Below are positions 1-64,000 of a stretch of 64,000 bases of DNA, piece after piece; the stretch's first letter is position 1; each line of letters begins with the position of its first letter. Both the position numbers and the translations under genes were made by a program. The stretch spans positions 3,410,001 through 3,474,000 of the forward strand of contig OY987298.1 in the NCBI GenBank assembly GCA_963920635.1, in the 5' to 3' direction. This DNA comes from Pseudeuparius sepicola. Its lineage: Eukaryota > Arthropoda > Insecta > Coleoptera > Anthribidae. The notes below the pieces were generated by a model. That model saw only the letters and a program-made list of their open reading frames with translations, searched no databases and was not told the DNA's origin.

Positions 1-19
1 CATTAAATTTGCAATACTT

Positions 20-635
20 CTAGAGAAAAGAAGTGAAGTTTTGATTACGTAGCTTTGGCAACGGAAGATTTGACGCCATCATTGCACGACATAGGTCTCG
101 GTTAAAGATGTCTTTTTCATTTGGCTCCTTATTTTTGGACATTGGTTGGAAACATGGCGTTAATGTCGGTTGTGGCACATCTCCAGATTTCATCTTACTC
201 AATTTGGCAATATGAGTAGAAGTTTTCACATGTTGGTCTACTTGGAATTGTTTATCGCATGGAATCTGCAATGAAAGAAAAATTGAATTATTAATAGATA
301 CGTAGGTAGGAACTTCGATAGACATGTTAAACGAAAGTGTCGTGATTCCTGAGAGTCCCAATGGTGCGAAATCGGTTGATATAATATGTGTTATTTTTCT
401 AGATAAAAATATACATAGACAAACGAATAAAAAATATATGGGGTTCCATAATATAGGTATCCCAAGAAGAATTTAACTTTCGAACGATTTTGCACCATTG
501 GTTCACACTGTATATTGAATATTCAAAAACTATACTTACAATTTTAACGCACGCAGAACAGTAGACTTTTCCCATATCTATTCTTAGTTCTTTGTATGGC
601 TTAATCCACACTGACGCACTATTGACTTTGGGCAT
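20..635 (-). pseudogene. BED/CGGBP1-like zinc-finger gene, two exons, premature stop, runs off left edge
   Basis: Exon 1 runs from the ATG at 635 down to 540 and ends at a GTAAGT donor. Exon 2 starts at 265 after a TGCAG acceptor preceded by a pyrimidine tract; the join is in phase 0. The joined frame gives an N-terminal MPKV start, a CSAC zinc knuckle (C26-x2-C29) and, past the intron, a QHV-K-TSTH histidine pair. Together these form a BED-like C2-H2 finger of the type in CGGBP1-like and hAT-derived proteins. The exon-2 tail (FNRDLC-RAMMASNLPL-KL) resembles the conserved segment after this finger in those proteins, where a Glu usually follows the FL pair. Here that position is TAG (20-22), and the frame stays open beyond it to the window edge. 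It is a transposon-derived or domesticated DNA-binding gene carrying a nonsense change. The family call is moderately sure and comes from memory of the motif. Confidence 0.55.
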
Positions 636-690
636 TTTACTTAGTAGAATACAACAACTCCCAACACAAAACAAACACAAATCGAGACCG

Positions 691-1331
691 ACGTGATCAC
701 TTCAAAAGCAGAATCAGAAATAAAATGCAGAAATGGATTATCCTTCCTATATAAATATTTACCTATCTATAATTTATTCTGTCCTTTTCAATAATTGTAC
801 TTTATTAAATAGGTATAAATACCTACTTTATTCGTTTTCAGATCACCAGGATTAGTGCCCATAAAATTATAATTTATGATATTATTTTGGGAAAACCAGG
901 TACCTACCTACCTAGACACCGACCCCTGTTCCCAAAAATGAATGAAACGCCTGCCAAAGATTTAAATTACCTAAATTCTTTCAATTATGCACAATATGCC
1001 ATATTTTAAGGATATATGCAAGTATTTAAAAACATGCATATAATATGCTAAATATGAAAAATATGCGTGTTGCATATTTGGGATACTCTAGTAATATTTT
1101 TTTCAATAATAAATTCCAACACTGTATAGAAGATATAATTTGAATGTTATTTCGCAGATTTACTCTTGCCCGCTGATTAAGTTTTCTTCTAAAATTTATG
1201 AAACTTTTCTTCTAAAATTTATGAAAATACGCCATGTATACTTGTAAAATTAAATGGACAAAATAAACACACATTTTATATTATGTTGGATTTTATATTC
1301 GTTAACAGACACATTTATTTTTTCCACAGTA
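691..1331. other. AT-rich stretch, no gene seen
   Basis: No convincing coding frame. It contains short TACCTACC microrepeats near 900-912 and an AT-rich run of ATATGC/GCATAT words at 1000-1075. Confidence 0.5.
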
Positions 1332-2153
1332 TACAGGATGATTTTTTTAGGTCTACCACCGCCATTTTCTCGCTTATTTTACGCCCTACAAAAAAAGCGT
1401 AAGAAACAAAAATGTGGAAATTTTGGACAGCTAAGTGGTGCTGCAAAATAAATCGGCATCCATGGACAACTTGTCGCCCAATATTAAAAATACCTCAAAT
1501 TGAGCAAAACTATTAATAGCCGTGGAATGTTTATTTTAAGAGACAGAGGAAAACTGTTATATTGAAAATTGATGGCACTGAGAAGCTTTTTCCATGCACG
1601 TAGTCAGATGGTTTCAGCAAATTACACGGGGTCTTCGGCTCTCTTGAGGCCATGAAAGTTTTTTTGTTTATTTCTTATTAAGCGATTTTCTCGCTTATTT
1701 TAGGCCGCACAGAAAATACGTAAAAAAACAAAATATGGAAATTTGGATCAGCGAGGCGACTTTAAAAAGGGAATGGGCCTCCATGCCCAACTTTTCGCGG
1801 TGTACTAAAAAAACTGTAAATCGACAAAAATTTTCATGGTCTCAAGAGAGCCGAAGACCCTGTGTAATTTGCTGAAACTATCTGACTATGTGGATGGATA
1901 AAGCTTCTCAGTGCCATCAATTTTCAATATAAAAGTTTTTCTCTGTCTCTTAAAATAAACATTCCACGGCTATTAATAGTTTTACTCAATTTGAGGTTTT
2001 TTTAATATTGCGCGACAAGTTGGCCATGGATGCCGATTTCTTTTGCAGCACCACTTAGCTGTCCAAAATTGCCACATTTTTGTTTCTACGCTTTTTTTGT
2101 AGGGCAAAATAAGCGAGAAAATCGCTGTGGTAGACCTAAAAAATCATCCTGTA
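1332..2153. mobile_element. Fold-back (long-TIR) non-autonomous transposon, TA target site
   Basis: The ends read TACAGGATGATTTTTTTAGG and its near-exact reverse complement, with TA on both sides (1330-1331 and 2154-2155). The two arms, roughly 350 bp each, are inverted copies through nearly the whole length, leaving a short loop near 1690-1800. A second copy lies at 12825-13643 with the same arms and loop. TA duplication and a TACAGGG-like terminus fit non-autonomous Tc1/mariner-superfamily elements. Small frames here, including the one at 1254-1451, are by-products of the repeat and not genes. Confidence 0.8.
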
Positions 2154-2738
2154 TAGGTACTGTATAAGCAAGTCATATAACTTCTAAGTTTATTTAAAGT
2201 GTTCCAGTTTATTTAAAGTCTTCCAGCCACTTTTCCGATCGTCGCCGAAGTTTGTCGCGATCAACGTGTAATTTCTTTGGATTCGGTCTTAAATATTGCT
2301 CTGAAACGACTTGAGAAAATAAAAACTGATCCCCGAAAGTTGAAAGATCAAAGCAGCTAACTAATTCTGTTTATTCGTGGGAAAATTTGCGTCTTTAAAC
2401 TTTCCCCAGCTTAAACTTGTTCGAAGTCGAGGTCTTCTGAAATGAATTTGCTCGTTGATAAACATAAATCGACAAATTTAAGTTAAGTAAATTTGAAGTA
2501 GGTACACAGTGTCTCCCCGGATGGAGAGGTCTATTTTTACTTTTCGACATACCTACTCAAATTTAAAATTTTAATTAAATACTGCAAAATTATTAACAAC
2601 GATTTAAATGCATCAAGTTGTTAAATATAATTAAAGTTTTCAGGTGCATATTTTATATTAATAAAAAATATCTCGTAATTTAAGAGAATGACTATTGTTT
2701 TTAAGAAAATAAACTACTTTTGCAGTATACATTAAATA
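2154..2738. other. No recognisable feature
   Basis: AT-rich sequence with no open frame of note, no tRNA-like fold and no repeat shared with the rest of the window that I could see. Confidence 0.4.
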
Positions 2739-3475
2739 TACAGGGCACCTCACCAATGCCGATGAGTGCTGCTCAACTAAAATATTTTGGTGAATCTGGC
2801 ACTTCCGGTTATACCGGAAGTCGATATCAACTTTCGTATCTCAAATGGAACAAAAATGACAGGTGCAGACCTAAAGTCAATTAGCAATTTATACGAGCAA
2901 ACCGCGAAATTTCAAAACGAATTTTTGGCATCGAGTAACAGAAGCCCTGGCCTAGTGATCTCTGCTGAAAAATAAATCCGTTCTTATACAGGCTGTTCAC
3001 AAAATATGAATAAAAATAATTACATTCAAAATGTGCTTAAATCTCGAAATTTTCAAATGAAAACCCCCTTTTTTTTAATGCGATCTTATTCACCACTAAA
3101 AATGATGACAACTTTGTGTAAGGTTTCCTATACCTAAATGCAGTAATTTTCGATTAATTTACGAAAAACCCACTTTTCGCCCATAAAATGCGGGGTTTGC
3201 TTAACGCTTGGAAAATCATATTAGACGTGGACGCTTAAAAGACAATCGCGGCTGAGGAAATGTCACTTGGTTTATAAATTATTGTCAACAATAATGCCGG
3301 CGCGCTTAAATTACACAAACAAAGATTATGTATCGCACGTTCTTGATATTACTTCGTTGCATTCTCCGTAGATAATAAACAAATTTAAATAATCTTCGTT
3401 TGTGTAATTTTACCGCGCCGGCATTATTGTTGACAATAATTTATAAACCAAGTGACATTTTCTCAGCCTCATTGG
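2739..3475. mobile_element. Degraded copy of the Tc1/mariner-like fold-back family
   Basis: It begins TACAGGGC and joins directly to the CACCTCACCAATGCCGATG block that is internal in the fuller copy (14567-35324), so the outer part of the terminal repeat is deleted. It then follows the family through the CCGGTTATACCGGAAGT palindrome, the AACCGCGAAATTTC block and the GTCAACAATAATGCCGGCGC arm. The latter recurs inverted at 3410-3470. The frame at 2787-2975 is a by-product of this repeat. A transposase helix-turn-helix relic follows at 3548-3769. Confidence 0.65.
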
Positions 3476-3547
3476 TAATTTTATCTGTAATTCTTCGCAA
3501 AACTGAACTCTACGGTCGGGATCGTCTTCCATAAGTTCCTGACGGAT

Positions 3548-3769
3548 CTAAATTTTGTAGGGATGAAATTTGTGCAATTTTAAAACTGACTGATAAGAAA
3601 GTCCAGTTGCAGCTGCTGTCTGACGAATGGAGGTAGTAGGATTCATTGCATTTTCTTGAAGTACCCTGGGCTCTGTCCTTTTCTTGTTTTCTCTCCCGTC
3701 ATTTTCAACTTTATGACCAGTTTTCGGATGTACATACGTGTCTAACATGTCTTTCTGGATATCTTGCAT
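3548..3769 (-). pseudogene. Tc1/mariner-type transposase N-terminal HTH fragment
   Basis: The 73-codon frame contains RVLQENAMNPTTSIRQTAAA followed by TGLSYQSVLKLHKFHPYKI. This is the paired-like helix-turn-helix pattern (NP-T-S-R--A---GLS---V---L---HPY) seen at the N-terminus of IS630/Tc1/mariner-superfamily transposases of insects. There is no DDE catalytic domain behind it. It abuts a fold-back of the family whose fuller copy carries a transposase C-terminus at 34273-34536, so it is probably the decayed N-terminal half of the same transposase. Confidence 0.55.
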
Positions 3770-3829
3770 TAAAAGTATTAGCTGTTCTCAATGCACATTT
3801 AGCTTCTTGCCCGTAGATAAAAATCATTT

Positions 3830-5111
3830 TAACCCTCTCGGCTACAGTGTAAACCATGATAACAGGAAAATATTGAATATACTTTGGCAAAATCTACTAT
3901 GAAAATGAAGGCCAGTCCCAAAGTAAATTTATTTTATGTCCACTATGGAAGTATCCAGGTTAAGTAGCTAGTAAAATTATTTATCAAGTAGGTATTGTCC
4001 AGCTAATTTAATATAAATAAATTGTAATTTCTTATTGTACTTCGGAAATTTTTTTTTATTTCAACGCCTAATTTAAATGTGGTTTTAAAATATTATTAGG
4101 TAGGTAAGCAAGCACTTTATCTGTGCCAATTTAATTTGGAATTTGTATTATTAATTTGTATACGAGTGAAAATAAGGCCTATGTAGCATAAATTGCAAGA
4201 TCTCGAGTCCAAAGTCGAGATCTCGACTTTAAAGTCGAGATCTAGGAATAAAATATAAAGTGGTCCTTCTACATCTTCCACTGTAAACTTCAATCTCTAC
4301 TTTGTGCGTAACTCAAAAGTGCAACTTTTTGAGATACCATAGTCTTCTTTGGAGGTGTCGACTTGATATCTCATGCGATAAACTGCTTGGCTTGGACACA
4401 ACTTCGTTGAAAAATTGTAAATTCGGACAAATTGCGTTTTGCAAGTCTACTCCTCGATTCTCGCTTATAGTGTAGTCGATCTGGGGACATGCTGTATTAT
4501 TCAATAACGCCCCACCATGCCCAGTGGGAAGCTTTCACTTTATTTCGTGGCTTTTCGCCGAAAGCTGTGATTAAAAACCGATTAGGGCCCGTTTTTTGTG
4601 TCATTATTGGTCTCCCCCTGCCGCTAGCTTATTATGGCAATATGCGGCAGATGTTCGCCCCCGTTTTTTAGGATGCCGGTAGAAGTACAAAGTTTGGGAG
4701 GAGAATGAGAATATCCAGACGTTGTGGAAGAGACGGGCGTTTTAGTTATAAATATACGGTTTGGTAGTAATAAAAATAACATTGCGAATTTCTATTATGT
4801 ATACTAAAGTCGCGTTTTATCTAATGTTACTGAATTTTGAATATTTTTGTCGATTTACTTCTAAGCCGAATATATGTTTCACATTGAATTCCCTTTAAAA
4901 CCTCAATAAATATGAAAATATTAGGATGTGGACTATTAAATAATCTACTCAATCGAGCATGGAAAGAGTTACATGAATTAGTAGTCCTGTTAGTAACTAC
5001 AAAACTCGGCCCATATTTGCGAAGGAAACGTTGCCTCTTCGGATATTAAATTTTCTATCACGTAGTCTCAAAACTCGGTAACTTTTTGGTCATCAGGAAG
5101 TGCTGCCATCA
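3830..5111. other. No gene recognised; contains a tandem palindrome
   Basis: No supported coding region. Apart from the palindrome at 4200-4243 it looks like unique AT-rich sequence, with a slightly GC-richer patch at 4500-4740 that has no matching copy elsewhere in the window. Confidence 0.4.
4200..4243. repeat. Overlapping perfect palindromes (AAAGTCGAGATCTCGACTTT)
   Basis: 4211-4230 is a perfect 20-bp palindrome. It overlaps a second perfect 20-bp palindrome (TCTCGACTTTAAAGTCGAGA) at 4221-4240, so the GTCGAGA/TCTCGAC arms alternate in a chain. It could be a binding site for a dimeric factor, a cruciform former, or a transposon relic. Confidence 0.7.
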
Positions 5112-6482
5112 TACAGGGCGTTTCTAAATTGTGGTGCCAACATAATATGACAGGTAGAAAATGTCCTTTTGAACAAAAAGTTTGTTTCCTACAAACATGG
5201 GTCCGAAAATGCATACTAAGAAAGATACAGGGTGATAAAAGTACAGTTTGAAAAACATATTTTTTATTATACTTCTTTGAAAACACCTTATTTTCATCTG
5301 TTTTAGCAATAATGAAAGATGGGGTTATGGGGTTTTCGGCTTTAAAATAGAAATATACAGCAAAGTGTTTATTTTTTGTCAATTAAATTTATTATAATAT
5401 GCCGATAAAATGTTTTAAGTTTCCGTTTTCAAAGAAGTATAATAAAAAAATATCGTTCATTACACGTCCAGAAATAGATTTTTCCGTGTTTGCATGATTT
5501 GTCACGCGCGCACGGAAAAATCTTTATTTCCAGACTCGTAATGAAATATACTATTTCGCAAAAACTTCTACAGAAGTTACGCAATTTAAATGAAACTTTG
5601 TGCAGTCCTTTAGTCGCTGAAGCGAACAATTTCCCATGGTTCGTCATTTTAGTGCATCTGTTCATTTTACAACAAAAGTGTACTTTTGTTCCATTGCGAT
5701 AAAATCAACCGTTTGCGTTGAAATTGGCAAAATGTGCCTTAAAACAAATAATGTTGACTCCAAATCTGAAAAATAAAATTGTCGCTTACCGCATTTAAAC
5801 GTTACAGATGAATTGTACGTTCAAAACTAAGAAAAAATGCCTAATAGGCATTGAGTAAAACATCATTACTTTTCTTGAAATAGGGTGTCACAATTTTGTC
5901 GAGCTCAATCTGTTCCATTTTGAAAGCGAACAATTTTTGGTACATTGTTCATAGGGAATTTTTTGTTACTTTAAATGGTACGATTATTATTTTGTAAAAT
6001 TTGAAAGCGGCAGTTGATAATTTTATTTTTCGAACTTTGGAGTCGGCAGGTGTTTTGGGGCACATTTTACCAATTTCAACACAAATGGTTGATTTTATCG
6101 CAATGGCACACGAGTACACTTTTGTGGCAAAATTAAAAGACACTAAAATGTTGAACCTGCAAGACCAAAAAGATAACCTCAAAAAAGTTATGAGTATACC
6201 TACATAGACAACCCATTGTGCTACCCCGCCCTTCCACCTCTGGGCTATGGCAATAAATTGCTTTCACACTTCAGCGACTAAAGGACTGCACCAAGTTTCA
6301 TCTAAGTTGCATAACTTCTGTAGAAGTTTTTGCGAAAAGTATTTTTAAACTGTACTTTTGTTACTCTGTAACTTTTTTATTATGCATTTTCGGACGCATG
6401 TTTATAGCAAACTTTTTGTTAAAAATTACATTTTATACCTGTCATATTACGTTGGCACCTTAATTTAGAAACACCCTGCGTA
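5112..6482. mobile_element. Fold-back transposon carrying a single copy of the 288-bp satellite unit
   Basis: The ends are inverted: TACAGGGCGTTTCTAAATT at the left and AATTTAGAAACACCCTGCG at the right. Sub-terminal arms (GTGGTGCCAACATAATATG, ACTTCTACAGAAGTT, AAGTTATGAGTATA) match the element at 43071-49928. The interior has one copy of the unit that is expanded 17-fold there (here 5857-6133). A separate repeat around 5260-5560, shared with 58256-58465, is embedded in the left half. No transposase is present. Confidence 0.7.
5857..6133 (+). repeat. Solitary ancestral-type copy of the 288-bp unit
   Basis: It follows the satellite unit in order: AAAACATCA, ATAGGGTGTCA, TTGTCGAGCTCAATC, AGCGAACAATTTTTG, ACATTGTTCAT, AATTTGAAAGCGG, TTTTGGGGCACATTTT, TTGATTTTATCG and the CAAAA end. 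It diverges by scattered substitutions and small indels and is flanked by unexpanded element sequence on both sides. Confidence 0.75.
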
Positions 6483-6519
6483 ATTGGTATTAACACTTAT
6501 ATTTTAATTTAGTTCATAA

Positions 6520-7276
6520 TGGACCGGGAGATAGTGACAGATTTTTCGACGTGATTTTACTCAGTATGCCTTGCAAAGGGCATTATGTGGCACATATTCT
6601 CACAATAATAAGGTATGAATCAGAGAGTCATCCTGGGTTCTTCATGTGAAGAACTGAGTTTTCAATTATTCGAAAAATATGCGTTTTGATATGATTTTAT
6701 ACCGGCTGCCATGTGTTTTATAATGAAGTTCAAATAGAAAATTCCTCGGAAAACCATAGGCCATACCGTTAGGGTGGGTCCAAAGGGCTGTTATTGCCAC
6801 GTAATCTTGTATTTTAATAATTAACTCGAATAACTCGTTTAAATGATTAAATAACATTCAATTTAAACAGTACTTGGACATGCGCACAAGGTATGCCATC
6901 CTTTTTTCAGCATTTTCATAATAAGAACTTGCATACTTCTCATCGGCAGCCTGTTCAGAAACGTTGAAAAATTAATTATTAAAATACAAGTTCACGTGAC
7001 AATATTAGCCCTTTGGGCCTACGCTAACGGTATGCTTTTGGTTTTCCGAGGAATTTTCTATGTTGAACTTCATTATAAAGCACATGGCAGCCTGCATAAA
7101 ATCATATCAAAACGCATATTTTTCGAATAATTGAAAACTCCGTTTTTCACATGAAGAACCCAGGATGACTCTCTGATTCATACCTTATTATGGTGAGAAT
7201 ATGTGCCACATAATGCCCTTTGCAAGGCATACTGATCAAAATCACGTCCAAAAATCTGTCACTATCTCCCGGTCTA
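6520..7276. mobile_element. PIF/Harbinger-like MITE with long inverted arms
   Basis: The left end TGGACCGGGAGATAGTGACA and right end TGTCACTATCTCCCGGTCTA are inverted copies. Inverted similarity continues for roughly 300 bp per arm (GGCATTATGTGGCACATATT, AACCCAGGATGACTCTC and others). TAA flanks both sides (6517-6519 and 7277-7279), a 3-bp TWA duplication typical of PIF/Harbinger. Part of the loop recurs at 11943-12220, and the element at 39786-40262 shares the GACCG...GATAGTGACAGATTT terminus. Confidence 0.7.
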
Positions 7277-7279
7277 TAA

Positions 7280-8403
7280 TAAAGTATCACGTTCCATCCA
7301 TAAATATGCCTTTTATTAATAAAAATAAAATATACCTAACTTATGGAAAATTTCCACAGCGGTACTGGCTTTGTTGAATTGTGTAAACTGTCAAATCTCT
7401 ATTTAAAATATTCTCGTAATAACTGTTTTGAATTTTCCATGGCAATTTTGATTTTCACCTAGATTCAATAATTCAAGTTTAAACCAGAAAAATTCGTAGA
7501 TTTCGAAAACCGAAAAATATACAGGGTGTACTATCTAAAATACATAAATGGCAAAGTATGTAGTTCCTTTACAATTCGCACGACAAGCTTTTTGATTTAC
7601 AAAAGCTTGACACAATTTGGCATTGAATTATCTCAACAAAATCCTTAACTTATTTTGTTAGTTTTAGTACATGGTTTAAATAAAAGCTTGTTTTAAAAAA
7701 GTTTTTTTTTATTTTTTCATAATTCATTCGTCGAAGATAATAGAAGCAGCGTTCCCCGATTGCATACCGTTATTACAAGCCGCAAATCCCCGTTTTCCTG
7801 TTTGGCTCATCTCGTCGTCTTCTCGTTTCAACGCCGCCTTAATAAACCCACTTTTTTAATCAAAAATACCCCCGAGCGTAAAATCTGCACCCCTGCTTCA
7901 TATCAACCCCAACCATCTGCCGCCGCCGGTAATAATGACATAAAAACATCCTTCCCTAATGCTTTTTTAATAACAGGGGCTTGTCCCTGGAAAAAAGTTT
8001 TTAGGCGGGCCTAACTGCTACCCTGCTACTTAAGGGGATGGCCCAGTAATTTTTGACGATATTATGCGTGGACTATTTCCACTTTAAAAAGATATACTTC
8101 TTTTGCTTAACTCCACACACCAAAACAATGTTTTTTTTTGCACTCGACGGGGCCGTAGGGGATTGGTCCCTTCCAAACCAAATTTACATTTTGAAATTTG
8201 CAGGCTTTCATAAGAGTCTAATAATCTCCTATCAGGTAGATACTTAAGTAATTTTAAATTTTCGCTTGTTACTCTATGATTATTTCTCAGGAAACCGTAG
8301 CCATTATCTTAATCTTTCGATAAAGCTGAAACAGATCTCTTAAACAAAGGTTTAAATTTTGCATTACCACCAAACAATAATTTTGATATAATTACTAATA
8401 TTA
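7280..8403. other. No gene recognised
   Basis: AT-rich with a poly-T run near 7698-7720 and a more balanced segment at 7750-8010. The frame at 7760-8014 shows no recognisable domain and no supporting signal. Nothing else is supported. Confidence 0.4.
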
Positions 8404-9593
8404 TACACAGGGTGATTCAGTTTTATTCTGCAACACTTCAACAGGTGATAGAAAACCAAAAAATAACCGCACTTTTCTTTGTAAACTATATCACTTTAAA
8501 GCCTCATAAAAAAGTTACAGGGGGTTAAATTTGTAAGAAATATGTGGAATTTATTAAATATTTTACAAACTAGTTGAGTTGAGATATTTAAGTCATATTT
8601 GGTTTACGTTATAACGGCATGGGTTAGCATAAAACCTGTTAATATCAAACACCTTGAACAGCCAGTGGCTTAGAAGAGGTTAATTAGTATAATTGTTTTT
8701 TTTTTAAAAAAAGAACCTCCTTGTATAGCAATAAAATGTATTCAATTTCTTATGTAAATTTTAATCGTAAACAAAAACGTCCTCTCGGCATTTTTTCATA
8801 TGTGTCATGGTTTCATAGCAAATTTGATTTTTTCGTATTATTTCGGGGTACTTCTGAAAAATTAACTTAAAACTTCGCTCCATAAGTAACATTCAAAATA
8901 GAAAAAAATGTGTTTTTTACTTTAAAAACTGTAACATTTCCCAATAAACTTACCCATTCAAGGTTTTACTTTTCAAGATACAGAGCGTAACATTAATTGT
9001 ATCTTCCTTAAATGTTTTAGACCCTGTCTCTTCAAAAGTATAGCCTTAAATAGGTAAATTTATTGGAAAAAATTACTTTATTTCAAGTAGCAAACACATT
9101 ATTTCTACTTTAAGTGTTACTTGTGGAGCAAATTTTTTAGATAATTTTTCAGAAATACCCCGAAATAATACGAAAAATCAAATTTGCCACGAAACCATGA
9201 CACATACAAAAAATTACCAGGAGGGCATTTTTGTTTAAAATTAAAATTTACATAAGAAATTGAATAGGTACATTTTATTGCTATACAAGGTGGTTCTTTT
9301 TTCTAAAAACAATTATACTAATTACCTATTTCTACGCCACTGGTTGTTCAAGGTATTTGATATTAACAGGTTTTATGCTAACCCATGCCATTATAACGTG
9401 TACCAAATAGGACTTAAATATCTCAACTAGTTTGGTAAATATTCAATAAAGTGCACATATTTCTTAAAACTTTAACACCCTGTAACTTTTTAATAAGGCC
9501 TTAAAATTATATAGTTTATAAAAGATAGTGCGGTTGGTTGGTTTTCTATCACCTGTTGAACTGTCGCAGAATAAGATTGAATCACCCTGTATA
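8404..9593. mobile_element. Fold-back transposon (TACAGGGTGATTC family)
   Basis: The left end (ACACAGGGTGATTCAGTTTT) and right end (GATTGAATCACCCTGTATA) are inverted. The inversion extends through most of the 1.19 kb, including CACTTCAACAGGTGATAGAA, AACCTGTTAATATCAAA and AATACGAAAAATC blocks on both arms. There is no coding frame. It is a non-autonomous long-TIR element of the TA-target type. Confidence 0.75.
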
Positions 9594-10005
9594 ACGGCCA
9601 TCAGAAGTCAAAACATAAAAATAACATTATGATTATTAGGAGATTAAGAAAGAAAGTTGTTTTTTATTTAAAATCCCACAAAGGTAATAAGGTTGTTATC
9701 TGGATAAAACTGATTATTTTCAATGAATGGATAAACAACTATAGTCAAAACCGGTCCTTACAAGAAAATTACAAAAAGCCCTTTACAAAAATCTAGTAAC
9801 AACATTAAACACGACTTTGTTGTTTTTGATACGAAACGTGCCAATATTGATGATTTTCTTAAAAAGTTGAATATTCGCTTCCTTACCATTAAGTTAACTT
9901 ATATATACCGTTTGCGCATGTCCATAGAATAAATCGTTTCTGGACCAACACTATATTAAAGACCTGCGCCTATAGTGTGCATAGCGCTGTTTCAAGCGAT
10001 CGCCG
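9594..10005. other. No recognisable feature
   Basis: Apparently unique sequence between a fold-back element and a hAT-like element. No open frame or shared repeat was seen. Confidence 0.4.
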
Positions 10006-11157
10006 CACGGGCGTAGCCAGGATTTAGTTTTGGGGGGGGGGGGTTTAGTTTGAGAAGTAAATAAAACAACAAAAATATACTTACATGAAATTTAATATCT
10101 ATATATTCATCCGAAAAACTACGACATATTTATAAAGTTCTTAACTTTAAATGAAATGGATAAATTAATTTCGTTCCTCTGCGCTAAATCTAAAACCATT
10201 AAAGAAGAAATCTTCGGCTTTTTCTTTTAAATATATCCACTACTTCATCTGCATGAATTTCTGTTCCATAGTGAATGTTCATTAGAGCCAAACCATTAAG
10301 TCTGTTTTCACTTGTAGTGTTTCGTAAATAGTTTTTCAGTCTCCTTAGGCTCGAGAAAGACCTTTCTGGGGTAGCAGTGGATACAGGAATGGTAGCCAAG
10401 ATTTGTAGTAATGTGTAAATATTAGGATAAAGGTTTTTATCGCACATATCTAGGCATTCCAAACTAGATTTCGGGGTAGGCAGTCTTCTTATCAGCATGC
10501 AAGGTAGCTGAAGCTTTGATAGCTAAATCCAAATTTGTTTCTTTATTAGAAACCCCTTGACCTTGACTACACCACTTTTTCCAGTAGTCCATACTTTTAA
10601 GTTTATCACCCTTCCTTTTTTTCCCCTCCATTTTTCGACAGTAATAATGATTCACGTATCTATCCTTAACAAGGTCATCGAATAACAGCGCACTAAAATT
10701 ACTCACTTACACGGTACACTTAATTCTCTTCACTATTCGTTCACCACTTTTCACTTTTATTCGCTTCGAGTTCGCATGGAACAATACTGCCGTAAGCGCG
10801 GTCACGCGCCGCGGCGCCGCTTATATAACAGCCCAGTAGCCGTCCAGAAACTTCCAGGAACTTCCACAAAGTTCCGCTCATTTCGACCTAGGGGCGTGGC
10901 GAATAATCGAGAAACAACGCAAAGTGTCCCTACAATACAAAATAGTTCGGCTGCAACTGCGTCTGCCTCTCGTCAAAAGATGGCGCTAGGCGCAAAGATG
11001 GCGCTAGGCGCTACTATTACTACATAATATATTCAAACGTAATAATAAGTTAACTCTTCACTCCTCGTATTTTTTCGGTATAATATTAGGTACTATTTTG
11101 CTTATTTCGGGGAGGGGGGGTTGAACCCCCGAAACCCCCCCCTTGGCTACGCCCGTA
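10006..11157 (-). mobile_element. hAT-like internally deleted transposon, copy A
   Basis: The ends are CACGGGCGTAGCCAGGA (left) and TTGGCTACGCCCGT (right), each next to a homopolymer run of G or C. The length is close to copies B (41793-42890) and C (43483-44615). The flanks share only about 6 of 8 bases, so the 8-bp duplication has decayed or an end base was lost. The interior holds two separated transposase pieces on the minus strand. It is older than B and C. Confidence 0.75.
10199..10631 (-). pseudogene. hAT transposase remnant: N-terminal piece plus C-terminal dimerisation region
   Basis: An N-terminal piece starts at the ATG at 10631 (MEGKKRKGD, YWKKWCSQGQG). A second, overlapping frame (10199-10498) contains ILATIPVSTATPERSFSSLR, LRNTTSENRLNGLALMNIH. 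That is the hAT C-terminal dimerisation motif (P-S-A--ERSFS-L---K--LR--M---RL--L-L). The catalytic domain between them is missing and the two frames are out of register. Relatives include ZMYM1-type hAT proteins. It should not be an active transposase. Confidence 0.75.
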
Positions 11158-11942
11158 TCGCTCCACTGGCGCCACATGACGAAACAAATTTACACGGTGG
11201 TTTTAGTTGCAGAATCTTTTATAAAATAAAAACATGCAAATGTGTCTGTTACAACGAATTTAATATCCAAAATAAATAAATAAATATTTGTTTGTTATGT
11301 CCCTCTAATTTGACAAGTTCACATGGCATATTTCCATACATTTTCTTAAGAAAAGCGAATCTAAAAAGCAAGCAAGAGTAGGTATTTGGTACTTTTTGGT
11401 TTGAAATGAAGTCCATGGCTAGTTGTAATGTAAGTAAGCATAAAACGCATTAGATTTTTCAGTTTCCTCTTTATATGGAGGACTATTGGTTCGCTTTGCA
11501 GCTATAAACAAAATTTTCTATTTTCATTCTTGTATATACGTTACAAAATACTCTTCCTTAACAATATCCAGAATTTTCGCTTCTTCAGCTGGTTGATTAG
11601 ATCATCCCATAAATCCAAAATAGTGTTTATTCTTCTACAACTCACCTAATGGTCTGTGCATGGAAATTTCATGTCATCATAAACAAATCTACCTATAAAA
11701 GCTGTGTTAATAGGATAAAAATGCTAAATACTGGACACAAAGAAGGAAAATCGTAATAAAGCTGGATATTTAAAATTTGCGCCATTTTAAACGTCAGTAA
11801 CTGACATACCAACTACCACAGAATATCCCCCTAGAACCAATAATAATTCGCCATTTTTTTCGTCGAAAGGCGACACCCCAGTCCGTAAGCAACAATGAAA
11901 TATGACGTCGTGTTGGGGTTTTTAATATAGTGTCGGTCCAGA
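11158..11942. other. No gene recognised
   Basis: AT-rich sequence with no supported frame and no clear repeat relation in the window. Confidence 0.4.
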
Positions 11943-12220
11943 TCGTTTAAATGATTAAATAACATTCAATTTAAACTGTACATGGACTGGACATGCGCAA
12001 ACGATATGCTATCCTTTTTTCAGCAGTTTCACAACAAGAACTTGCATACTTCTTATTGGCAGCCTGTTCAGAAACGTGGAAAAATTAATTATTAAAATAC
12101 AAGTTCACATGGCAATAATATCCCTTTGGACCCACGCTAACGGTATACTTAGTTTTCCGAGGAATTTTCTATTTTGAACTTCATTCTAAAACACATGGCG
12201 TCCTGACTAAAATCATATCA
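11943..12220. repeat. Truncated copy of the Harbinger-like MITE (6520-7276)
   Basis: It shares the loop and inner right arm of that element: CGTTTAAATGATTAAATAAC, TGCATACTTCT-TGGCAGCCTGTTCAGAAACG and the TTTTCCGAGGAATTTTCTAT block. It stops before the termini, so neither end nor target duplication remains. Confidence 0.7.
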
Positions 12221-12824
12221 CACTGTCGGTCGTGTGCTTATGCAGGGGGCGCAGTAGGCGCTTTTGGGTATACACCAGGGGGGGAGGAAACGTGGAAGAC
12301 GGTGGAGGGGGGGGGGGTAATAGGCGTCGATGCAACGCTCCGCTTAGCAAGCAATTAATTTCAGTTTCGCGGGTGTAATTACGAAATAAATTTGCGGGCG
12401 GCCCAAAAACATGTCAGGAACACGTTGGTGGTGTTTTAAATTAATATTAAAGCGATACGTCGGGCGAAAACAAGCACACAAGCATAGTAATTATGACGCG
12501 GGATCTCAGTTTCCATGTCCTGAATGAGTTGTGCGATCTTAAGAATGTTCTATAGTTCACGGACATAAATGTCGAACGAGATATAGATAAAAAGTTATAT
12601 GAATAACCCTGTACATGGCTTAAATAAAAGCATTTTTTTTATAAAGGTTTTTTATTTTTATTTTGTTTGTGCTTTTTATTACCTATTTGATTCCCATGTC
12701 AGAAGGGTGGTAAAGAAAGTTAGTCCGCCATCTTTGAACATCCGTCATATTGGATTTAGTATGACGTCACTTAGGTACCTTATCATTTTGGAATTTGAAT
12801 TTTAATGATTGACTTTTTGACAGG
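12221..12824. other. No gene recognised; G-rich tracts
   Basis: It contains G-rich runs at about 12281-12317. The frame at 12599-12805 has no recognisable domain. Confidence 0.4.
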
Positions 12825-13643
12825 ACAGGATGATTTATTTAGGTCTACCACCGCGATTTTCTCGCTCATTTTGCGGCCTACAAAAAAAAACGTAAGAAAA
12901 AAAAATATGGCAATTTTGGGCAGCTAGGTGGTGCTGCAAAAGAAATCGGCATCCATGGACAACTTGTCGCGCAATATAAAAAAAACCTCAAATTGGTCAA
13001 AACTATTAATAGCCGTTGAATGTTTATTTTAAGAGACAGAGAAAAACTTTTATATTGAAAATTGATGGCACTAAGAAGCTTTATGCAACTGGGTACTCGG
13101 ATAGTTTCAGAAAATTACACAGGGTCCTCGGCTGTATTGAGGCTATGAAAATTTTTTTGTTCATTTCTTATTAAGCGATTTTATCGTTTATTTTAGGCCG
13201 CACAGAAAATACGTAAGAAAACAAAATATGGAAATTTTGGTCAGTGAGGCAACGTTAAAAAAGGAATGGGCCTCCGTGCCTAACTTTTCCTAAACTTAAA
13301 ATCGACAAAAATTTTCATTGTCTCAAGAGAGCCGAAGACCCTGTGTAATTTGGTGAAACTATCTGAGCCCGTGGATGGATGAAGATTGCTAGTGCCATCA
13401 ATTTTCAGTATAAAAGTTTTCCTCTGTCTCTTAAAATAAACATTCCACGGCTATTAATAATTTTGCTCAATTTGAGGTTTTTTTAATATTGCGCGACAAG
13501 TTGGCCATGGATGCCATTTCTTTTGCAGAACCACTTATAATTAGCTGTCCAAAATTGCCACATTTTTGTTTCTTACGCTTTTTTTGTAGGGCGCAAAATA
13601 AGCGAGAAAATCGCGGTGGTATAGTCCTAAAAAATCATCCTGT
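12825..13643. mobile_element. Second copy of the ACAGGATGATTT fold-back element
   Basis: It has the same arms as 1332-2153, from ACAGGATGATTTATTTAGG to AAAAAATCATCCTGT, with the same loop words (TTTTAGGCCGCACAGAAAA). It abuts the start of the CACTGAGG repeat at 13645. Confidence 0.8.
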
Positions 13644-14917
13644 ATACACTGAGGAAAATGGACCAAATAAAGTTTCTATACGAATCCAACCGATTTGGGG
13701 TTAAAAGATTTCTATTTGTAACAGCACAGCACCGATTTGCCAAAAATAACCGAAATTGCTGTAGCAGCAAAAAACTTCTTGCTAAAATCATTTTGCCGCC
13801 ACAAATAGATATCTAATTGAGGTTAATGTAAAAATACACGAACCTATTTGCTACAAATAAGTTCTTATTTGTGGGAGCAAAATCTCTATTTGAGACAAAT
13901 AGGTTTATTTTGCTAAGATATTCTATTAGCGGTAAATGGAGACCCTATTTGTCACAAATCGGCTCTTATTAGCTACAAATAGGAACGTTATTTGATAATG
14001 GCTAGTGCGCATGCGATTTGTAAAATTTCTTCACCATGTCAACAGTTCGGTCAGTTTCGTTTGAGCCGTCTGAAGTACAAGTACGCCGCTTGCCACGCCG
14101 TGTTTATAAAAATGGTGGCCGGACAACTCTGATAAACTTTAACTCGTTACCATACTGCTGTATCTCGACTGTTAAACAAAATGATCCAAGCCTTGTGTTA
14201 TACTTTGGAGCTTCAACAACCAACTTCGTAAATTTAAATATTTGAAGATCTGCAGATATAGTAATTCATTATGTATACAAAACATGGAAGTGATAATACA
14301 AAAATTATACCACGGATTGTGACATTTTTTGAACAAGACTGGACTACGGAAATTTGAATACCTTTGGGTATTTATTCCTCCACGACAATGTTGGCAGAAC
14401 TGTAATTCTAAAAAATAAAAACACTTATTGGCAGTAAATAGGTCCACTTATTTGCCATAAGAAAGTTAATAGGTCCATCTATTAACCACAGCAAAGTTAT
14501 CTTTTAGTGGCAGGTAAAAAGTCTATTTGCTCCAATAAGAATTATTATTTGCTACAAATAGGTGTATACAGGGTGGCCCACCACGAACTGCATCGATCTA
14601 TATATGGAAAACTAAAAGTAGGAAAATTCTGAAAATTTGGCATCTTACTAATGCCGATGGGCGCTGCTCAACTAAAATACTTTGGTGAATCTGGCACGTC
14701 CGGTTATACCGGAAGTCAATATCAACTTTCTTATTTCAAATGGAACACCCTGTATATTATTGCATTTTTTGATTCTAGGCATCATTTTGGAACAAAAACA
14801 TACAACATGTCCCGTGTCTAAATCCAACCGTTTTTGAGATATTTGCATTTTTCCGAAAAAAATGACAGGTGCAGACCTAAAATCAATTAGCAATTTATAC
14901 GAGAGTAGTTAAGTAAA

Positions 14918-14995
14918 GCGGATCCTGGCTCAAAGATGGCCGCCATATGTGAGCCAGCTTCCGCATAAGGGTTTTGAGCCTGAGCCAGGATCCGC
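14918..14995. repeat. Terminal hairpin, left Polinton end
   Basis: GCGGATCCTGGCTCA (14918-14932) has a perfect inverse at 14981-14995, and a degenerate second inverse begins TGAGCCAGC at 14950. The hairpin starts 14 bases from the element end. Its mirror is at 33429-33506. Confidence 0.8.
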
Positions 14996-15140
14996 ATAGG
15001 GTTTTCGGGGATAAAATCTAGCGGTGGGGGGGATTTGTGTGGGGGGATCCCCTCCACTTTTTTTAGTATATATTTCGATGTTTGATTGGTAAAGTAGTAC
15101 ACAGTTCTCACTTTTAACTTAACTAAATAAGATTAAAAGT

Positions 15141-15461
15141 ATGGCATCGTTTGTGACCCATTTAAATAACAGTTTGTTCCTGAAGAAATTCATTAGGGTC
15201 CAAGATTTGGAAGTCAACCGAAAGTTTGAGGTACATGCATTTACGAAAATAAACACCAAGTTCGGCGAGAAGATATCCTTGGAATTCGACGATTTCAAAA
15301 CAATTTTACCGCAAAGGTTCACGGTAGAATTTACAGAAGAACGAATTGAGCAAGTAAACAAGGACATTTTCAACGGGCGAAAGTATTATCTTATTAGTTA
15401 TGGACCTGTCGGGAAAACAACTAATATTCAATTTTCCGTCCAAGAACCGGAACAGCTATAA
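15141..15461 (+). CDS. OB-fold/ssDNA-binding-like protein, left-arm copy
   Basis: 106 residues from an ATG that begins MASFVTHLNN. Visible features are FLKKFIRVQDLEVNRKFEV, KINTKFGEKISLEFDDF, ILPQRF, the spaced pair ERIEQVNKDIFNGRKYY and LISYG. This beta-rich pattern (K-Y-V--------T-YG--I---LDD----LP-RF, then KYYLI) recalls small proteins in insect virus-like elements that I associate with an OB-fold single-strand-binding role. No catalytic motif is present. It is the gene nearest the element end and is transcribed inward; a TATATATT box lies at 15067-15074. An identical mirror copy is at 32963-33283. If the role is right, it would bind ssDNA during element replication, although no polymerase is encoded here. 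The function is inferred from pattern only. Confidence 0.6.
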   Translation: MASFVTHLNNSLFLKKFIRVQDLEVNRKFEVHAFTKINTKFGEKISLEFDDFKTILPQRFTVEFTEERIEQVNKDIFNGRKYYLISYGPVGKTTNIQFSVQEPEQL

Positions 15462-15476
15462 AAATACTTTGGAGTC

Positions 15477-15824
15477 TCACATTCGAAAATTACAGAAACT
15501 AAAATATGAAATTGATATATATGAAATTAATAAGAACTTTAAACAATTAAAAATAAAATATATATAGCATAAGAGATGTTTCATTTCTTCTACCCATAGT
15601 AAATTAATAAAATAACAAACTACCCAGCAGGTGTACAACAAAGTAATAGTATAAAAAAAGTGCAAAACTGAAACTTGAATTAAAACCAAACACAATTTTT
15701 TCTTGCAGCTTGATGTAGCTCCAAACAAAAAATAATAATGCCTAATGATAAAAATTCTAACAAAAATAATAATTTCTGTGCCCTCTAAGGAAGTCCATAC
15801 ATAGTCCCCATGCAAATTCCCCAT
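15477..15824 (-). CDS. Possible small hydrophobic protein, left-arm copy (doubtful)
   Basis: 115 codons from an ATG (MGNLHGDYVW), then almost wholly hydrophobic and aromatic (FVRIFIIRHYYFLF, LLYTCWVVCYFINLLWV, LLISYISISYFSF), with room for three or four membrane segments. A TATAAAAG box on this strand lies about 100 bp upstream (15918-15925), followed by three GTTGGCGTCGAAA-like repeats. The base composition is AT-rich, so the frame may be open by chance. It ends 15 bp from the tail-to-tail neighbour. Treat as tentative. Confidence 0.25.
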   Translation of the reverse strand: MGNLHGDYVWTSLEGTEIIIFVRIFIIRHYYFLFGATSSCKKKLCLVLIQVSVLHFFYTITLLYTCWVVCYFINLLWVEEMKHLLCYIYFIFNCLKFLLISYISISYFSFCNFRM

Positions 15825-16048
15825 GTAAAGTCCCCATTTTAAGTCCCACTTAAGCCGCCCACTTTAGACGCCAACTTTCGACGCCAACTTTCGACGCCAA
15901 CGTCTCAGTTGGATGCAGTACTTTTATAAGGATCTACTAAGTAGGAGGAAGCTTTTCAGTTCCCACCTACAATTCTATAAACAGCCAATCCAGCGCAGAT
16001 AGTGACTCGAACCATTTTTGGCATAATTCCAGAGAAAGTTAACCCTTT

Positions 16049-16403
16049 CAGAGTTTTACACCCAACCGTTCAAATTAGTTACACCTTCACCTGGTTTTAG
16101 TACCTTGAATCTTTTTGTGCCGAGTCAACAAAAATGCAGACAAGTTTGCCCCCTTTTACTTTTATAGCAGGCTGTTCACATTCTTTAGACTTTCACCTGT
16201 TTCTAAATCTTCTTGCGCGACCCTTCCTTCAAGGGATAATCTTACATAACAATGATCCACTTTTAAATGTTTTTTGTCAGACTTTTTTTTTATAGTCCTG
16301 TAAATGGCATGTTATAAAAATTTACTGCCTGGTAGTTTTATAGCAGACTGTTCAAATTATTTAGATTTTCACCTGCTTGTAAATCTTCTCGTGCGACCCT
16401 ACC
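16049..16403 (-). promoter_or_regulatory. Three-copy 70-nt module ending in TATAAAA-like boxes, left arm
   Basis: Three imperfect direct repeats spaced about 110-180 bp apart. Each has an AGATT core, then CAGGTGAAAATCTAAATAAT or a variant, then TTGAACAGTCTGCTATAAAA or a variant (GTGAACAGCCTGCTATAAAA; TTGAACGGTTGGGTGTAAAA). No coding frame runs through. The TATA-like end and repetition suggest promoter or enhancer modules, or short noncoding transcripts. The module fills the gap between the hydrophobic frame and the G-W-F repeat gene. Function is unknown. Confidence 0.5.
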
Positions 16404-16675
16404 TGAGATTTTAATAAAAAAAGGCTTTCAATGTTAAAACTTAAATGAGAATATTTTGCTGTTATTGTTATTTTGATAAAAAAAACTGTGTACATTATTA
16501 ATATTCCACTTAAAATTCCTCGATAAAAATATTGCTTTAAAGTGGGTTAGTAAGGAATAGGTAAACAAAACTAAACAAGAAACCAGTATATAAATAAAAC
16601 AAACTAAAATTAATTAATGTTTTGTTTTATTAAAATAATTCATATATTTTGTTACAATAAACTTATATACAAATA

Positions 16676-17173
16676 TTAGCACTGTCGTTGTCTGCGTAGA
16701 CGGTCGAACCAACCTTCATAATATGCATAATTATAAGTCGTTCGATTTCGTATTATGTCCTCATTATTCGCAAATCGAAAATACCCTGCCACATAGCCAG
16801 ATTCGTATTCGATTTGACGCTGATGATTAAACCACCCTGCGTAGTACGCCTTATTATATGCAATGATATCAGATTTAGCCATGTAAATGTCATTAGCGTT
16901 CGCAAAACACTGACCGTATCTGATCCATCCATCTTGATATCCTGCACCATATTGAACTTTATCCATTTTCACGTCACCCTCCAGAAAACGCCTATTCTTA
17001 CCAGCCTGATGATCAAACCATCCCGCGTATAAACCTTCATTATAGTGCCTCACATGAGTGTCCCTTAATCGCCTAATTGGATTTGCGTTTTCTTCCGTTT
17101 TCCACTGACTATACGAACTCCATCCTGCACTGTATCCATCATCTGTCACTTTTCTTTTATTCTGAGAATACAT
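16676..17173 (-). CDS. G-W-F repeat protein, left-arm copy
   Basis: 165 residues counted from the ATG at 17173 (MYSQNKRK); the frame extends further only through a TTG. It consists of about six degenerate repeats of roughly 27 residues around a Y-x-x-[GA]-x-x-x-G-[WY]-[FI] core: YSAGWSSYSQW, YNEGLYAGWFDHQ, YGAGYQDGWIRYGQ, YNKAYYAGWFNHQ, YESGYVAGYFRFA, YNYAYYEGWFDRL. It has no signal peptide or membrane segment. I do not recognise the family; regular Tyr/Trp/Gly spacing suggests a repeat scaffold or binding protein. A TATAAAAG box and TCACTA initiator lie upstream (17249-17284), and an AATAAA signal follows the stop. It is divergent from the spliced gene at 17590. Confidence 0.65.
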   Translation of the reverse strand: MYSQNKRKVTDDGYSAGWSSYSQWKTEENANPIRRLRDTHVRHYNEGLYAGWFDHQAGKNRRFLEGDVKMDKVQYGAGYQDGWIRYGQCFANANDIYMAKSDIIAYNKAYYAGWFNHQRQIEYESGYVAGYFRFANNEDIIRNRTTYNYAYYEGWFDRLRRQRQC

Positions 17174-17248
17174 CTCAACGAGTGTTATAAACTTTTGCCA
17201 CAATTATCTAACTGAAGCAATATTTAATTCTTTGTATTGAATTGAATT

Positions 17249-17284
17249 TAGTGAATTTTGTTAAGGATGTGGCTGCCTTTTATA
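17249..17284 (-). promoter_or_regulatory. TATA plus initiator for the G-W-F repeat gene, left arm
   Basis: On the minus strand, TATAAAAG (17284-17277) is followed about 31 bp later by TCACTA (17254-17249), the spacing of an insect core promoter. Confidence 0.55.
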
Positions 17285-17480
17285 TTTAACGTAAGCATTG
17301 CCTATCCCCACTCAACAGCGTTGTCGTCTAATTAGAAAATAGAGCAATTTGAAGTAGAAAATTTTTTGGCAACGCCGAAGGGGTGGAGTTACCCCCACTC
17401 CCACCAGAGCAAAGTTAACGCCTAAATTAAAAAGTAGCAACGTTGAGAGCCATCCCCACCAACGCATTCATTTTAAAATC

Positions 17481-17517
17481 TACAAAAGGGTGTAGAAATT
17501 CAGCAAAAGCATCAGTT
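17481..17517 (+). promoter_or_regulatory. TATA-like box plus TCAGTT initiator of the spliced gene, left arm
   Basis: TACAAAAG at 17481-17488 and TCAGTT at 17512-17517. The spacing to the initiator A is 33 bp. The duplicated unit starts at 17522, just after this promoter, so the second gene copy has no equivalent. Confidence 0.55.
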
Positions 17518-17521
17518 TTCT

Positions 17522-19500
17522 AAATTTTGTTGAATTGTGTTCGAGTTTTGTCGTGTGTTATTTTTAAATTTATTACTTTGCTTATAATTATGAGTGTGTT
17601 CCAAACTAAGGCGATTGTCCACTACAATGCTGTTGTGAGGGTAAGTCAAAACTTATTTTTTATAATTATTAAATACGTTATTTCAATTTGCTTCGAGAAA
17701 CTATTTTGCTTTTTCGCATCAGAAAATTTTTAGCCAACTTTTTTCTTGTTAGCCGCAAGTTGGAGATTTTCTTATGCGAAAAATATTTTTTTATTTGCGA
17801 TATACTAACATTCAATAATTATTATAGTCACCATCTGCTTATAATCTCATCGAGACGCTTGCGGCAGAGGGGTCAGTTGAAAATTCATCTGAAGAAAACA
17901 ATGTTGATCATGTAAGTAGACATGTTTATGAATTCTAACAAATAATAAATGTTTATCTTATACTTATAGTATTCCGAAGTGGACGATGAAAGCATTAGAA
18001 GCGCAACATCGTTTGCTGTGTCGCAGATCGAGCGTGAGCTGGCACATGAACAATCGGTATATGTACAGCCTGCACAACCTGCCGAATCGACACATGTGCA
18101 GCCTGCGCAATTGACATATGTACAGCCTGAACAACCCGCACATGAATATTCGGCACATGTGCAGCCTGCGCAATTGACATATGTACAGCCTGAACAACCC
18201 GCACCTGAATACGAGCAACCCGCGCAACCTGCAGGGCATGCGTCGCCTGCTCAGTCTGAGCAAACCCACCGGCAGAACGTCTCCAGTCCTGTGAGGACTG
18301 TTGGGAAAAATATGGAGACGTTGAGAGCGGTTTATAACAGGGGGCGCCGCACAAACAGGTTTCCGGATGACAGCTTCGATTTTGAAGATCCAACAGCTGG
18401 AGGACGTCACAATTTGGAACTTAATAAAGTGCTGGAAGATAATGTTGTCGTCTTACAGCTTCAAAGTAATAAGCTGGCCAAAAATTTTGTTGAATTGTGT
18501 TCGAGTTTTGTCGTGTGTTATTTTTAAATTTATTACTTTGCTTATAATTATGAGTGTGTTCCAAACTAAGGCGATTGTCCACTACAATGCTGTTGTGAGG
18601 GTAAGTCAAAACTTATTTTTTTATAATTATTAAATACGTTATTTCAATTTGCTTCGAGAAACTATTTTGCTTTTTCGCATCAGAAAATTTTTAGCCAACT
18701 TTTTTCTTGTTAGCCGCAAGTTGGAGATTTTCTTATGCGAAAAATATTTTTTTATTTGCGATATACTAACATTCAATAATTATTATAGTCACCATCTGCT
18801 TATAATCTCATCGAGACGCTTGCGGCAGAGGGGTCAGTTGAAAATTCATCTGAAGAAAACAATGTTGAGCATGTAAGTAGACATGTTTATGAATTCTAAC
18901 AAATAATAAATGTTTATCTTATACTTATAGTATTCCGAAGTGGACGATGAAAGCATTAGAAGCGCAACATCGTTTGCTGTGTCGCAGATCGAGCGTGAGC
19001 TGGCACATGAACAATCGGCATATGTACAGCCTGCACAACCTACCGAATCGGCACATGTGCAGCCTGCGCAATTGACATATGTACAGCCTGAACAACCCGC
19101 ACCTGAATATTCGGCACATGTGCAGCCTGCGCAATTGACATATGTACAGCCTGAACAACCCGCACCTGAATATTCGGCATATGTACAGCCTGCACAACCT
19201 GCCGAATCGGCACATGTGCAGCCTGCGCAATTGACATATGTACAGCCTGAACAACCCGCACCTGAATATGAGCAACCCGCGCAACCTGCAGGGCATGCGT
19301 CGCCTGCTCAGTCTGAGCAAACCCACCGGCAGAACGTCTCCAGTCCTGTGAGGACTGTTGGGAAAAATATGGAGACGTTGAGAGCGGTTTATAACAGGGG
19401 GCGCCGCACAAACAGGTTTCCGGATGACAGCTTCGATTTTGAAGATCCAACAGCTGGAGGACGTCACAATTTGGAACTTAATAAAGTGCTGGAAGATAAT
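17522..19500 (+). repeat. Tandem duplication (960-bp period) of the spliced gene, left arm
   Basis: 17522 onward and 18482 onward match through the 5' leader, two introns and most of exon 3. The join is within GCCAAAAA/TTTTGTTGAATTG: the first copy stops at the NKLAKN codons and runs straight into the second copy's leader. The inner copy has extra internal repeats, so the match is not of equal length throughout. The same duplication is present in the right arm, so it predates or was copied with the inverted repeat. Confidence 0.85.
17590..18527 (+). CDS. Three-exon Pro/Gln-rich repeat protein, outer copy, 3'-truncated (left arm)
   Basis: Exons 17590-17640, 17828-17911 and 17970-18527, with GTAAGT donors and TATAG acceptors, all phase 0. 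The 230-residue product starts MSVFQTKAIVHYNAVVR. It has an acidic Ser/Glu segment from exon 2 and then YVQPAQPAE / HVQPAQLTYVQPEQP repeats. The part after NKLAKN is replaced by 13 residues read from the adjacent copy's leader, so the coiled-coil tail of the inner copy is lost. The family is unknown. The copy has the promoter but no proper 3' end, so its transcript may splice onward into the inner copy. Confidence 0.6.
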
Positions 19501-19665
19501 GTTGTCGTCTTACAGCTTCAAAGTAATAAGCTGGCCAAAAACAAGGCTGGTTTAAAAAATAAAATAGATAGGTTAGATAAATTAAGAAAAATTTTAGTAA
19601 ATAGGATTAGTATAATAGAAATAGATGAAGCGCGTGTGAATAAAATATTAACTAGTTATAAGTAA
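18550..19665 (+). CDS. Three-exon Pro/Gln-rich repeat protein, inner full-length copy (left arm)
   Basis: Exons 18550-18600, 18789-18872 and 18931-19665, with the same splice signals as the outer copy and 289 residues in total. Exon 3 encodes ERELAHEQ, then about five VQPAQ/VQPEQPA units, a QNVSSPVRTVGKNMETLR stretch and a basic NRGRRTNRF patch. A C-terminal helix rich in Leu, Lys and Ile (LELNKVLEDNVVVLQLQ, then LKNKIDRLDKLRKILVN) probably forms a coiled coil. I do not recognise the family; a structural or DNA-associated role is possible. It lacks its own copy of the upstream TATA/initiator, so expression may depend on read-through or splicing from the outer copy's promoter. Confidence 0.65.
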
Positions 19666-19908
19666 GCATAAGTTGAATCATATATATATAATATTACACA
19701 TAGTTTTAAACCAACGCTTTGTTATTCATTTCTCACCCAATACCATTATAAACAGCAAGCAATAAAATTTTATTACGTGCAATACAGAGTCGCTCGGTAG
19801 CTAAATACAAAAGTAATATTTTTCTCCTAAGCAGACCATACTTTAGCATAAGCGTACGTGCACACTTCCGGCTGAGGGAGATGTAAGAAAGGTAAAAAAT
19901 ATAGTCAG

Positions 19909-19981
19909 GGGATTTTACATAGCGATCGTCCTCGCTCGAACTCGCACGGACAAGCGGTAGCAAGCGGATACCTAAAATCCC
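19909..19981. repeat. Hairpin-like GGGATTTTA...TAAAATCCC repeat, copy 2 (left arm)
   Basis: The arms are GGGATTTTA and TAAAATCCC, extended by an imperfect CATAGCGAT / ATCCGCTTG pairing, around a GC-rich loop with GTCC/GGAC complementarity. It lies in a 325-340-bp unit duplicated with the 3' end of the Cys-rich gene; the sister copy is at 20244-20306. The frame at 19733-19963 is not supported as a gene. Confidence 0.55.
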
Positions 19982-20243
19982 AGAACATTTGTAGTATCAA
20001 ACTGTAGTTTTTAAGTAAATATTTTATTAAACGTTTATTTTCTTATATTCGAGAATTTAATTTAAATAATAATAATAAAACAATTATCCAATAATACATT
20101 TCATTTACAATAATACCAATGGTCTAGTTTTTGCACCTGTTTTACATATTAAGCATGTATCTTGCCGAAAAGCTATGCTTTAGCATAACCGTACGTGCAC
20201 ACTTCCGGCTGAGCGATGTAAGAAAGGTAAAAAATACAGCCAG

Positions 20244-20306
20244 GGGATTTTACATAGCGATCATCCTCACACGGACAAGCAGTAGCATGCGACTACCTAA
20301 AATCCC
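20244..20306. repeat. Hairpin-like GGGATTTTA...TAAAATCCC repeat, copy 1 (left arm)
   Basis: Same arms as 19909-19981 with a shorter, diverged loop. It is followed toward lower coordinates by a duplicated fragment of the Cys-rich gene 3' end (CTTTTCGGCAAGATACATGC on the minus strand, compared with CTTTTCGGCAAGACACCTGC in the gene). Confidence 0.55.
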
Positions 20307-20453
20307 AGAACATTTGTAGGTATCAAACTGTAGTTTTTAATAAAATATTTTATTTCACGTTTATTTTCTTATAGTCAGGAATTTAATTTATAATAATAAT
20401 AATAAGAACAGAATTATCCAATAATACATTTTATTTACAATAATACATTTTAT

Positions 20454-20954
20454 TTACAATAATGGTATAATTTTTGCACCTGCTTTACACATCAAGCAGG
20501 TGTCTTGCCGAAAAGCTATGTAAAGCTTTTCTTTACAGGCACTACACCGCATGAATCTTTGCAAAGGCATTTCTGTCAAAGAAAAATGTAAAGTTTCATG
20601 CCGATGCTTCGCATTGTCGGTGAAACCATTCAGGGAAACCTCTGTAAAATCTACCACATACGCACGGTAACAATTTAGGCACAAACGCGCCCTTTCTGTT
20701 ACCTTTACATATGCGGCAGATACACAGAGGCCCCCCACTGTCCAGTTATTATAACCCTCGGTCGGGTTAATGGGTACACTTTTCGCCACGACGGAGTCAT
20801 CGCGGCCAACGTCTACCCCTTCATCTTCGTCACTAGCATCATCGTCGTCAATGTCGTCGATGTCTCTTCTCAATTCTGCAGGCACCGTTTTCTCAATCTC
20901 TTCTTTTTCTTCTAACGCAAGTTGGTATAGGGAATTATGTATGGAGGCAGCCAT
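20454..20954 (-). CDS. Acidic, Cys-rich zinc-ribbon-like protein, left-arm copy
   Basis: 166 residues from an ATG (MAASIHNSLYQLALEEKEEI). An acidic block (DDIDDDDASDEDEG) is followed by a Cys/His-rich half: CLNC, the KHRHETLH pair, CSAC and CLMC. These CxxC pairs suggest one or two zinc ribbons or a RING-like fold. No family is recognised; a transcriptional or regulatory role is a guess. It has a clean core promoter (TATAAAA plus TCAGTT) and an AATAAA overlapping the stop region. Part of its 3' end is duplicated downstream with a hairpin-like repeat. Confidence 0.65.
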   Translation of the reverse strand: MAASIHNSLYQLALEEKEEIEKTVPAELRRDIDDIDDDDASDEDEGVDVGRDDSVVAKSVPINPTEGYNNWTVGGLCVSAAYVKVTERARLCLNCYRAYVVDFTEVSLNGFTDNAKHRHETLHFSLTEMPLQRFMRCSACKEKLYIAFRQDTCLMCKAGAKIIPLL

Positions 20955-20989
20955 TGTTATTAAATTTAATTTGTTTGGAGAAAAACTGT

Positions 20990-21026
20990 AACTGATGTCT
21001 ATTGAGATATCTCCAGAGTTTTTATA
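20990..21026 (-). promoter_or_regulatory. Core promoter of the Cys-rich gene, left arm
   Basis: On the minus strand TATAAAA (21026-21020) is followed by TCAGTT (20995-20990). The A of the initiator lies 33 bp after the first T of the TATA box. Confidence 0.7.
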
Positions 21027-21465
21027 GTCTAAAACATCAACCTGTACGAGATGTCTAGGAGGGGATCCTAGTGTTTTATGTCCTATTTAAATATATGCTA
21101 TAAAAAGTGATACATTTTTTTAAATTTTAATTCATCCATTTCAGAAAACTGTATTTTTTGCTGTTTTTTATTTTGAAATAAATGGAACAACTAATCTGCA
21201 TATTTGAGTTATTCCAAATTTCATAAAGATTGCAACTACTGATTTTCTTTTATGAATTGACGTGTAATCAATACAATGAAAATATTAGATTTTTAATACA
21301 GGTCGTGCCCTCTATTTCTGTAGGGAAACAACTACAGTCGTGCTTCAAAAGTACTACCAATTGATCGATATTTCGCCGAATACTTTACCCTTGCAACAGG
21401 TATGCGCAAGGGGGTTCGAAAGATACCGCTGGGTGGTTCGAAGGCCCCGCCGTCGAGGGCGCGCT

Positions 21466-21858
21466 ATGAGTCTCAGGAACGCGGCGGCTGTCACAAAGAG
21501 AGAGATGGGAGATATGGAACTGAAAATTTGGAGCACTCCAAAGGCAAATGATCTAAAGGCAAAGGCAAATGATCTAAAGGCAAAGGCAAATGATTCAAAG
21601 GCAAAGGCAAATGATTCGAAAGCAAAGGCAAATGATCCAAAGGCAAAGGCAAATGATCGGAAGGCAAAGGTAAATGATCCGAAGGCAAGTGATCCGAAGG
21701 CAAATGATCCAAAGGCAAAGGCAAATGATTCAAAGGCAAAGGCAAATGATTCGAAGGCAAAGGCAAATGATCCAAAGGCAAAGGCAAATGATCGGAAGGC
21801 AAAGGTAAATGATCCGAAGGCAAGTGATCCGAAGGCAAATGATCCAAAGGCAAATTAA
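21466..21858 (+). CDS. Minisatellite-encoded Lys/Ala/Asn/Asp repeat ORF, left arm
   Basis: 130 codons from the ATG at 21466 (MSLRNAAAVTKREMGDMELK). After about 25 ordinary residues the rest is a KAKANDx seven-residue repeat with x = L, S, P or R and occasional short units (KASDP, KANDP). The 21-bp units keep the frame in both arms despite a length change, which supports translation but does not prove it. The upstream frame extends only from a GTG. A CAG-GTATG donor-like site lies at about 21398. The tail is strongly charged and probably disordered; function is unknown. An AATAAA follows near 21898, and the ATPase ATG is 93 bp downstream. Confidence 0.4.
   Translation: MSLRNAAAVTKREMGDMELKIWSTPKANDLKAKANDLKAKANDSKAKANDSKAKANDPKAKANDRKAKVNDPKASDPKANDPKAKANDSKAKANDSKAKANDPKAKANDRKAKVNDPKASDPKANDPKAN
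21538..21855 (+). repeat. 21-bp minisatellite, left arm
   Basis: About 15 units of the AAGGCAAAGGCAAATGATCC type, with variation at the last codon and some 12-15-bp short units. Confidence 0.85.
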
Positions 21859-21950
21859 AAATATAGTATGAATGTATTGTAACAATGTGTTAGTATATAA
21901 TAAAGATAAAATTAAGTATAATTGTCAGTGTTTTATTCCCCACCTACGTG

Positions 21951-22517
21951 ATGTATATGTGTGATATTTGCGGTACAACATTTTGTAGATCGGATAGTTT
22001 TACAAGACACAAGAATATTCACAGAACTATTATTTTTATGTGTGAATTCTGTAGTAAAACGTTTTCGAGAAAAGATAACTTAAAAACTCATAAAAGAATC
22101 CACCAACTTCAAAACGACTTAGTTGTTAGCGAGGTCGTTGGATACAACGATTCGAAAGACGCGATGCAAATCCATCAGCAGACAGTTTCACTTCCAGTAG
22201 AAAACCTAGATATTGTGCAAGAAAGTAGTGCTAAATCTAAACACGGTGTACTGTTTCCAAACTCATTTAGGGCAATTTTTTGTGGACCTAGCGGATGTGG
22301 AAAAACCAACGCTTTACTTAGTTTAATATTTAATGAAAACGGACTAAAATTCGAGAATATTTACTTGTACAGTAAGTCACTGTACCAACCCAAGTATCAG
22401 TTATTGCAAGACGTGCTTAAACAAGTTAGTGGCGTTGGATATTTTCCCTTTAACTCAAACGACGATGTAATTGGTCCATCAGAGGCTAGAGAAAATTCAA
22501 AAAACCCATATTTGTAG
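21951..22517 (+). pseudogene. Truncated packaging-type ATPase with zinc fingers (left arm)
   Basis: It is identical to the first 183 codons of the intact gene (25499-26401): both C2H2 fingers and the Walker A loop (GPSGCGKT) are present. It is cut at the inner end of the inverted repeat (22498) just before Walker B, and six unrelated codons follow to a stop. It cannot be an active ATPase. If expressed, a zinc-finger and P-loop fragment might interfere with the full protein, which is speculative. Confidence 0.85.
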
Positions 22518-22529
22518 AACGTTGTTTTA

Positions 22530-23165
22530 TTAAACCAACCTTCTCCTATACAAATCAGCCAACAGAAACTCTTTGTAAAAACAGAAGAGTTCAAAAATAC
22601 AAAAGGTTTCTATACTAAATGTAATATTACATAATATTAATATAATGTCTGTTTCATTTAAGTTACTACTTACTACTAGATGATTGACTTTATCTAAGAA
22701 ATTACAATAGAAATCATAAAAATCAAAGCGGAGCAAAAAGCCAAATCTCAAAGATGCACTTATGCTAACGTTTAACAATTCAAAAATATCTGCCTCGGTA
22801 AAATAAACATACACATTATTTTTTCTAAGCGACACGTGCTGATTTCCATCGGCGTCAATCACCGTACTTAGAACCATACGTGAGTCGAATCTGGCAAACA
22901 TTGGAGCTCCACCATTATTAATAAATTCACATACATGTTCCAATAATTTATTCCATTCAGAGTAGTTCAAGGAAATTACTGTCCGATCATGACAAAGGTA
23001 TGTGATGATTACTGCTGGCTCAAAATATTTCTTGAGACTCAACCCTGTATGAATGAATAATCCATTAGTTGATTTGATCGGAAAACATGCTGCCAAAAGC
23101 AAAGAATCTTCTACAATATCATTTTCACTGCTGCTTACATCGGATTCGTAACCACTGTCAGACAT
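22530..23165 (-). CDS. Unknown protein of the Polinton core
   Basis: 211 residues from the ATG at 23165 (MSDSGYESDVSSSENDIVED); the frame can extend upstream only to a TTG, which would overlap the integrase. After an acidic Ser-rich start comes a globular part with KKYFEPAVIITYLCHD, ISLNYSEWNKLLEHVCEFI, ARFDSRMVLSTV and SLRKNNVYVYFTEADIFELL. The C-terminal third is Phe/Leu/Cys-rich. I do not recognise a family with certainty, though proteins with a YF-PAV-I then L---EW--L pattern accompany integrase genes in similar insect elements, as far as I recall. It is the last gene in the minus-strand run, 25 bp after the integrase stop. Confidence 0.6.
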   Translation of the reverse strand: MSDSGYESDVSSSENDIVEDSLLLAACFPIKSTNGLFIHTGLSLKKYFEPAVIITYLCHDRTVISLNYSEWNKLLEHVCEFINNGGAPMFARFDSRMVLSTVIDADGNQHVSLRKNNVYVYFTEADIFELLNVSISASLRFGFLLRFDFYDFYCNFLDKVNHLVVSSNLNETDIILILCNITFSIETFCIFELFCFYKEFLLADLYRRRLV

Positions 23166-23190
23166 TTTGGCGGTTCGTTCACCGAGAGAA

Positions 23191-24129
23191 CTACACAATG
23201 TTTGTTTCGCTTATCCACGAGTCGTGGCTTTTATCTAACCCGAGCCATCGCACAAGAACTTTCCCCCTCCTCCTTTGAAGCACTTTTTCCACCAAATAGA
23301 TGTCAGGATTTGCCACTTTTTGCAATTCTTCATTATAAAAACCACCCTTTATAGCTCTTCCACGTAAATCTTCTAACAAATATGTGGGAGGATTGGTGTG
23401 TTGTACTTTGATTATTTTGAACAACTCCGTTGTCCAATTAGGTCGATATCCCTTGTCAAATACATGTCTAGCTTTACTTATTCTCACAATGTCACCCTTC
23501 CTAAATTTACGAGTTTTGAATACTTTTAAGTGACTGTTGTACACATTGGTGACTAAATGTTGCTCGTTGTTTTTGTTAACTTCACCAGGCTTAATTTGTA
23601 TCGTTCTATGTTTCCTATTATTGTACTCATTTACTACAGTAGGCAAAATATCAATCCACCTATATTTTCCATTTAGACTGAAATACTTGAATAATTTTTC
23701 TTTCAAAGTTCGTATTACTCTTTCCACTATAGCTGCCTTTTTGTCGGTAAATGTACTGTAGTGATTAATTTGAAAAGTTTTCATCAATTTCTGGAATTCA
23801 GAGTTGTAAAATTCTTTACCCTGATCGGTTTGTAAATTGTGAGGCTTGCGTCCCCCACTGTTTTTTAAAATATCTTTAAAAGCCTTTGTAACATCTGCTC
23901 CAGACTTGGATTGTAGCGGTCTACACCAGACATATTTGGAGAAAGAGTCAATTACAACTAATATGAATTTATTACCTCTATTACAGTAAGCATATTGATC
24001 TAACTGAGCAAGATCGGCTTGCCAAAGATCATCTAAGCCTTTGATAATAGTTCGACGTCGAGGATAATTTTCGAGCTGATGGAGTTCCCTAACTAACCGA
24101 ACTTTTTCATCACTATGACCGAAATTCAT
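23191..24129 (-). CDS. Polinton-type integrase (DDE core plus chromodomain)
   Basis: 312 residues. The RNase-H-like integrase core shows D39 (WQADL), D102 (LQTDQGKEF) and E136 (KAAIVERVIRTLKEKLF), the expected D-D-E triad. A basic SH3-like stretch follows (KVFKTRKFRKGDIVRI, FDKGYRPNWTTELFKI). The C-terminus (about 275-312, YLVEKVLQRRRGKVLVRWLG then DSWI) is a chromodomain, as in Polinton integrases. There is no HHCC zinc domain, but PRRR-DDLWQADL at the start is usual for this group. It would cut and join the element ends, giving the 6-bp duplication seen. It is the only copy, with no stop or frameshift, and lies between the coiled-coil gene (33 bp upstream) and the unknown gene. Confidence 0.92.
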   Translation of the reverse strand: MNFGHSDEKVRLVRELHQLENYPRRRTIIKGLDDLWQADLAQLDQYAYCNRGNKFILVVIDSFSKYVWCRPLQSKSGADVTKAFKDILKNSGGRKPHNLQTDQGKEFYNSEFQKLMKTFQINHYSTFTDKKAAIVERVIRTLKEKLFKYFSLNGKYRWIDILPTVVNEYNNRKHRTIQIKPGEVNKNNEQHLVTNVYNSHLKVFKTRKFRKGDIVRISKARHVFDKGYRPNWTTELFKIIKVQHTNPPTYLLEDLRGRAIKGGFYNEELQKVANPDIYLVEKVLQRRRGKVLVRWLGLDKSHDSWISETNIV

Positions 24130-24162
24130 TGTTCAACTGCTCAATTCCAACTTAAAATGAAA

Positions 24163-24510
24163 TTACTTTACACCGCTCTTTTGTTTATCCAATTTCAGTT
24201 GTTCTTTAATCACATCCTGCTCTTGTGTTATTTTCTCTATGGCAGTTTGCAAAGCAACAGTATTTAATTCTAACAACTCTTTAAAATCCTGTATTTGCTG
24301 GGAAACGTTATTTTTAAAGTCGTTTACTGACCGTAATAAAAAGTTATGACGCTCATCTAATATATTTCTAAGCTTTTCGTTATCTTTATTATATTGAAAT
24401 GAAATAGCTGAAGCATCGCTATTCAATTTTTGGTTTTGGGACAAAGGAGAGTGCACAATGCCGCTAGCCTTTTTGTATTTCGACGAGCGTCCGAACTTGT
24501 TAAGAGTCAT
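24163..24510 (-). CDS. Small coiled-coil protein
   Basis: 115 residues from ATG. A basic N-terminus (MTLNKFGRSSKYKKASG) is followed by a long helical segment (NEKLRNILDERHNFLLRSV, NVSQQIQDFKELLELNTVAL, IEKITQEQDVIKEQLKLDK) with heptad-like Leu/Ile spacing, probably a coiled coil. No enzymatic motif is present. It lies between the DUF8207-like gene and the integrase with 33-36-bp spacers, on the same strand. It may be an accessory or structural partner; function is unknown. Confidence 0.6.
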   Translation of the reverse strand: MTLNKFGRSSKYKKASGIVHSPLSQNQKLNSDASAISFQYNKDNEKLRNILDERHNFLLRSVNDFKNNVSQQIQDFKELLELNTVALQTAIEKITQEQDVIKEQLKLDKQKSGVK

Positions 24511-24546
24511 TTTGTAACTAACTGTATATTGACAGTAATTATACTT

Positions 24547-25470
24547 CTAGTAAATAACTTTAGCTTCCTTTAATTCATTTAAGATGGCTGCGATTTCGTT
24601 GTCGTGAGAAGTGTTTCCGGCATCTTTAGAAGCTACAAGTAACTTCAACCTATCTACTAATTCATTGACATTATCCCAGTATACGTACTCTATGGGTTTT
24701 GTGTTATAAGTAAGCTGCATACCTGTACCTTGCGCATCTTGAGTTTTACTTTTTATTAGAGGTCTAATGATATTAAGGTATTTGGTCTTGTGAGAACCCC
24801 TCAATTTACCATTCGATGTAAGGTGAACACCAGTTAACATTAAAATTTTCTTGTAATTTAACAAATCCGCCTGACTGTATTCTGGATATTCATAGAAAAT
24901 GAGTTGGTAAAGTCCGTCGGTGCTCTTGAAAGGAGTGTTATCGATTATTATATCTCCCGTGTCTTTATCAAAATCGATATGTTTATTTCCTAAGGTCCAT
25001 GTGTAGGTACTGCGATCAAGTTTAGGACCATAAGTATTATCAATATCAGCAGATTTTGAGATGAAATTTTGAATGTATGGTAAGGCCGTTTCAGGATAAC
25101 CATAATCTGCGTCATCTTCAACATCATCATCGTATTCAGTTACTTGAGATGATTCTAAGACCGTTGTAGGTAATGTATTTTCTCCCGATATTTCAGACGG
25201 TAACTTTTTACTTGGCGTACTAGTAAATAATTCTATCTTAGGTTTTATCCGAATTGCAGTTTGTTGCTTTGATCCTACCTTAACTTTCATATTATTTTTT
25301 ATTTCGCTTAGAGAATCTTTTACGGGCTTGAATATCTTATCTAAAGTCTCATCCATCTCAGATTTACCCGTTTTTAACGCAGCATATTTTCTTCTAATAG
25401 ATCTAGTTAGCTCTTTAATTTTTTTAGCACGCTGTGCTCTCTGAATTTGTTCTTGTGATGTCAAGGGCAT
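24547..25470 (-). CDS. DUF8207-like protein of virus-like insect elements
   Basis: 307 residues. The N-terminus is basic and helical (QIQRAQRAKKIKELTRSIR); the middle is acidic (YDDDVEDDADYGYPE). The C-terminal half has TYTWTLGNKHIDFDKDTGDI, FKSTDGLYQLIFYEYPE, the SHKTKYLNIIRPLIKS block, then GTGMQL and YVYWDNVNELVDRLKLLVAS followed by AGNTSHDNEI. These match my memory of the DUF8207 family, which accompanies Polinton-like integrases in insects; no biochemical role is known to me. It lies 28 bp downstream of the ATPase stop. A role in virion or chromosome association is possible but unproven. Confidence 0.65.
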   Translation of the reverse strand: MPLTSQEQIQRAQRAKKIKELTRSIRRKYAALKTGKSEMDETLDKIFKPVKDSLSEIKNNMKVKVGSKQQTAIRIKPKIELFTSTPSKKLPSEISGENTLPTTVLESSQVTEYDDDVEDDADYGYPETALPYIQNFISKSADIDNTYGPKLDRSTYTWTLGNKHIDFDKDTGDIIIDNTPFKSTDGLYQLIFYEYPEYSQADLLNYKKILMLTGVHLTSNGKLRGSHKTKYLNIIRPLIKSKTQDAQGTGMQLTYNTKPIEYVYWDNVNELVDRLKLLVASKDAGNTSHDNEIAAILNELKEAKVIY

Positions 25471-25498
25471 GTTGGCTACTAATAAAGATACCGAGTCA

Positions 25499-26401
25499 CT
25501 AGAGTTTTATATAGCTATCAAATCCTTTTCTGTATCGCCCATTATCTAAACTAAAGTCTTTGGCTATCACTAATGTTCCAAAAACACTACCATTCCAACA
25601 AAATGAGCAAAGGTTTTTAAACTGCTCGTAGGTGATATCTGGTGACACATGTTCATCATAGACATGCTTCAGATTAACGTCATCCTGTTTGAACAGAATA
25701 ATCATGTTACAATTGTCTCGTATTAATTGCTTAGGAATTTTAGAATATGTCTGACAAAGATAGACAACATCTATAGATTTATGACGTCCCATTGAATAAA
25801 ATTCTCTAATTTTATCTTGTTTATCGCAAGCCACGTCATCAAATATGAAAACCGAATTTTCTCTAGCCTCTGATGGACCAATTACATCATCGTTTGAGTT
25901 AAAGGGAAAATATCCAACGCCACTAACTTGTTTAAGCACGTCTTGCAATAACTGATACTTGGGTTGGTACAGTGACTTACTGTACAAGTAAATATTCTCG
26001 AATTTTAGTCCGTTTTCATTAAATATTAAACTAAGTAAAGCGTTGGTTTTTCCACATCCGCTAGGTCCACAAAAAATTGCCCTAAATGAGTTTGGAAACA
26101 GTACACCGTGTTTAGATTTAGCACTACTTTCTTGCACAATATCTAGGTTTTCTACTGGAAGTGAAACTGTCTGCTGATGGATTTGCATCGCGTCTTTCGA
26201 ATCGTTGTATCCAACGACCTCGCTAACAACTAAGTCGTTTTGAAGTTGGTGGATTCTTTTATGAGTTTTTAAGTTATCTTTTCTCGAAAACGTTTTACTA
26301 CAGAATTCACACATAAAAATAATAGTTCTGTGAATATTCTTGTGTCTTGTAAAACTATCCGATCTACAAAATGTTGTACCGCAAATATCACACATATACA
26401 T
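25499..26401 (-). CDS. Packaging-type P-loop ATPase with two N-terminal C2H2 zinc fingers
   Basis: 300 residues from the ATG at 26401; a longer frame starts only at GTG. Two C2H2 fingers: C4-C7-H20-H24 and C31-C34-H47-H51, joined by a short linker. Walker A is GPSGCGKT at 112-119 and Walker B is VFIFDD at 184-189. Further blocks are KSLYQPKYQLLQDVLKQV, REFYSMGRHKSIDVVYLCQT, IPKQLIRDNCNMIILFKQDD and the RYRKGFDSYI end. The core resembles A32/FtsK-HerA genome-packaging ATPases of Polintons and large DNA viruses, with the zinc fingers as an added DNA-binding module. The first 183 codons lie in the right inverted repeat and the rest in the unique core, so only this copy is complete. It heads the minus-strand gene run. 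Confidence 0.85.
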   Translation of the reverse strand: MYMCDICGTTFCRSDSFTRHKNIHRTIIFMCEFCSKTFSRKDNLKTHKRIHQLQNDLVVSEVVGYNDSKDAMQIHQQTVSLPVENLDIVQESSAKSKHGVLFPNSFRAIFCGPSGCGKTNALLSLIFNENGLKFENIYLYSKSLYQPKYQLLQDVLKQVSGVGYFPFNSNDDVIGPSEARENSVFIFDDVACDKQDKIREFYSMGRHKSIDVVYLCQTYSKIPKQLIRDNCNMIILFKQDDVNLKHVYDEHVSPDITYEQFKNLCSFCWNGSVFGTLVIAKDFSLDNGRYRKGFDSYIKL

Positions 26402-26493
26402 CACGTAGGTGGGGAATAAAACACTGACAATTATACTTAATTTTATCTTTATTATATACTAACACATTGTTACAATACATTCATACTATATTT

Positions 26494-26970
26494 TTAATTT
26501 GCCTTTGGATCATTTGCCTTCGGATCACTTGCCTTCGGATCATTTGCCTTTGCCTTCCGATCATTTGCCTTTGCCTTCGGATCATTTGCCTTTGCCTTCC
26601 GATCATTTGCCTTTGCCTTCGGATCATTTGCCTTTGCCTTCCGATCATTTGCCTTTGCCTTTGGATCATTTGCCTTTGCCTTCGAATCATTTGCCTTTGC
26701 CTTTGAATCATTTGCCTTTGCCTTTGGATCATTTGCCTTCGGATCACTTGCCTTCGGATCATTTACCTTTGCCTTCCGATCATTTGCCTTTGCCTTTGGA
26801 TCATTTGCCTTTGCTTTCGAATCATTTGCCTTTGCCTTTGAATCATTTGCCTTTGCCTTTAGATCATTTGCCTTTGCCTTTAGATCATTTGCCTTTGGAG
26901 TGCTCCAAATTTTCAGTTCCATATCTCCCATCTCTCTCTTTGTGACAGCCGCCGCGTTCCTGAGACTCAT
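26494..26970 (-). CDS. Minisatellite-encoded repeat ORF, right arm (four units longer)
   Basis: Mirror of 21466-21858 with 158 codons. Four additional 21-bp units (alternating KAKANDR and KAKANDP) make it 84 bp longer without breaking the frame. Confidence 0.4.
   Translation of the reverse strand: MSLRNAAAVTKREMGDMELKIWSTPKANDLKAKANDLKAKANDSKAKANDSKAKANDPKAKANDRKAKVNDPKASDPKANDPKAKANDSKAKANDSKAKANDPKAKANDRKAKANDPKAKANDRKAKANDPKAKANDRKAKANDPKASDPKANDPKAN
26497..26898 (-). repeat. 21-bp minisatellite, right arm
   Basis: Same minisatellite with about 19 units; this is the largest length difference between the two terminal repeats. Confidence 0.85.
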
Positions 26971-27409
26971 AGCGCGCCCTCGACGGCGGGGCCTTCGAAC
27001 CACCCAGCGGTATCTTTCGAACCCCCTTGCGCATACCTGTTGCAAGGGTAAAGTATTCGGCGAAATATCGATCAATTGGTAGTACTTTTGAAGCACGACT
27101 GTAGTTGTTTCCCTACAGAAATAGAGGGCACGACCTGTATTAAAAATCTAATATTTTCATTGTATTGATTACACGTCAATTCATAAAAGAAAATCAGTAG
27201 TTGCAATCTTTATGAAATTTGGAATAACTCAAATATGCAGATTAGTTGTTCCATTTATTTCAAAATAAAAAACAGCAAAAAATACAGTTTTCTGAAATGG
27301 ATGAATTAAAATTTAAAAAAATGTATCACTTTTTATAGCATATATTTAAATAGGACATAAAACACTAGGATCCCCTCCTAGACATCTCGTACAGGTTGAT
27401 GTTTTAGAC

Positions 27410-27446
27410 TATAAAAACTCTGGAGATATCTCAATAGACATCAGTT
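27410..27446 (+). promoter_or_regulatory. Core promoter of the Cys-rich gene, right arm
   Basis: TATAAAA at 27410-27416 and TCAGTT at 27441-27446, about 36 bp upstream of the ATG. Confidence 0.7.
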
Positions 27447-27481
27447 ACAGTTTTTCTCCAAACAAATTAAATTTAATAACA

Positions 27482-27982
27482 ATGGCTGCCTCCATACATA
27501 ATTCCCTATACCAACTTGCGTTAGAAGAAAAAGAAGAGATTGAGAAAACGGTGCCTGCAGAATTGAGAAGAGACATCGACGACATTGACGACGATGATGC
27601 TAGTGACGAAGATGAAGGGGTAGACGTTGGCCGCGATGACTCCGTCGTGGCGAAAAGTGTACCCATTAACCCGACCGAGGGTTATAATAACTGGACAGTG
27701 GGGGGCCTCTGTGTATCTGCCGCATATGTAAAGGTAACAGAAAGGGCGCGTTTGTGCCTAAATTGTTACCGTGCGTATGTGGTAGATTTTACAGAGGTTT
27801 CCCTGAATGGTTTCACCGACAATGCGAAGCATCGGCATGAAACTTTACATTTTTCTTTGACAGAAATGCCTTTGCAAAGATTCATGCGGTGTAGTGCCTG
27901 TAAAGAAAAGCTTTACATAGCTTTTCGGCAAGACACCTGCTTGATGTGTAAAGCAGGTGCAAAAATTATACCATTATTGTAA
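27482..27982 (+). CDS. Acidic, Cys-rich zinc-ribbon-like protein, right-arm copy
   Basis: Mirror of 20454-20954, identical protein. The promoter is at 27410-27446 and the ATG context is AACAATGGC. Confidence 0.65.
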   Translation: MAASIHNSLYQLALEEKEEIEKTVPAELRRDIDDIDDDDASDEDEGVDVGRDDSVVAKSVPINPTEGYNNWTVGGLCVSAAYVKVTERARLCLNCYRAYVVDFTEVSLNGFTDNAKHRHETLHFSLTEMPLQRFMRCSACKEKLYIAFRQDTCLMCKAGAKIIPLL

Positions 27983-28128
27983 ATAAAATGTATTATTGTA
28001 AATAAAATGTATTATTGGATAATTCTGTTCTTATTATTATTATTTAAATTAAATTCCTGACTATAAGAAAATAAACGTGAAATAAAATATTTTATTAAAA
28101 ACTACAGTTTGATACCTACAAATGTTCT

Positions 28129-28191
28129 GGGATTTTAGGTAGTCGCATGCTACTGCTTGTCCGTGTGAGGATGATCGCTATGTAAAATCCC
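28129..28191. repeat. Hairpin-like repeat, copy 1 (right arm)
   Basis: Mirror of 20244-20306. Confidence 0.55.
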
Positions 28192-28453
28192 CTGGCTGTA
28201 TTTTTTACCTTTCTTACATCGCTCAGCCGGAAGTGTGCACGTACGGTTATGCTAAAGCATAGCTTTTCGGCAAGATACATGCTTAATATGTAAAACAGGT
28301 GCAAAAACTAGACCATTGGTATTATTGTAAATGAAATGTATTATTGGATAATTGTTTTATTATTATTATTTAAATTAAATTCTCGAATATAAGAAAATAA
28401 ACGTTTAATAAAATATTTACTTAAAAACTACAGTTTGATACTACAAATGTTCT

Positions 28454-28526
28454 GGGATTTTAGGTATCCGCTTGCTACCGCTTGTCCGTGCGAGTTCGAG
28501 CGAGGACGATCGCTATGTAAAATCCC
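28454..28526. repeat. Hairpin-like repeat, copy 2 (right arm)
   Basis: Mirror of 19909-19981. Confidence 0.55.
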
Positions 28527-28769
28527 CTGACTATATTTTTTACCTTTCTTACATCTCCCTCAGCCGGAAGTGTGCACGTACGCTTATGCTAAAGTATGGT
28601 CTGCTTAGGAGAAAAATATTACTTTTGTATTTAGCTACCGAGCGACTCTGTATTGCACGTAATAAAATTTTATTGCTTGCTGTTTATAATGGTATTGGGT
28701 GAGAAATGAATAACAAAGCGTTGGTTTAAAACTATGTGTAATATTATATATATATGATTCAACTTATGC

Positions 28770-29873
28770 TTACTTATAACTAGTTAATATTTTATTCACA
28801 CGCGCTTCATCTATTTCTATTATACTAATCCTATTTACTAAAATTTTTCTTAATTTATCTAACCTATCTATTTTATTTTTTAAACCAGCCTTGTTTTTGG
28901 CCAGCTTATTACTTTGAAGCTGTAAGACGACAACATTATCTTCCAGCACTTTATTAAGTTCCAAATTGTGACGTCCTCCAGCTGTTGGATCTTCAAAATC
29001 GAAGCTGTCATCCGGAAACCTGTTTGTGCGGCGCCCCCTGTTATAAACCGCTCTCAACGTCTCCATATTTTTCCCAACAGTCCTCACAGGACTGGAGACG
29101 TTCTGCCGGTGGGTTTGCTCAGACTGAGCAGGCGACGCATGCCCTGCAGGTTGCGCGGGTTGCTCATATTCAGGTGCGGGTTGTTCAGGCTGTACATATG
29201 TCAATTGCGCAGGCTGCACATGTGCCGATTCGGCAGGTTGTGCAGGCTGTACATATGCCGAATATTCAGGTGCGGGTTGTTCAGGCTGTACATATGTCAA
29301 TTGCGCAGGCTGCACATGTGCCGAATATTCAGGTGCGGGTTGTTCAGGCTGTACATATGTCAATTGCGCAGGCTGCACATGTGCCGATTCGGTAGGTTGT
29401 GCAGGCTGTACATATGCCGATTGTTCATGTGCCAGCTCACGCTCGATCTGCGACACAGCAAACGATGTTGCGCTTCTAATGCTTTCATCGTCCACTTCGG
29501 AATACTATAAGTATAAGATAAACATTTATTATTTGTTAGAATTCATAAACATGTCTACTTACATGCTCAACATTGTTTTCTTCAGATGAATTTTCAACTG
29601 ACCCCTCTGCCGCAAGCGTCTCGATGAGATTATAAGCAGATGGTGACTATAATAATTATTGAATGTTAGTATATCGCAAATAAAAAAATATTTTTCGCAT
29701 AAGAAAATCTCCAACTTGCGGCTAACAAGAAAAAATTTTCTGATGCGAAAAAGCAAAATAGTTTCTCGAAGCAAATTGAAATAACGTATTTAATAATTAT
29801 AAAAAAATAAGTTTTGACTTACCCTCACAACAGCATTGTAGTGGACAATCGCCTTAGTTTGGAACACACTCAT
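28770..29873 (-). CDS. Three-exon Pro/Gln-rich repeat protein, inner full-length copy (right arm)
   Basis: Mirror of 18550-19665: exons 29873-29823, 29646-29563 and 29504-28770, coding for the same 289 residues. The first intron lacks 12 bp (near 29730) that are present in the left arm; the splice sites are unaffected. Confidence 0.65.
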
Positions 29874-29895
29874 AATTATAAGCAAAGTAATAAAT

Positions 29896-30834
29896 TTAAA
29901 AATAACACACGACAAAACTCGAACACAATTCAACAAAATTTTTGGCCAGCTTATTACTTTGAAGCTGTAAGACGACAACATTATCTTCCAGCACTTTATT
30001 AAGTTCCAAATTGTGACGTCCTCCAGCTGTTGGATCTTCAAAATCGAAGCTGTCATCCGGAAACCTGTTTGTGCGGCGCCCCCTGTTATAAACCGCTCTC
30101 AACGTCTCCATATTTTTCCCAACAGTCCTCACAGGACTGGAGACGTTCTGCCGGTGGGTTTGCTCAGACTGAGCAGGCGACGCATGCCCTGCAGGTTGCG
30201 CGGGTTGCTCGTATTCAGGTGCGGGTTGTTCAGGCTGTACATATGTCAATTGCGCAGGCTGCACATGTGCCGAATATTCAGGTGCGGGTTGTTCAGGCTG
30301 TACATATGTCAATTGCGCAGGCTGCACATGTGTCGATTCGGCAGGTTGTGCAGGCTGTACATATACCGATTGTTCATGTGCCAGCTCACGCTCGATCTGC
30401 GACACAGCAAACGATGTTGCGCTTCTAATGCTTTCATCGTCCACTTCGGAATACTATAAGTATAAGATAAACATTTATTATTTGTTAGAATTCATAAACA
30501 TGTCTACTTACATGATCAACATTGTTTTCTTCAGATGAATTTTCAACTGACCCCTCTGCCGCAAGCGTCTCGATGAGATTATAAGCAGATGGTGACTATA
30601 ATAATTATTGAATGTTAGTATATCGCAAATAAAAAAATATTTTTCGCATAAGAAAATCTCCAACTTGCGGCTAACAAGAAAAAAGTTGGCTAAAAATTTT
30701 CTGATGCGAAAAAGCAAAATAGTTTCTCGAAGCAAATTGAAATAACGTATTTAATAATTATAAAAAAATAAGTTTTGACTTACCCTCACAACAGCATTGT
30801 AGTGGACAATCGCCTTAGTTTGGAACACACTCAT
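29896..30834 (-). CDS. Three-exon Pro/Gln-rich repeat protein, outer truncated copy (right arm)
   Basis: Mirror of 17590-18527: exons 30834-30784, 30595-30512 and 30453-29896. The left copy reads QPAHEYSAH where the right reads QPAPEYSAH, a rare difference between the arms. Confidence 0.6.
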
Positions 30835-30906
30835 AATTATAAGCAAAGTAATAAATTTAAAAATAACACACGACAAAACTCGAACACAATTAAACAAAAT
30901 TTAGAA

Positions 30907-30943
30907 AACTGATGCTTTTGCTGAATTTCTACACCCTTTTGTA
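30907..30943 (-). promoter_or_regulatory. TATA-like box plus initiator of the spliced gene, right arm
   Basis: Mirror of 17481-17517: TACAAAAG at 30943-30936 and TCAGTT at 30912-30907 on the minus strand. Confidence 0.55.
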
Positions 30944-31139
30944 GATTTTAAAATGAATGCGTTGGTGGGGATGGCTCTCAACGTTGCTACTTTTTAATTT
31001 AGGCGTTAACTTTGCTCTGGTGGGAGTGGGGGTAACTCCACCCCTTCGGCGTTGCCAAAAAATTTTCTACTTCAAATTGCTCTATTTTCTAATTAGACGA
31101 CAACGCTGTTGAGTGGGGATAGGCAATGCTTACGTTAAA

Positions 31140-31175
31140 TATAAAAGGCAGCCACATCCTTAACAAAATTCACTA
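31140..31175 (+). promoter_or_regulatory. TATA plus initiator for the G-W-F repeat gene, right arm
   Basis: TATAAAAG at 31140-31147 and TCACTA at 31170-31175; mirror of 17249-17284. Confidence 0.55.
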
Positions 31176-31250
31176 AATTCAATTCAATACAAAGAATTAA
31201 ATATTGCTTCAGTTAGATAATTGTGGCAAAAGTTTATAACACTCGTTGAG

Positions 31251-31748
31251 ATGTATTCTCAGAATAAAAGAAAAGTGACAGATGATGGATACAGTGCAGG
31301 ATGGAGTTCGTATAGTCAGTGGAAAACGGAAGAAAACGCAAATCCAATTAGGCGATTAAGGGACACTCATGTGAGGCACTATAATGAAGGTTTATACGCG
31401 GGATGGTTTGATCATCAGGCTGGTAAGAATAGGCGTTTTCTGGAGGGTGACGTGAAAATGGATAAAGTTCAATATGGTGCAGGATATCAAGATGGATGGA
31501 TCAGATACGGTCAGTGTTTTGCGAACGCTAATGACATTTACATGGCTAAATCTGATATCATTGCATATAATAAGGCGTACTACGCAGGGTGGTTTAATCA
31601 TCAGCGTCAAATCGAATACGAATCTGGCTATGTGGCAGGGTATTTTCGATTTGCGAATAATGAGGACATAATACGAAATCGAACGACTTATAATTATGCA
31701 TATTATGAAGGTTGGTTCGACCGTCTACGCAGACAACGACAGTGCTAA
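31251..31748 (+). CDS. G-W-F repeat protein, right-arm copy
   Basis: Mirror copy of 16676-17173 with the same 165 residues and no disabling change. The promoter is mirrored at 31140-31175. Confidence 0.65.
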   Translation: MYSQNKRKVTDDGYSAGWSSYSQWKTEENANPIRRLRDTHVRHYNEGLYAGWFDHQAGKNRRFLEGDVKMDKVQYGAGYQDGWIRYGQCFANANDIYMAKSDIIAYNKAYYAGWFNHQRQIEYESGYVAGYFRFANNEDIIRNRTTYNYAYYEGWFDRLRRQRQC

Positions 31749-32020
31749 TATTTGTATATAAGTTTATTGTAACAAAATATATGAATTATTTTAATAAAAC
31801 AAAACATTAATTAATTTTAGTTTGTTTTATTTATATACTGGTTTCTTGTTTAGTTTTGTTTACCTATTCCTTACTAACCCACTTTAAAGCAATATTTTTA
31901 TCGAGGAATTTTAAGTGGAATATTAATAATGTACACAGTTTTTTTTATCAAAATAACAATAACAGCAAAATATTCTCATTTAAGTTTTAACATTGAAAGC
32001 CTTTTTTTATTAAAATCTCA

Positions 32021-32375
32021 GGTAGGGTCGCACGAGAAGATTTACAAGCAGGTGAAAATCTAAATAATTTGAACAGTCTGCTATAAAACTACCAGGCAGT
32101 AAATTTTTATAACATGCCATTTACAGGACTATAAAAAAAAAGTCTGACAAAAAACATTTAAAAGTGGATCATTGTTATGTAAGATTATCCCTTGAAGGAA
32201 GGGTCGCGCAAGAAGATTTAGAAACAGGTGAAAGTCTAAAGAATGTGAACAGCCTGCTATAAAAGTAAAAGGGGGCAAACTTGTCTGCATTTTTGTTGAC
32301 TCGGCACAAAAAGATTCAAGGTACTAAAACCAGGTGAAGGTGTAACTAATTTGAACGGTTGGGTGTAAAACTCTG
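32021..32375 (+). promoter_or_regulatory. Three-copy 70-nt module, right arm
   Basis: Mirror of 16049-16403. The copies are at 32021-32091, 32198-32266 and 32301-32375. Confidence 0.5.
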
Positions 32376-32599
32376 AAAGGGTTAACTTTCTCTGGAATTA
32401 TGCCAAAAATGGTTCGAGTCACTATCTGCGCTGGATTGGCTGTTTATAGAATTGTAGGTGGGAACTGAAAAGCTTCCTCCTACTTAGTAGATCCTTATAA
32501 AAGTACTGCATCCAACTGAGACGTTGGCGTCGAAAGTTGGCGTCGAAAGTTGGCGTCTAAAGTGGGCGGCTTAAGTGGGACTTAAAATGGGGACTTTAC

Positions 32600-32947
32600 A
32601 TGGGGAATTTGCATGGGGACTATGTATGGACTTCCTTAGAGGGCACAGAAATTATTATTTTTGTTAGAATTTTTATCATTAGGCATTATTATTTTTTGTT
32701 TGGAGCTACATCAAGCTGCAAGAAAAAATTGTGTTTGGTTTTAATTCAAGTTTCAGTTTTGCACTTTTTTTATACTATTACTTTGTTGTACACCTGCTGG
32801 GTAGTTTGTTATTTTATTAATTTACTATGGGTAGAAGAAATGAAACATCTCTTATGCTATATATATTTTATTTTTAATTGTTTAAAGTTCTTATTAATTT
32901 CATATATATCAATTTCATATTTTAGTTTCTGTAATTTTCGAATGTGA
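32600..32947 (+). CDS. Possible small hydrophobic protein, right-arm copy (doubtful)
   Basis: Mirror of 15477-15824, identical in sequence. The TATAAAAG box is at about 32499-32506, with the GTTGGCGTCGAAA repeats at 32523-32561. The same caution applies. Confidence 0.25.
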   Translation: MGNLHGDYVWTSLEGTEIIIFVRIFIIRHYYFLFGATSSCKKKLCLVLIQVSVLHFFYTITLLYTCWVVCYFINLLWVEEMKHLLCYIYFIFNCLKFLLISYISISYFSFCNFRM

Positions 32948-32962
32948 GACTCCAAAGTATTT

Positions 32963-33283
32963 TTATAGCTGTTCCGGTTCTTGGACGGAAAATTGAATAT
33001 TAGTTGTTTTCCCGACAGGTCCATAACTAATAAGATAATACTTTCGCCCGTTGAAAATGTCCTTGTTTACTTGCTCAATTCGTTCTTCTGTAAATTCTAC
33101 CGTGAACCTTTGCGGTAAAATTGTTTTGAAATCGTCGAATTCCAAGGATATCTTCTCGCCGAACTTGGTGTTTATTTTCGTAAATGCATGTACCTCAAAC
33201 TTTCGGTTGACTTCCAAATCTTGGACCCTAATGAATTTCTTCAGGAACAAACTGTTATTTAAATGGGTCACAAACGATGCCAT
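32963..33283 (-). CDS. OB-fold/ssDNA-binding-like protein, right-arm copy
   Basis: Mirror copy of 15141-15461, same 106 residues and same upstream TATA-like box. Both copies are intact, so the element carries two identical genes. This fits recent formation of the inverted repeat or continuing gene conversion. Confidence 0.6.
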   Translation of the reverse strand: MASFVTHLNNSLFLKKFIRVQDLEVNRKFEVHAFTKINTKFGEKISLEFDDFKTILPQRFTVEFTEERIEQVNKDIFNGRKYYLISYGPVGKTTNIQFSVQEPEQL

Positions 33284-33428
33284 ACTTTTAATCTTATTTA
33301 GTTAAGTTAAAAGTGAGAACTGTGTACTACTTTACCAATCAAACATCGAAATATATACTAAAAAAAGTGGAGGGGATCCCCCCACACAAATCCCCCCCAC
33401 CGCTAGATTTTATCCCCGAAAACCCTAT

Positions 33429-33506
33429 GCGGATCCTGGCTCAGGCTCAAAACCCTTATGCGGAAGCTGGCTCACATATGGCGGCCATCTTTGAGCCAGG
33501 ATCCGC
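33429..33506. repeat. Terminal hairpin, right Polinton end
   Basis: Mirror image of the hairpin at 14918-14995, with the same perfect 15-bp arms. Confidence 0.8.
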
Positions 33507-34272
33507 TTTACTTAACTACTTACGAGGAAACCGCGAAATTTCAAAACGAATTTTTGGCATCGTGTAACAGAAGCCCTGACCTAGTGATCTCTGCTGAGAA
33601 ATAAATCCGTTCTTATACAGGGTGTTCACAAAATATGAATGAAAATTACATTCAAAATGTGGTTAAATCTCGAAATTTTCAAATGGAAACCCCCATTTTT
33701 TTTAATGCAATCTTATTCATCACTAAAAATAAGGATAACTTTGTGTAAAGTTTCCCATACCTAAATGCAGTAATTTTTGATTAATTTACGAAAAACCCAC
33801 TTTTCGTCCATAAAATGCGGTGTTTGTTTAACGCTTGGAAAATCATATTAGCCGTGGACGTTGAAAAGACAATCGCGGCTGAGAAAATGTCACTTGGTTT
33901 ATAAATTATTGTCGACAATAATGCCGGCGGGTTAAATTACCTACACAAACGAAGATTATTTTAATTTGTTTATTATCTACGGAGAATGCAACATAAAGTC
34001 ATATCAAGAACGTGCGATATATTTGGGGCTCGCTCTGCACATAAAACAAAACCATCGCCAAACACAAGTACAAAATTTTAAACTGTATGGACGTGTCAGA
34101 GAAAAATCACTTAAAAATAAGCCTATTGTTACTGGCCTAAATTACACTACATTAAAACACTAAGAGACTTTAAAAGAAATAACAAAATTTTAAACAGTAA
34201 GGATGTATCAAAGCAAAAATACAGTGTTAAAGGCAAGCAGAGACTAGAGAAGAAACCTTCTTCTTGTTCGTG

Positions 34273-34536
34273 TTAATTTAATAAATGCTCAAATTGTCTT
34301 CCTTGAACGTCTAAACACTTTTCACATCTCCGAAGTAGTTCTTCATGCGTAGCCCTTCTAATAGAGAGTGGATTTAAATTGGCAATCGCATGTCGCACTC
34401 TGTCCATGCAATCTCCCATTGTTATTAATGGAGTACTGTAAACTTGTTTCTTTATTGTGCCCCAAATAAAGTAGACAAGAACTGTGGATAGCGAGCCCCA
34501 AATGTATCGCACTTTCTTGATATTACTTTGTTGCAT
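34273..34536 (-). pseudogene. Tc1/mariner-superfamily transposase C-terminal fragment
   Basis: The 87-codon frame has FIWGTIKKQVYSTP, DRVRHAIANLNPLS and RRCEKCLDVQGRQFEHLL. This is the usual C-terminal end of insect IS630/Tc1/mariner-type transposases (D-FLWG--K--VY, then R---C-----G-QFEHLL). The upstream catalytic region is absent or decayed. It lies in the loop of the TA-flanked fold-back element that hosts the Polinton. Confidence 0.7.
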
Positions 34537-35477
34537 TCTCCGTAGATAATAAACAAATTAAAATAATCTTCTTTTGTGTAGGTAATTTAAGCGCGCCGGC
34601 ATTATTGTCGACAATAATTTATAAACCGCAAGTGACATTTTCTCAGCCGCGATTGTCTTTTGAACGTCCACGGCCAATATGATTTTCCAAGCGTTAAACA
34701 AACCCCGCATTTTATGGACGAAAAGTGGGTTTTTCGTACATTATTCGAAAATTACTGCATTTAGGTATAGGAAACCTTACACAAAGTTGTCATTATTTTT
34801 AGTGGTGAATAAGATCGCATTAAAAAAAAGGGGGGTTTCCATTTGAAAATTTCGAGATTTAAGCACATTTTGAATGTAATTTTTATTCATATTTTGTATA
34901 AGAACGGATTTATTTCTCAGCAGAGATCACTAGGTCAGGGCTTCTGTTACACGATGCCAAAAATTCGTTTTGAAATTTCGCGGTTTCCTCGTATAAATTG
35001 CTAATTGACTTTAGGTCTGCACCTGTCATTTTTTTCGGAGAAATGCAAATATCTCAAAAACGGTTGGATTTAGGTACGGGACATGTTGCATGTTTTTGTT
35101 CCAAAATGATGCCTAGAATCCAAAAATGCAATAATATACAGGGTGTTCCATTTGGAATAAGAAAGTTGATATCGACTTCCGGTATAACCGGAAGTGCCAG
35201 ATTCATCAAAATATTTCAGTTGAGCAGCGCCCATCGGCATTGGTGAGGTGTCAAATTTTCAGAATTTTCCTACTTTTAGTTTTCCATATATAGATCGATG
35301 CAGTTCGTGGTGGGCCACCCTGTATATTAGCCTATTAACCACAAATAGGTTCATCTTAGCAAAGTGACTCTATTTGTGGTAGCAAGACAACCTAGCTAGG
35401 GCCTATTTAATGCAGATAATATCTTGCTGCGGCTAACAGATTTCTATTAGTGGCTAATAGAAATTTCCCTCAGTGTA

Positions 35478-36709
35478 CCTAAGGCTGCCTCTGGTTCAAA
35501 TTTTGGTACTTATCACAGGGACACCCTGTAACTCCCATAACGAGACCAACAAACCACTTGCCCCTCCTCTACATAATAAACCGGAAACACGCCCTGTTGA
35601 ATGGCGGAGTTTGTTAGGTTAATCAGATCCGGGCTAAGATTATTCGAAACATCAACGGGGTAGGTAACTTTTAAAATCTATTTACCGGAGTTAGCGTTGG
35701 CCGCCTCGAGCGAAACCCGCCGTTTCACAATGGAGGACGAGAAATTGCGTTTGTCGGGTAAATACGGCGCGGGCGACTAGGGGTGAGTCGGAGGTTGAAC
35801 GGGGAGGAGAGGTCATTGCTATTTATAGCAGATATACATTATCGCAGCTTACTTGTTTCTTTGTTGAATTCTATTTGCTCACCTTTTTCCTTATTATTTA
35901 GTCTTAGTATACACTGAATTTATGTTCAGGCACATCTTAATTTTCTACTTTTTTAAATAAGTATACAGGGTGTTTCAGAACTAAATACAATAATTTTAAC
36001 CACATACTCAGAAGGGTGACTAAATGCGGAAAATCGAAAAACAATTTTTTTTTCGGAAATATTTTAGAAAGGGGCAAATCGTAAAAGCTCCTAAACATTT
36101 TGGAGTTTCACTATATTACTAACAAATATTTTTCGTTATTACATTGATCGTCTATCTCTATCACGAGATCCACAAATTCGAGTTAAATAAATTTAGTATA
36201 AAATTTGAATACGGAATTTTTCAAAAACGAAAAAAGAGAATGCCACAAAGTTTAATATCATTTTGATTGCCTTGATGAGCAGATTTCAAAAATTAAATAA
36301 TATACAGGGTGTACCATTTAAAAAAATTAAGTTGCCATTGGTCCTACTTTTTTGGAACACCTTGTACACTAAACGGTCATGGCATAAAAAAAGTATTCGC
36401 CAAACCATTGATTTTGTTTTTTGAATCACCCTTTTATCTTAAAAAACAAAAAAGTTAGGTGGGGGTCAATTCTCAGTGAATAACCCTGTACCATAAACAC
36501 ATAATAATATGTCAAAGTACAGTCAGGTACAAATTGAGAGGCTACAGAAAATAAACTATTGCTCATAGAAAAAAGACAAACATCATGGATGAATTTGTAG
36601 TGAACAACTTTTGTTAAGAAAATTTCAGGCTGTCGTTAGCAGTAAAAAATATATTAATGTGAAAAAAAAATGCAACCCTTTTTTTCGATTATTTTCTTAT
36701 AATTTGTTA
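35478..36709. other. No intact gene; GC-richer patch and fold-back end fragments
   Basis: 35600-35810 is clearly GC/CpG-richer than its surroundings. It has a short ATG frame (MEDEKLRLSGKYGAGD then stop, 35730-35780) next to a GTGAGT, which is too little to call an exon. TACAGGGTG-type termini at about 35964 and 36302 mark fragments of other fold-back elements that I cannot delimit. Confidence 0.35.
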
Positions 36710-37736
36710 TACAGTGTGACACATTTCAAACGGAAGCACCTTCGTAAAATTTTTATTTTTCATCCGATATTAGCCAGGTTTTTCTAAAGAGAGGTCACAA
36801 AAATCTCTTTTTTTACCTTGGTGCAAAATTTCAAGTCTTAATCTCAATTTTCAAGGCCTACTACGAATTTTTGGTCCAGTAAAAGAATGTCGAAAACCAT
36901 TTAGCAATTTTCTTTTATTTAAAATCGAACAACTCAGTGTTAATCAGGACACCCTAAGACCCCCACATACCAAATTTGAACAAAAAATATACAGGGAGTT
37001 CTATTCTGCAGGGTGTCAAAGTCGAGCAAATTAGGAGTTTTAAAGGCATCTGGCAAGTCAAGTGTGCCATGGAATCCCCTTAAAACAGATGAGTGGTCAA
37101 CGGGACCACTCAAAGTGTTGGTGTGTAAAGATCCAATGGAAAATATGAAGGGTGTCAAAATAATGAATTTTTTGGGGTCAAAAATCGAGTATATCAAAAC
37201 CGCCCCAGACACTATAAACGAACTAAGTCTAAAAATACAGAAGCCTGAGAGTGAGTAAGTCCATATGAGTTAAGGTGGCTGGTGTGCCACAACAGGAACT
37301 GCACAGCAAAATGTATTATATTAGACCAGTGACTTTACTGATAAAGGTCCAACAATTTAAATTGATTTTATTTGTTGGTTGGCATTTTGTAAAAAAATAA
37401 ATTACTTTTGTGTTTATTAATATTTTTTCAATGATTCCAGAGCACTCCTAAAGTTTAATAAAATTTAAGCATTTTGAGATGGCCCAGAAAAAAAGACTCT
37501 GTACATTTTTGTATTCAATCTCTGCACACCCACACTTTGAGTAGTTCTGTTGATCATTCATCTGTTTTAACGGGATTCCATGGCACACTTGACTCTCTAG
37601 ATACCTTTAAAATTCCTATTTTGCTCAATTTTGACAACCTGCAGGATGGAATTCCCCTTGAAAATTGAGGTTAAGACCTGAAATTTTGCACCAAAGTAGA
37701 GTTTTTTGCGAACCATTTCAAATGGGTCACCCGGTA
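36710..37736. mobile_element. Diverged fold-back element
   Basis: TACAGTGTGACACATTTCAA at the left pairs with CATTTCAAATGGGTCACCCGGTA at the right. Inner blocks (CAAATTAGGAGTTTTAAAGG / CTTTAAAATTCCTATTTTGC; GTGTGCCATGGAATCCC / GGGATTCCATGGCACAC; ACAGATGAGTGG / ATTCATCTGTT) are inverted. The arms have diverged more than in other copies here. The two facing frames at 36940-37258 are by-products. Confidence 0.55.
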
Positions 37737-38088
37737 TATGCAAAATTCAAGAAAATACTAAGACCACAAATTTGCAGAGCAAAAATCGTGTAGGCAATTT
37801 TTTTGCTAAAATTAAAAATACATCGGTTATATGCGAAAAACTTATTTACCCCCAAATTCAAGATGGTGGGAAGCCTGCAAGGGGTTCATGGTTGCAAACT
37901 CGGATTTAAGCTGGTGTATTATCGATGGAAAAACATTTTTTTTTCTTACCCCATGAATTGCAAAAATAAACCTTAAATTTACTAGACTAAAATATCGATT
38001 TCTGTACCTACATAATTTTAATTTAAAATTTAAAACATAATTGACCAATTCTTTTGTATTTTTCACACGTATAAGTTGCAAGGCCCAC
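37737..38088. other. No recognisable feature
   Basis: AT-rich sequence. The frames here are shadows or chance, with no domain seen. Confidence 0.35.
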
Positions 38089-39045
38089 GGTATGTCACTA
38101 ACGAATCCGAAAACAAGGCAAATCTGCGCATCTATGTCAGTTGCGAATCACGAATTCAAAATAATGGGCGGTTGCGGTTGTGCTTTACGATTTTTTCTAG
38201 TTTACAGTTTAATGTGTCAAGAAAAAAGTGTAAACAACTGACTGATCGTCAGTCCAGCTCGACAGTGCTTTAAAATAGGCCAAAAATGCCGGGATGTGCA
38301 GTCAGCGTATGTCCAAATAATAATAGAAACAGTAAGGGAACGGAAATTAAGTAGGTACTATAGATTTCCCAAGGACAATAATCTTGCCAAAAAATGGATT
38401 GCTGCATGCCGCAGACATGATAGTATCAATTTAAAAAATGGTAAGGGAACTGATTTATAGAACAGAGCATTAAAAATAGGGGACTCAACAGAGTTTATGC
38501 CTGGTTTATACAGCAAATAAAATAGCAAGGGCAATAAAAAATTAGCCTTGTTATGGTTAAAGGGAATTATTATTTTATCCCTATTTTACTCACTATTCAT
38601 TATTATGTTGTTTTGTTTGTTGTTTAACTATAAACTAAGCATAGGTTGTGCTTGCGTCGAGGCTTGTGTGCATTAATTGGTAAATAAGGCTTTAATTGAC
38701 ATAAACCGACATAAACACTGGAAGGAAAAAGTTATATTTTTGGTAAGGCTTTGAATTTTATTTATCAATATCTTTGCCTGTAACAAGTCATCTGTAAAAT
38801 ACTTTTTTTCGATGGAGAGTTTGTGTCGATAGAAGCCCAAACTTAGTCCAGGATTACCTTACTTACAAAATAAATGTATTATTTAGATACCTATATGATA
38901 TTTTTTTATTGTCTACCAATATACGGTCTTTTAAAAAAAAATCCTGTTAATTTAACAAAATATACATCAATTTTATTTGCATGCATACGATTAGCTAAGA
39001 CGCAAAGAAAACAAATTGTTTGTAAAATTATAATTATAATGATTA
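38089..39045 (+). mobile_element. THAP-encoding element relic, copy 1
   Basis: It shares about 500 bp (GGTATGTCACTAACGAATCC onward) with 54381-55196. Both carry the start of a THAP domain, and a distal block (GCTAAGACGCAAAGAAAACA) recurs in the second copy. Terminal repeats are not clear in this copy; the left end (CCCACGGTATGTCA) is probably near 38081. THAP domains are typical of P-element-type transposases. Confidence 0.5.
38286..38440 (+). pseudogene. THAP-domain first exon, frameshifted
   Basis: It starts ATG and reads MPGCAVSVCPNNNRNSKG (the C-x4-C of a THAP zinc finger). It then meets a stop where TAGG has been inserted. In the following frame YYRFPKDNNLAKKWIAACRR continues the THAP pattern (FP-D-----KW). 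The exon ends at a GTAAGG donor. The C-x2-H half of the finger would be in a later exon that is not found. Confidence 0.65.
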
Positions 39046-39080
39046 CATTGCCACGGTGGTAGCTTTTTAATTTTATTTAC

Positions 39081-39290
39081 CGTAAGAGGGGTTTTAACCC
39101 CTACGTTCCAAAAATTATATATATTGTTTACGCGTTTACTGACTGGACAAGGATTGTGAAATGGAAATTCCTCTTGGAAAGATATCTTCAGAGACGTGGG
39201 GAACTATATTCGGTACTTAAAATAACAGCGCACGGAGAAAATGGTGAGATACAGGCAGCTCCATCTCCCGGTTACTTAGAGCAATAATAG
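39081..39290 (-). repeat. Dispersed ~200-bp repeat, copy 1
   Basis: On the minus strand it runs from GAGATGGAGCTG through TCACCATTTTCTCC and TTTCCAAGAGGAA to GTAGGGGTTAAAACCCCTCT. The same order of blocks occurs at 57875-58085 and 63450-63640. It is a non-coding interspersed family of unknown type. Confidence 0.6.
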
Positions 39291-39785
39291 TATTGTATAC
39301 ATTTGTTTAATTATAGGGATACTTAAGACAGTGGTGTCAATATTGTTGTGGGCACAGGAGAACGTCGTAAGGAATGTCAAATAGTGTCATAAATTAGGAA
39401 ACTTATTAAAGTTAGATTTAAATGAGTTTTTGAATTGAACCAATTGGTTTTTGAATAAATAACCCGAGAAATAGCACAAACTGAGACACAATTTTAAAAG
39501 TCCACCTCGGTTGTCGCAAATGTTTGAGTAAATGTTATTAAAAAAGTATATTCGCAATAAACTTCACCAATTCTCGATAAATGCCCTTATTTTCGTAAGC
39601 CTCTGCCTCATTGTGTCCGCTTAGTGTCAACTCGAAGGCCCCACAAAAACGCTTATAAGTTTAAGCAGTGTGTCGGGATATCGGAATATGTTGAATTTAG
39701 CCGCGTTTTTATATTTATTTCACCCAGCATATAGACCGTCAGACAGTGACAGATTTTCCTTACTGATTTTCTCATTTATGCCTTA
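39291..39785. other. No gene recognised
   Basis: Nothing supported except a stray GACCGTCAGACAGTGACAGATTTT end (39737-39760) just before the MITE, probably a fragment of the same family. Confidence 0.4.
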
Positions 39786-40262
39786 TAGACCGTCAGATAG
39801 TGACAGATTTAGGTGCCCCATTTTCGCATACAAGCCTGGAAGAGGGTTGAAAAGTACATCGATGCTGAGTAGAATGAAGGTAAATTTACGAGTGGCCCTT
39901 GGGGATAACATATGGAAAATCGAAAAAAAAAGATGTACGTTTTCATACTTTTGATGGACTTGTGTGGAAAAGCTGGTCAAAATCTCGATTTTTCTTTACA
40001 AGATTACGCCCTTATTTCAACCCTTTAGCCACCTGCAACACTCAAGCCATTGGTTTTCCGAAGAGAGGTTCTATTAATTAATCATTTAATGAACACGGCT
40101 TGCGTGAAAATATCGAATCGAATTATGAAAAATGAAATGTTATCCCCAGGGGCCACTTGTAAATTTACCTTCATTCTACTCAGCATCGATGCACTTTTCA
40201 ACCCTCTTCGAGGCTTTTATGCGAAAATGGGGCACCTAAATCTGTCACTATCTGACGGTCTA
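39786..40262. mobile_element. PIF/Harbinger-like MITE, 477 bp, TTA target site
   Basis: TAGACCGTCAGATAGTGACA at the left and its exact inverse at the right, with arms of about 120 bp (AGGTGCCCCATTTTCGCAT, CTCAGCATCGATG and others). TTA flanks both sides (39783-39785 and 40263-40265). It shares terminal words with 6520-7276. Frames spanning it are by-products. Confidence 0.75.
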
Positions 40263-41792
40263 TTAGGAGAGGGTTGAAAGGTAAATCGATGCTGAGTCGG
40301 AAAATAGTAATTTTAAGTTTGGCCCCCGGGGAAAACATATGGAAAATTCGATTTTTCAAAACAGAAAAAAGGTACTAATTCTCACTTGCCATGTTCACCG
40401 TATGATTTATTCTTATACTATTCCGACCTCGAAAACCCAAAGGCATAAGTGTAGCGTGTGTAAAAAGGGTTGAATTAAGGGTTTGGCAGATCACACAAAA
40501 AATGATTTGGTTTATTGACTCCGTCAGTTATGCCGTTCGAAATGGTGAAAACTTATATCCTCACTAGCCCAAAAATTGATTGGCAGAAGTGACGCGTGGG
40601 GAAAAATGCACTTTTGGGTCAGAAAATAAATCGGAAATTTTTTTTTCGTCAACTGATTTTGGTTTCAGCCTGAACAAAATTGTGCAACTTCGTCTTTAAT
40701 TATCATCGATAAATAGGGGTTAAAAGCCGTTGTTTCATTTATTACGTGTCATGTTGGTGCATCTACTGTAAACAGAGTACAATTTTAGAGCAACTAAAAA
40801 TATTGTCATGTACCCTATTATTGTCGATCTCACTTCCACATTCGCCGGACCGCTTTCGGTCTCTCTCTACAATGCTGTCCAAATGGAAGGTGGCTCGGGT
40901 TATATTTAACAGAGCTGCGTTGCCGCTTCCGCGCCATTGCCAGTTCGCGCGGTAAGTAAATATCAGGAAGTTTATTTTAGGAGTGCAAAATTGTTAACAT
41001 GAATTTGTGTGAACTGGGGTCGATGACGGGACGTGGTCGGTGGTAGGGCCATCGCCCCAATGCACCAGCCGCCAGTTAAAATCTATCAGTGTCACACCCT
41101 GTATAGTGCACCGGCGCATTCTACTCAACAAAAGCGCACTGCGGGCGGACCTTAATGAATTCCGCCGGAAAAACGCTCAAAAAATGAGGCACGTTCCAGG
41201 GCCGTATCGCCCCTATAAATTGCCCGGGGCCCGGGGCCCCGCAATTTTATGGAACGGCGCTACACGGGCGGTAACTTAGCGTAATGCCGCCTCATTACGC
41301 CCAGTTAAATAGATATTAAAATTCAGTTTGGAGATAACTAACGCAATAAAGAACTTTTGTGGGGGACATTTTCGCCGTTGGTAATGTTGAATTAACAGAA
41401 AAAGTATTTTTGTACGAGCGGCAGTTTGCGGGAAAGCGTAGAAACTCATCCAAAAAAATGTTTGTTATGCTCCACTCTACCTCTTAAAATCGCCTCATTT
41501 CCCTTGATACTATTCTTCCTTTCTTAAATAAATTAATATAAAAAAACCAGAGGCCATATTGAATTTATTGTAATGTCACTAACTTTATCGTTTTATACTC
41601 TTCAAGCTCGTTTTATACCCTTCAATCTCTTTTATTTGATAGCCATATTTAGGGGTTTGACAAAAAATACATCATCCGCCATCTTGGAGCGGCGACCATT
41701 TTGAAAGCATTACAATATTGAGTATTGAATATTGTAGTGTCACCAGAACTTAAAGTGTATGCAAAATTTCAAGCTCAATCTGTTGTGTAACT
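40263..41792. other. No gene recognised; GC-rich segment at 40840-41300
   Basis: 40263-40350 repeats part of the MITE interior. 40840-41300 is GC/CpG-rich and contains an imperfect CCCGGGGCCCGGGGCCCC palindrome near 41223. The open frames there show no recognisable domain, and the segment has no second copy in the window. It may be unique host sequence. Confidence 0.35.
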
Positions 41793-42890
41793 CACGGGCG
41801 TAGCCAGGATTTAGTTTTGGGGGGGGGGTTTAGTTTGAGAAGTAAATACAACAACAAAAATATACTTACATGAAATTTAATATCTATATATTCATCCGAA
41901 AAACTACGACATATTTATAAAGTTCTTAACTTTAAATGAAATGGATAAATTAATTTCGTTCCTCTGCGCTAAATCTAAAACCATTAAAGAAGAAATCTTC
42001 GGCTTTTTCTTTTAAATATATCCACTACTTCATCTGCATGAATTTCTGTTCCATAGTGAATGTTCATTAGAGCCAAACCATTAAGTCTGTTTTCACTTGT
42101 AGTGTTTCGTAAATAGTTTTTCAGTCTCCTTAGGCTCGAGAAAAACCTTTCTGGGGTAGCAATGGATACAGGAATGGTAGCCAAGATTTTATCGCACATA
42201 TCTAGGCATTCCAAACTAGATTTCGGGGTAGGCAGTCTTCTTATCAGCATGCAAGGTAGCTGAAGCTTTGATAGCTAAATCCAAATTTGTTTCTTTATTA
42301 GAAACCCCTTGACCTTGACTACACCACTTTTTCCAGTAGTCCATACCTTTAAGTTTATCACCCTTCCTTTTTTCCCCTCCATTTTTCGACAGTAATAACG
42401 ATTCAGGTATCTATCCTTAACAAGGTCATCGAATAACAGCGCACTAAAATTACTCACTTACACGGTACACTTAATTCTCTTCACTATTCGTTCACCACTT
42501 TTCACTTTTATTCGCTTCGAGTTCGCATGGAACAATACTGCCGTAAGCGCGGTCACGTGCCGCGGCGCCGCTTATATAGCAGCCCATTAGCCGTCCAGAA
42601 ACTTCCACGAACTTCCACAAAGTTCCGCTCGTTTCGACCGAGGGGCGTGGCGAATAATCGAGAAACAACGCAAAGTGTCCCTACAATACAAAATAGTTCG
42701 GCTGCAACTGCGTCTGCCTCTCGTCAAAAGATGGCGCTAGGCGCTACTATTACTACATATATTCAAACGTAATAATACTTTAACTCTTCACTCCTCGTAT
42801 TTTTTCGGTATAATATTAGGTAATATTTTGCTTATTTCGGGGGGGGGGGGGGTTTGAACCCCCGAAACCCCCCCCTTGGCTACGCCCGTG
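41793..42890 (-). mobile_element. hAT-like internally deleted transposon, copy B
   Basis: CACGGGCGTAGCCA...TGGCTACGCCCGTG, flanked by a perfect 8-bp duplication GTGTAACT (41785-41792 and 42891-42898). It is nearly identical to copies A and C and lacks about 30 bp within the C-terminal coding remnant. Long G and C runs sit just inside the ends. Confidence 0.9.
41984..42382 (-). pseudogene. hAT transposase remnant, copy B
   Basis: Same two-piece structure as copy A. The N-terminal part (MEGKK) is frameshifted by a missing A in the Lys-rich run. The C-terminal frame (41984-42250) keeps ERFFSSLRRLKNYLR and NRLNGLALMNIH, with a Ser-to-Phe change in the ERSF motif and a 33-bp in-frame loss upstream. 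Not functional. Confidence 0.75.
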
Positions 42891-42898
42891 GTGTAACT

Positions 42899-43070
42899 CA
42901 AATTATGTTAATGAAAATCATGGGTCCTTTCAGCAGATATATTATTCAAAAACTACAACATTCTTAATGAATTCCAATCTTTCGTTCTTAGTTTTAGAAC
43001 TTCATCAGGTGTAGAGAGAGTAAAATTGTAATTATATTTTCTATTTATTATTCAGCTTAATTCTTACATA
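42899..43070. other. No recognisable feature
   Basis: Short AT-rich spacer between hAT copy B and the fold-back element that contains the satellite. Confidence 0.4.
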
Positions 43071-43482
43071 TACAAGGTGTTTCTAAATTATGGTGCCAAC
43101 ATAATATGACAAGTAGAAATGTCATTTTGAACAAAATGTTTCCTATAAACATGGGTCCGAAATGCAAACTTAATCACAAAGTACAGGGTGATAAAGATAC
43201 TTGATAAACAGGGTGATAAAGATACTTGAAAAACATATTTTTCGCAAAAACTTCTACAGAAGTTGAATGGAACTTGGTGCAGTCCTTTAGTCGCTAAAGT
43301 GCAACAACAATTTCGTGTAAAAACAATTTATTCTCATCGCCCAGGGGCGGAGAGGCAGGATAGCTCAATGGGTTTTATACTTATAACTTTTTTGACGCAT
43401 CTTTTCATTTTGCAACAAAAGGATCCATAACGATAAAATCAACCGTTTGCGTTGAAATCGGCAAAATGTGCCCCAAAACACC

Positions 43483-44615
43483 CACGGGCGTAGCCAAGGG
43501 GGGGGGTTTCGGGGGTTCAAACCCCCCCCCCCCCGAAATAAGCAAAATATTACCTAATATTATACCGAAAAAATACGAGGAGTGAAGAGTTAAATTATTA
43601 TTACGTTTGAATATATGTAGTAATAGTAGCGCCTAGCGCCATCTTTTGACGAGAGGCAGACGCAGTTGCAGCCGAACTATTTTGTATTGTAGGGACACTT
43701 TGCGTTGTTTCTCGATTATTCGCCACGCCCCTCGGTCGAAATAAGCGGAACTTTGTGGAAGTTCGTGGAAGTTTCTGGACGGCTACTGGGCTGCTATATA
43801 AGCGGCGCCGCGGCGCGTGACCTCGCTTACGGCAGTATTGTTCCATGCGAACTCGAAGCGAATAAAAGTGAAAAGTGGTGAACGAATAGTGAAGAGAATT
43901 AAGTGTACCGTGTAAGTGAGTAATTTTAGTGCGCTGTTATTCGATGACCTTGTTAAGGATAGATACGTGAATCATTATTACTGTCGAAAAATGGAGGGGA
44001 AAAAAAGGAAGGGTGATAAACTTAAAGGTATGGACTACTGGAAAAAGTGGTGTAGTCAAGGTCAAGGGGTTTCTAATAAAGACACAAATTTGGATTTAGC
44101 TATCAAAGCTTCAGCTACCTTGCATGCTGATAAGAAGACTGCCTACCCCGAAATCTAGTTTGGAATGCCTAGATATGTGCTATAAAAACCTTTATCCTAA
44201 TATTTACACATTACTACAAATCTTGGCTACCATTCCGGTATCCACTGCTACCCCAGAAAGGTCTTTCTCGAGCCTAAGGAGACTGAAAAACTATTTACGA
44301 AACACTACAAGTGAAAACAGACTTAATGGTTTGGCTCTAATGAACATTCACTATGGAACAGAAATTCATGCAGATGAAGTAGTGGATATATTTAAAAGAA
44401 AAAGCCGAAGATTTCTTCTTTAATGCTTTTAGATTTAGCGCAGAGGAACGAAATTAATTTATCCATTTCATTTAAAGTTAAGAACTTTATAAATATGTCG
44501 TAGTTTTTCGGATGAATATATAGATATTAAATTTCATGTAAGTATATTTTTGTTGTTTTATTTACTTCTCAAACTAACCCCCCCCCCCCAAAACTAAATC
44601 CTGGCTACGCCCGTG
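43483..44615 (+). mobile_element. hAT-like internally deleted transposon, copy C
   Basis: CACGGGCGTAGCCA...TGGCTACGCCCGTG with a perfect 8-bp duplication AAAACACC (43475-43482 and 44616-44623). It is inverted relative to copies A and B. It is inserted in the fold-back element inside a sequence that resembles the 288-bp unit (GCAAAATGTGCCCCAAAACA), about 110 bp before the array. Confidence 0.92.
43991..44423 (+). pseudogene. hAT transposase remnant, copy C
   Basis: The N-terminal piece starts at the ATG at 43991 (MEGKKRKGDKLKGMDYW) and ends PEI at 44158. An overlapping second frame (44124-44423) holds the hAT dimerisation motif (PERSFSSLRRLKNYLR, RLNGLALMNIHYG). A GTAAGT just upstream (43913-43918) suggests a 5' untranslated exon in the parent element. 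The catalytic core is deleted, as in copies A and B. Confidence 0.78.
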
Positions 44616-44725
44616 AAAACACCTGTTCCAAAATTCGAAAAATAAAATTATCACCCACCACATTTAAATGTTACAGATGAATTGTAAGTTCAAAATTAAG
44701 AAAAAATGCATAATAGGCATTGAGT

Positions 44726-47700
44726 AAAACATCACTGCTTTTCTTAAAATAGGGTGTCAAAATTTTGTCGAGCTCAATCCGTTCTATTTTGGAAGCGAAC
44801 AATTTTTGTTACATTGTTCATGGGGAATTTATTGTTACTTTAAATAGTACAAATATTCTGTAAAATTTGAAAGCGGTAGGTACTTGAAAATTTTATTTCT
44901 CGACCTTCTATAGTCAACAGGTGTTTCGGGGCACATTTTGCCAATTTCAACGCAAACTATTGATTTTATCGTAATGGAACAAGAGTACCTACCCTTTTGT
45001 TGCAAAATGAGCCAAAACATCACTGCTTTTCTTAAAATAGGGTGTCAAAATTTTGTCGAGCTCAATCCGTTCTATTTTGGAAGCGAACAATTTTTGTTAC
45101 ATTGTTCATGGGGAATTTATTGTTACTTTAAATAGTACAAATATTCTGTAAAATTTGAAAGCGGTAGGTACTTGAAAATTTTATTTCTCGACCTTCTATA
45201 GTCAACAGGTGTTTCGGGGCACATTTTGCCAATTTCAACGCAAACTATTGATTTTATCGTAATGGAACAAGAGTACCTACCCTTTTGTTGCAAAATGAGC
45301 CAAAACATCACTGCTTTTCTTAAAATAGGGTGTCAAAATTTTGTCGAGCTCAATCCGTTCTATTTTGGAAGCGAACAATTTTTGTTACATTGTTCATGGG
45401 GAATTTATTGTTACTTTAAATAGTACAAATATTCTGTGAAATTTGAAAGCGGTAGGTACTTGAAAATTTTATTTCTCGACCTTCTATAGTCAACAGGTGT
45501 TTCGGGGCACATTTTGCCAATTTCAACGCAAACTATTGATTTTATCGTAATGGAACAAGAGTACCTACCCTTTTGTTGCAAAATGAGCCAAAACATCACT
45601 GCTTTTCTTAAAATAGGGTGTCAAAATTTTGTCGAGCTCAATCCGTTCTATTTTGGAAGCGAACAATTTTTGTTACATTGTTCATGGGGAATTTATTGTT
45701 ACTTTAAATAGTACAAATATTCTGTGAAATTTGAAAGCGGTAGGTACTTGAAAATTTTATTTCTCGACCTTCTATAGTCAACAGGTGTTTCGGGGCACAT
45801 TTTGCCAATTTCAACGCAAACTATTGATTTTATCGTAATGGAACAAGAGTACCTACCCTTTTGTTGCAAAATGAGCCAAAACATCACTGCTTTTCTTAAA
45901 ATAGGGTGTCAAAATTTTGTCGAGCTCAATCCGTTCTATTTTGGAAGCGAACAATTTTTGTTACATTGTTCATGGGGAATTTATTGTTACTTTAAATAGT
46001 ACAAATATTCTGTGAAATTTGAAAGCGGTAGGTACTTGAAAATTTTATTTCTCGACCTTCTATAGTCAACAGGTGTTTCGGGGCACATTTTGCCAATTTC
46101 AACGCAAACTATTGATTTTATCGTAATGGAACAAGAGTACCTACCCTTTTGTTGCAAAATGAGCCAAAACATCACTGCTTTTCTTAAAATAGGGTGTCAA
46201 AATTTTGTCGAGCTCAATCCGTTCTATTTTGGAAGCGAACAATTTTTGTTACATTGTTCATGGGGAATTTATTGTTACTTTAAATAGTACAAATATTCTG
46301 TGAAATTTGAAAGCGGTAGGTACTTGAAAATTTTATTTCTCGACCTTCTATAGTCAACAGGTGTTTCGGGGCACATTTTGCCAATTTCAACGCAAACTAT
46401 TGATTTTATCGTAATGGAACAAGAGTACCTACCCTTTTGTTGCAAAATGAGCCAAAACATCACTGCTTTTCTTAAAATAGGGTGTCAAAATTTTGTCGAG
46501 CTCAATCCGTTCTATTTTGGAAGCGAACAATTTTTGTTACATTGTTCATGGGGAATTTATTGTTACTTTAAATAGTACAAATATTCTGTGAAATTTGAAA
46601 GCGGTAGGTACTTGAAAATTTTATTTCTCGACCTTCTATAGTCAACAGGTGTTTTGGGGCACATTTTGCCAATTTCAACGCAAACTATTGATTTTATCGT
46701 AATGGAACAAGGGTACCTACCCTTTTGTTGCAAAATGAGCCAAAACATCACTGCTTTTCTTAAAATAGGGTGTCAAAATTTTGTCGAGCTCAATCCGTTC
46801 TATTTTGGAAGCGAACAATTTTTGTTACATTGTTCATGGGGAATTTATTGTTACTTTAAATAGTACAAATATTCTGTGAAATTTGAAAGCGGTAGGTACT
46901 TGAAAATTTTATTTCTCGACCTTCTATAGTCAACAGGTGTTTCGGGGCACATTTTGCCAATTTCAACGCAAACTATTGATTTTATCGTAATGGAACAAGA
47001 GTACCTACCCTTTTGTTGCAAAATGAGCCAAATCATCACTGCTTTTCTTAAAATAGGGTGTCAAAATTTTGTCGAGCTCAATCCGTTCTATTTTGGAAGC
47101 GAACAATTTTTGTTACATTGTTCATGGGGAATTTATTGTTACTTTAAATAGTACAAATATTCTGTGAAATTTGAAAGCGGTAGGTACTTGAAAATTTTAT
47201 TTCTCGACCTTCTATAGTCAACAGGTGTTTCGGGGCACATTTTGCCAATTTCAACGCAAACTATTGATTTTATCGTAATGGAACAAGAGTACCTACCCTT
47301 TTGTTGCAAAATGAGCCAAAACATCACTGCTTTTCTTAAAATAGGGTGTCAAAATTTTGTCGAGCTCAATCCGTTCTATTTTGGAAGCGAACAATTTTTG
47401 TTACATTGTTCATGGGGAATTTATTGTTACTTTAAATAGTACAAATATTCTGTGAAATTTGAAAGCGGTAGGTACTTGAAAATTTTATTTCTCGACCTTC
47501 TATAGTCAACAGGTGTTTTGGGGCACATTTTGCCAATTTCAACGCAAACTATTGATTTTATCGTAATGGAACAAGGGTACCTACCCTTTTGTTGCAAAAT
47601 GAGCCAAAACATCACTGCTTTTCTTAAAATAGGGTGTCAAAATTTTGTCGAGCTCAATCCGTTCTATTTTGGAAGCGAACAATTTTTGTTACATTGTTCA

Positions 47701-49618
47701 TGGGGAATTTATTGTTACTTTAAATAGTACAAATATTCTGTGAAATTTGAAAGCGGTAGGTACTTGAAAATTTTATTTCTCGACCTTCTATAGTCAACAG
47801 GTGTTTTGGGGCACATTTTGCCAATTTCAACGCAAACTATTGATTTTATCGTAATGGAACAAGGGTACCTACCCTTTTGTTGCAAAATGAGCCAAAACAT
47901 CACTGCTTTTCTTAAAATAGGGTGTCAAAATTTTGTCGAGCTCAATCCGTTCTATTTTGGAAGCGAACAATTTTTGTTACATTGTTCATGGGGAATTTAT
48001 TGTTACTTTAAATAGTACAAATATTCTGTGAAATTTGAAAGCGGTAGGTACTTGAAAATTTTATTTCTCGACCTTCTATAGTCAACAGGTGTTTTGGGGC
48101 ACATTTTGCCAATTTCAACGCAAACTATTGATTTTATCGTAATGGAACAAGGGTACCTACCCTTTTGTTGCAAAATGAGCCAAAACATCACTGCTTTTCT
48201 TAAAATAGGGTGTCAAAATTTTGTCGAGCTCAATCCGTTCTATTTTGGAAGCGAACAATTTTTGTTACATTGTTCATGGGGAATTTATTGTTACTTTAAA
48301 TAGTACAAATATTCTGTGAAATTTGAAAGCGGTAGGTACTTGAAAATTTTATTTCTCGACCTTCTATAGTCAACAGGTGTTTTGGGGCACATTTTGCCAA
48401 TTTCAACGCAAACTATTGATTTTATCGTAATGGAACAAGGGTACCTACCCTTTTGTTGCAAAATGAGCCAAAACATCACTGCTTTTCTTAAAATAGGGTG
48501 TCAAAATTTTGTCGAGCTCAATCCGTTCTATTTTGGAAGCGAACAATTTTTGTTACATTGTTCATGGGGAATTTATTGTTACTTTAAATAGTACAAATAT
48601 TCTGTGAAATTTGAAAGCGGTAGGTACTTGAAAATTTTATTTCTCGACCTTCTATAGTCAACAGGTGTTTTGGGGCACATTTTGCCAATTTCAACGCAAA
48701 CTATTGATTTTATCGTAATGGAACAAGGGTACCTACCCTTTTGTTGCAAAATGAGCCAAAACATCACTGCTTTTCTTAAAATAGGGTGTCAAAATTTTGT
48801 CGAGCTCAATCCGTTCTATTTTGGAAGCGAACAATTTTTGTTACATTGTTCATGGGGAATTTATTGTTACTTTAAATAGTACAAATATTCTGTGAAATTT
48901 GAAAGCGGTAGGTACTTGAAAATTTTATTTCTCGACCTTCTATAGTCAACAGGTGTTTTGGGGCACATTTTGCCAATTTCAACGCAAACTATTGATTTTA
49001 TCGTAATGGAACAAGGGTACCTACCCTTTTGTTGCAAAATGAGCCAAAACATCACTGCTTTTCTTAAAATAGGGTGTCAAAATTTTGTCGAGCTCAATCC
49101 GTTCTATTTTGGAAGCGAACAATTTTTGTTACATTGTTCATGGGGAATTTATTGTTACTTTAAATAGTACAAATATTCTGTGAAATTTGAAAGCGGTAGG
49201 TACTTGAAAATTTTATTTCTCGACCTTCTATAGTCAACAGGTGTTTTGGGGCACATTTTGCCAATTTCAACGCAAACTATTGATTTTATCGTAATGGAAC
49301 AAGGGTACCTACCCTTTTGTTGCAAAATGAGCCAAAACATCACTGCTTTTCTTAAAATAGGGTGTCAAAATTTTGTCGAGCTCAATCCGTTCTATTTTGG
49401 AAGCGAACAATTTTTGTTACATTGTTCATGGGGAATTTATTGTTACTTTAAATAGTACAAATATTCTGTGAAATTTGAAAGCGGTAGGTACTTGAAAATT
49501 TTATTTCTCGACCTTCTATAGTCAACAGGTGTTTTGGGGCACATTTTGCCAATTTCAACGCAAACTATTGATTTTATCGTAATGGAACAAGGGTACCTAC
49601 CCTTTTGTTGCAAAATGA
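44726..49618 (+). repeat. Satellite array: 17 tandem copies of a 288-bp unit
   Basis: AAAACATCACTGC recurs every 288 bp from 44726; 17 units end at 49618. Units differ at a handful of sites: TTTCGGGGC or TTTTGGGGC, CAAGAGTACC or CAAGGGTACC, CTGTAAAATT (units 1-2) or CTGTGAAATT (from unit 3), and one AATCATCACT at 47033. The small frames repeated in register on both strands are periodic artefacts. The array is internal to a fold-back transposon, and the single-copy form is at 5857-6133. Confidence 0.95.
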
Positions 49619-49928
49619 ATCTGCAAGAGCCAAAACGTGACCTCAAAAAAGTTATGAGTATAAAAACCAATGAACTACCCCGCCCTTCCGCGATGGGAAT
49701 AAATTATTTTTACACTAAATTATTGCACTTGAACACTAAGTTTCATTTAAATTGCATAACTTCTGTAGAAGTTTTTGCGAAAAATATGTTTTTCAAACTG
49801 TACATTTATCACCCTCTAACTTTTTTATTATGCATTTTCGGACCCATGTTCATAGGAAACTTTTTGTTTAAAATGACATTTCATACCTGTCATGTCACTT
49901 TGGCTCCATAATTTAGAAACACCCTGTA

Positions 49929-50560
49929 TAATAGTGAAGTTAATTTTGAAAAATGTAAAAATTATTATATAAAAAGTATAGTTATATTGTTATAGTATAC
50001 ATTCATAAATAATTATAATATTTTTCAATAAAAAAAAAAAAGAAATTATTTGATTTGCTGTTTTTTTGTTTCAATGGTATAACACTAACAGGTTGTAACC
50101 AACAGGGGATATAAATATAGGTTGTACAAATATCAATTAAAACAATGAAATAATTTTGAAGTTATAGGTTATGAAAATAGCGGAAAAACATTTAGTGATA
50201 GCTGACAATAAATAATTTGTTTGTAATTGTTAATTCTAGAAATAATATCTAATGTCTAAACCTAAATTTTCAAAACTTAATTATTTATTCTTAACGAAAT
50301 GTAATTTTTCTCAATTTTGTTTTAATAAATACAGAACAAAATAGGTATACATCATTAAAATGTTTTCCAGATCATATATGATATTTCAAACTGAAGTAAT
50401 ATTTACTTCCTGACAGTTTTTGCAAACAATTTTCAGGTGAAACCTTATTTGTCCTCAAAAAATAAAAAAGGTACAACGGTTTCAAGAAAATTAGGTAAGA
50501 TATTTTGAGTGAGCCACGAAAAATATACTTTTGAAAGGCAAGTATACCCGTTGTAGTATA
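49929..50560. other. No recognisable feature
   Basis: Very AT-rich; no gene or shared repeat seen. Confidence 0.4.
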
Positions 50561-51724
50561 TACAGGGTGTAACTGAACTGATGGTCAAAAACGAAACCAC
50601 GTATTCTTCGAGTCAAAATAAGGGCACTTCTTCATATATTTTTTTCTCCTACGGGCCATAGTTTTTTTTATACAGAGCGTAGAAGTTTAGAGAAAAATAC
50701 ACATATTTCTTAGTATCCCTAGAAGTATACGAGATATTTTCTTCAAACTTGGCGTGTCACATGAGCGGATGAGCCGTCAAACTATGAAGCTTCTGAGGCC
50801 CCCAGTTGCGGAGATACAGGGTGTTATTTTTGAGTGGTGAATCCAATGGTTAACAAAAAGTATCTCTCAGTATTTTTTCATATTCGCAGCCGTTTCTTAA
50901 TTATTTTCAAAGAATGGCAATGCTGCAATAAACAAGTCATTTTAAGAATAAATCTAGCAATCTGTGGATTTCATCTAAACTTTATTTAACAAAATAGGTA
51001 GGTATACGAAAGCAAAAAAGATAATAAAAGAAACGTAACGCTATTAGAAAATTATTAAATGATCGAAATGACCACCGTCTCTTTGAATACACGCAACTAT
51101 GCGTTTCCGCATGTTTATTATTGGCATTGGAAAGTTCAGAGCAAAAGTGCATGTCAGTCAATTCTTCAAATGAAAATATCATTTTTCAAAATATTGATAC
51201 TAAAGTGCAAAGTTGACAGCCGATTGATTCAAATAATGCCAAATTTAATTGACTTACACACACAGATTGCTAGAAATGACTTGTTTACTGCAGCATTGCC
51301 GTCCTTTGAAAATAATTAAGAAACGGCTGAGAATATGAAAAAATACTAAGAGATACCTTTTGTTAACCATTGGATTTAGTACTCAAAACAAAATTTAAAA
51401 ATGCTATTATACAGGGTGTTCATATTTTTCTGAACTAATTAATTTTTATAACACCCTTTATCTCTGCAACTGGGGGCGTTGGAAGCTTCACATTAGCCTT
51501 AAGTTTGACAGCTCATCCGCTCATGTGACACGCCAAGTTTGAAGAAAATATCTCGTATACTTCTAGAAATACTAAGAAATATGTGTATTTTTCTCCAAAC
51601 TTCTACGCTCTGTATAAAAAAAACTATGGCCCGTAGGAGAAAAAAATATATGAAGAAGTGCCCTTATTTTGACTCCAAGAATACGTGGTTTCATTTTTGA
51701 CCATCAGTTCAGTAACACCCTGTA
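50561..51724. mobile_element. Fold-back transposon with a transposase relic
   Basis: TACAGGGTGTAACTGAACTG at the left and CAGTTCAGTAACACCCTGTA at the right. The arms (CGAAACCACGTATTCTTCGA, AATAAGGGCACTTCTTCATA, TGTCACACG-type words) are inverted over about 350 bp each. A short transposase-like C-terminus lies in the loop. Confidence 0.8.
51044..51112 (-). pseudogene. Transposase C-terminal scrap (Tc1/mariner type)
   Basis: In the minus frame ending at 51044, MRKRIVACIQRDGGHFDHLI then IF stop. This matches the R---C----GGHFEHL tail of insect Tc1/mariner-superfamily transposases. It is too short for the ORF threshold; upstream reading is broken. Confidence 0.5.
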
Positions 51725-52189
51725 GTTCTCGTGGAGCAAATTAATACCACCGTAAACCGGAAAATTCTCCCTTGTATTATTAGGCGGGCCCTTTCAAGAC
51801 AAAGGGTTACAAACATGCCCATAAAGAGATCCTCCAAACTCTTGTAATAGTTTTCTGCGGCAACGTTGCGGAATAATTTCCGCAACAGCGAGCCGTGACA
51901 TCCGCAAGCTGCGGCATAATTACCATTTTCCACTTGGAAAAAACCCTGGACGAATTAATATCTTCGGTCTACTATTTTTTGGTTTACGCGTGTTGTCTCA
52001 AAAGGGCAAGTTACATTTTCGGATTACATTGTGCGGAAACCTAAGGCCACTTTCAAAATGTTCGTTTTAATGAGTTTCCTACATCGAATTGGCAAGTAGA
52101 TGGAAGGAGTGCAGAGAGAGAAACTGTCATTTGTCATTGTCATTTTTTTATAGAGGTAGAAAAAAAATAAATCTTAACAGGTAGATATT
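51725..52189. other. No gene recognised
   Basis: The frame at 51709-51933 has no recognisable domain. 52150-52189 is already inverted-similar to 55640-55680, so the outer repeat may extend to here. Confidence 0.4.
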
Positions 52190-52207
52190 TGCAGGGTTGG
52201 TTGTGGG

Positions 52208-54353
52208 TAGAGGCCCTGTATGACACGAAAAGTGACAGTTATTCGTTTTAACAGAGGTTGGACAACAGATTTTGGCAGATCTAGTAACATTGTTTTTATT
52301 ATATTCTTATCTTGGCGGGTGCCAGTTTGTCAACAAAACTGTCGACAAATTATTGAGCGTGCTCGTTTTCTTTTGCAAAAAGGAATGTTAACAGTTAAAA
52401 GTTACATCTTGTGTAATAAGAAACTGCAAGAATTCTGAGCAGGATGAATTTTTCATAACACCCTTTCCAAAAAGCGCAGAAGAACGAGCACGATGGTGCA
52501 AATGAAATACCCTAACATGAGAGTTGGAAATGATACGAAAATTTGCGAGGTAAGTAAATTTAATTACATAAGTATCTCTAGTTTCTTTTTATTTTTTGTT
52601 TGATCTGTGATTTTAATCTGCAGAATAATTTTCTTAATCTGCATCAGCAACATAACATAAGATATTTAAATTAATATACGTATTAAATATTAGTACCTAC
52701 ATATTTATTTTCAATAAAAGTCCATAAGGTTCTACAAACCCCCTATTAGAATTCTTATGAAAATTTCCCAATGTTAAAGAGATAAAATTAAAATTTTTGC
52801 CCTTCAAGGAGGTAAAACCTGTTAGGTAGGTATATTTACTGGACCGGGATAGGCATTTTTCGTTTCATGGAATAATAAAAATGTAAGTAAGTATATGTGT
52901 TAGAGAGAGGAAGTTTTGAAGGAGCTTTATTTTATACCAAGACCAACAAAATCGGACAAAAAAGAAGTTAACACGGGTGGGAATATAAAGAACCCTTTTT
53001 GTGTAGTCAGTTAAATGTGTGAGCTTATATTCCATTACAAATTTCTTGCTGATAAAAAAATAGCATTTGATGGCAACGTTTTATTATGTTTAGGTAGCTT
53101 AAATTTATAGTTCTTTAACTTTCACAGGTTCACTTCTGTGACATGGATTGTGAGTGTCAGGTTGTGCTGAAGAAAGGATCATCTCCTGCAACGTTTGATG
53201 AACGTGACTTTAGCAAGAAAGAGCAATTATTAAATATGTATAAATGTCTGAGAACTTGTACTAGTTTGATTTTTCCTATTTACTTACAATATATCTTTGA
53301 AAACAAAAATACTGTTGTCTTCTTTATTGAAATGTAGATGATCTCTCTTGCATTAAAAAGTTATTAACTTTTATTTTACAAAAAAAAGAATGAGAGACTA
53401 ATATATCGATATTAAATATCTAGGTACTCATTTTTTTATTCAGCCTAATTCCTATTATTATTGGTTGATTCATATTACCAAAACAAACTTTCCAACTTTT
53501 TGTTCCGTACAAATTTCAGTATTAATTGTCTTAAAATTATGATGGTAGGTATAAGAAGAGAGTTTGAAGAAACGAAACCATACAGTAATAGTTATTTATG
53601 TACCAAGGCACTTTTGACGGGCGATTTCTCCGCGTCTGACGTTTGATGTTTACATCTCGCCAAGGCCTACTTATTGAAAAAATCGTACAATAATGGGCTA
53701 CATTATTGTACGATTTCTGTGCTTTTAATGACGATTTTGGGACATTTTAATGCCGATTTCAAGAAAAACCATTTAAAAGACCTTTTTTTTTTTAATGAAC
53801 GGAATAAAATTTATTATTGCAGCTATGTTTCCTATTGAAGAAATATTCGAAAGTTTGATTAGTTGGTATGCTAGAGCCTTGTTTAATTTTATGTACATAC
53901 CTATCTACATATACCACCCTCCTACAAAAATTTAATAAATGTTTTTATCCATGATATCCTAAAATTTCTGTTTTCTTGGAACAAATTATATGTTTCTTCA
54001 CTTTTCCATTCAAACTTCAATAATTATTATTAGTGAAGCTTTGCAAATAACATGCTACTACCTAACCTATTTACCTATTTATTGGTTTTATCTATATTTT
54101 TATACATTTTAAACTGTGCCCTCATCTACCTACGCTTATGGCAGTTAACTGTCGTTAGCTTAACCTTAAAATCCAATTTTGATACATCGTGCTGCTAGGG
54201 GAATGTTAGAAAGAGCGAAAAAATATATGTCTGTTGCACAAAATGAATTTCATAGGGAAAATAAGACCCTCGCCAGAGAGAGAGAGATCCGATCGTTGTC
54301 CAACCTCTGTTAAAACGAATAACTGTCACTTTTCGTGTCATACAGGGCCTCTA
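52208..54353. mobile_element. hAT-like element, 2146 bp, perfect 8-bp duplication
   Basis: It starts TAGAGGCCCTGTATGACACG and ends with the inverse; the terminal repeat is about 57 bp (through TTCGTTTTAACAGAGGTTGG). GTTGTGGG is duplicated on both sides (52200-52207 and 54354-54361). TAGAG fits the hAT YARNG terminal rule, and P elements also make 8-bp duplications. The interior has no recognisable transposase; small frames at 52220-52438, 53143-53337 and 53461-53646 show no known domain. Treated as non-autonomous. Confidence 0.8.
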
Positions 54354-54380
54354 GTTGTGGGTAGCGTCCTGAGCACGATA

Positions 54381-55196
54381 CACTTACCCATGATATGTCA
54401 CTAACGAATCCGAAAACAAGGCAACTTTGCGCATCTACGTCAGTTGCGAATCACGAATTGTAAATGGTATCCTCGGTTGTGTTTTACGATTTTTTATAGT
54501 TTACAGTTTAATGTGTCAAGAAAAAAGTGTAAACAACTGACTTATCGTCAGTCCAGCTCGACAGTGCTTTGAAATAGGCCAAAAATGCCGGGATGTGCAG
54601 GCAGCGTATGTCCAAATAATAATAGAAACAGTAAGGGAACGGAAAAATTAAGTATTATAGATTTCCCAAGGACAATAATCTGGTAAGGAAACAGATTATT
54701 TATAGAACAGAGCATTAAAAATAGGGTACTCAACAGAGTTTATGCCTGGTTTATACAGCAAATAAAATAGAATGTGCAATAATAAATTAGCCTTGTTATG
54801 GTTAAAGGGAAGCATTATTTGATCCCTACTTTCCTCCCTATTTATTATGTTGTTTTGTTTGTTGTTTAACTATAAACTAAGCATTAGTTGTGCAGGTTGT
54901 GCTTGTGTCGAGGCTTGTGTGCATTAATTAATTAGCTAAAACGCAAAGAAAACAAATTATTTGTAAAATTATAATAATTATCAAATTAAATGTGTTTTTT
55001 ATCAACAGAATATTCCTTCATTTATCTAGTAGTATAATCTACATATTTTTAACAACATTTATTTAAAAGAAAACGTTTAAAATAATCAAAAACCCATAAA
55101 AAAAGTATCTATTGCTGTGTAAAACATATGGAGCAATCTAAATTCTGATTCGCAACTGACGTCACAAGATGCGCAATGACATACCGTGGGTAAGTG
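54381..55196 (+). mobile_element. THAP-encoding element relic, copy 2, with terminal inverted repeats
   Basis: CACTTACCCATGATATGTCA at the left and TGACATACCGTGGGTAAGTG at the right. Inner TGCGCATC / GATGCGCA and ACGTCAGTTGCGAATC / GATTCGCAACTGACGT words are also inverted. The flanks do not show a clean direct duplication because they are themselves inverted parts of the outer element. It is internally shorter than copy 1. Confidence 0.65.
54595..54690 (+). pseudogene. THAP-domain start, decayed
   Basis: ATG then MPGCAGSVCPNNNRNSKGTE as in copy 1, followed by a different frameshift and loss of the KKWIAACRR segment. Not functional. Confidence 0.55.
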
Positions 55197-55639
55197 TATC
55201 GTGGTCCTGAGTATAACCACAAAAAATCACCATCGAAGTCGTGTTGCGAACCCCGCAATAGAGGTGGTTTTGCTAACATTTTTTTGTGTACATTATTACA
55301 TTCTCTACAACTTTCCCCTATTTTTTTTTAACTTCAATACTTCACGAGATATAGGTAAAAGATCACCACCAGCTAAAGTGCTTTATAAGGGTAAAAAAAA
55401 TTCTTTAAAACAAGCTGATTTTTTCAGGGTTAACTGGGGGTGCACTCAAGTATTGAAGTTAAAAAAACACTTCATAAGGGAAAGTTGTAGACACATAAGA
55501 AAAAAAATTTACCTACACATAAGAAAAAAAATTACAAAAAAAAATGTTTGCAAAACCACCCCTATTGCGGGGCGTAACACGACTTCGATGGTGATTTTTT
55601 GGGGTTATACTCAGGATGCTACCCACAACCAACCCTGTA

Positions 55640-56387
55640 AATATCTACCTGTTAAGAATTATTTTTTTTCTCCATGTATAATTTTCTTGGACTATCAGTG
55701 ATTCCGGCAAAAACCACATAACACAAAATAGGTAAAATATAAAACTGTGAAAGTAAGTTATGATGTATGTAGGATATGATGTATTTATATCTAAATAGAT
55801 TTAAATTCTTTGCCTTGACTGTCACCAAATCCAAAGATAACTCAATTTAGAAAGAGAAAAATATTTCTAAAATTTTAGTTGAAATGTGCGCATACGGGCA
55901 AATTTGTAAAGTCGGTGTAATTTTTGTTAATTATAGTTTAGTGTGCATACGGGCAAATTTTTGAAGTCGGTTTTAATTATTTTGTAAATTATTTTTTAAC
56001 AGTACGTTGTCCAGAAAAGCGCCTTTTAAACGTAGTAACATTTTTTTAACAAACACCCTTACATATTTTATAATTTCGACATGTTGGTCCACCTATCGTA
56101 GTGTCGGCGACCAGCTTAGAGTTAGTTCATTATTAAGTGGCTCCGGGCCCTGCGGTTTCTCAGCGAGCCGGACCTCCGGATTTCTAAATAATTTATATAC
56201 GGACTTGTGTTTCTTGTTGGGCAGAGTGCGACCGCCTATATATAGACAAATGGCGGCCGGCCAAACTTTGATGTCTGTCACAGAGAATACGTAATGGGCG
56301 AGTGCTGCACTTCTGACTTCGAGTAGATCTCTCCGAACTATTATACAGCGTGTAGTACGGTAAAAATTTGACATATTATGTCGGCAG
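55640..56387. other. No gene; GAAGTCGGT-type repeat fragments and a GC-richer patch
   Basis: 55700-55990 shares TTGACTGTCA, GGGCAAATTTTTGAAGTCGG and nearby words with 60060-60330. 56090-56300 is GC-richer; its overlapping frames on both strands have no recognised domain. Confidence 0.4.
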
Positions 56388-56955
56388 TACAGGGTGTCCC
56401 ATTTTGGGTGTTTTTCTCAAAAATCTCGGTTATTATTAAAGCTAGAGGGTTGCGGTTTTCACGTCACTGTACTACTTTTTTGAGAGGAATTTGGTCGACC
56501 AATCAGATTTTAGATAAGTTTATAGTTTCCGCTTTTATAAATTTTTTTGGCGTAGAATCGAATGGAATAATTAGTTTTTTTGGTAGCGTTAATAGTTTTT
56601 GAGATATGGTTTCCAATTAAAAAAATATAACTTTGGTTCATATCTCAAAAACTATTAACGCTACCAAAAAACTAATTATTCCATTCGATTCTACGCCAAA
56701 AAATCTATAAAAATAGTTGATTAAATTTGTCGATATATACAAGTTGTAGCCAGGAGAGAGGTTTCCAAAAAATCGAAAATTTCAGTTCTGCGCCAATGCG
56801 CGGAAACTATAAAACTTATCTAAAATCTGATTGGTCCACCAAATTCCTCTCAAAAAAGTAGTACAGTGACGTGAAAACCGCAACCCTCTAGCTTTAATAA
56901 TAACCGAGATTTTTGAGAAAAACAACCAAAAACACCCAAAATTGGACACCCTGTA
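56388..56955. mobile_element. Fold-back MITE, 568 bp
   Basis: TACAGGGTGTCCCATTTTGG at the left and CAAAATTGGACACCCTGTA at the right. The arms are inverted almost to the centre (ACTGTACTACTTTTTTGAGA; TCTCAAAAACTATTAACGCT). Confidence 0.85.
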
Positions 56956-57874
56956 CATAGATTTTATATTTTATTTCCTTGTTCCATCCTAATTAAATTT
57001 ACGTAATATGCCCGCCGCCAATAATGTACTAATACGTATTATTTAAATTAAATTTAGATAAATTGTTAACTAAATGATACAGTGGGAGTTATGACAAATG
57101 ACAAGGGATTGGTTTCGTTGTTTCAAAGCCTTCTAGCTGGAGGATTTTTATTTATTTTTTATTATCGTATGTGCCGTCCCTTTTTTAGTTCTACAATTGA
57201 AAGATAAGTTGTAAGTTAAATTGTTGACAATACTGATTAATATTTAGACTTCTCATTATTAAATACAGGGCCGCATTAGAAAAAAAATTATTGGAAAAAA
57301 GGAATTTTCAGTATAATTGTCTCAAAACATGTTAAAAATATTTCTCGTCATACATCATGGTATTTGCAATGAAAAGTGCTTTCAAAATCTACAAAAAAAA
57401 AAATCCAGGTCCGTATTTAAAAAAATTAAGTTGAAAATGGTTTCTCAAAAACGAAACGTTGTAGAACAAATCTAAAAACTCCATCTTAAGGCCCGTTAAA
57501 AAGTGCCATAAGAAAGTGCTTTTCTTTTTTCTCTATCTGTGATAGCAACTTCAGAAAAAAATAAAATCGAAAACGCAAAATTTTACTTTTTTCAAAATAA
57601 CTCGAAAACGAAAAAAGATATTAGAAATCAGTTTGTGCCATTTTATTGACCTGGAAATTGCGCAACTTTTTTCCCATTTAACCGTTGCCCTATCTCTCAC
57701 CGTTTGCAATATCCCCATGCTGTTCATTCTTATCCGGGACACAGTGTATATAATTTATATGAGATGAGATAATGGGAAGAATTGTTGAAACCATTCTCAT
57801 TGCATTGTTGAACTTGGTACTTACACTAACTGTCAAACTTTAATATTAAATCGTAAGATATTGTTCTATACTCC
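56956..57874. other. No recognisable feature
   Basis: AT-rich. Possible transposon-end words (CAGGGCCGCATTAG near 57267; CCGGGACACAGTGTATA near 57735) are noted but could not be paired with confidence. Confidence 0.35.
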
Positions 57875-58085
57875 GTCGAGAGATGGAGCTGAATGCATCT
57901 TACCATTTTTCTGGTGTGCTCTATTTTTAAATGAAGATATAGGCCCCTTCTTATTTGAATTGAAGATTTCTTTTTCTTTTCAAGAGGAAACGCGCGCGAA
58001 TAAAACTTTTATTGTTCGAATATACACTGTTCGACAACAAATTTTTGCAATGTAGGGATTAAAACCCCTCTTATAGTAAATAAAA
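57875..58085 (+). repeat. Dispersed ~200-bp repeat, copy 2
   Basis: GAGAGATGGAGCTG, CATCTTACCATTTTTCTGG, TTTTCAAGAGGAA and TAGGGATTAAAACCCCTCTT in the order of copies 1 and 3. Confidence 0.6.
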
Positions 58086-58255
58086 TTAAGAAGTTAGTGT
58101 GTCCCCGGATTGAGTTCACATAAGGTGTAAACAAGAAAAAAAAATGGAGATGAAATTTGAACTTCTTGGGATCAGCCCCGTTGGTTTGAAACTAATTTGT
58201 GACATAATTTTAGTTTCGAAAAATTACGTATGCATTGGAAATTATCAAGAATAGT

Positions 58256-58465
58256 ATATTTCATTACGAGTCTGGAAATAAAGATTTTTCCGTGCGCGCG
58301 AGACAAATTCCAGGCGCAGCCCAACACGGGAAGTCATGCAAGCACGGAAAAATCTATTTCTGGACGTCTAATGAACGATATTTTTTTTATTATACTTCTT
58401 TGAAAATGGAAACTTAAAACATTTTATCGGCATATTATAATAAATTTAATTGACAAAAAATAAAC
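58256..58465. repeat. Repeat shared with 5350-5560 (inverted)
   Basis: TTTCATTACGAGTCTGGAAA, AAGATTTTTCCGTGCGCG, AAATCTATTTCTGGACGT and GGCATATTATAATAAATT match the reverse strand of the insert inside the 5112-6482 element. The related end (CCCCATCTTTCATTATTGC, AAACAGATGAAAATAAGG) is at 59135-59190. Confidence 0.6.
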
Positions 58466-58595
58466 AATGCAGACAATATAGTGTTTGGTATGTATGATGC
58501 GTTTGTTTCCATGGTTACTCTCAAATTATTTCATTGAAACACTTACGAATTAAAATATAAAATAGGTACATGTTAAATATCAGAGAGCATATCTT

Positions 58596-59013
58596 GGGGC
58601 CGCGGTGGCGTCGCTCGTACCGGCGCTGACTTTTTAGACTGCATGTTTTTCTGCCTTCGATCGACCTTGGTTCGACGCAGACGCATGCATATGTCTTTAA
58701 AGAAAAACACCGCTATGGCCAAAAGAGCTGGGCAAATGTGGGTTCACGGTATTGCTCCTAAATAGCTTCATCCGTGTGATTTACTAATTGTCCTACACTC
58801 ACTGGGATTACTACGGTTTTCTAGGGTTTTCCGTAGTACTTGAGCGAATGCTATCCTAGTTCTATCCGGAAAAAAGTCGGCCCTAGCCGCAAATGGCAAC
58901 GAAGACAAAATAATAGTAATTGCCCCCCTCCCCCGCACAAGCATGTGGTTGCTTTTGGGGTACTCCTAGTTTGGAGTATTGTGAGGGTGAGAATTATTAT
59001 TATTATTATTATA
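58596..59013 (+). mobile_element. tRNA-derived SINE with (ATT)n tail
   Basis: A GC-rich head (GGGGCCGCGGTGGCGTCGCT) is followed by GGTTCGACGC (58669-58678), which matches the B box of an RNA polymerase III promoter. TGGCGTCGCTCG (near 58606) is a possible A box. The body ends in CTCCTAGTTTGGAGTATTGT and a TTA microsatellite tail (58993-59013). A 3'-end copy in the other orientation is at 59503-59615. Confidence 0.55.
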
Positions 59014-59502
59014 TAGAGTTTCTTAAATTTAGTTTACTTTGCTGTATATTTCTATTTTAAAGCCATATATTCGGTATTTTTAATCAGCGCACGGAAAGTT
59101 TTTCCATGCGCTGTTTCCGTGCGCTAGCCCGAAAAACCCCATCTTTCATTATTGCTAAAACAGATGAAAATAAGGTGTTTTCAAAGAAGTCTAATAAAAA
59201 CTAATTTTTTACCTCAAGAAAGTGTCCTTTTTGTAGGTTTTACTACAAAATATTATTAAGGAAACTTGTTCAGAATGAAAAACTGAACAGGTTAGCGAAA
59301 TTTCAAAAGTCCAGATCTACTTTGATTTTTTGGCATTTTCTCATTTTTTTTAGAAAAGTGCCCTCTTGTATTTATTGTGTATTTATTATGTATTCATCAT
59401 CATTTATGACATTTTTTCTATGTAAAGTGATATAAAAGGTTTCAAAATTGCAATACTGGAAGTTTCAAGGTCGAATATTTTCCAAACGCTTAAAACAAAC
59501 AT

Positions 59503-59615
59503 ATTATTAATAATAATTCTCACCCTCACAATACTCCAAACTAGGAGTACCCCAGAAGCAACCACATGCTTGTGCGAGGGAGGGGGGCAATTACTATTAT
59601 TTTGTCTTCGTGGCC
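59503..59615 (-). mobile_element. 5'-truncated copy of the SINE
   Basis: On the minus strand it carries the SINE 3' part (GAAGACAAAATAATAGTAAT, CACAAGCATGTGGTTGCTT, TAGTTTGGAGTATTGTGAGG) and then an ATT/ATA tail. 5' truncation is usual for this element class. Confidence 0.65.
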
Positions 59616-60371
59616 TTGGAGAGCATTAGGGTGTTCCATTTAAAACAAAACATAAGTTTGGTTTGGCACCGCTTTTCGGAAGGCCTGTATAAAACAAAAT
59701 TGACGCTGAAAACAACTTGCTCTGGCGTCTACAACTGTTACCTGAAACTTTTTTTCCAACCTCAGAAGTATAGAAAATAAGAGGGGTGTAAAAATATACG
59801 TGAAAGTGTCCAGTTTTGGGAAAGAAGACAAAAACGTAGATATAGGGAGGAAGTGCAAGTTTTAATTTAAAAAAAAAGGATAAATTAAGCAGTTTAAATA
59901 AAATCTAATAATGTTCGGTTTGAATGAAGTAACAAATTAGCAACATTAGTTGCACAAAGAAAAGTATGAAGTATGCTAACACAAAACCAATCTAGGGCTC
60001 TACTAAATGTGGTACCTAGATACATACATAATAAAAAAAAATTAACAAAAGAATTAAAACCGACTTCAAAAATTTGCCCCTATGCACACTCCACTAAAAA
60101 TTTAAAAAATAATTAACAAAAAATAACACATTTGGTGACAGTCAAGGCAAGGAATTTAAATCTATTTAGATATGAATACATCATATCCTATATACATCAA
60201 AACTTACTGTCAAAGAGAAAAACATATCAAAAATTTTAGTTGCAATGTGCATGTGCATTTTTGTTATTTTTTTTTAATTTTTAGTGAAGTGTGCATTCGG
60301 GCAAATTTTTGAAGTCGGTTTTAATTTTTTTGTAAAATTTTGTTTATTTCTTATTTTTTAGTGAATTATTA

Positions 60372-60890
60372 AGAATTATCGAAATCGGTCCAATATTAAA
60401 TTTCATCCCCTATTTGTCCACCCTTTTTCTATTCTAATTTAATTTCTCTTCAAATTTAAATGTGACCACCCCTAAGGTACAAAGAAATAATCATCGAAAT
60501 CGGTCCAATATGAAATTACATCCCCTATTTTTCCACCCTTAGGAGTGGAATCTTTTCTTCAAATTTAAATGGGGCCACCTCTAAGGTACTCCCTTTCTAA
60601 TAAAAATAGAATCATCGAAATCGGTTCAATATGAAATTTCATCCCCTATTTGTCCACCCTTACGGGTGGAATTTTTTCTTTAAATTTAAATGGTGCCACA
60701 CCTAAGGTACTCCCTTTCTAATAAAAAAGGATCTTCGAAATCGGTTCAATAGTAAATTTCATCCCCTATTTGTCTACCCTTAGGGGTAGAATTTTTTTCT
60801 TCAAATTTAAATGGGGCCATTCTGCAGGTATACCCTTTCAAATAATAAAAGAATTGTCCAAATCGGTTTATAATTGACGGAGTTCTGAGA
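60372..60890 (+). repeat. Tandem repeat, five units of ~119 bp
   Basis: TCGAAATCGGT(C/T)CAATA followed by TTTCATCCCCTATTTGTCCA and AAATTTAAATG recur about every 119 bp (60378, 60496, 60615, 60735, and a diverged unit at 60858). The block lies between GAAGTCGGTTTTAATTTT (60313) and GAAGTCGGTTAAAAAGG (60940), so it is probably internal to an element of the GAAGTCGGT family. The minus-strand frames across it are not genes. Confidence 0.7.
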
Positions 60891-60989
60891 TAACAAACAT
60901 AAAAAACATACAACCGAATTGATAACCTCCTCCTTTTTTGAAGTCGGTTAAAAAGGAATTCAGAGTAATGTAAATCCGGCAAAACCAAA

Positions 60990-61500
60990 TGTAATATGTC
61001 AAAAGTTTAACGGTGACGGCCGAACTGTATATAAATGTTCCCAGCGATCCGAAAATTTTAAATCGCCCGCAATTCAATTGCGATTAATTTTTAGCGCGAA
61101 ACTACGAAATTATGTGGCTCCAACCGAAGGTTTTGTGAGTGCCAAATGGGTCGAAACGCATTTTTGTATTAGCGAGTCGACCGTGTCAGACCCGCTTCAC
61201 ACTGCATTTATTCTGTATCGTTACACGGTTTTTCCGATGCGCGCGTCCGGCTTTTCCGGCACGGGTTACACGGAAAATCGACGCTTTATCGGCGGCGGCG
61301 ATGCGAAAGTCGCCCGATTCCGATTCGGCGATGATTTGTTGTGTTTGGCCTAAAAACGGATGTACCCAATAAATTTAAATTTATGCGGTTGCCGGTTTGT
61401 AGTTTAAAAATATACTGGCACATGAAAGATACATGCGTGCAATAATGTTGTTAGTGGCGTTTTTGAAGTTTCTGGGGTGTTTTAAATGTGGACATAAATA
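60990..61500. other. GC-richer segment without a recognised gene
   Basis: The two overlapping plus frames (61078-61353 and 61139-61372) have no known domain, and no splice or promoter context was convincing. CpG content is higher than the surroundings. Confidence 0.35.
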
Positions 61501-61559
61501 TCTATACTATGAATAATGAATCACCATCCTTACGTAATAGATGTCAAACACTTCTGGAA

Positions 61560-62035
61560 TACCTCTCAGACATTATTCAAGTGATCTTCAAATGTTCTTC
61601 CCAAAATAATGACATCATCCAAATATAATACACATGTTTTCCATGCCATACCTCTTAGCACAGTCTCCATGAGCCTCTGAAAAGTTGCTGGTGCATTACT
61701 AAAGGCCAAATGGCATAATGTTTAATTGCCATAAACCTGTACCAGTAGAAAATACAGTTTTCTCTTTATCTTCAGTGTGCATTTCAACTTGCCAGTACCC
61801 ACTCAGATAGTGTCTAATGTGTCATCTATTCTGGGTAGAGGGTAGCTATCCTTCTTGGTGACATCAATTAACCGTCGATAGTCTACGCAAAACCTCACAG
61901 ACCCATTTTTCTTCTCCACTAGGACAACTGGAGAAGTCCATGGGCTCTGCGACGGTTCAATAACTCTCTGTTGTTCCATTTCCTTCAACATAGTTGAAAC
62001 CTCTTCTCGCTTAGCAAGGGGTAGGCTTCGAGGAG
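61560..62035 (-). pseudogene. Ty3/gypsy reverse-transcriptase fragment
   Basis: On the minus strand a clear RT start (VIEPSQSPWTSPVVLVEKKN, then RFCVDYRRL and KKDSYPLPRIDDTL) is followed in another frame by SGYWQVEMHTEDKEKTVFST and WQLNIMPFGL, and then by the catalytic box LYLDDVIILGRTFEDHL near 61600-61625. About 40 codons between DDTLD and SGYWQ are missing, and there are frameshifts and stops. RNase H, integrase and gag are not seen. A TTTGGTGTCAGAAGCGCG block (62186-62203 on this strand) may be a primer-binding site next to an LTR end. Confidence 0.75.
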
Positions 62036-62299
62036 ACTGTTTGATCGGAGGGCTATTAGTACTAGATATTTATCCTGTGCTGTACTAAACCTGTCCTTCC
62101 AAAATCGTATTATAACCTTCAACTTTTCCATTTCCATTCAGGTTTGTTTTCTGGTTGTGGGCATTGACCTCGGGGTCCTCTCAAAATCGCGCTTCTGACA
62201 CCAAATGTACTGTATTTCAACAATCACAGACCAAACTCTTTGCCTTGGGTACCACTTTCATTGTTTAGCCTTCAAAAATCACAAATAAACTTGTCAGAT

Positions 62300-62714
62300 A
62301 CTAGATACTGTCACTGACCAAGAATATTCTATCAACTCCAAAAATCTTTGAGTAGGTTAGGCATTTTTCGTTACAATATCTATAAATTTCAAAATTAAAA
62401 AGACTTTTAGTGTTTATAATAGTAAATAAAATTTAAATGTACAAAAACAATCAATAAAAACAAAGAGTACTCTAGAAAATAAAATAAATTAACAGAAAAC
62501 CTCTGTAGATTAAAAACAATTCGTTAGTAAAAATTATATGATTTTATAAAAAAAAATTCAATCTCTTTCTCAATGGTTATAATTTTGGCCAAAATTTGCC
62601 TAACAATAATAGACCTATCTATAAAAATGCTGAAACTGATAAACTGATAAAGTTAGGTAAACATGATTTAGGTATTTTTACTGAGCCAATAGTTGTAAAT
62701 AGAATTTTTCCAGG
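62300..62714. other. No recognisable feature
   Basis: AT-rich; could hold LTR remains of the Ty3/gypsy relic, but no paired LTR is visible. Confidence 0.3.
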
Positions 62715-62968
62715 TACAGGGTGTCCCAGTTAACGTGATAAACCCGATTTTCTCGGTAATTTTAAAGATAAATCGGTGATGCAAAAAACAGACTTGTGTA
62801 GAATTTTCCGAGGAATTAGAATGTGAGGTCTAACTTAATATACCGGGTGTTGTTAAAAAGTTATTTAAAAAATACCGTTTTCCAAAAAATTGTGAATTCG
62901 TATTCCTCGATTTATCTTTAAAATTACCAAGAAAATCGGATTTATCACGTTAACTGGGACACCCTGTA
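62715..62968. mobile_element. Short fold-back MITE, 254 bp
   Basis: TACAGGGTGTCCCAGTTAAC at the left and GTTAACTGGGACACCCTGTA at the right; the arms continue through GTGATAAACCCGATTTTCT and AATTTTAAAGATAAATCG, with a loop of roughly 80 bp. Confidence 0.85.
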
Positions 62969-63449
62969 CATATATTTTTGGCTTAAAATTGGATGTACTG
63001 TATTAGTTCTTAATTAAATGGGCCAATATTCGAAGGATAAAAATAAATGTGTGCTATTAGCACAACTCTAGCATCTAATAAGAAATGATATCATATTTAG
63101 ATTTTTCATTCAAAAAAAAAAACCTCGGTGTGTAAATTTATTGCTTGATTTACCAGAGGGTTCTGGAAATATCGGGAAAAATCGAAACCGTTTTTTTTTA
63201 ACTTTGACGCCCTGTAGAACGTGCAACAATCCGACAGGTTATATTTGGAATAGTTGACTGAACCATCCCCCATTGATGTATGTATGTCACCCTTAAATTA
63301 AAAAACTTGCATCAATAGAGGCCAAGTCGACCTTCATAATTCGTAACCTAATATAAAAATCAAATCAATCAAAATATAACAATGTGAACACTGTCAACAA
63401 TGTCACTGCGATCAAACAACAACTGTAAGATGTTGCTTTAAATCACCGA
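62969..63449. other. No recognisable feature
   Basis: AT-rich sequence with no gene or shared repeat seen. Confidence 0.35.
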
Positions 63450-63640
63450 GAGATGGAGCTGAAACCATCTTACCATTTTCTCCGCATGCTCTACTTTTAA
63501 ATATCGACTGTAGGTTCCTCGTATTTGAAGATTTCTTTCCAAGAGGAACACCAGTTAATTTCTGGTTTCTTATGATGTTATTACAAGTGACAGTATGATT
63601 AATTTTTGGAATTAGGGGTTAAAACCCCACTTAAATAAAC
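63450..63640 (+). repeat. Dispersed ~200-bp repeat, copy 3
   Basis: GAGAGATGGAGCTGAAACCA, TTACCATTTTCTCC, TTTCCAAGAGGAA and TAGGGGTTAAAACCCCACTT, co-linear with copies 1 and 2. Confidence 0.6.
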
Positions 63641-64000
63641 ATAATTAAGAAATATCTATGATGGAAACATTATAATGATGTACCTTGGCGCATATTATGT
63701 CAATTTTGCCCAAGCCGGCGTCATGTGTACGACAAGTGAATACATTGTCGTCACAATAACCCAGGTATACTAAAATTTTTATTTATATAACATTCTATTT
63801 TTTGTTTTTCATTTCGGACAAAAACTTAAATATGAAAATTGTATAAACTGTTGTAACGAAGTTACCAGTTTTTGAGTTTTCATTTTTATTTCATTCCTAT
63901 TTAGTAGTTATTTCGCCATGCTATATTTTTAGCGGCCGGCCGAATGAATATGCATAGAATATTTGTGGCAACATGCTTTCTGAAATTTCTCGTACGTATT
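63641..64000. other. No recognisable feature
   Basis: Nothing supported up to the right edge. Confidence 0.35.

What the first reader, a model, noticed from the sequence alone, without database searches (positions are those of the whole stretch)
14904..33520. Polinton/Maverick-type element whose terminal inverted repeats make up over 80% of its length
Seen: identical 6-bp flanks (TACGAG), AG...CT ends, and mirror arms of 7595 and 7667 bp around a 3355-bp core. Known: Polintons have 6-bp duplications and AG/CT ends, and their inverted repeats are usually hundreds of bases to about 1-2 kb. Inference: a distinct architecture or lineage of virus-like transposon, in which two mirror sets of accessory genes flank a minimal integrase/ATPase core. 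This is the strongest candidate for an undescribed system in the window.
Basis: partly seen in the sequence, partly recalled or inferred. Interest (0 to 1): 0.88.

Follow-up and report, generated by a model that had tools for sequence, protein, structure and literature searches.

The report
Palindromic satellite of a virus-like transposon
The 18.6-kb mirror-image element is real and is one of dozens of copies of a stripped-down, self-mirrored derivative of a complete virus-like Polinton transposon living in the same genome; it has lost the replication and shell genes, kept both ends and the integrase, and still spread, which suggests that it parasitises its full-length relative.

Summary
Observation confirmed: 14904-33520, arms 7595 and 7667 bp (82%), core 3355 bp, TACGAG on both sides, (AGT)2...(ACT)2 ends; another copy of the host repeat in the window shows the empty site. 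The host genome (769 Mb) explains it. The same core (ATPase, DUF8207, integrase) occurs in two forms. Form A (76 junction matches, 4 copies read) is a complete Polinton: 107-bp terminal repeats, double-jelly-roll capsid protein, PLA2-domain protein, PolB. Form P (57 junction matches, this one included) lacks the PolB and capsid modules; each is replaced by an inverted copy of the opposite end. All 7 P copies read share both breakpoints, so P arose once; all 7 have perfect, different 6-bp duplications, so P itself integrates. The two arms of one copy differ at 0-5 sites (one exception, 17), arms of different copies at 9-34, without left/right memory: arms are homogenised within elements. Best explanation: a snap-back, defective-interfering-type satellite, replicated by A's PolB in trans. 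One hybrid with A's PolB-side join and P's arm, and two of the converse, were read. Trans-replication and packaging are inferred, not shown.

The parts
14898..14903 (.). target-site duplication, left (TACGAG)
   Evidence: empty site
14904..22498 (+). left arm of the palindrome (7595 bp)
14904..15010 (+). outermost 107 bp of the left arm = the whole terminal inverted repeat of form A
21490..21491 (.). junction J1 in left arm: inverted terminal part of form A joined, with one extra base, to the region beside the ATPase
21948..22517 (+). truncated copy of the zinc-finger/ATPase reading frame; the arm ends inside it
22498..22499 (.). junction J2: core end joined to inverted, truncated ATPase; the PolB module of form A is missing here
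22499..25853 (-). single-copy core (3355 bp)
22530..23165 (-). 211-aa ORF, no family match; a 211-aa ORF is in the same place in form A
23191..24129 (-). integrase (rve 1.7e-14; chromodomain 4e-4, below its curated cut-off), 312 aa
24163..24510 (-). 115-aa ORF, no family above its cut-off; a 115-aa ORF is in the same place in form A
24547..25470 (-). DUF8207-type protein, 307 aa (named through its homologues, which carry PF26634; no direct Pfam match)
25499..26404 (-). A32-like packaging ATPase (Pox_A32 4e-11) with two C2H2 fingers in frame at its N-terminus; spans the core/right-arm boundary
25854..33520 (+). right arm of the palindrome (7667 bp)
26945..26946 (.). junction J1 in right arm; the capsid module of form A is missing here
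27482..27982 (+). 166-aa Cys-containing ORF, mirrored at 20454-20954 (-); a 166-aa ORF lies in the matching place of form A
31221..31748 (+). 175-aa ORF with repeated YxxGWF-like units, mirrored at 16676-17203 (-)
33414..33520 (-). outermost 107 bp of the right arm = terminal inverted repeat of form A
33521..33526 (.). target-site duplication, right (TACGAG)
34480..35330 (-). another copy of the interrupted host repeat, without the element (empty site, one TACGAG)

Best explanation
It is a palindromic, non-autonomous satellite ('form P') of a complete Polinton ('form A') in the same genome. Shown: P has A's termini, core and left-terminal region; at J1 A's capsid module is replaced by an inverted copy of the other end, at J2 A's PolB module is replaced by an inverted copy of the now-chimeric end; both joins lack microhomology; all 7 P copies read share them; P copies carry matched, different 6-bp duplications; the arms of one copy are mostly kept alike. 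Inferred: the joins arose by end joining or template switching between linear replication intermediates; because both ends of P are authentic Polinton ends, A's PolB replicates P in trans; the displaced strand snaps back into a hairpin with a 6.4-7.7-kb stem, so that one arm templates the other and the arms are homogenised; P's own integrase (or A's) inserts the product. This is the architecture of snap-back defective-interfering genomes of other linear DNA viruses, here inherited as a transposon.
For: Two forms at 10 integrase copies read (6 P, 4 A). A carries a DJR capsid protein (PF21738 2.6e-77), a PLA2-domain protein (1.2e-11) and a 1245-aa ORF 69.5% identical over 1057 aa to a PF03175-positive PolB of the genome. 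A's PolB module (4851 bp), capsid module (3816 bp) and a 717-bp segment are absent from the window and all 12 P stretches, present in 4 of 4 A copies. Genome counts: J2-P 57, J2-A 76, J1-A 77, J1-P 151, controls 0; 74 of 76 J2-A have J1-A upstream, 0 of 57 J2-P do. TSDs matched in 7 of 7 P and 2 of 2 A with both ends read. Arms pair by copy: within-copy differences 2, 1, 1, 5, 0, 17; between copies 9-34; true pairing best of 720; between-copy U-U 20.1, D-D 20.0, U-D 20.1.
Against: One of six complete arm pairs (L023/L024) differs at 17 sites spread over the arm, as much as different copies do; by gap (tandem-repeat) pattern only 3 of 6 pairs are each other's nearest. Arm-to-arm gene conversion after integration would also make arms pair by copy. 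No extrachromosomal DNA, expression or helper dependence was seen or testable. P's core genes are open, but P is so young that this says little about selection. The ten copies were picked by me, mostly from the top of a hit list, not at random.
Confidence: 0.8

Rival explanations
1. Form P is a PolB-less derivative that no longer replicates as linear DNA; it moves by cut-and-paste or by copying from chromosomal copies with the integrase alone, and its arms are kept alike by gene conversion between the two arms in the chromosome.
For: The integrase is retained and open in nearly all copies (6 of 128 listed matches carry stops, A and P together). Palindrome arms in chromosomes do convert each other (recalled).
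Against: J1 and J2 are joins of opposite ends in inverted orientation, expected of linear intermediates; P keeps a length of 16.1-18.6 kb close to 17.5 and 19.4 kb of the two A copies read to both ends, as if a packaged or replicated length mattered; A/P hybrids of both kinds exist, which shows exchange between forms but not where it happens.
Confidence: 0.25
2. Form P is an autonomous, distinct Polinton lineage that has always had giant terminal repeats.
For: 57 junction matches and own target duplications show that it spread.
Against: Core nearly identical to form A (1-11 differences in 1559 columns); no PolB or capsid module; the left arm ends inside a truncated ATPase gene; J1 cuts the end of a 142-aa gene that is whole in A.
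Confidence: 0.04
3. Assembly artefact: a collapsed or mirrored contig end, or a polishing product of one arm.
For: Arms are nearly identical; such palindromes are hard to assemble.
Against: 57 places on ten contigs with the same join, different matched hexamers in 7 of 7 copies read, real arm differences, empty site in the window.
Confidence: 0.01

Closest known systems
Polinton/Maverick elements (vertebrate set, PMC8097293; Spodoptera Sf Maverick 1 and 2, PMC5803895)
   Same: 6-bp duplications; (AGT)2//(ACT)2 end motif; A32-like ATPase, integrase with chromodomain; a protein of about 305 aa listed between ATPase and integrase in Sf (ORF2), as DUF8207 is here (position and size alike, homology not tested); form A adds PolB with an endonuclease VII-like part and a PLA2-domain protein, as in Sf Mavericks
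   Different: Terminal repeats 46-1447 bp in the vertebrate set against 6.4-7.7 kb in form P; form P lacks PolB and every recognised capsid gene
Polintons without capsid genes (PMC4028283, passages seen)
   Same: Loss of the major capsid gene is already described: nine such elements also lacked protease and ATPase
   Different: Form P keeps the ATPase, loses PolB as well, and replaces the lost modules by mirrored ends
Snap-back defective-interfering genomes of adeno-associated virus (PMC8235507, abstract and outline seen)
   Same: Snap-back (self-mirrored) subgenomes carrying only part of the genes of a linear DNA virus, co-existing with the complete genome
   Different: AAV is said to replicate by rolling hairpin (listing), not protein priming; its snap-backs are particle genomes, here the form is inherited and amplified in a genome; interference not tested here
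Mirror-image terminal rearrangements of poxviruses and symmetric recombinants of adenovirus (recalled, no paper read)
   Same: Expansion of a terminal repeat by copying one end onto the other with loss of the replaced genes
   Different: Other virus groups; seen as variants, not as a chromosomal transposon family
MITE-type non-autonomous DNA transposons (recalled)
   Same: Deletion derivative mobilised by a full-length relative's enzymes
   Different: Form P is nearly as long as its parent, keeps the integrase, and is made of mirrored ends, not of a short internal deletion

Membership tests
Polinton/Maverick (autonomous) | 6-bp target-site duplication | tested here: met
   7 of 7 P copies, 2 of 2 A copies with both ends read
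Polinton/Maverick (autonomous) | AG...CT ends, (AGT)2//(ACT)2 motif | tested here: met
   motif as described in PMC8097293 section 7
Polinton/Maverick (autonomous) | RVE integrase with chromodomain | tested here: met
   PF00665 1.7e-14; PF00385 4e-4, below its curated cut-off
Polinton/Maverick (autonomous) | A32/FtsK-like ATPase | tested here: met
   PF04665 4e-11; 2239 homologues at E <= 0.001
Polinton/Maverick (autonomous) | protein-primed PolB | tested here: not met
   Form P: no ORF over 312 aa, form A's PolB module absent. Form A: PolB by homology; no direct PF03175 match of its own ORF
Polinton/Maverick (autonomous) | double-jelly-roll major capsid protein | tested here: not met
   Form P: module absent. 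Form A: met, PF21738 2.6e-77
Polinton/Maverick (autonomous) | adenain-like protease | tested here: inconclusive
   No family hit for the 142-, 240- and 249-aa ORFs of form A; none among the P ORFs scanned
Polinton/Maverick (autonomous) | terminal inverted repeats of the published size (46-1447 bp in vertebrates) | tested here: not met
   P 6.4-7.7 kb; A 107 bp; range
Snap-back defective-interfering genome (works like) | one end duplicated inverted, both termini authentic | tested here: met
Snap-back defective-interfering genome (works like) | loss of replicase and capsid genes; complete helper in the same host | tested here: met
Snap-back defective-interfering genome (works like) | replication depends on the helper's polymerase | not testable with these tools
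   needs cells or animals
Snap-back defective-interfering genome (works like) | interferes with the helper | not testable with these tools
   needs cells or animals
Ginger1 transposons | 4-bp TSD and TGTNR ends | tested here: not met
   6-bp TSD, AGT ends; Ginger features from PMC2836005 passages

The most novel reading that the evidence does not exclude
Polintons have heritable defective-interfering-type parasites: palindromic snap-back genomes that borrow the polymerase (and perhaps the shell) of a complete Polinton, are homogenised as hairpins during replication, and spread through the germ line as a transposon family; palindrome formation recurs in other Polinton families of the same genome. 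This would be genomic evidence that animal Polintons replicate as linear extrachromosomal DNA, and a natural satellite that might restrain them.
Probability: 0.5. Interest if true: 0.85.

Novelty: new variant of a known kind. Interest (0 to 1): 0.75.

Why it matters
How Polintons multiply in animals is largely inferred. A satellite that lacks the polymerase, keeps the ends, has arms homogenised element by element and still integrated with perfect target duplications looks like the footprint of replication outside the chromosome. With 57 P-type and 76 A-type junction matches in one genome, helper dependence, interference and packaging become directly testable. It also warns that long-TIR 'new lineages' of Polintons may be defective derivatives.

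Tried and rejected
Relatives by protein in viral contigs and prokaryote genomes: none confirmed. DUF8207 by fold: AlphaFold model (pLDDT 76.8, pTM 0.44); viral library one hit at E <= 0.001, a DUF8207 protein of a Cotesia bracovirus; PDB none at that level. Papers: 'DUF8207' 0; six phrases for non-autonomous, defective or palindromic Polinton/Maverick 0; Polinton with snap-back/defective-interfering terms: 33 papers hold two or more terms, none of the 20 listed mentions Polintons; Polinton/Maverick with palindrome, helper, satellite and TIR-length terms: 5 papers, listing only seen. One library of open-licence papers; most subscription journals are not in it.

Assembly mirroring, a free-standing lineage and Ginger membership were considered and rejected (see rivals and membership test). 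Form A as the derived form was rejected: P carries truncated pieces (ATPase, end of the 142-aa gene) of genes that are whole in A.

Pieces dropped: L025/L026 left out of the arm-pairing test because the inner boundary of its upstream arm was not found, so 6 of 7 copies were used; its row in the first core piece is misaligned and ignored. PF04665 search: the scored list was filled largely by other families and shows nothing at the inverted PolB pairs; uninformative there. PF21738 did not complete. The third protein search and the second fold-prediction job were not used.
Full report
Observation. The arms differ by 4 substitutions and 4 indel blocks. The repeat finder's extra 17 bases outside are not mirror images. 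The window holds another copy of the host repeat into which it inserted: joined flanks with one TACGAG align across the insertion point to 34480-35330 on the minus strand, 323 of 340 and 480 of 505 aligned bases identical. So the whole 18.6 kb is one insertion with a 6-bp duplication.

Genes in the window. On the minus strand the core region reads: A32-like ATPase with two in-frame C2H2 fingers (25499-26404), DUF8207-type protein (24547-25470), 115-aa ORF, integrase with rve and a weak chromodomain match (23191-24129), 211-aa ORF. The DUF8207 name comes from its 66 homologues, which carry PF26634; the protein itself had no such match. The left arm ends inside a truncated copy of the ATPase frame (21948-22517). 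No ORF exceeds 312 aa, too short for an unspliced PolB or major capsid gene. In the two homologue tables several ATPases and DUF8207 proteins lie on contigs of equal length (for example 3347, 4411, 2884, 4889 and 9278 bases), which suggests that the gene pair is conserved; the contigs themselves were not read. The only structural match of DUF8207 at E <= 0.001 is a bracovirus DUF8207 protein; PMC5803895 reports a partial Maverick in a Cotesia bracovirus circle (section 11 part 1 read).

The genome. The window is C1:3410001-3474000 of a 769,049,646-base assembly in 16 contigs. The integrase has 128 listed matches, most of them 98-99% identical; 6 of the 128 carry stops (a lower bound, as only the best candidates are scored). 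I read 10 kb on each side of ten integrase copies, chosen by me mostly from the top of the list. Six are built like the window (form P), four are not (form A).

Form A. Its ends are a 107-bp inverted repeat, the outermost 107 bp of P's arms. Two copies read to both ends have matched hexamers (TATATC, CATGCG) and lengths of 19,386 and 17,451 bp, the second with internal deletions. Beside the shared core it has, on the ATPase side, a PLA2-domain protein, a 240-aa ORF, a double-jelly-roll capsid protein of 402 aa (PF21738 2.6e-77) and a 142-aa ORF; on the other side a 1245-aa ORF on the opposite strand and a 249-aa ORF. The 1245-aa ORF has no direct PF03175 hit but an endonuclease VII-like part; it is 69.5% identical over 1057 aa to a PF03175-positive ORF of this genome, so it is PolB; Sf Maverick POLB also has a weak endonuclease VII match. 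No protease was recognised. The end motif (AGT)2//(ACT)2 with perfect 6-bp duplications is that of vertebrate Mavericks, whose terminal repeats measure 46-1447 bp (PMC8097293, passages and section 7).

How P differs from A. Three changes separate them. J1: beside the ATPase, where A continues into the end of the 142-aa gene and the capsid module, P continues into an inverted copy of A's left-terminal region; the join has one extra base and no microhomology. J2: after the 211-aa gene, where A continues into PolB, P continues into an inverted ATPase fragment and the same arm; the join is blunt. A third change removes a 717-bp segment with a 176-aa ORF. A's PolB module (4851 bp), capsid module (3816 bp) and the 717-bp segment are found in 4 of 4 A copies and in neither the window nor any of the 12 P stretches. 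J1 and J2 are letter-identical over 17-18 bases in all 7 P copies (J1 in all 13 arms checked, J2 in 6 of 6; window J2), so P has one origin.

Counts. Patterns across the joins: J2-P 57 places (55 exact, 2 with one mismatch), J2-A 76, J1-A 77, J1-P 151 (as far as listed, one or more per arm, local tandem copies included); reversed control patterns 0 in every case. 74 of 76 J2-A have J1-A upstream and 0 of 57 J2-P do. The exceptions: 2 J2-A without J1-A, both read: one is a form A with a deletion over the J1 site, the other is a hybrid with the PolB-side join but P's arm on the capsid side. 3 J1-A without J2-A, 2 of 3 read: both have the capsid-side join and P's arm on the PolB side, with one extra base at J2; the third was not read, but J1-P matches lie beside it. 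The first hybrid is what a step-by-step origin (J1 first, then J2) predicts; recombination between A and P in the shared core would make both kinds. I cannot tell these apart.

P moved. Seven of seven P copies have perfect hexamers, all different (TACGAG, GCCATA, TACAAA, GTCTAG, AACTTC, GCGGTA, AATATA). Core divergence is small: in 1559 gap-free columns of the integrase side P-P mean 2.76, A-A 4.0, A-P 4.43 differences; the window copy is the most diverged P copy (7-8 from the others, which differ among themselves by 0-2). P is therefore young and integrated many times after it formed. No date in years was estimated.

The arms are homogenised. In 6159 gap-free columns the two arms of one copy differ at 2, 1, 1, 5, 0 and 17 sites (window, L015, L017, L019, L021, L023), different copies at 9-34. 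The true pairing is the best of all 720 (sum 26, mean 105). Between copies, same-side and opposite-side comparisons are equal (20.1, 20.0, 20.1), so no memory of left and right remains. The tandem-repeat (gap) pattern is less clear: differing gap columns within copies are 98, 21, 672, 31, 0 and 60, against 22-1736 between copies, and only 3 of 6 pairs (window, L015, L021) are each other's nearest by that measure. L023, with 17 differences spread over the arm, is the outlier in substitutions; L017 is the outlier in gaps.

Mechanism. I infer that P arose by joining ends of linear replication intermediates, that both its ends are recognised by A's PolB, and that the displaced strand folds back on itself so that one arm templates the other. 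The closest parallel that I saw in print is the snap-back defective-interfering genome of adeno-associated virus (PMC8235507, abstract and outline); poxvirus and adenovirus end-mirroring are recalled. Capsid-less Polintons are already described (PMC4028283, passages); the mirrored, PolB-less, ATPase-retaining form is what I did not find in the searches named under Tried and rejected. P's lengths (16,090-18,617 bp, by hand) stay near A's, which would fit a packaged length, but packaging is not shown. The main rival is arm-to-arm conversion in the chromosome.

Not only this family. I built 86 PolB loci from the listed PF03175 matches (the weakest rows at the end of the table were left out, and the list itself is capped): 6 pairs lie within 20 kb of each other, and 6 of 6 are inverted, none in tandem. 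For one (C5:31.30 Mb) a 500-bp stretch 1.3-1.8 kb outside the polymerase match and its exact mirror position are 99.8% identical inverted; a second pair of points 2 kb further out does not match. Palindrome formation probably recurs in other Polinton families here, with PolB kept in the arms; the other five pairs were not read.

Verdict. Confidence is high for the derivation, moderate for replication in trans.

Noticed in passing
G000 C5:31297250-31309203, C7:27332072-27342571, C3:42016954-42028194, C3:44255499-44260540, C11:39471801-39479224, C2:74764059-74779479: Six pairs of PolB genes within 20 kb, all inverted to each other: probable palindromic derivatives of other Polinton families, with PolB inside the arms; one checked at two mirror points (one matches at 99.8%, the outer one does not).
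   Followed up: partly
window 26249-26401 (-): Two C2H2 zinc fingers in frame before the ATPase; the 120 listed homologues align over 73-84% of the query, leaving this part out in those aligned. A 300-aa frame stands in the same place in form-A copy L014, a 229-aa one in L010.
   Followed up: partly
G000: The genome is rich in Polintons: further ATPase and PolB families with many copies of equal score and length (for example ATPase frames of 262 and 243 aa, PolB frames of 1254 aa).
   Followed up: no
G000 C2:73.87 and C3:59.14 Mb (L043, L044), C4:57.80 Mb (L042): Hybrid elements: PolB side replaced but capsid-side join kept (two read), and the converse (one).
   Followed up: partly
window 17700-19700 and 21539-21855: Tandem duplications in the arms whose copy numbers differ between elements; the two arms of one element agree closely in some (3 of 6 pairs nearest to each other) but not in others.
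   Followed up: partly
window 44726-49618: Satellite array, 288-bp unit, 17 copies, 99% alike; a diverged stretch of it (about 84%) lies at 5857-6133.
   Followed up: no
G000 C1-C10: All 57 J2-P and 76 J2-A places of this family lie on contigs C1-C10, none on C11-C16, although other PolB loci are common on C11.
   Followed up: no
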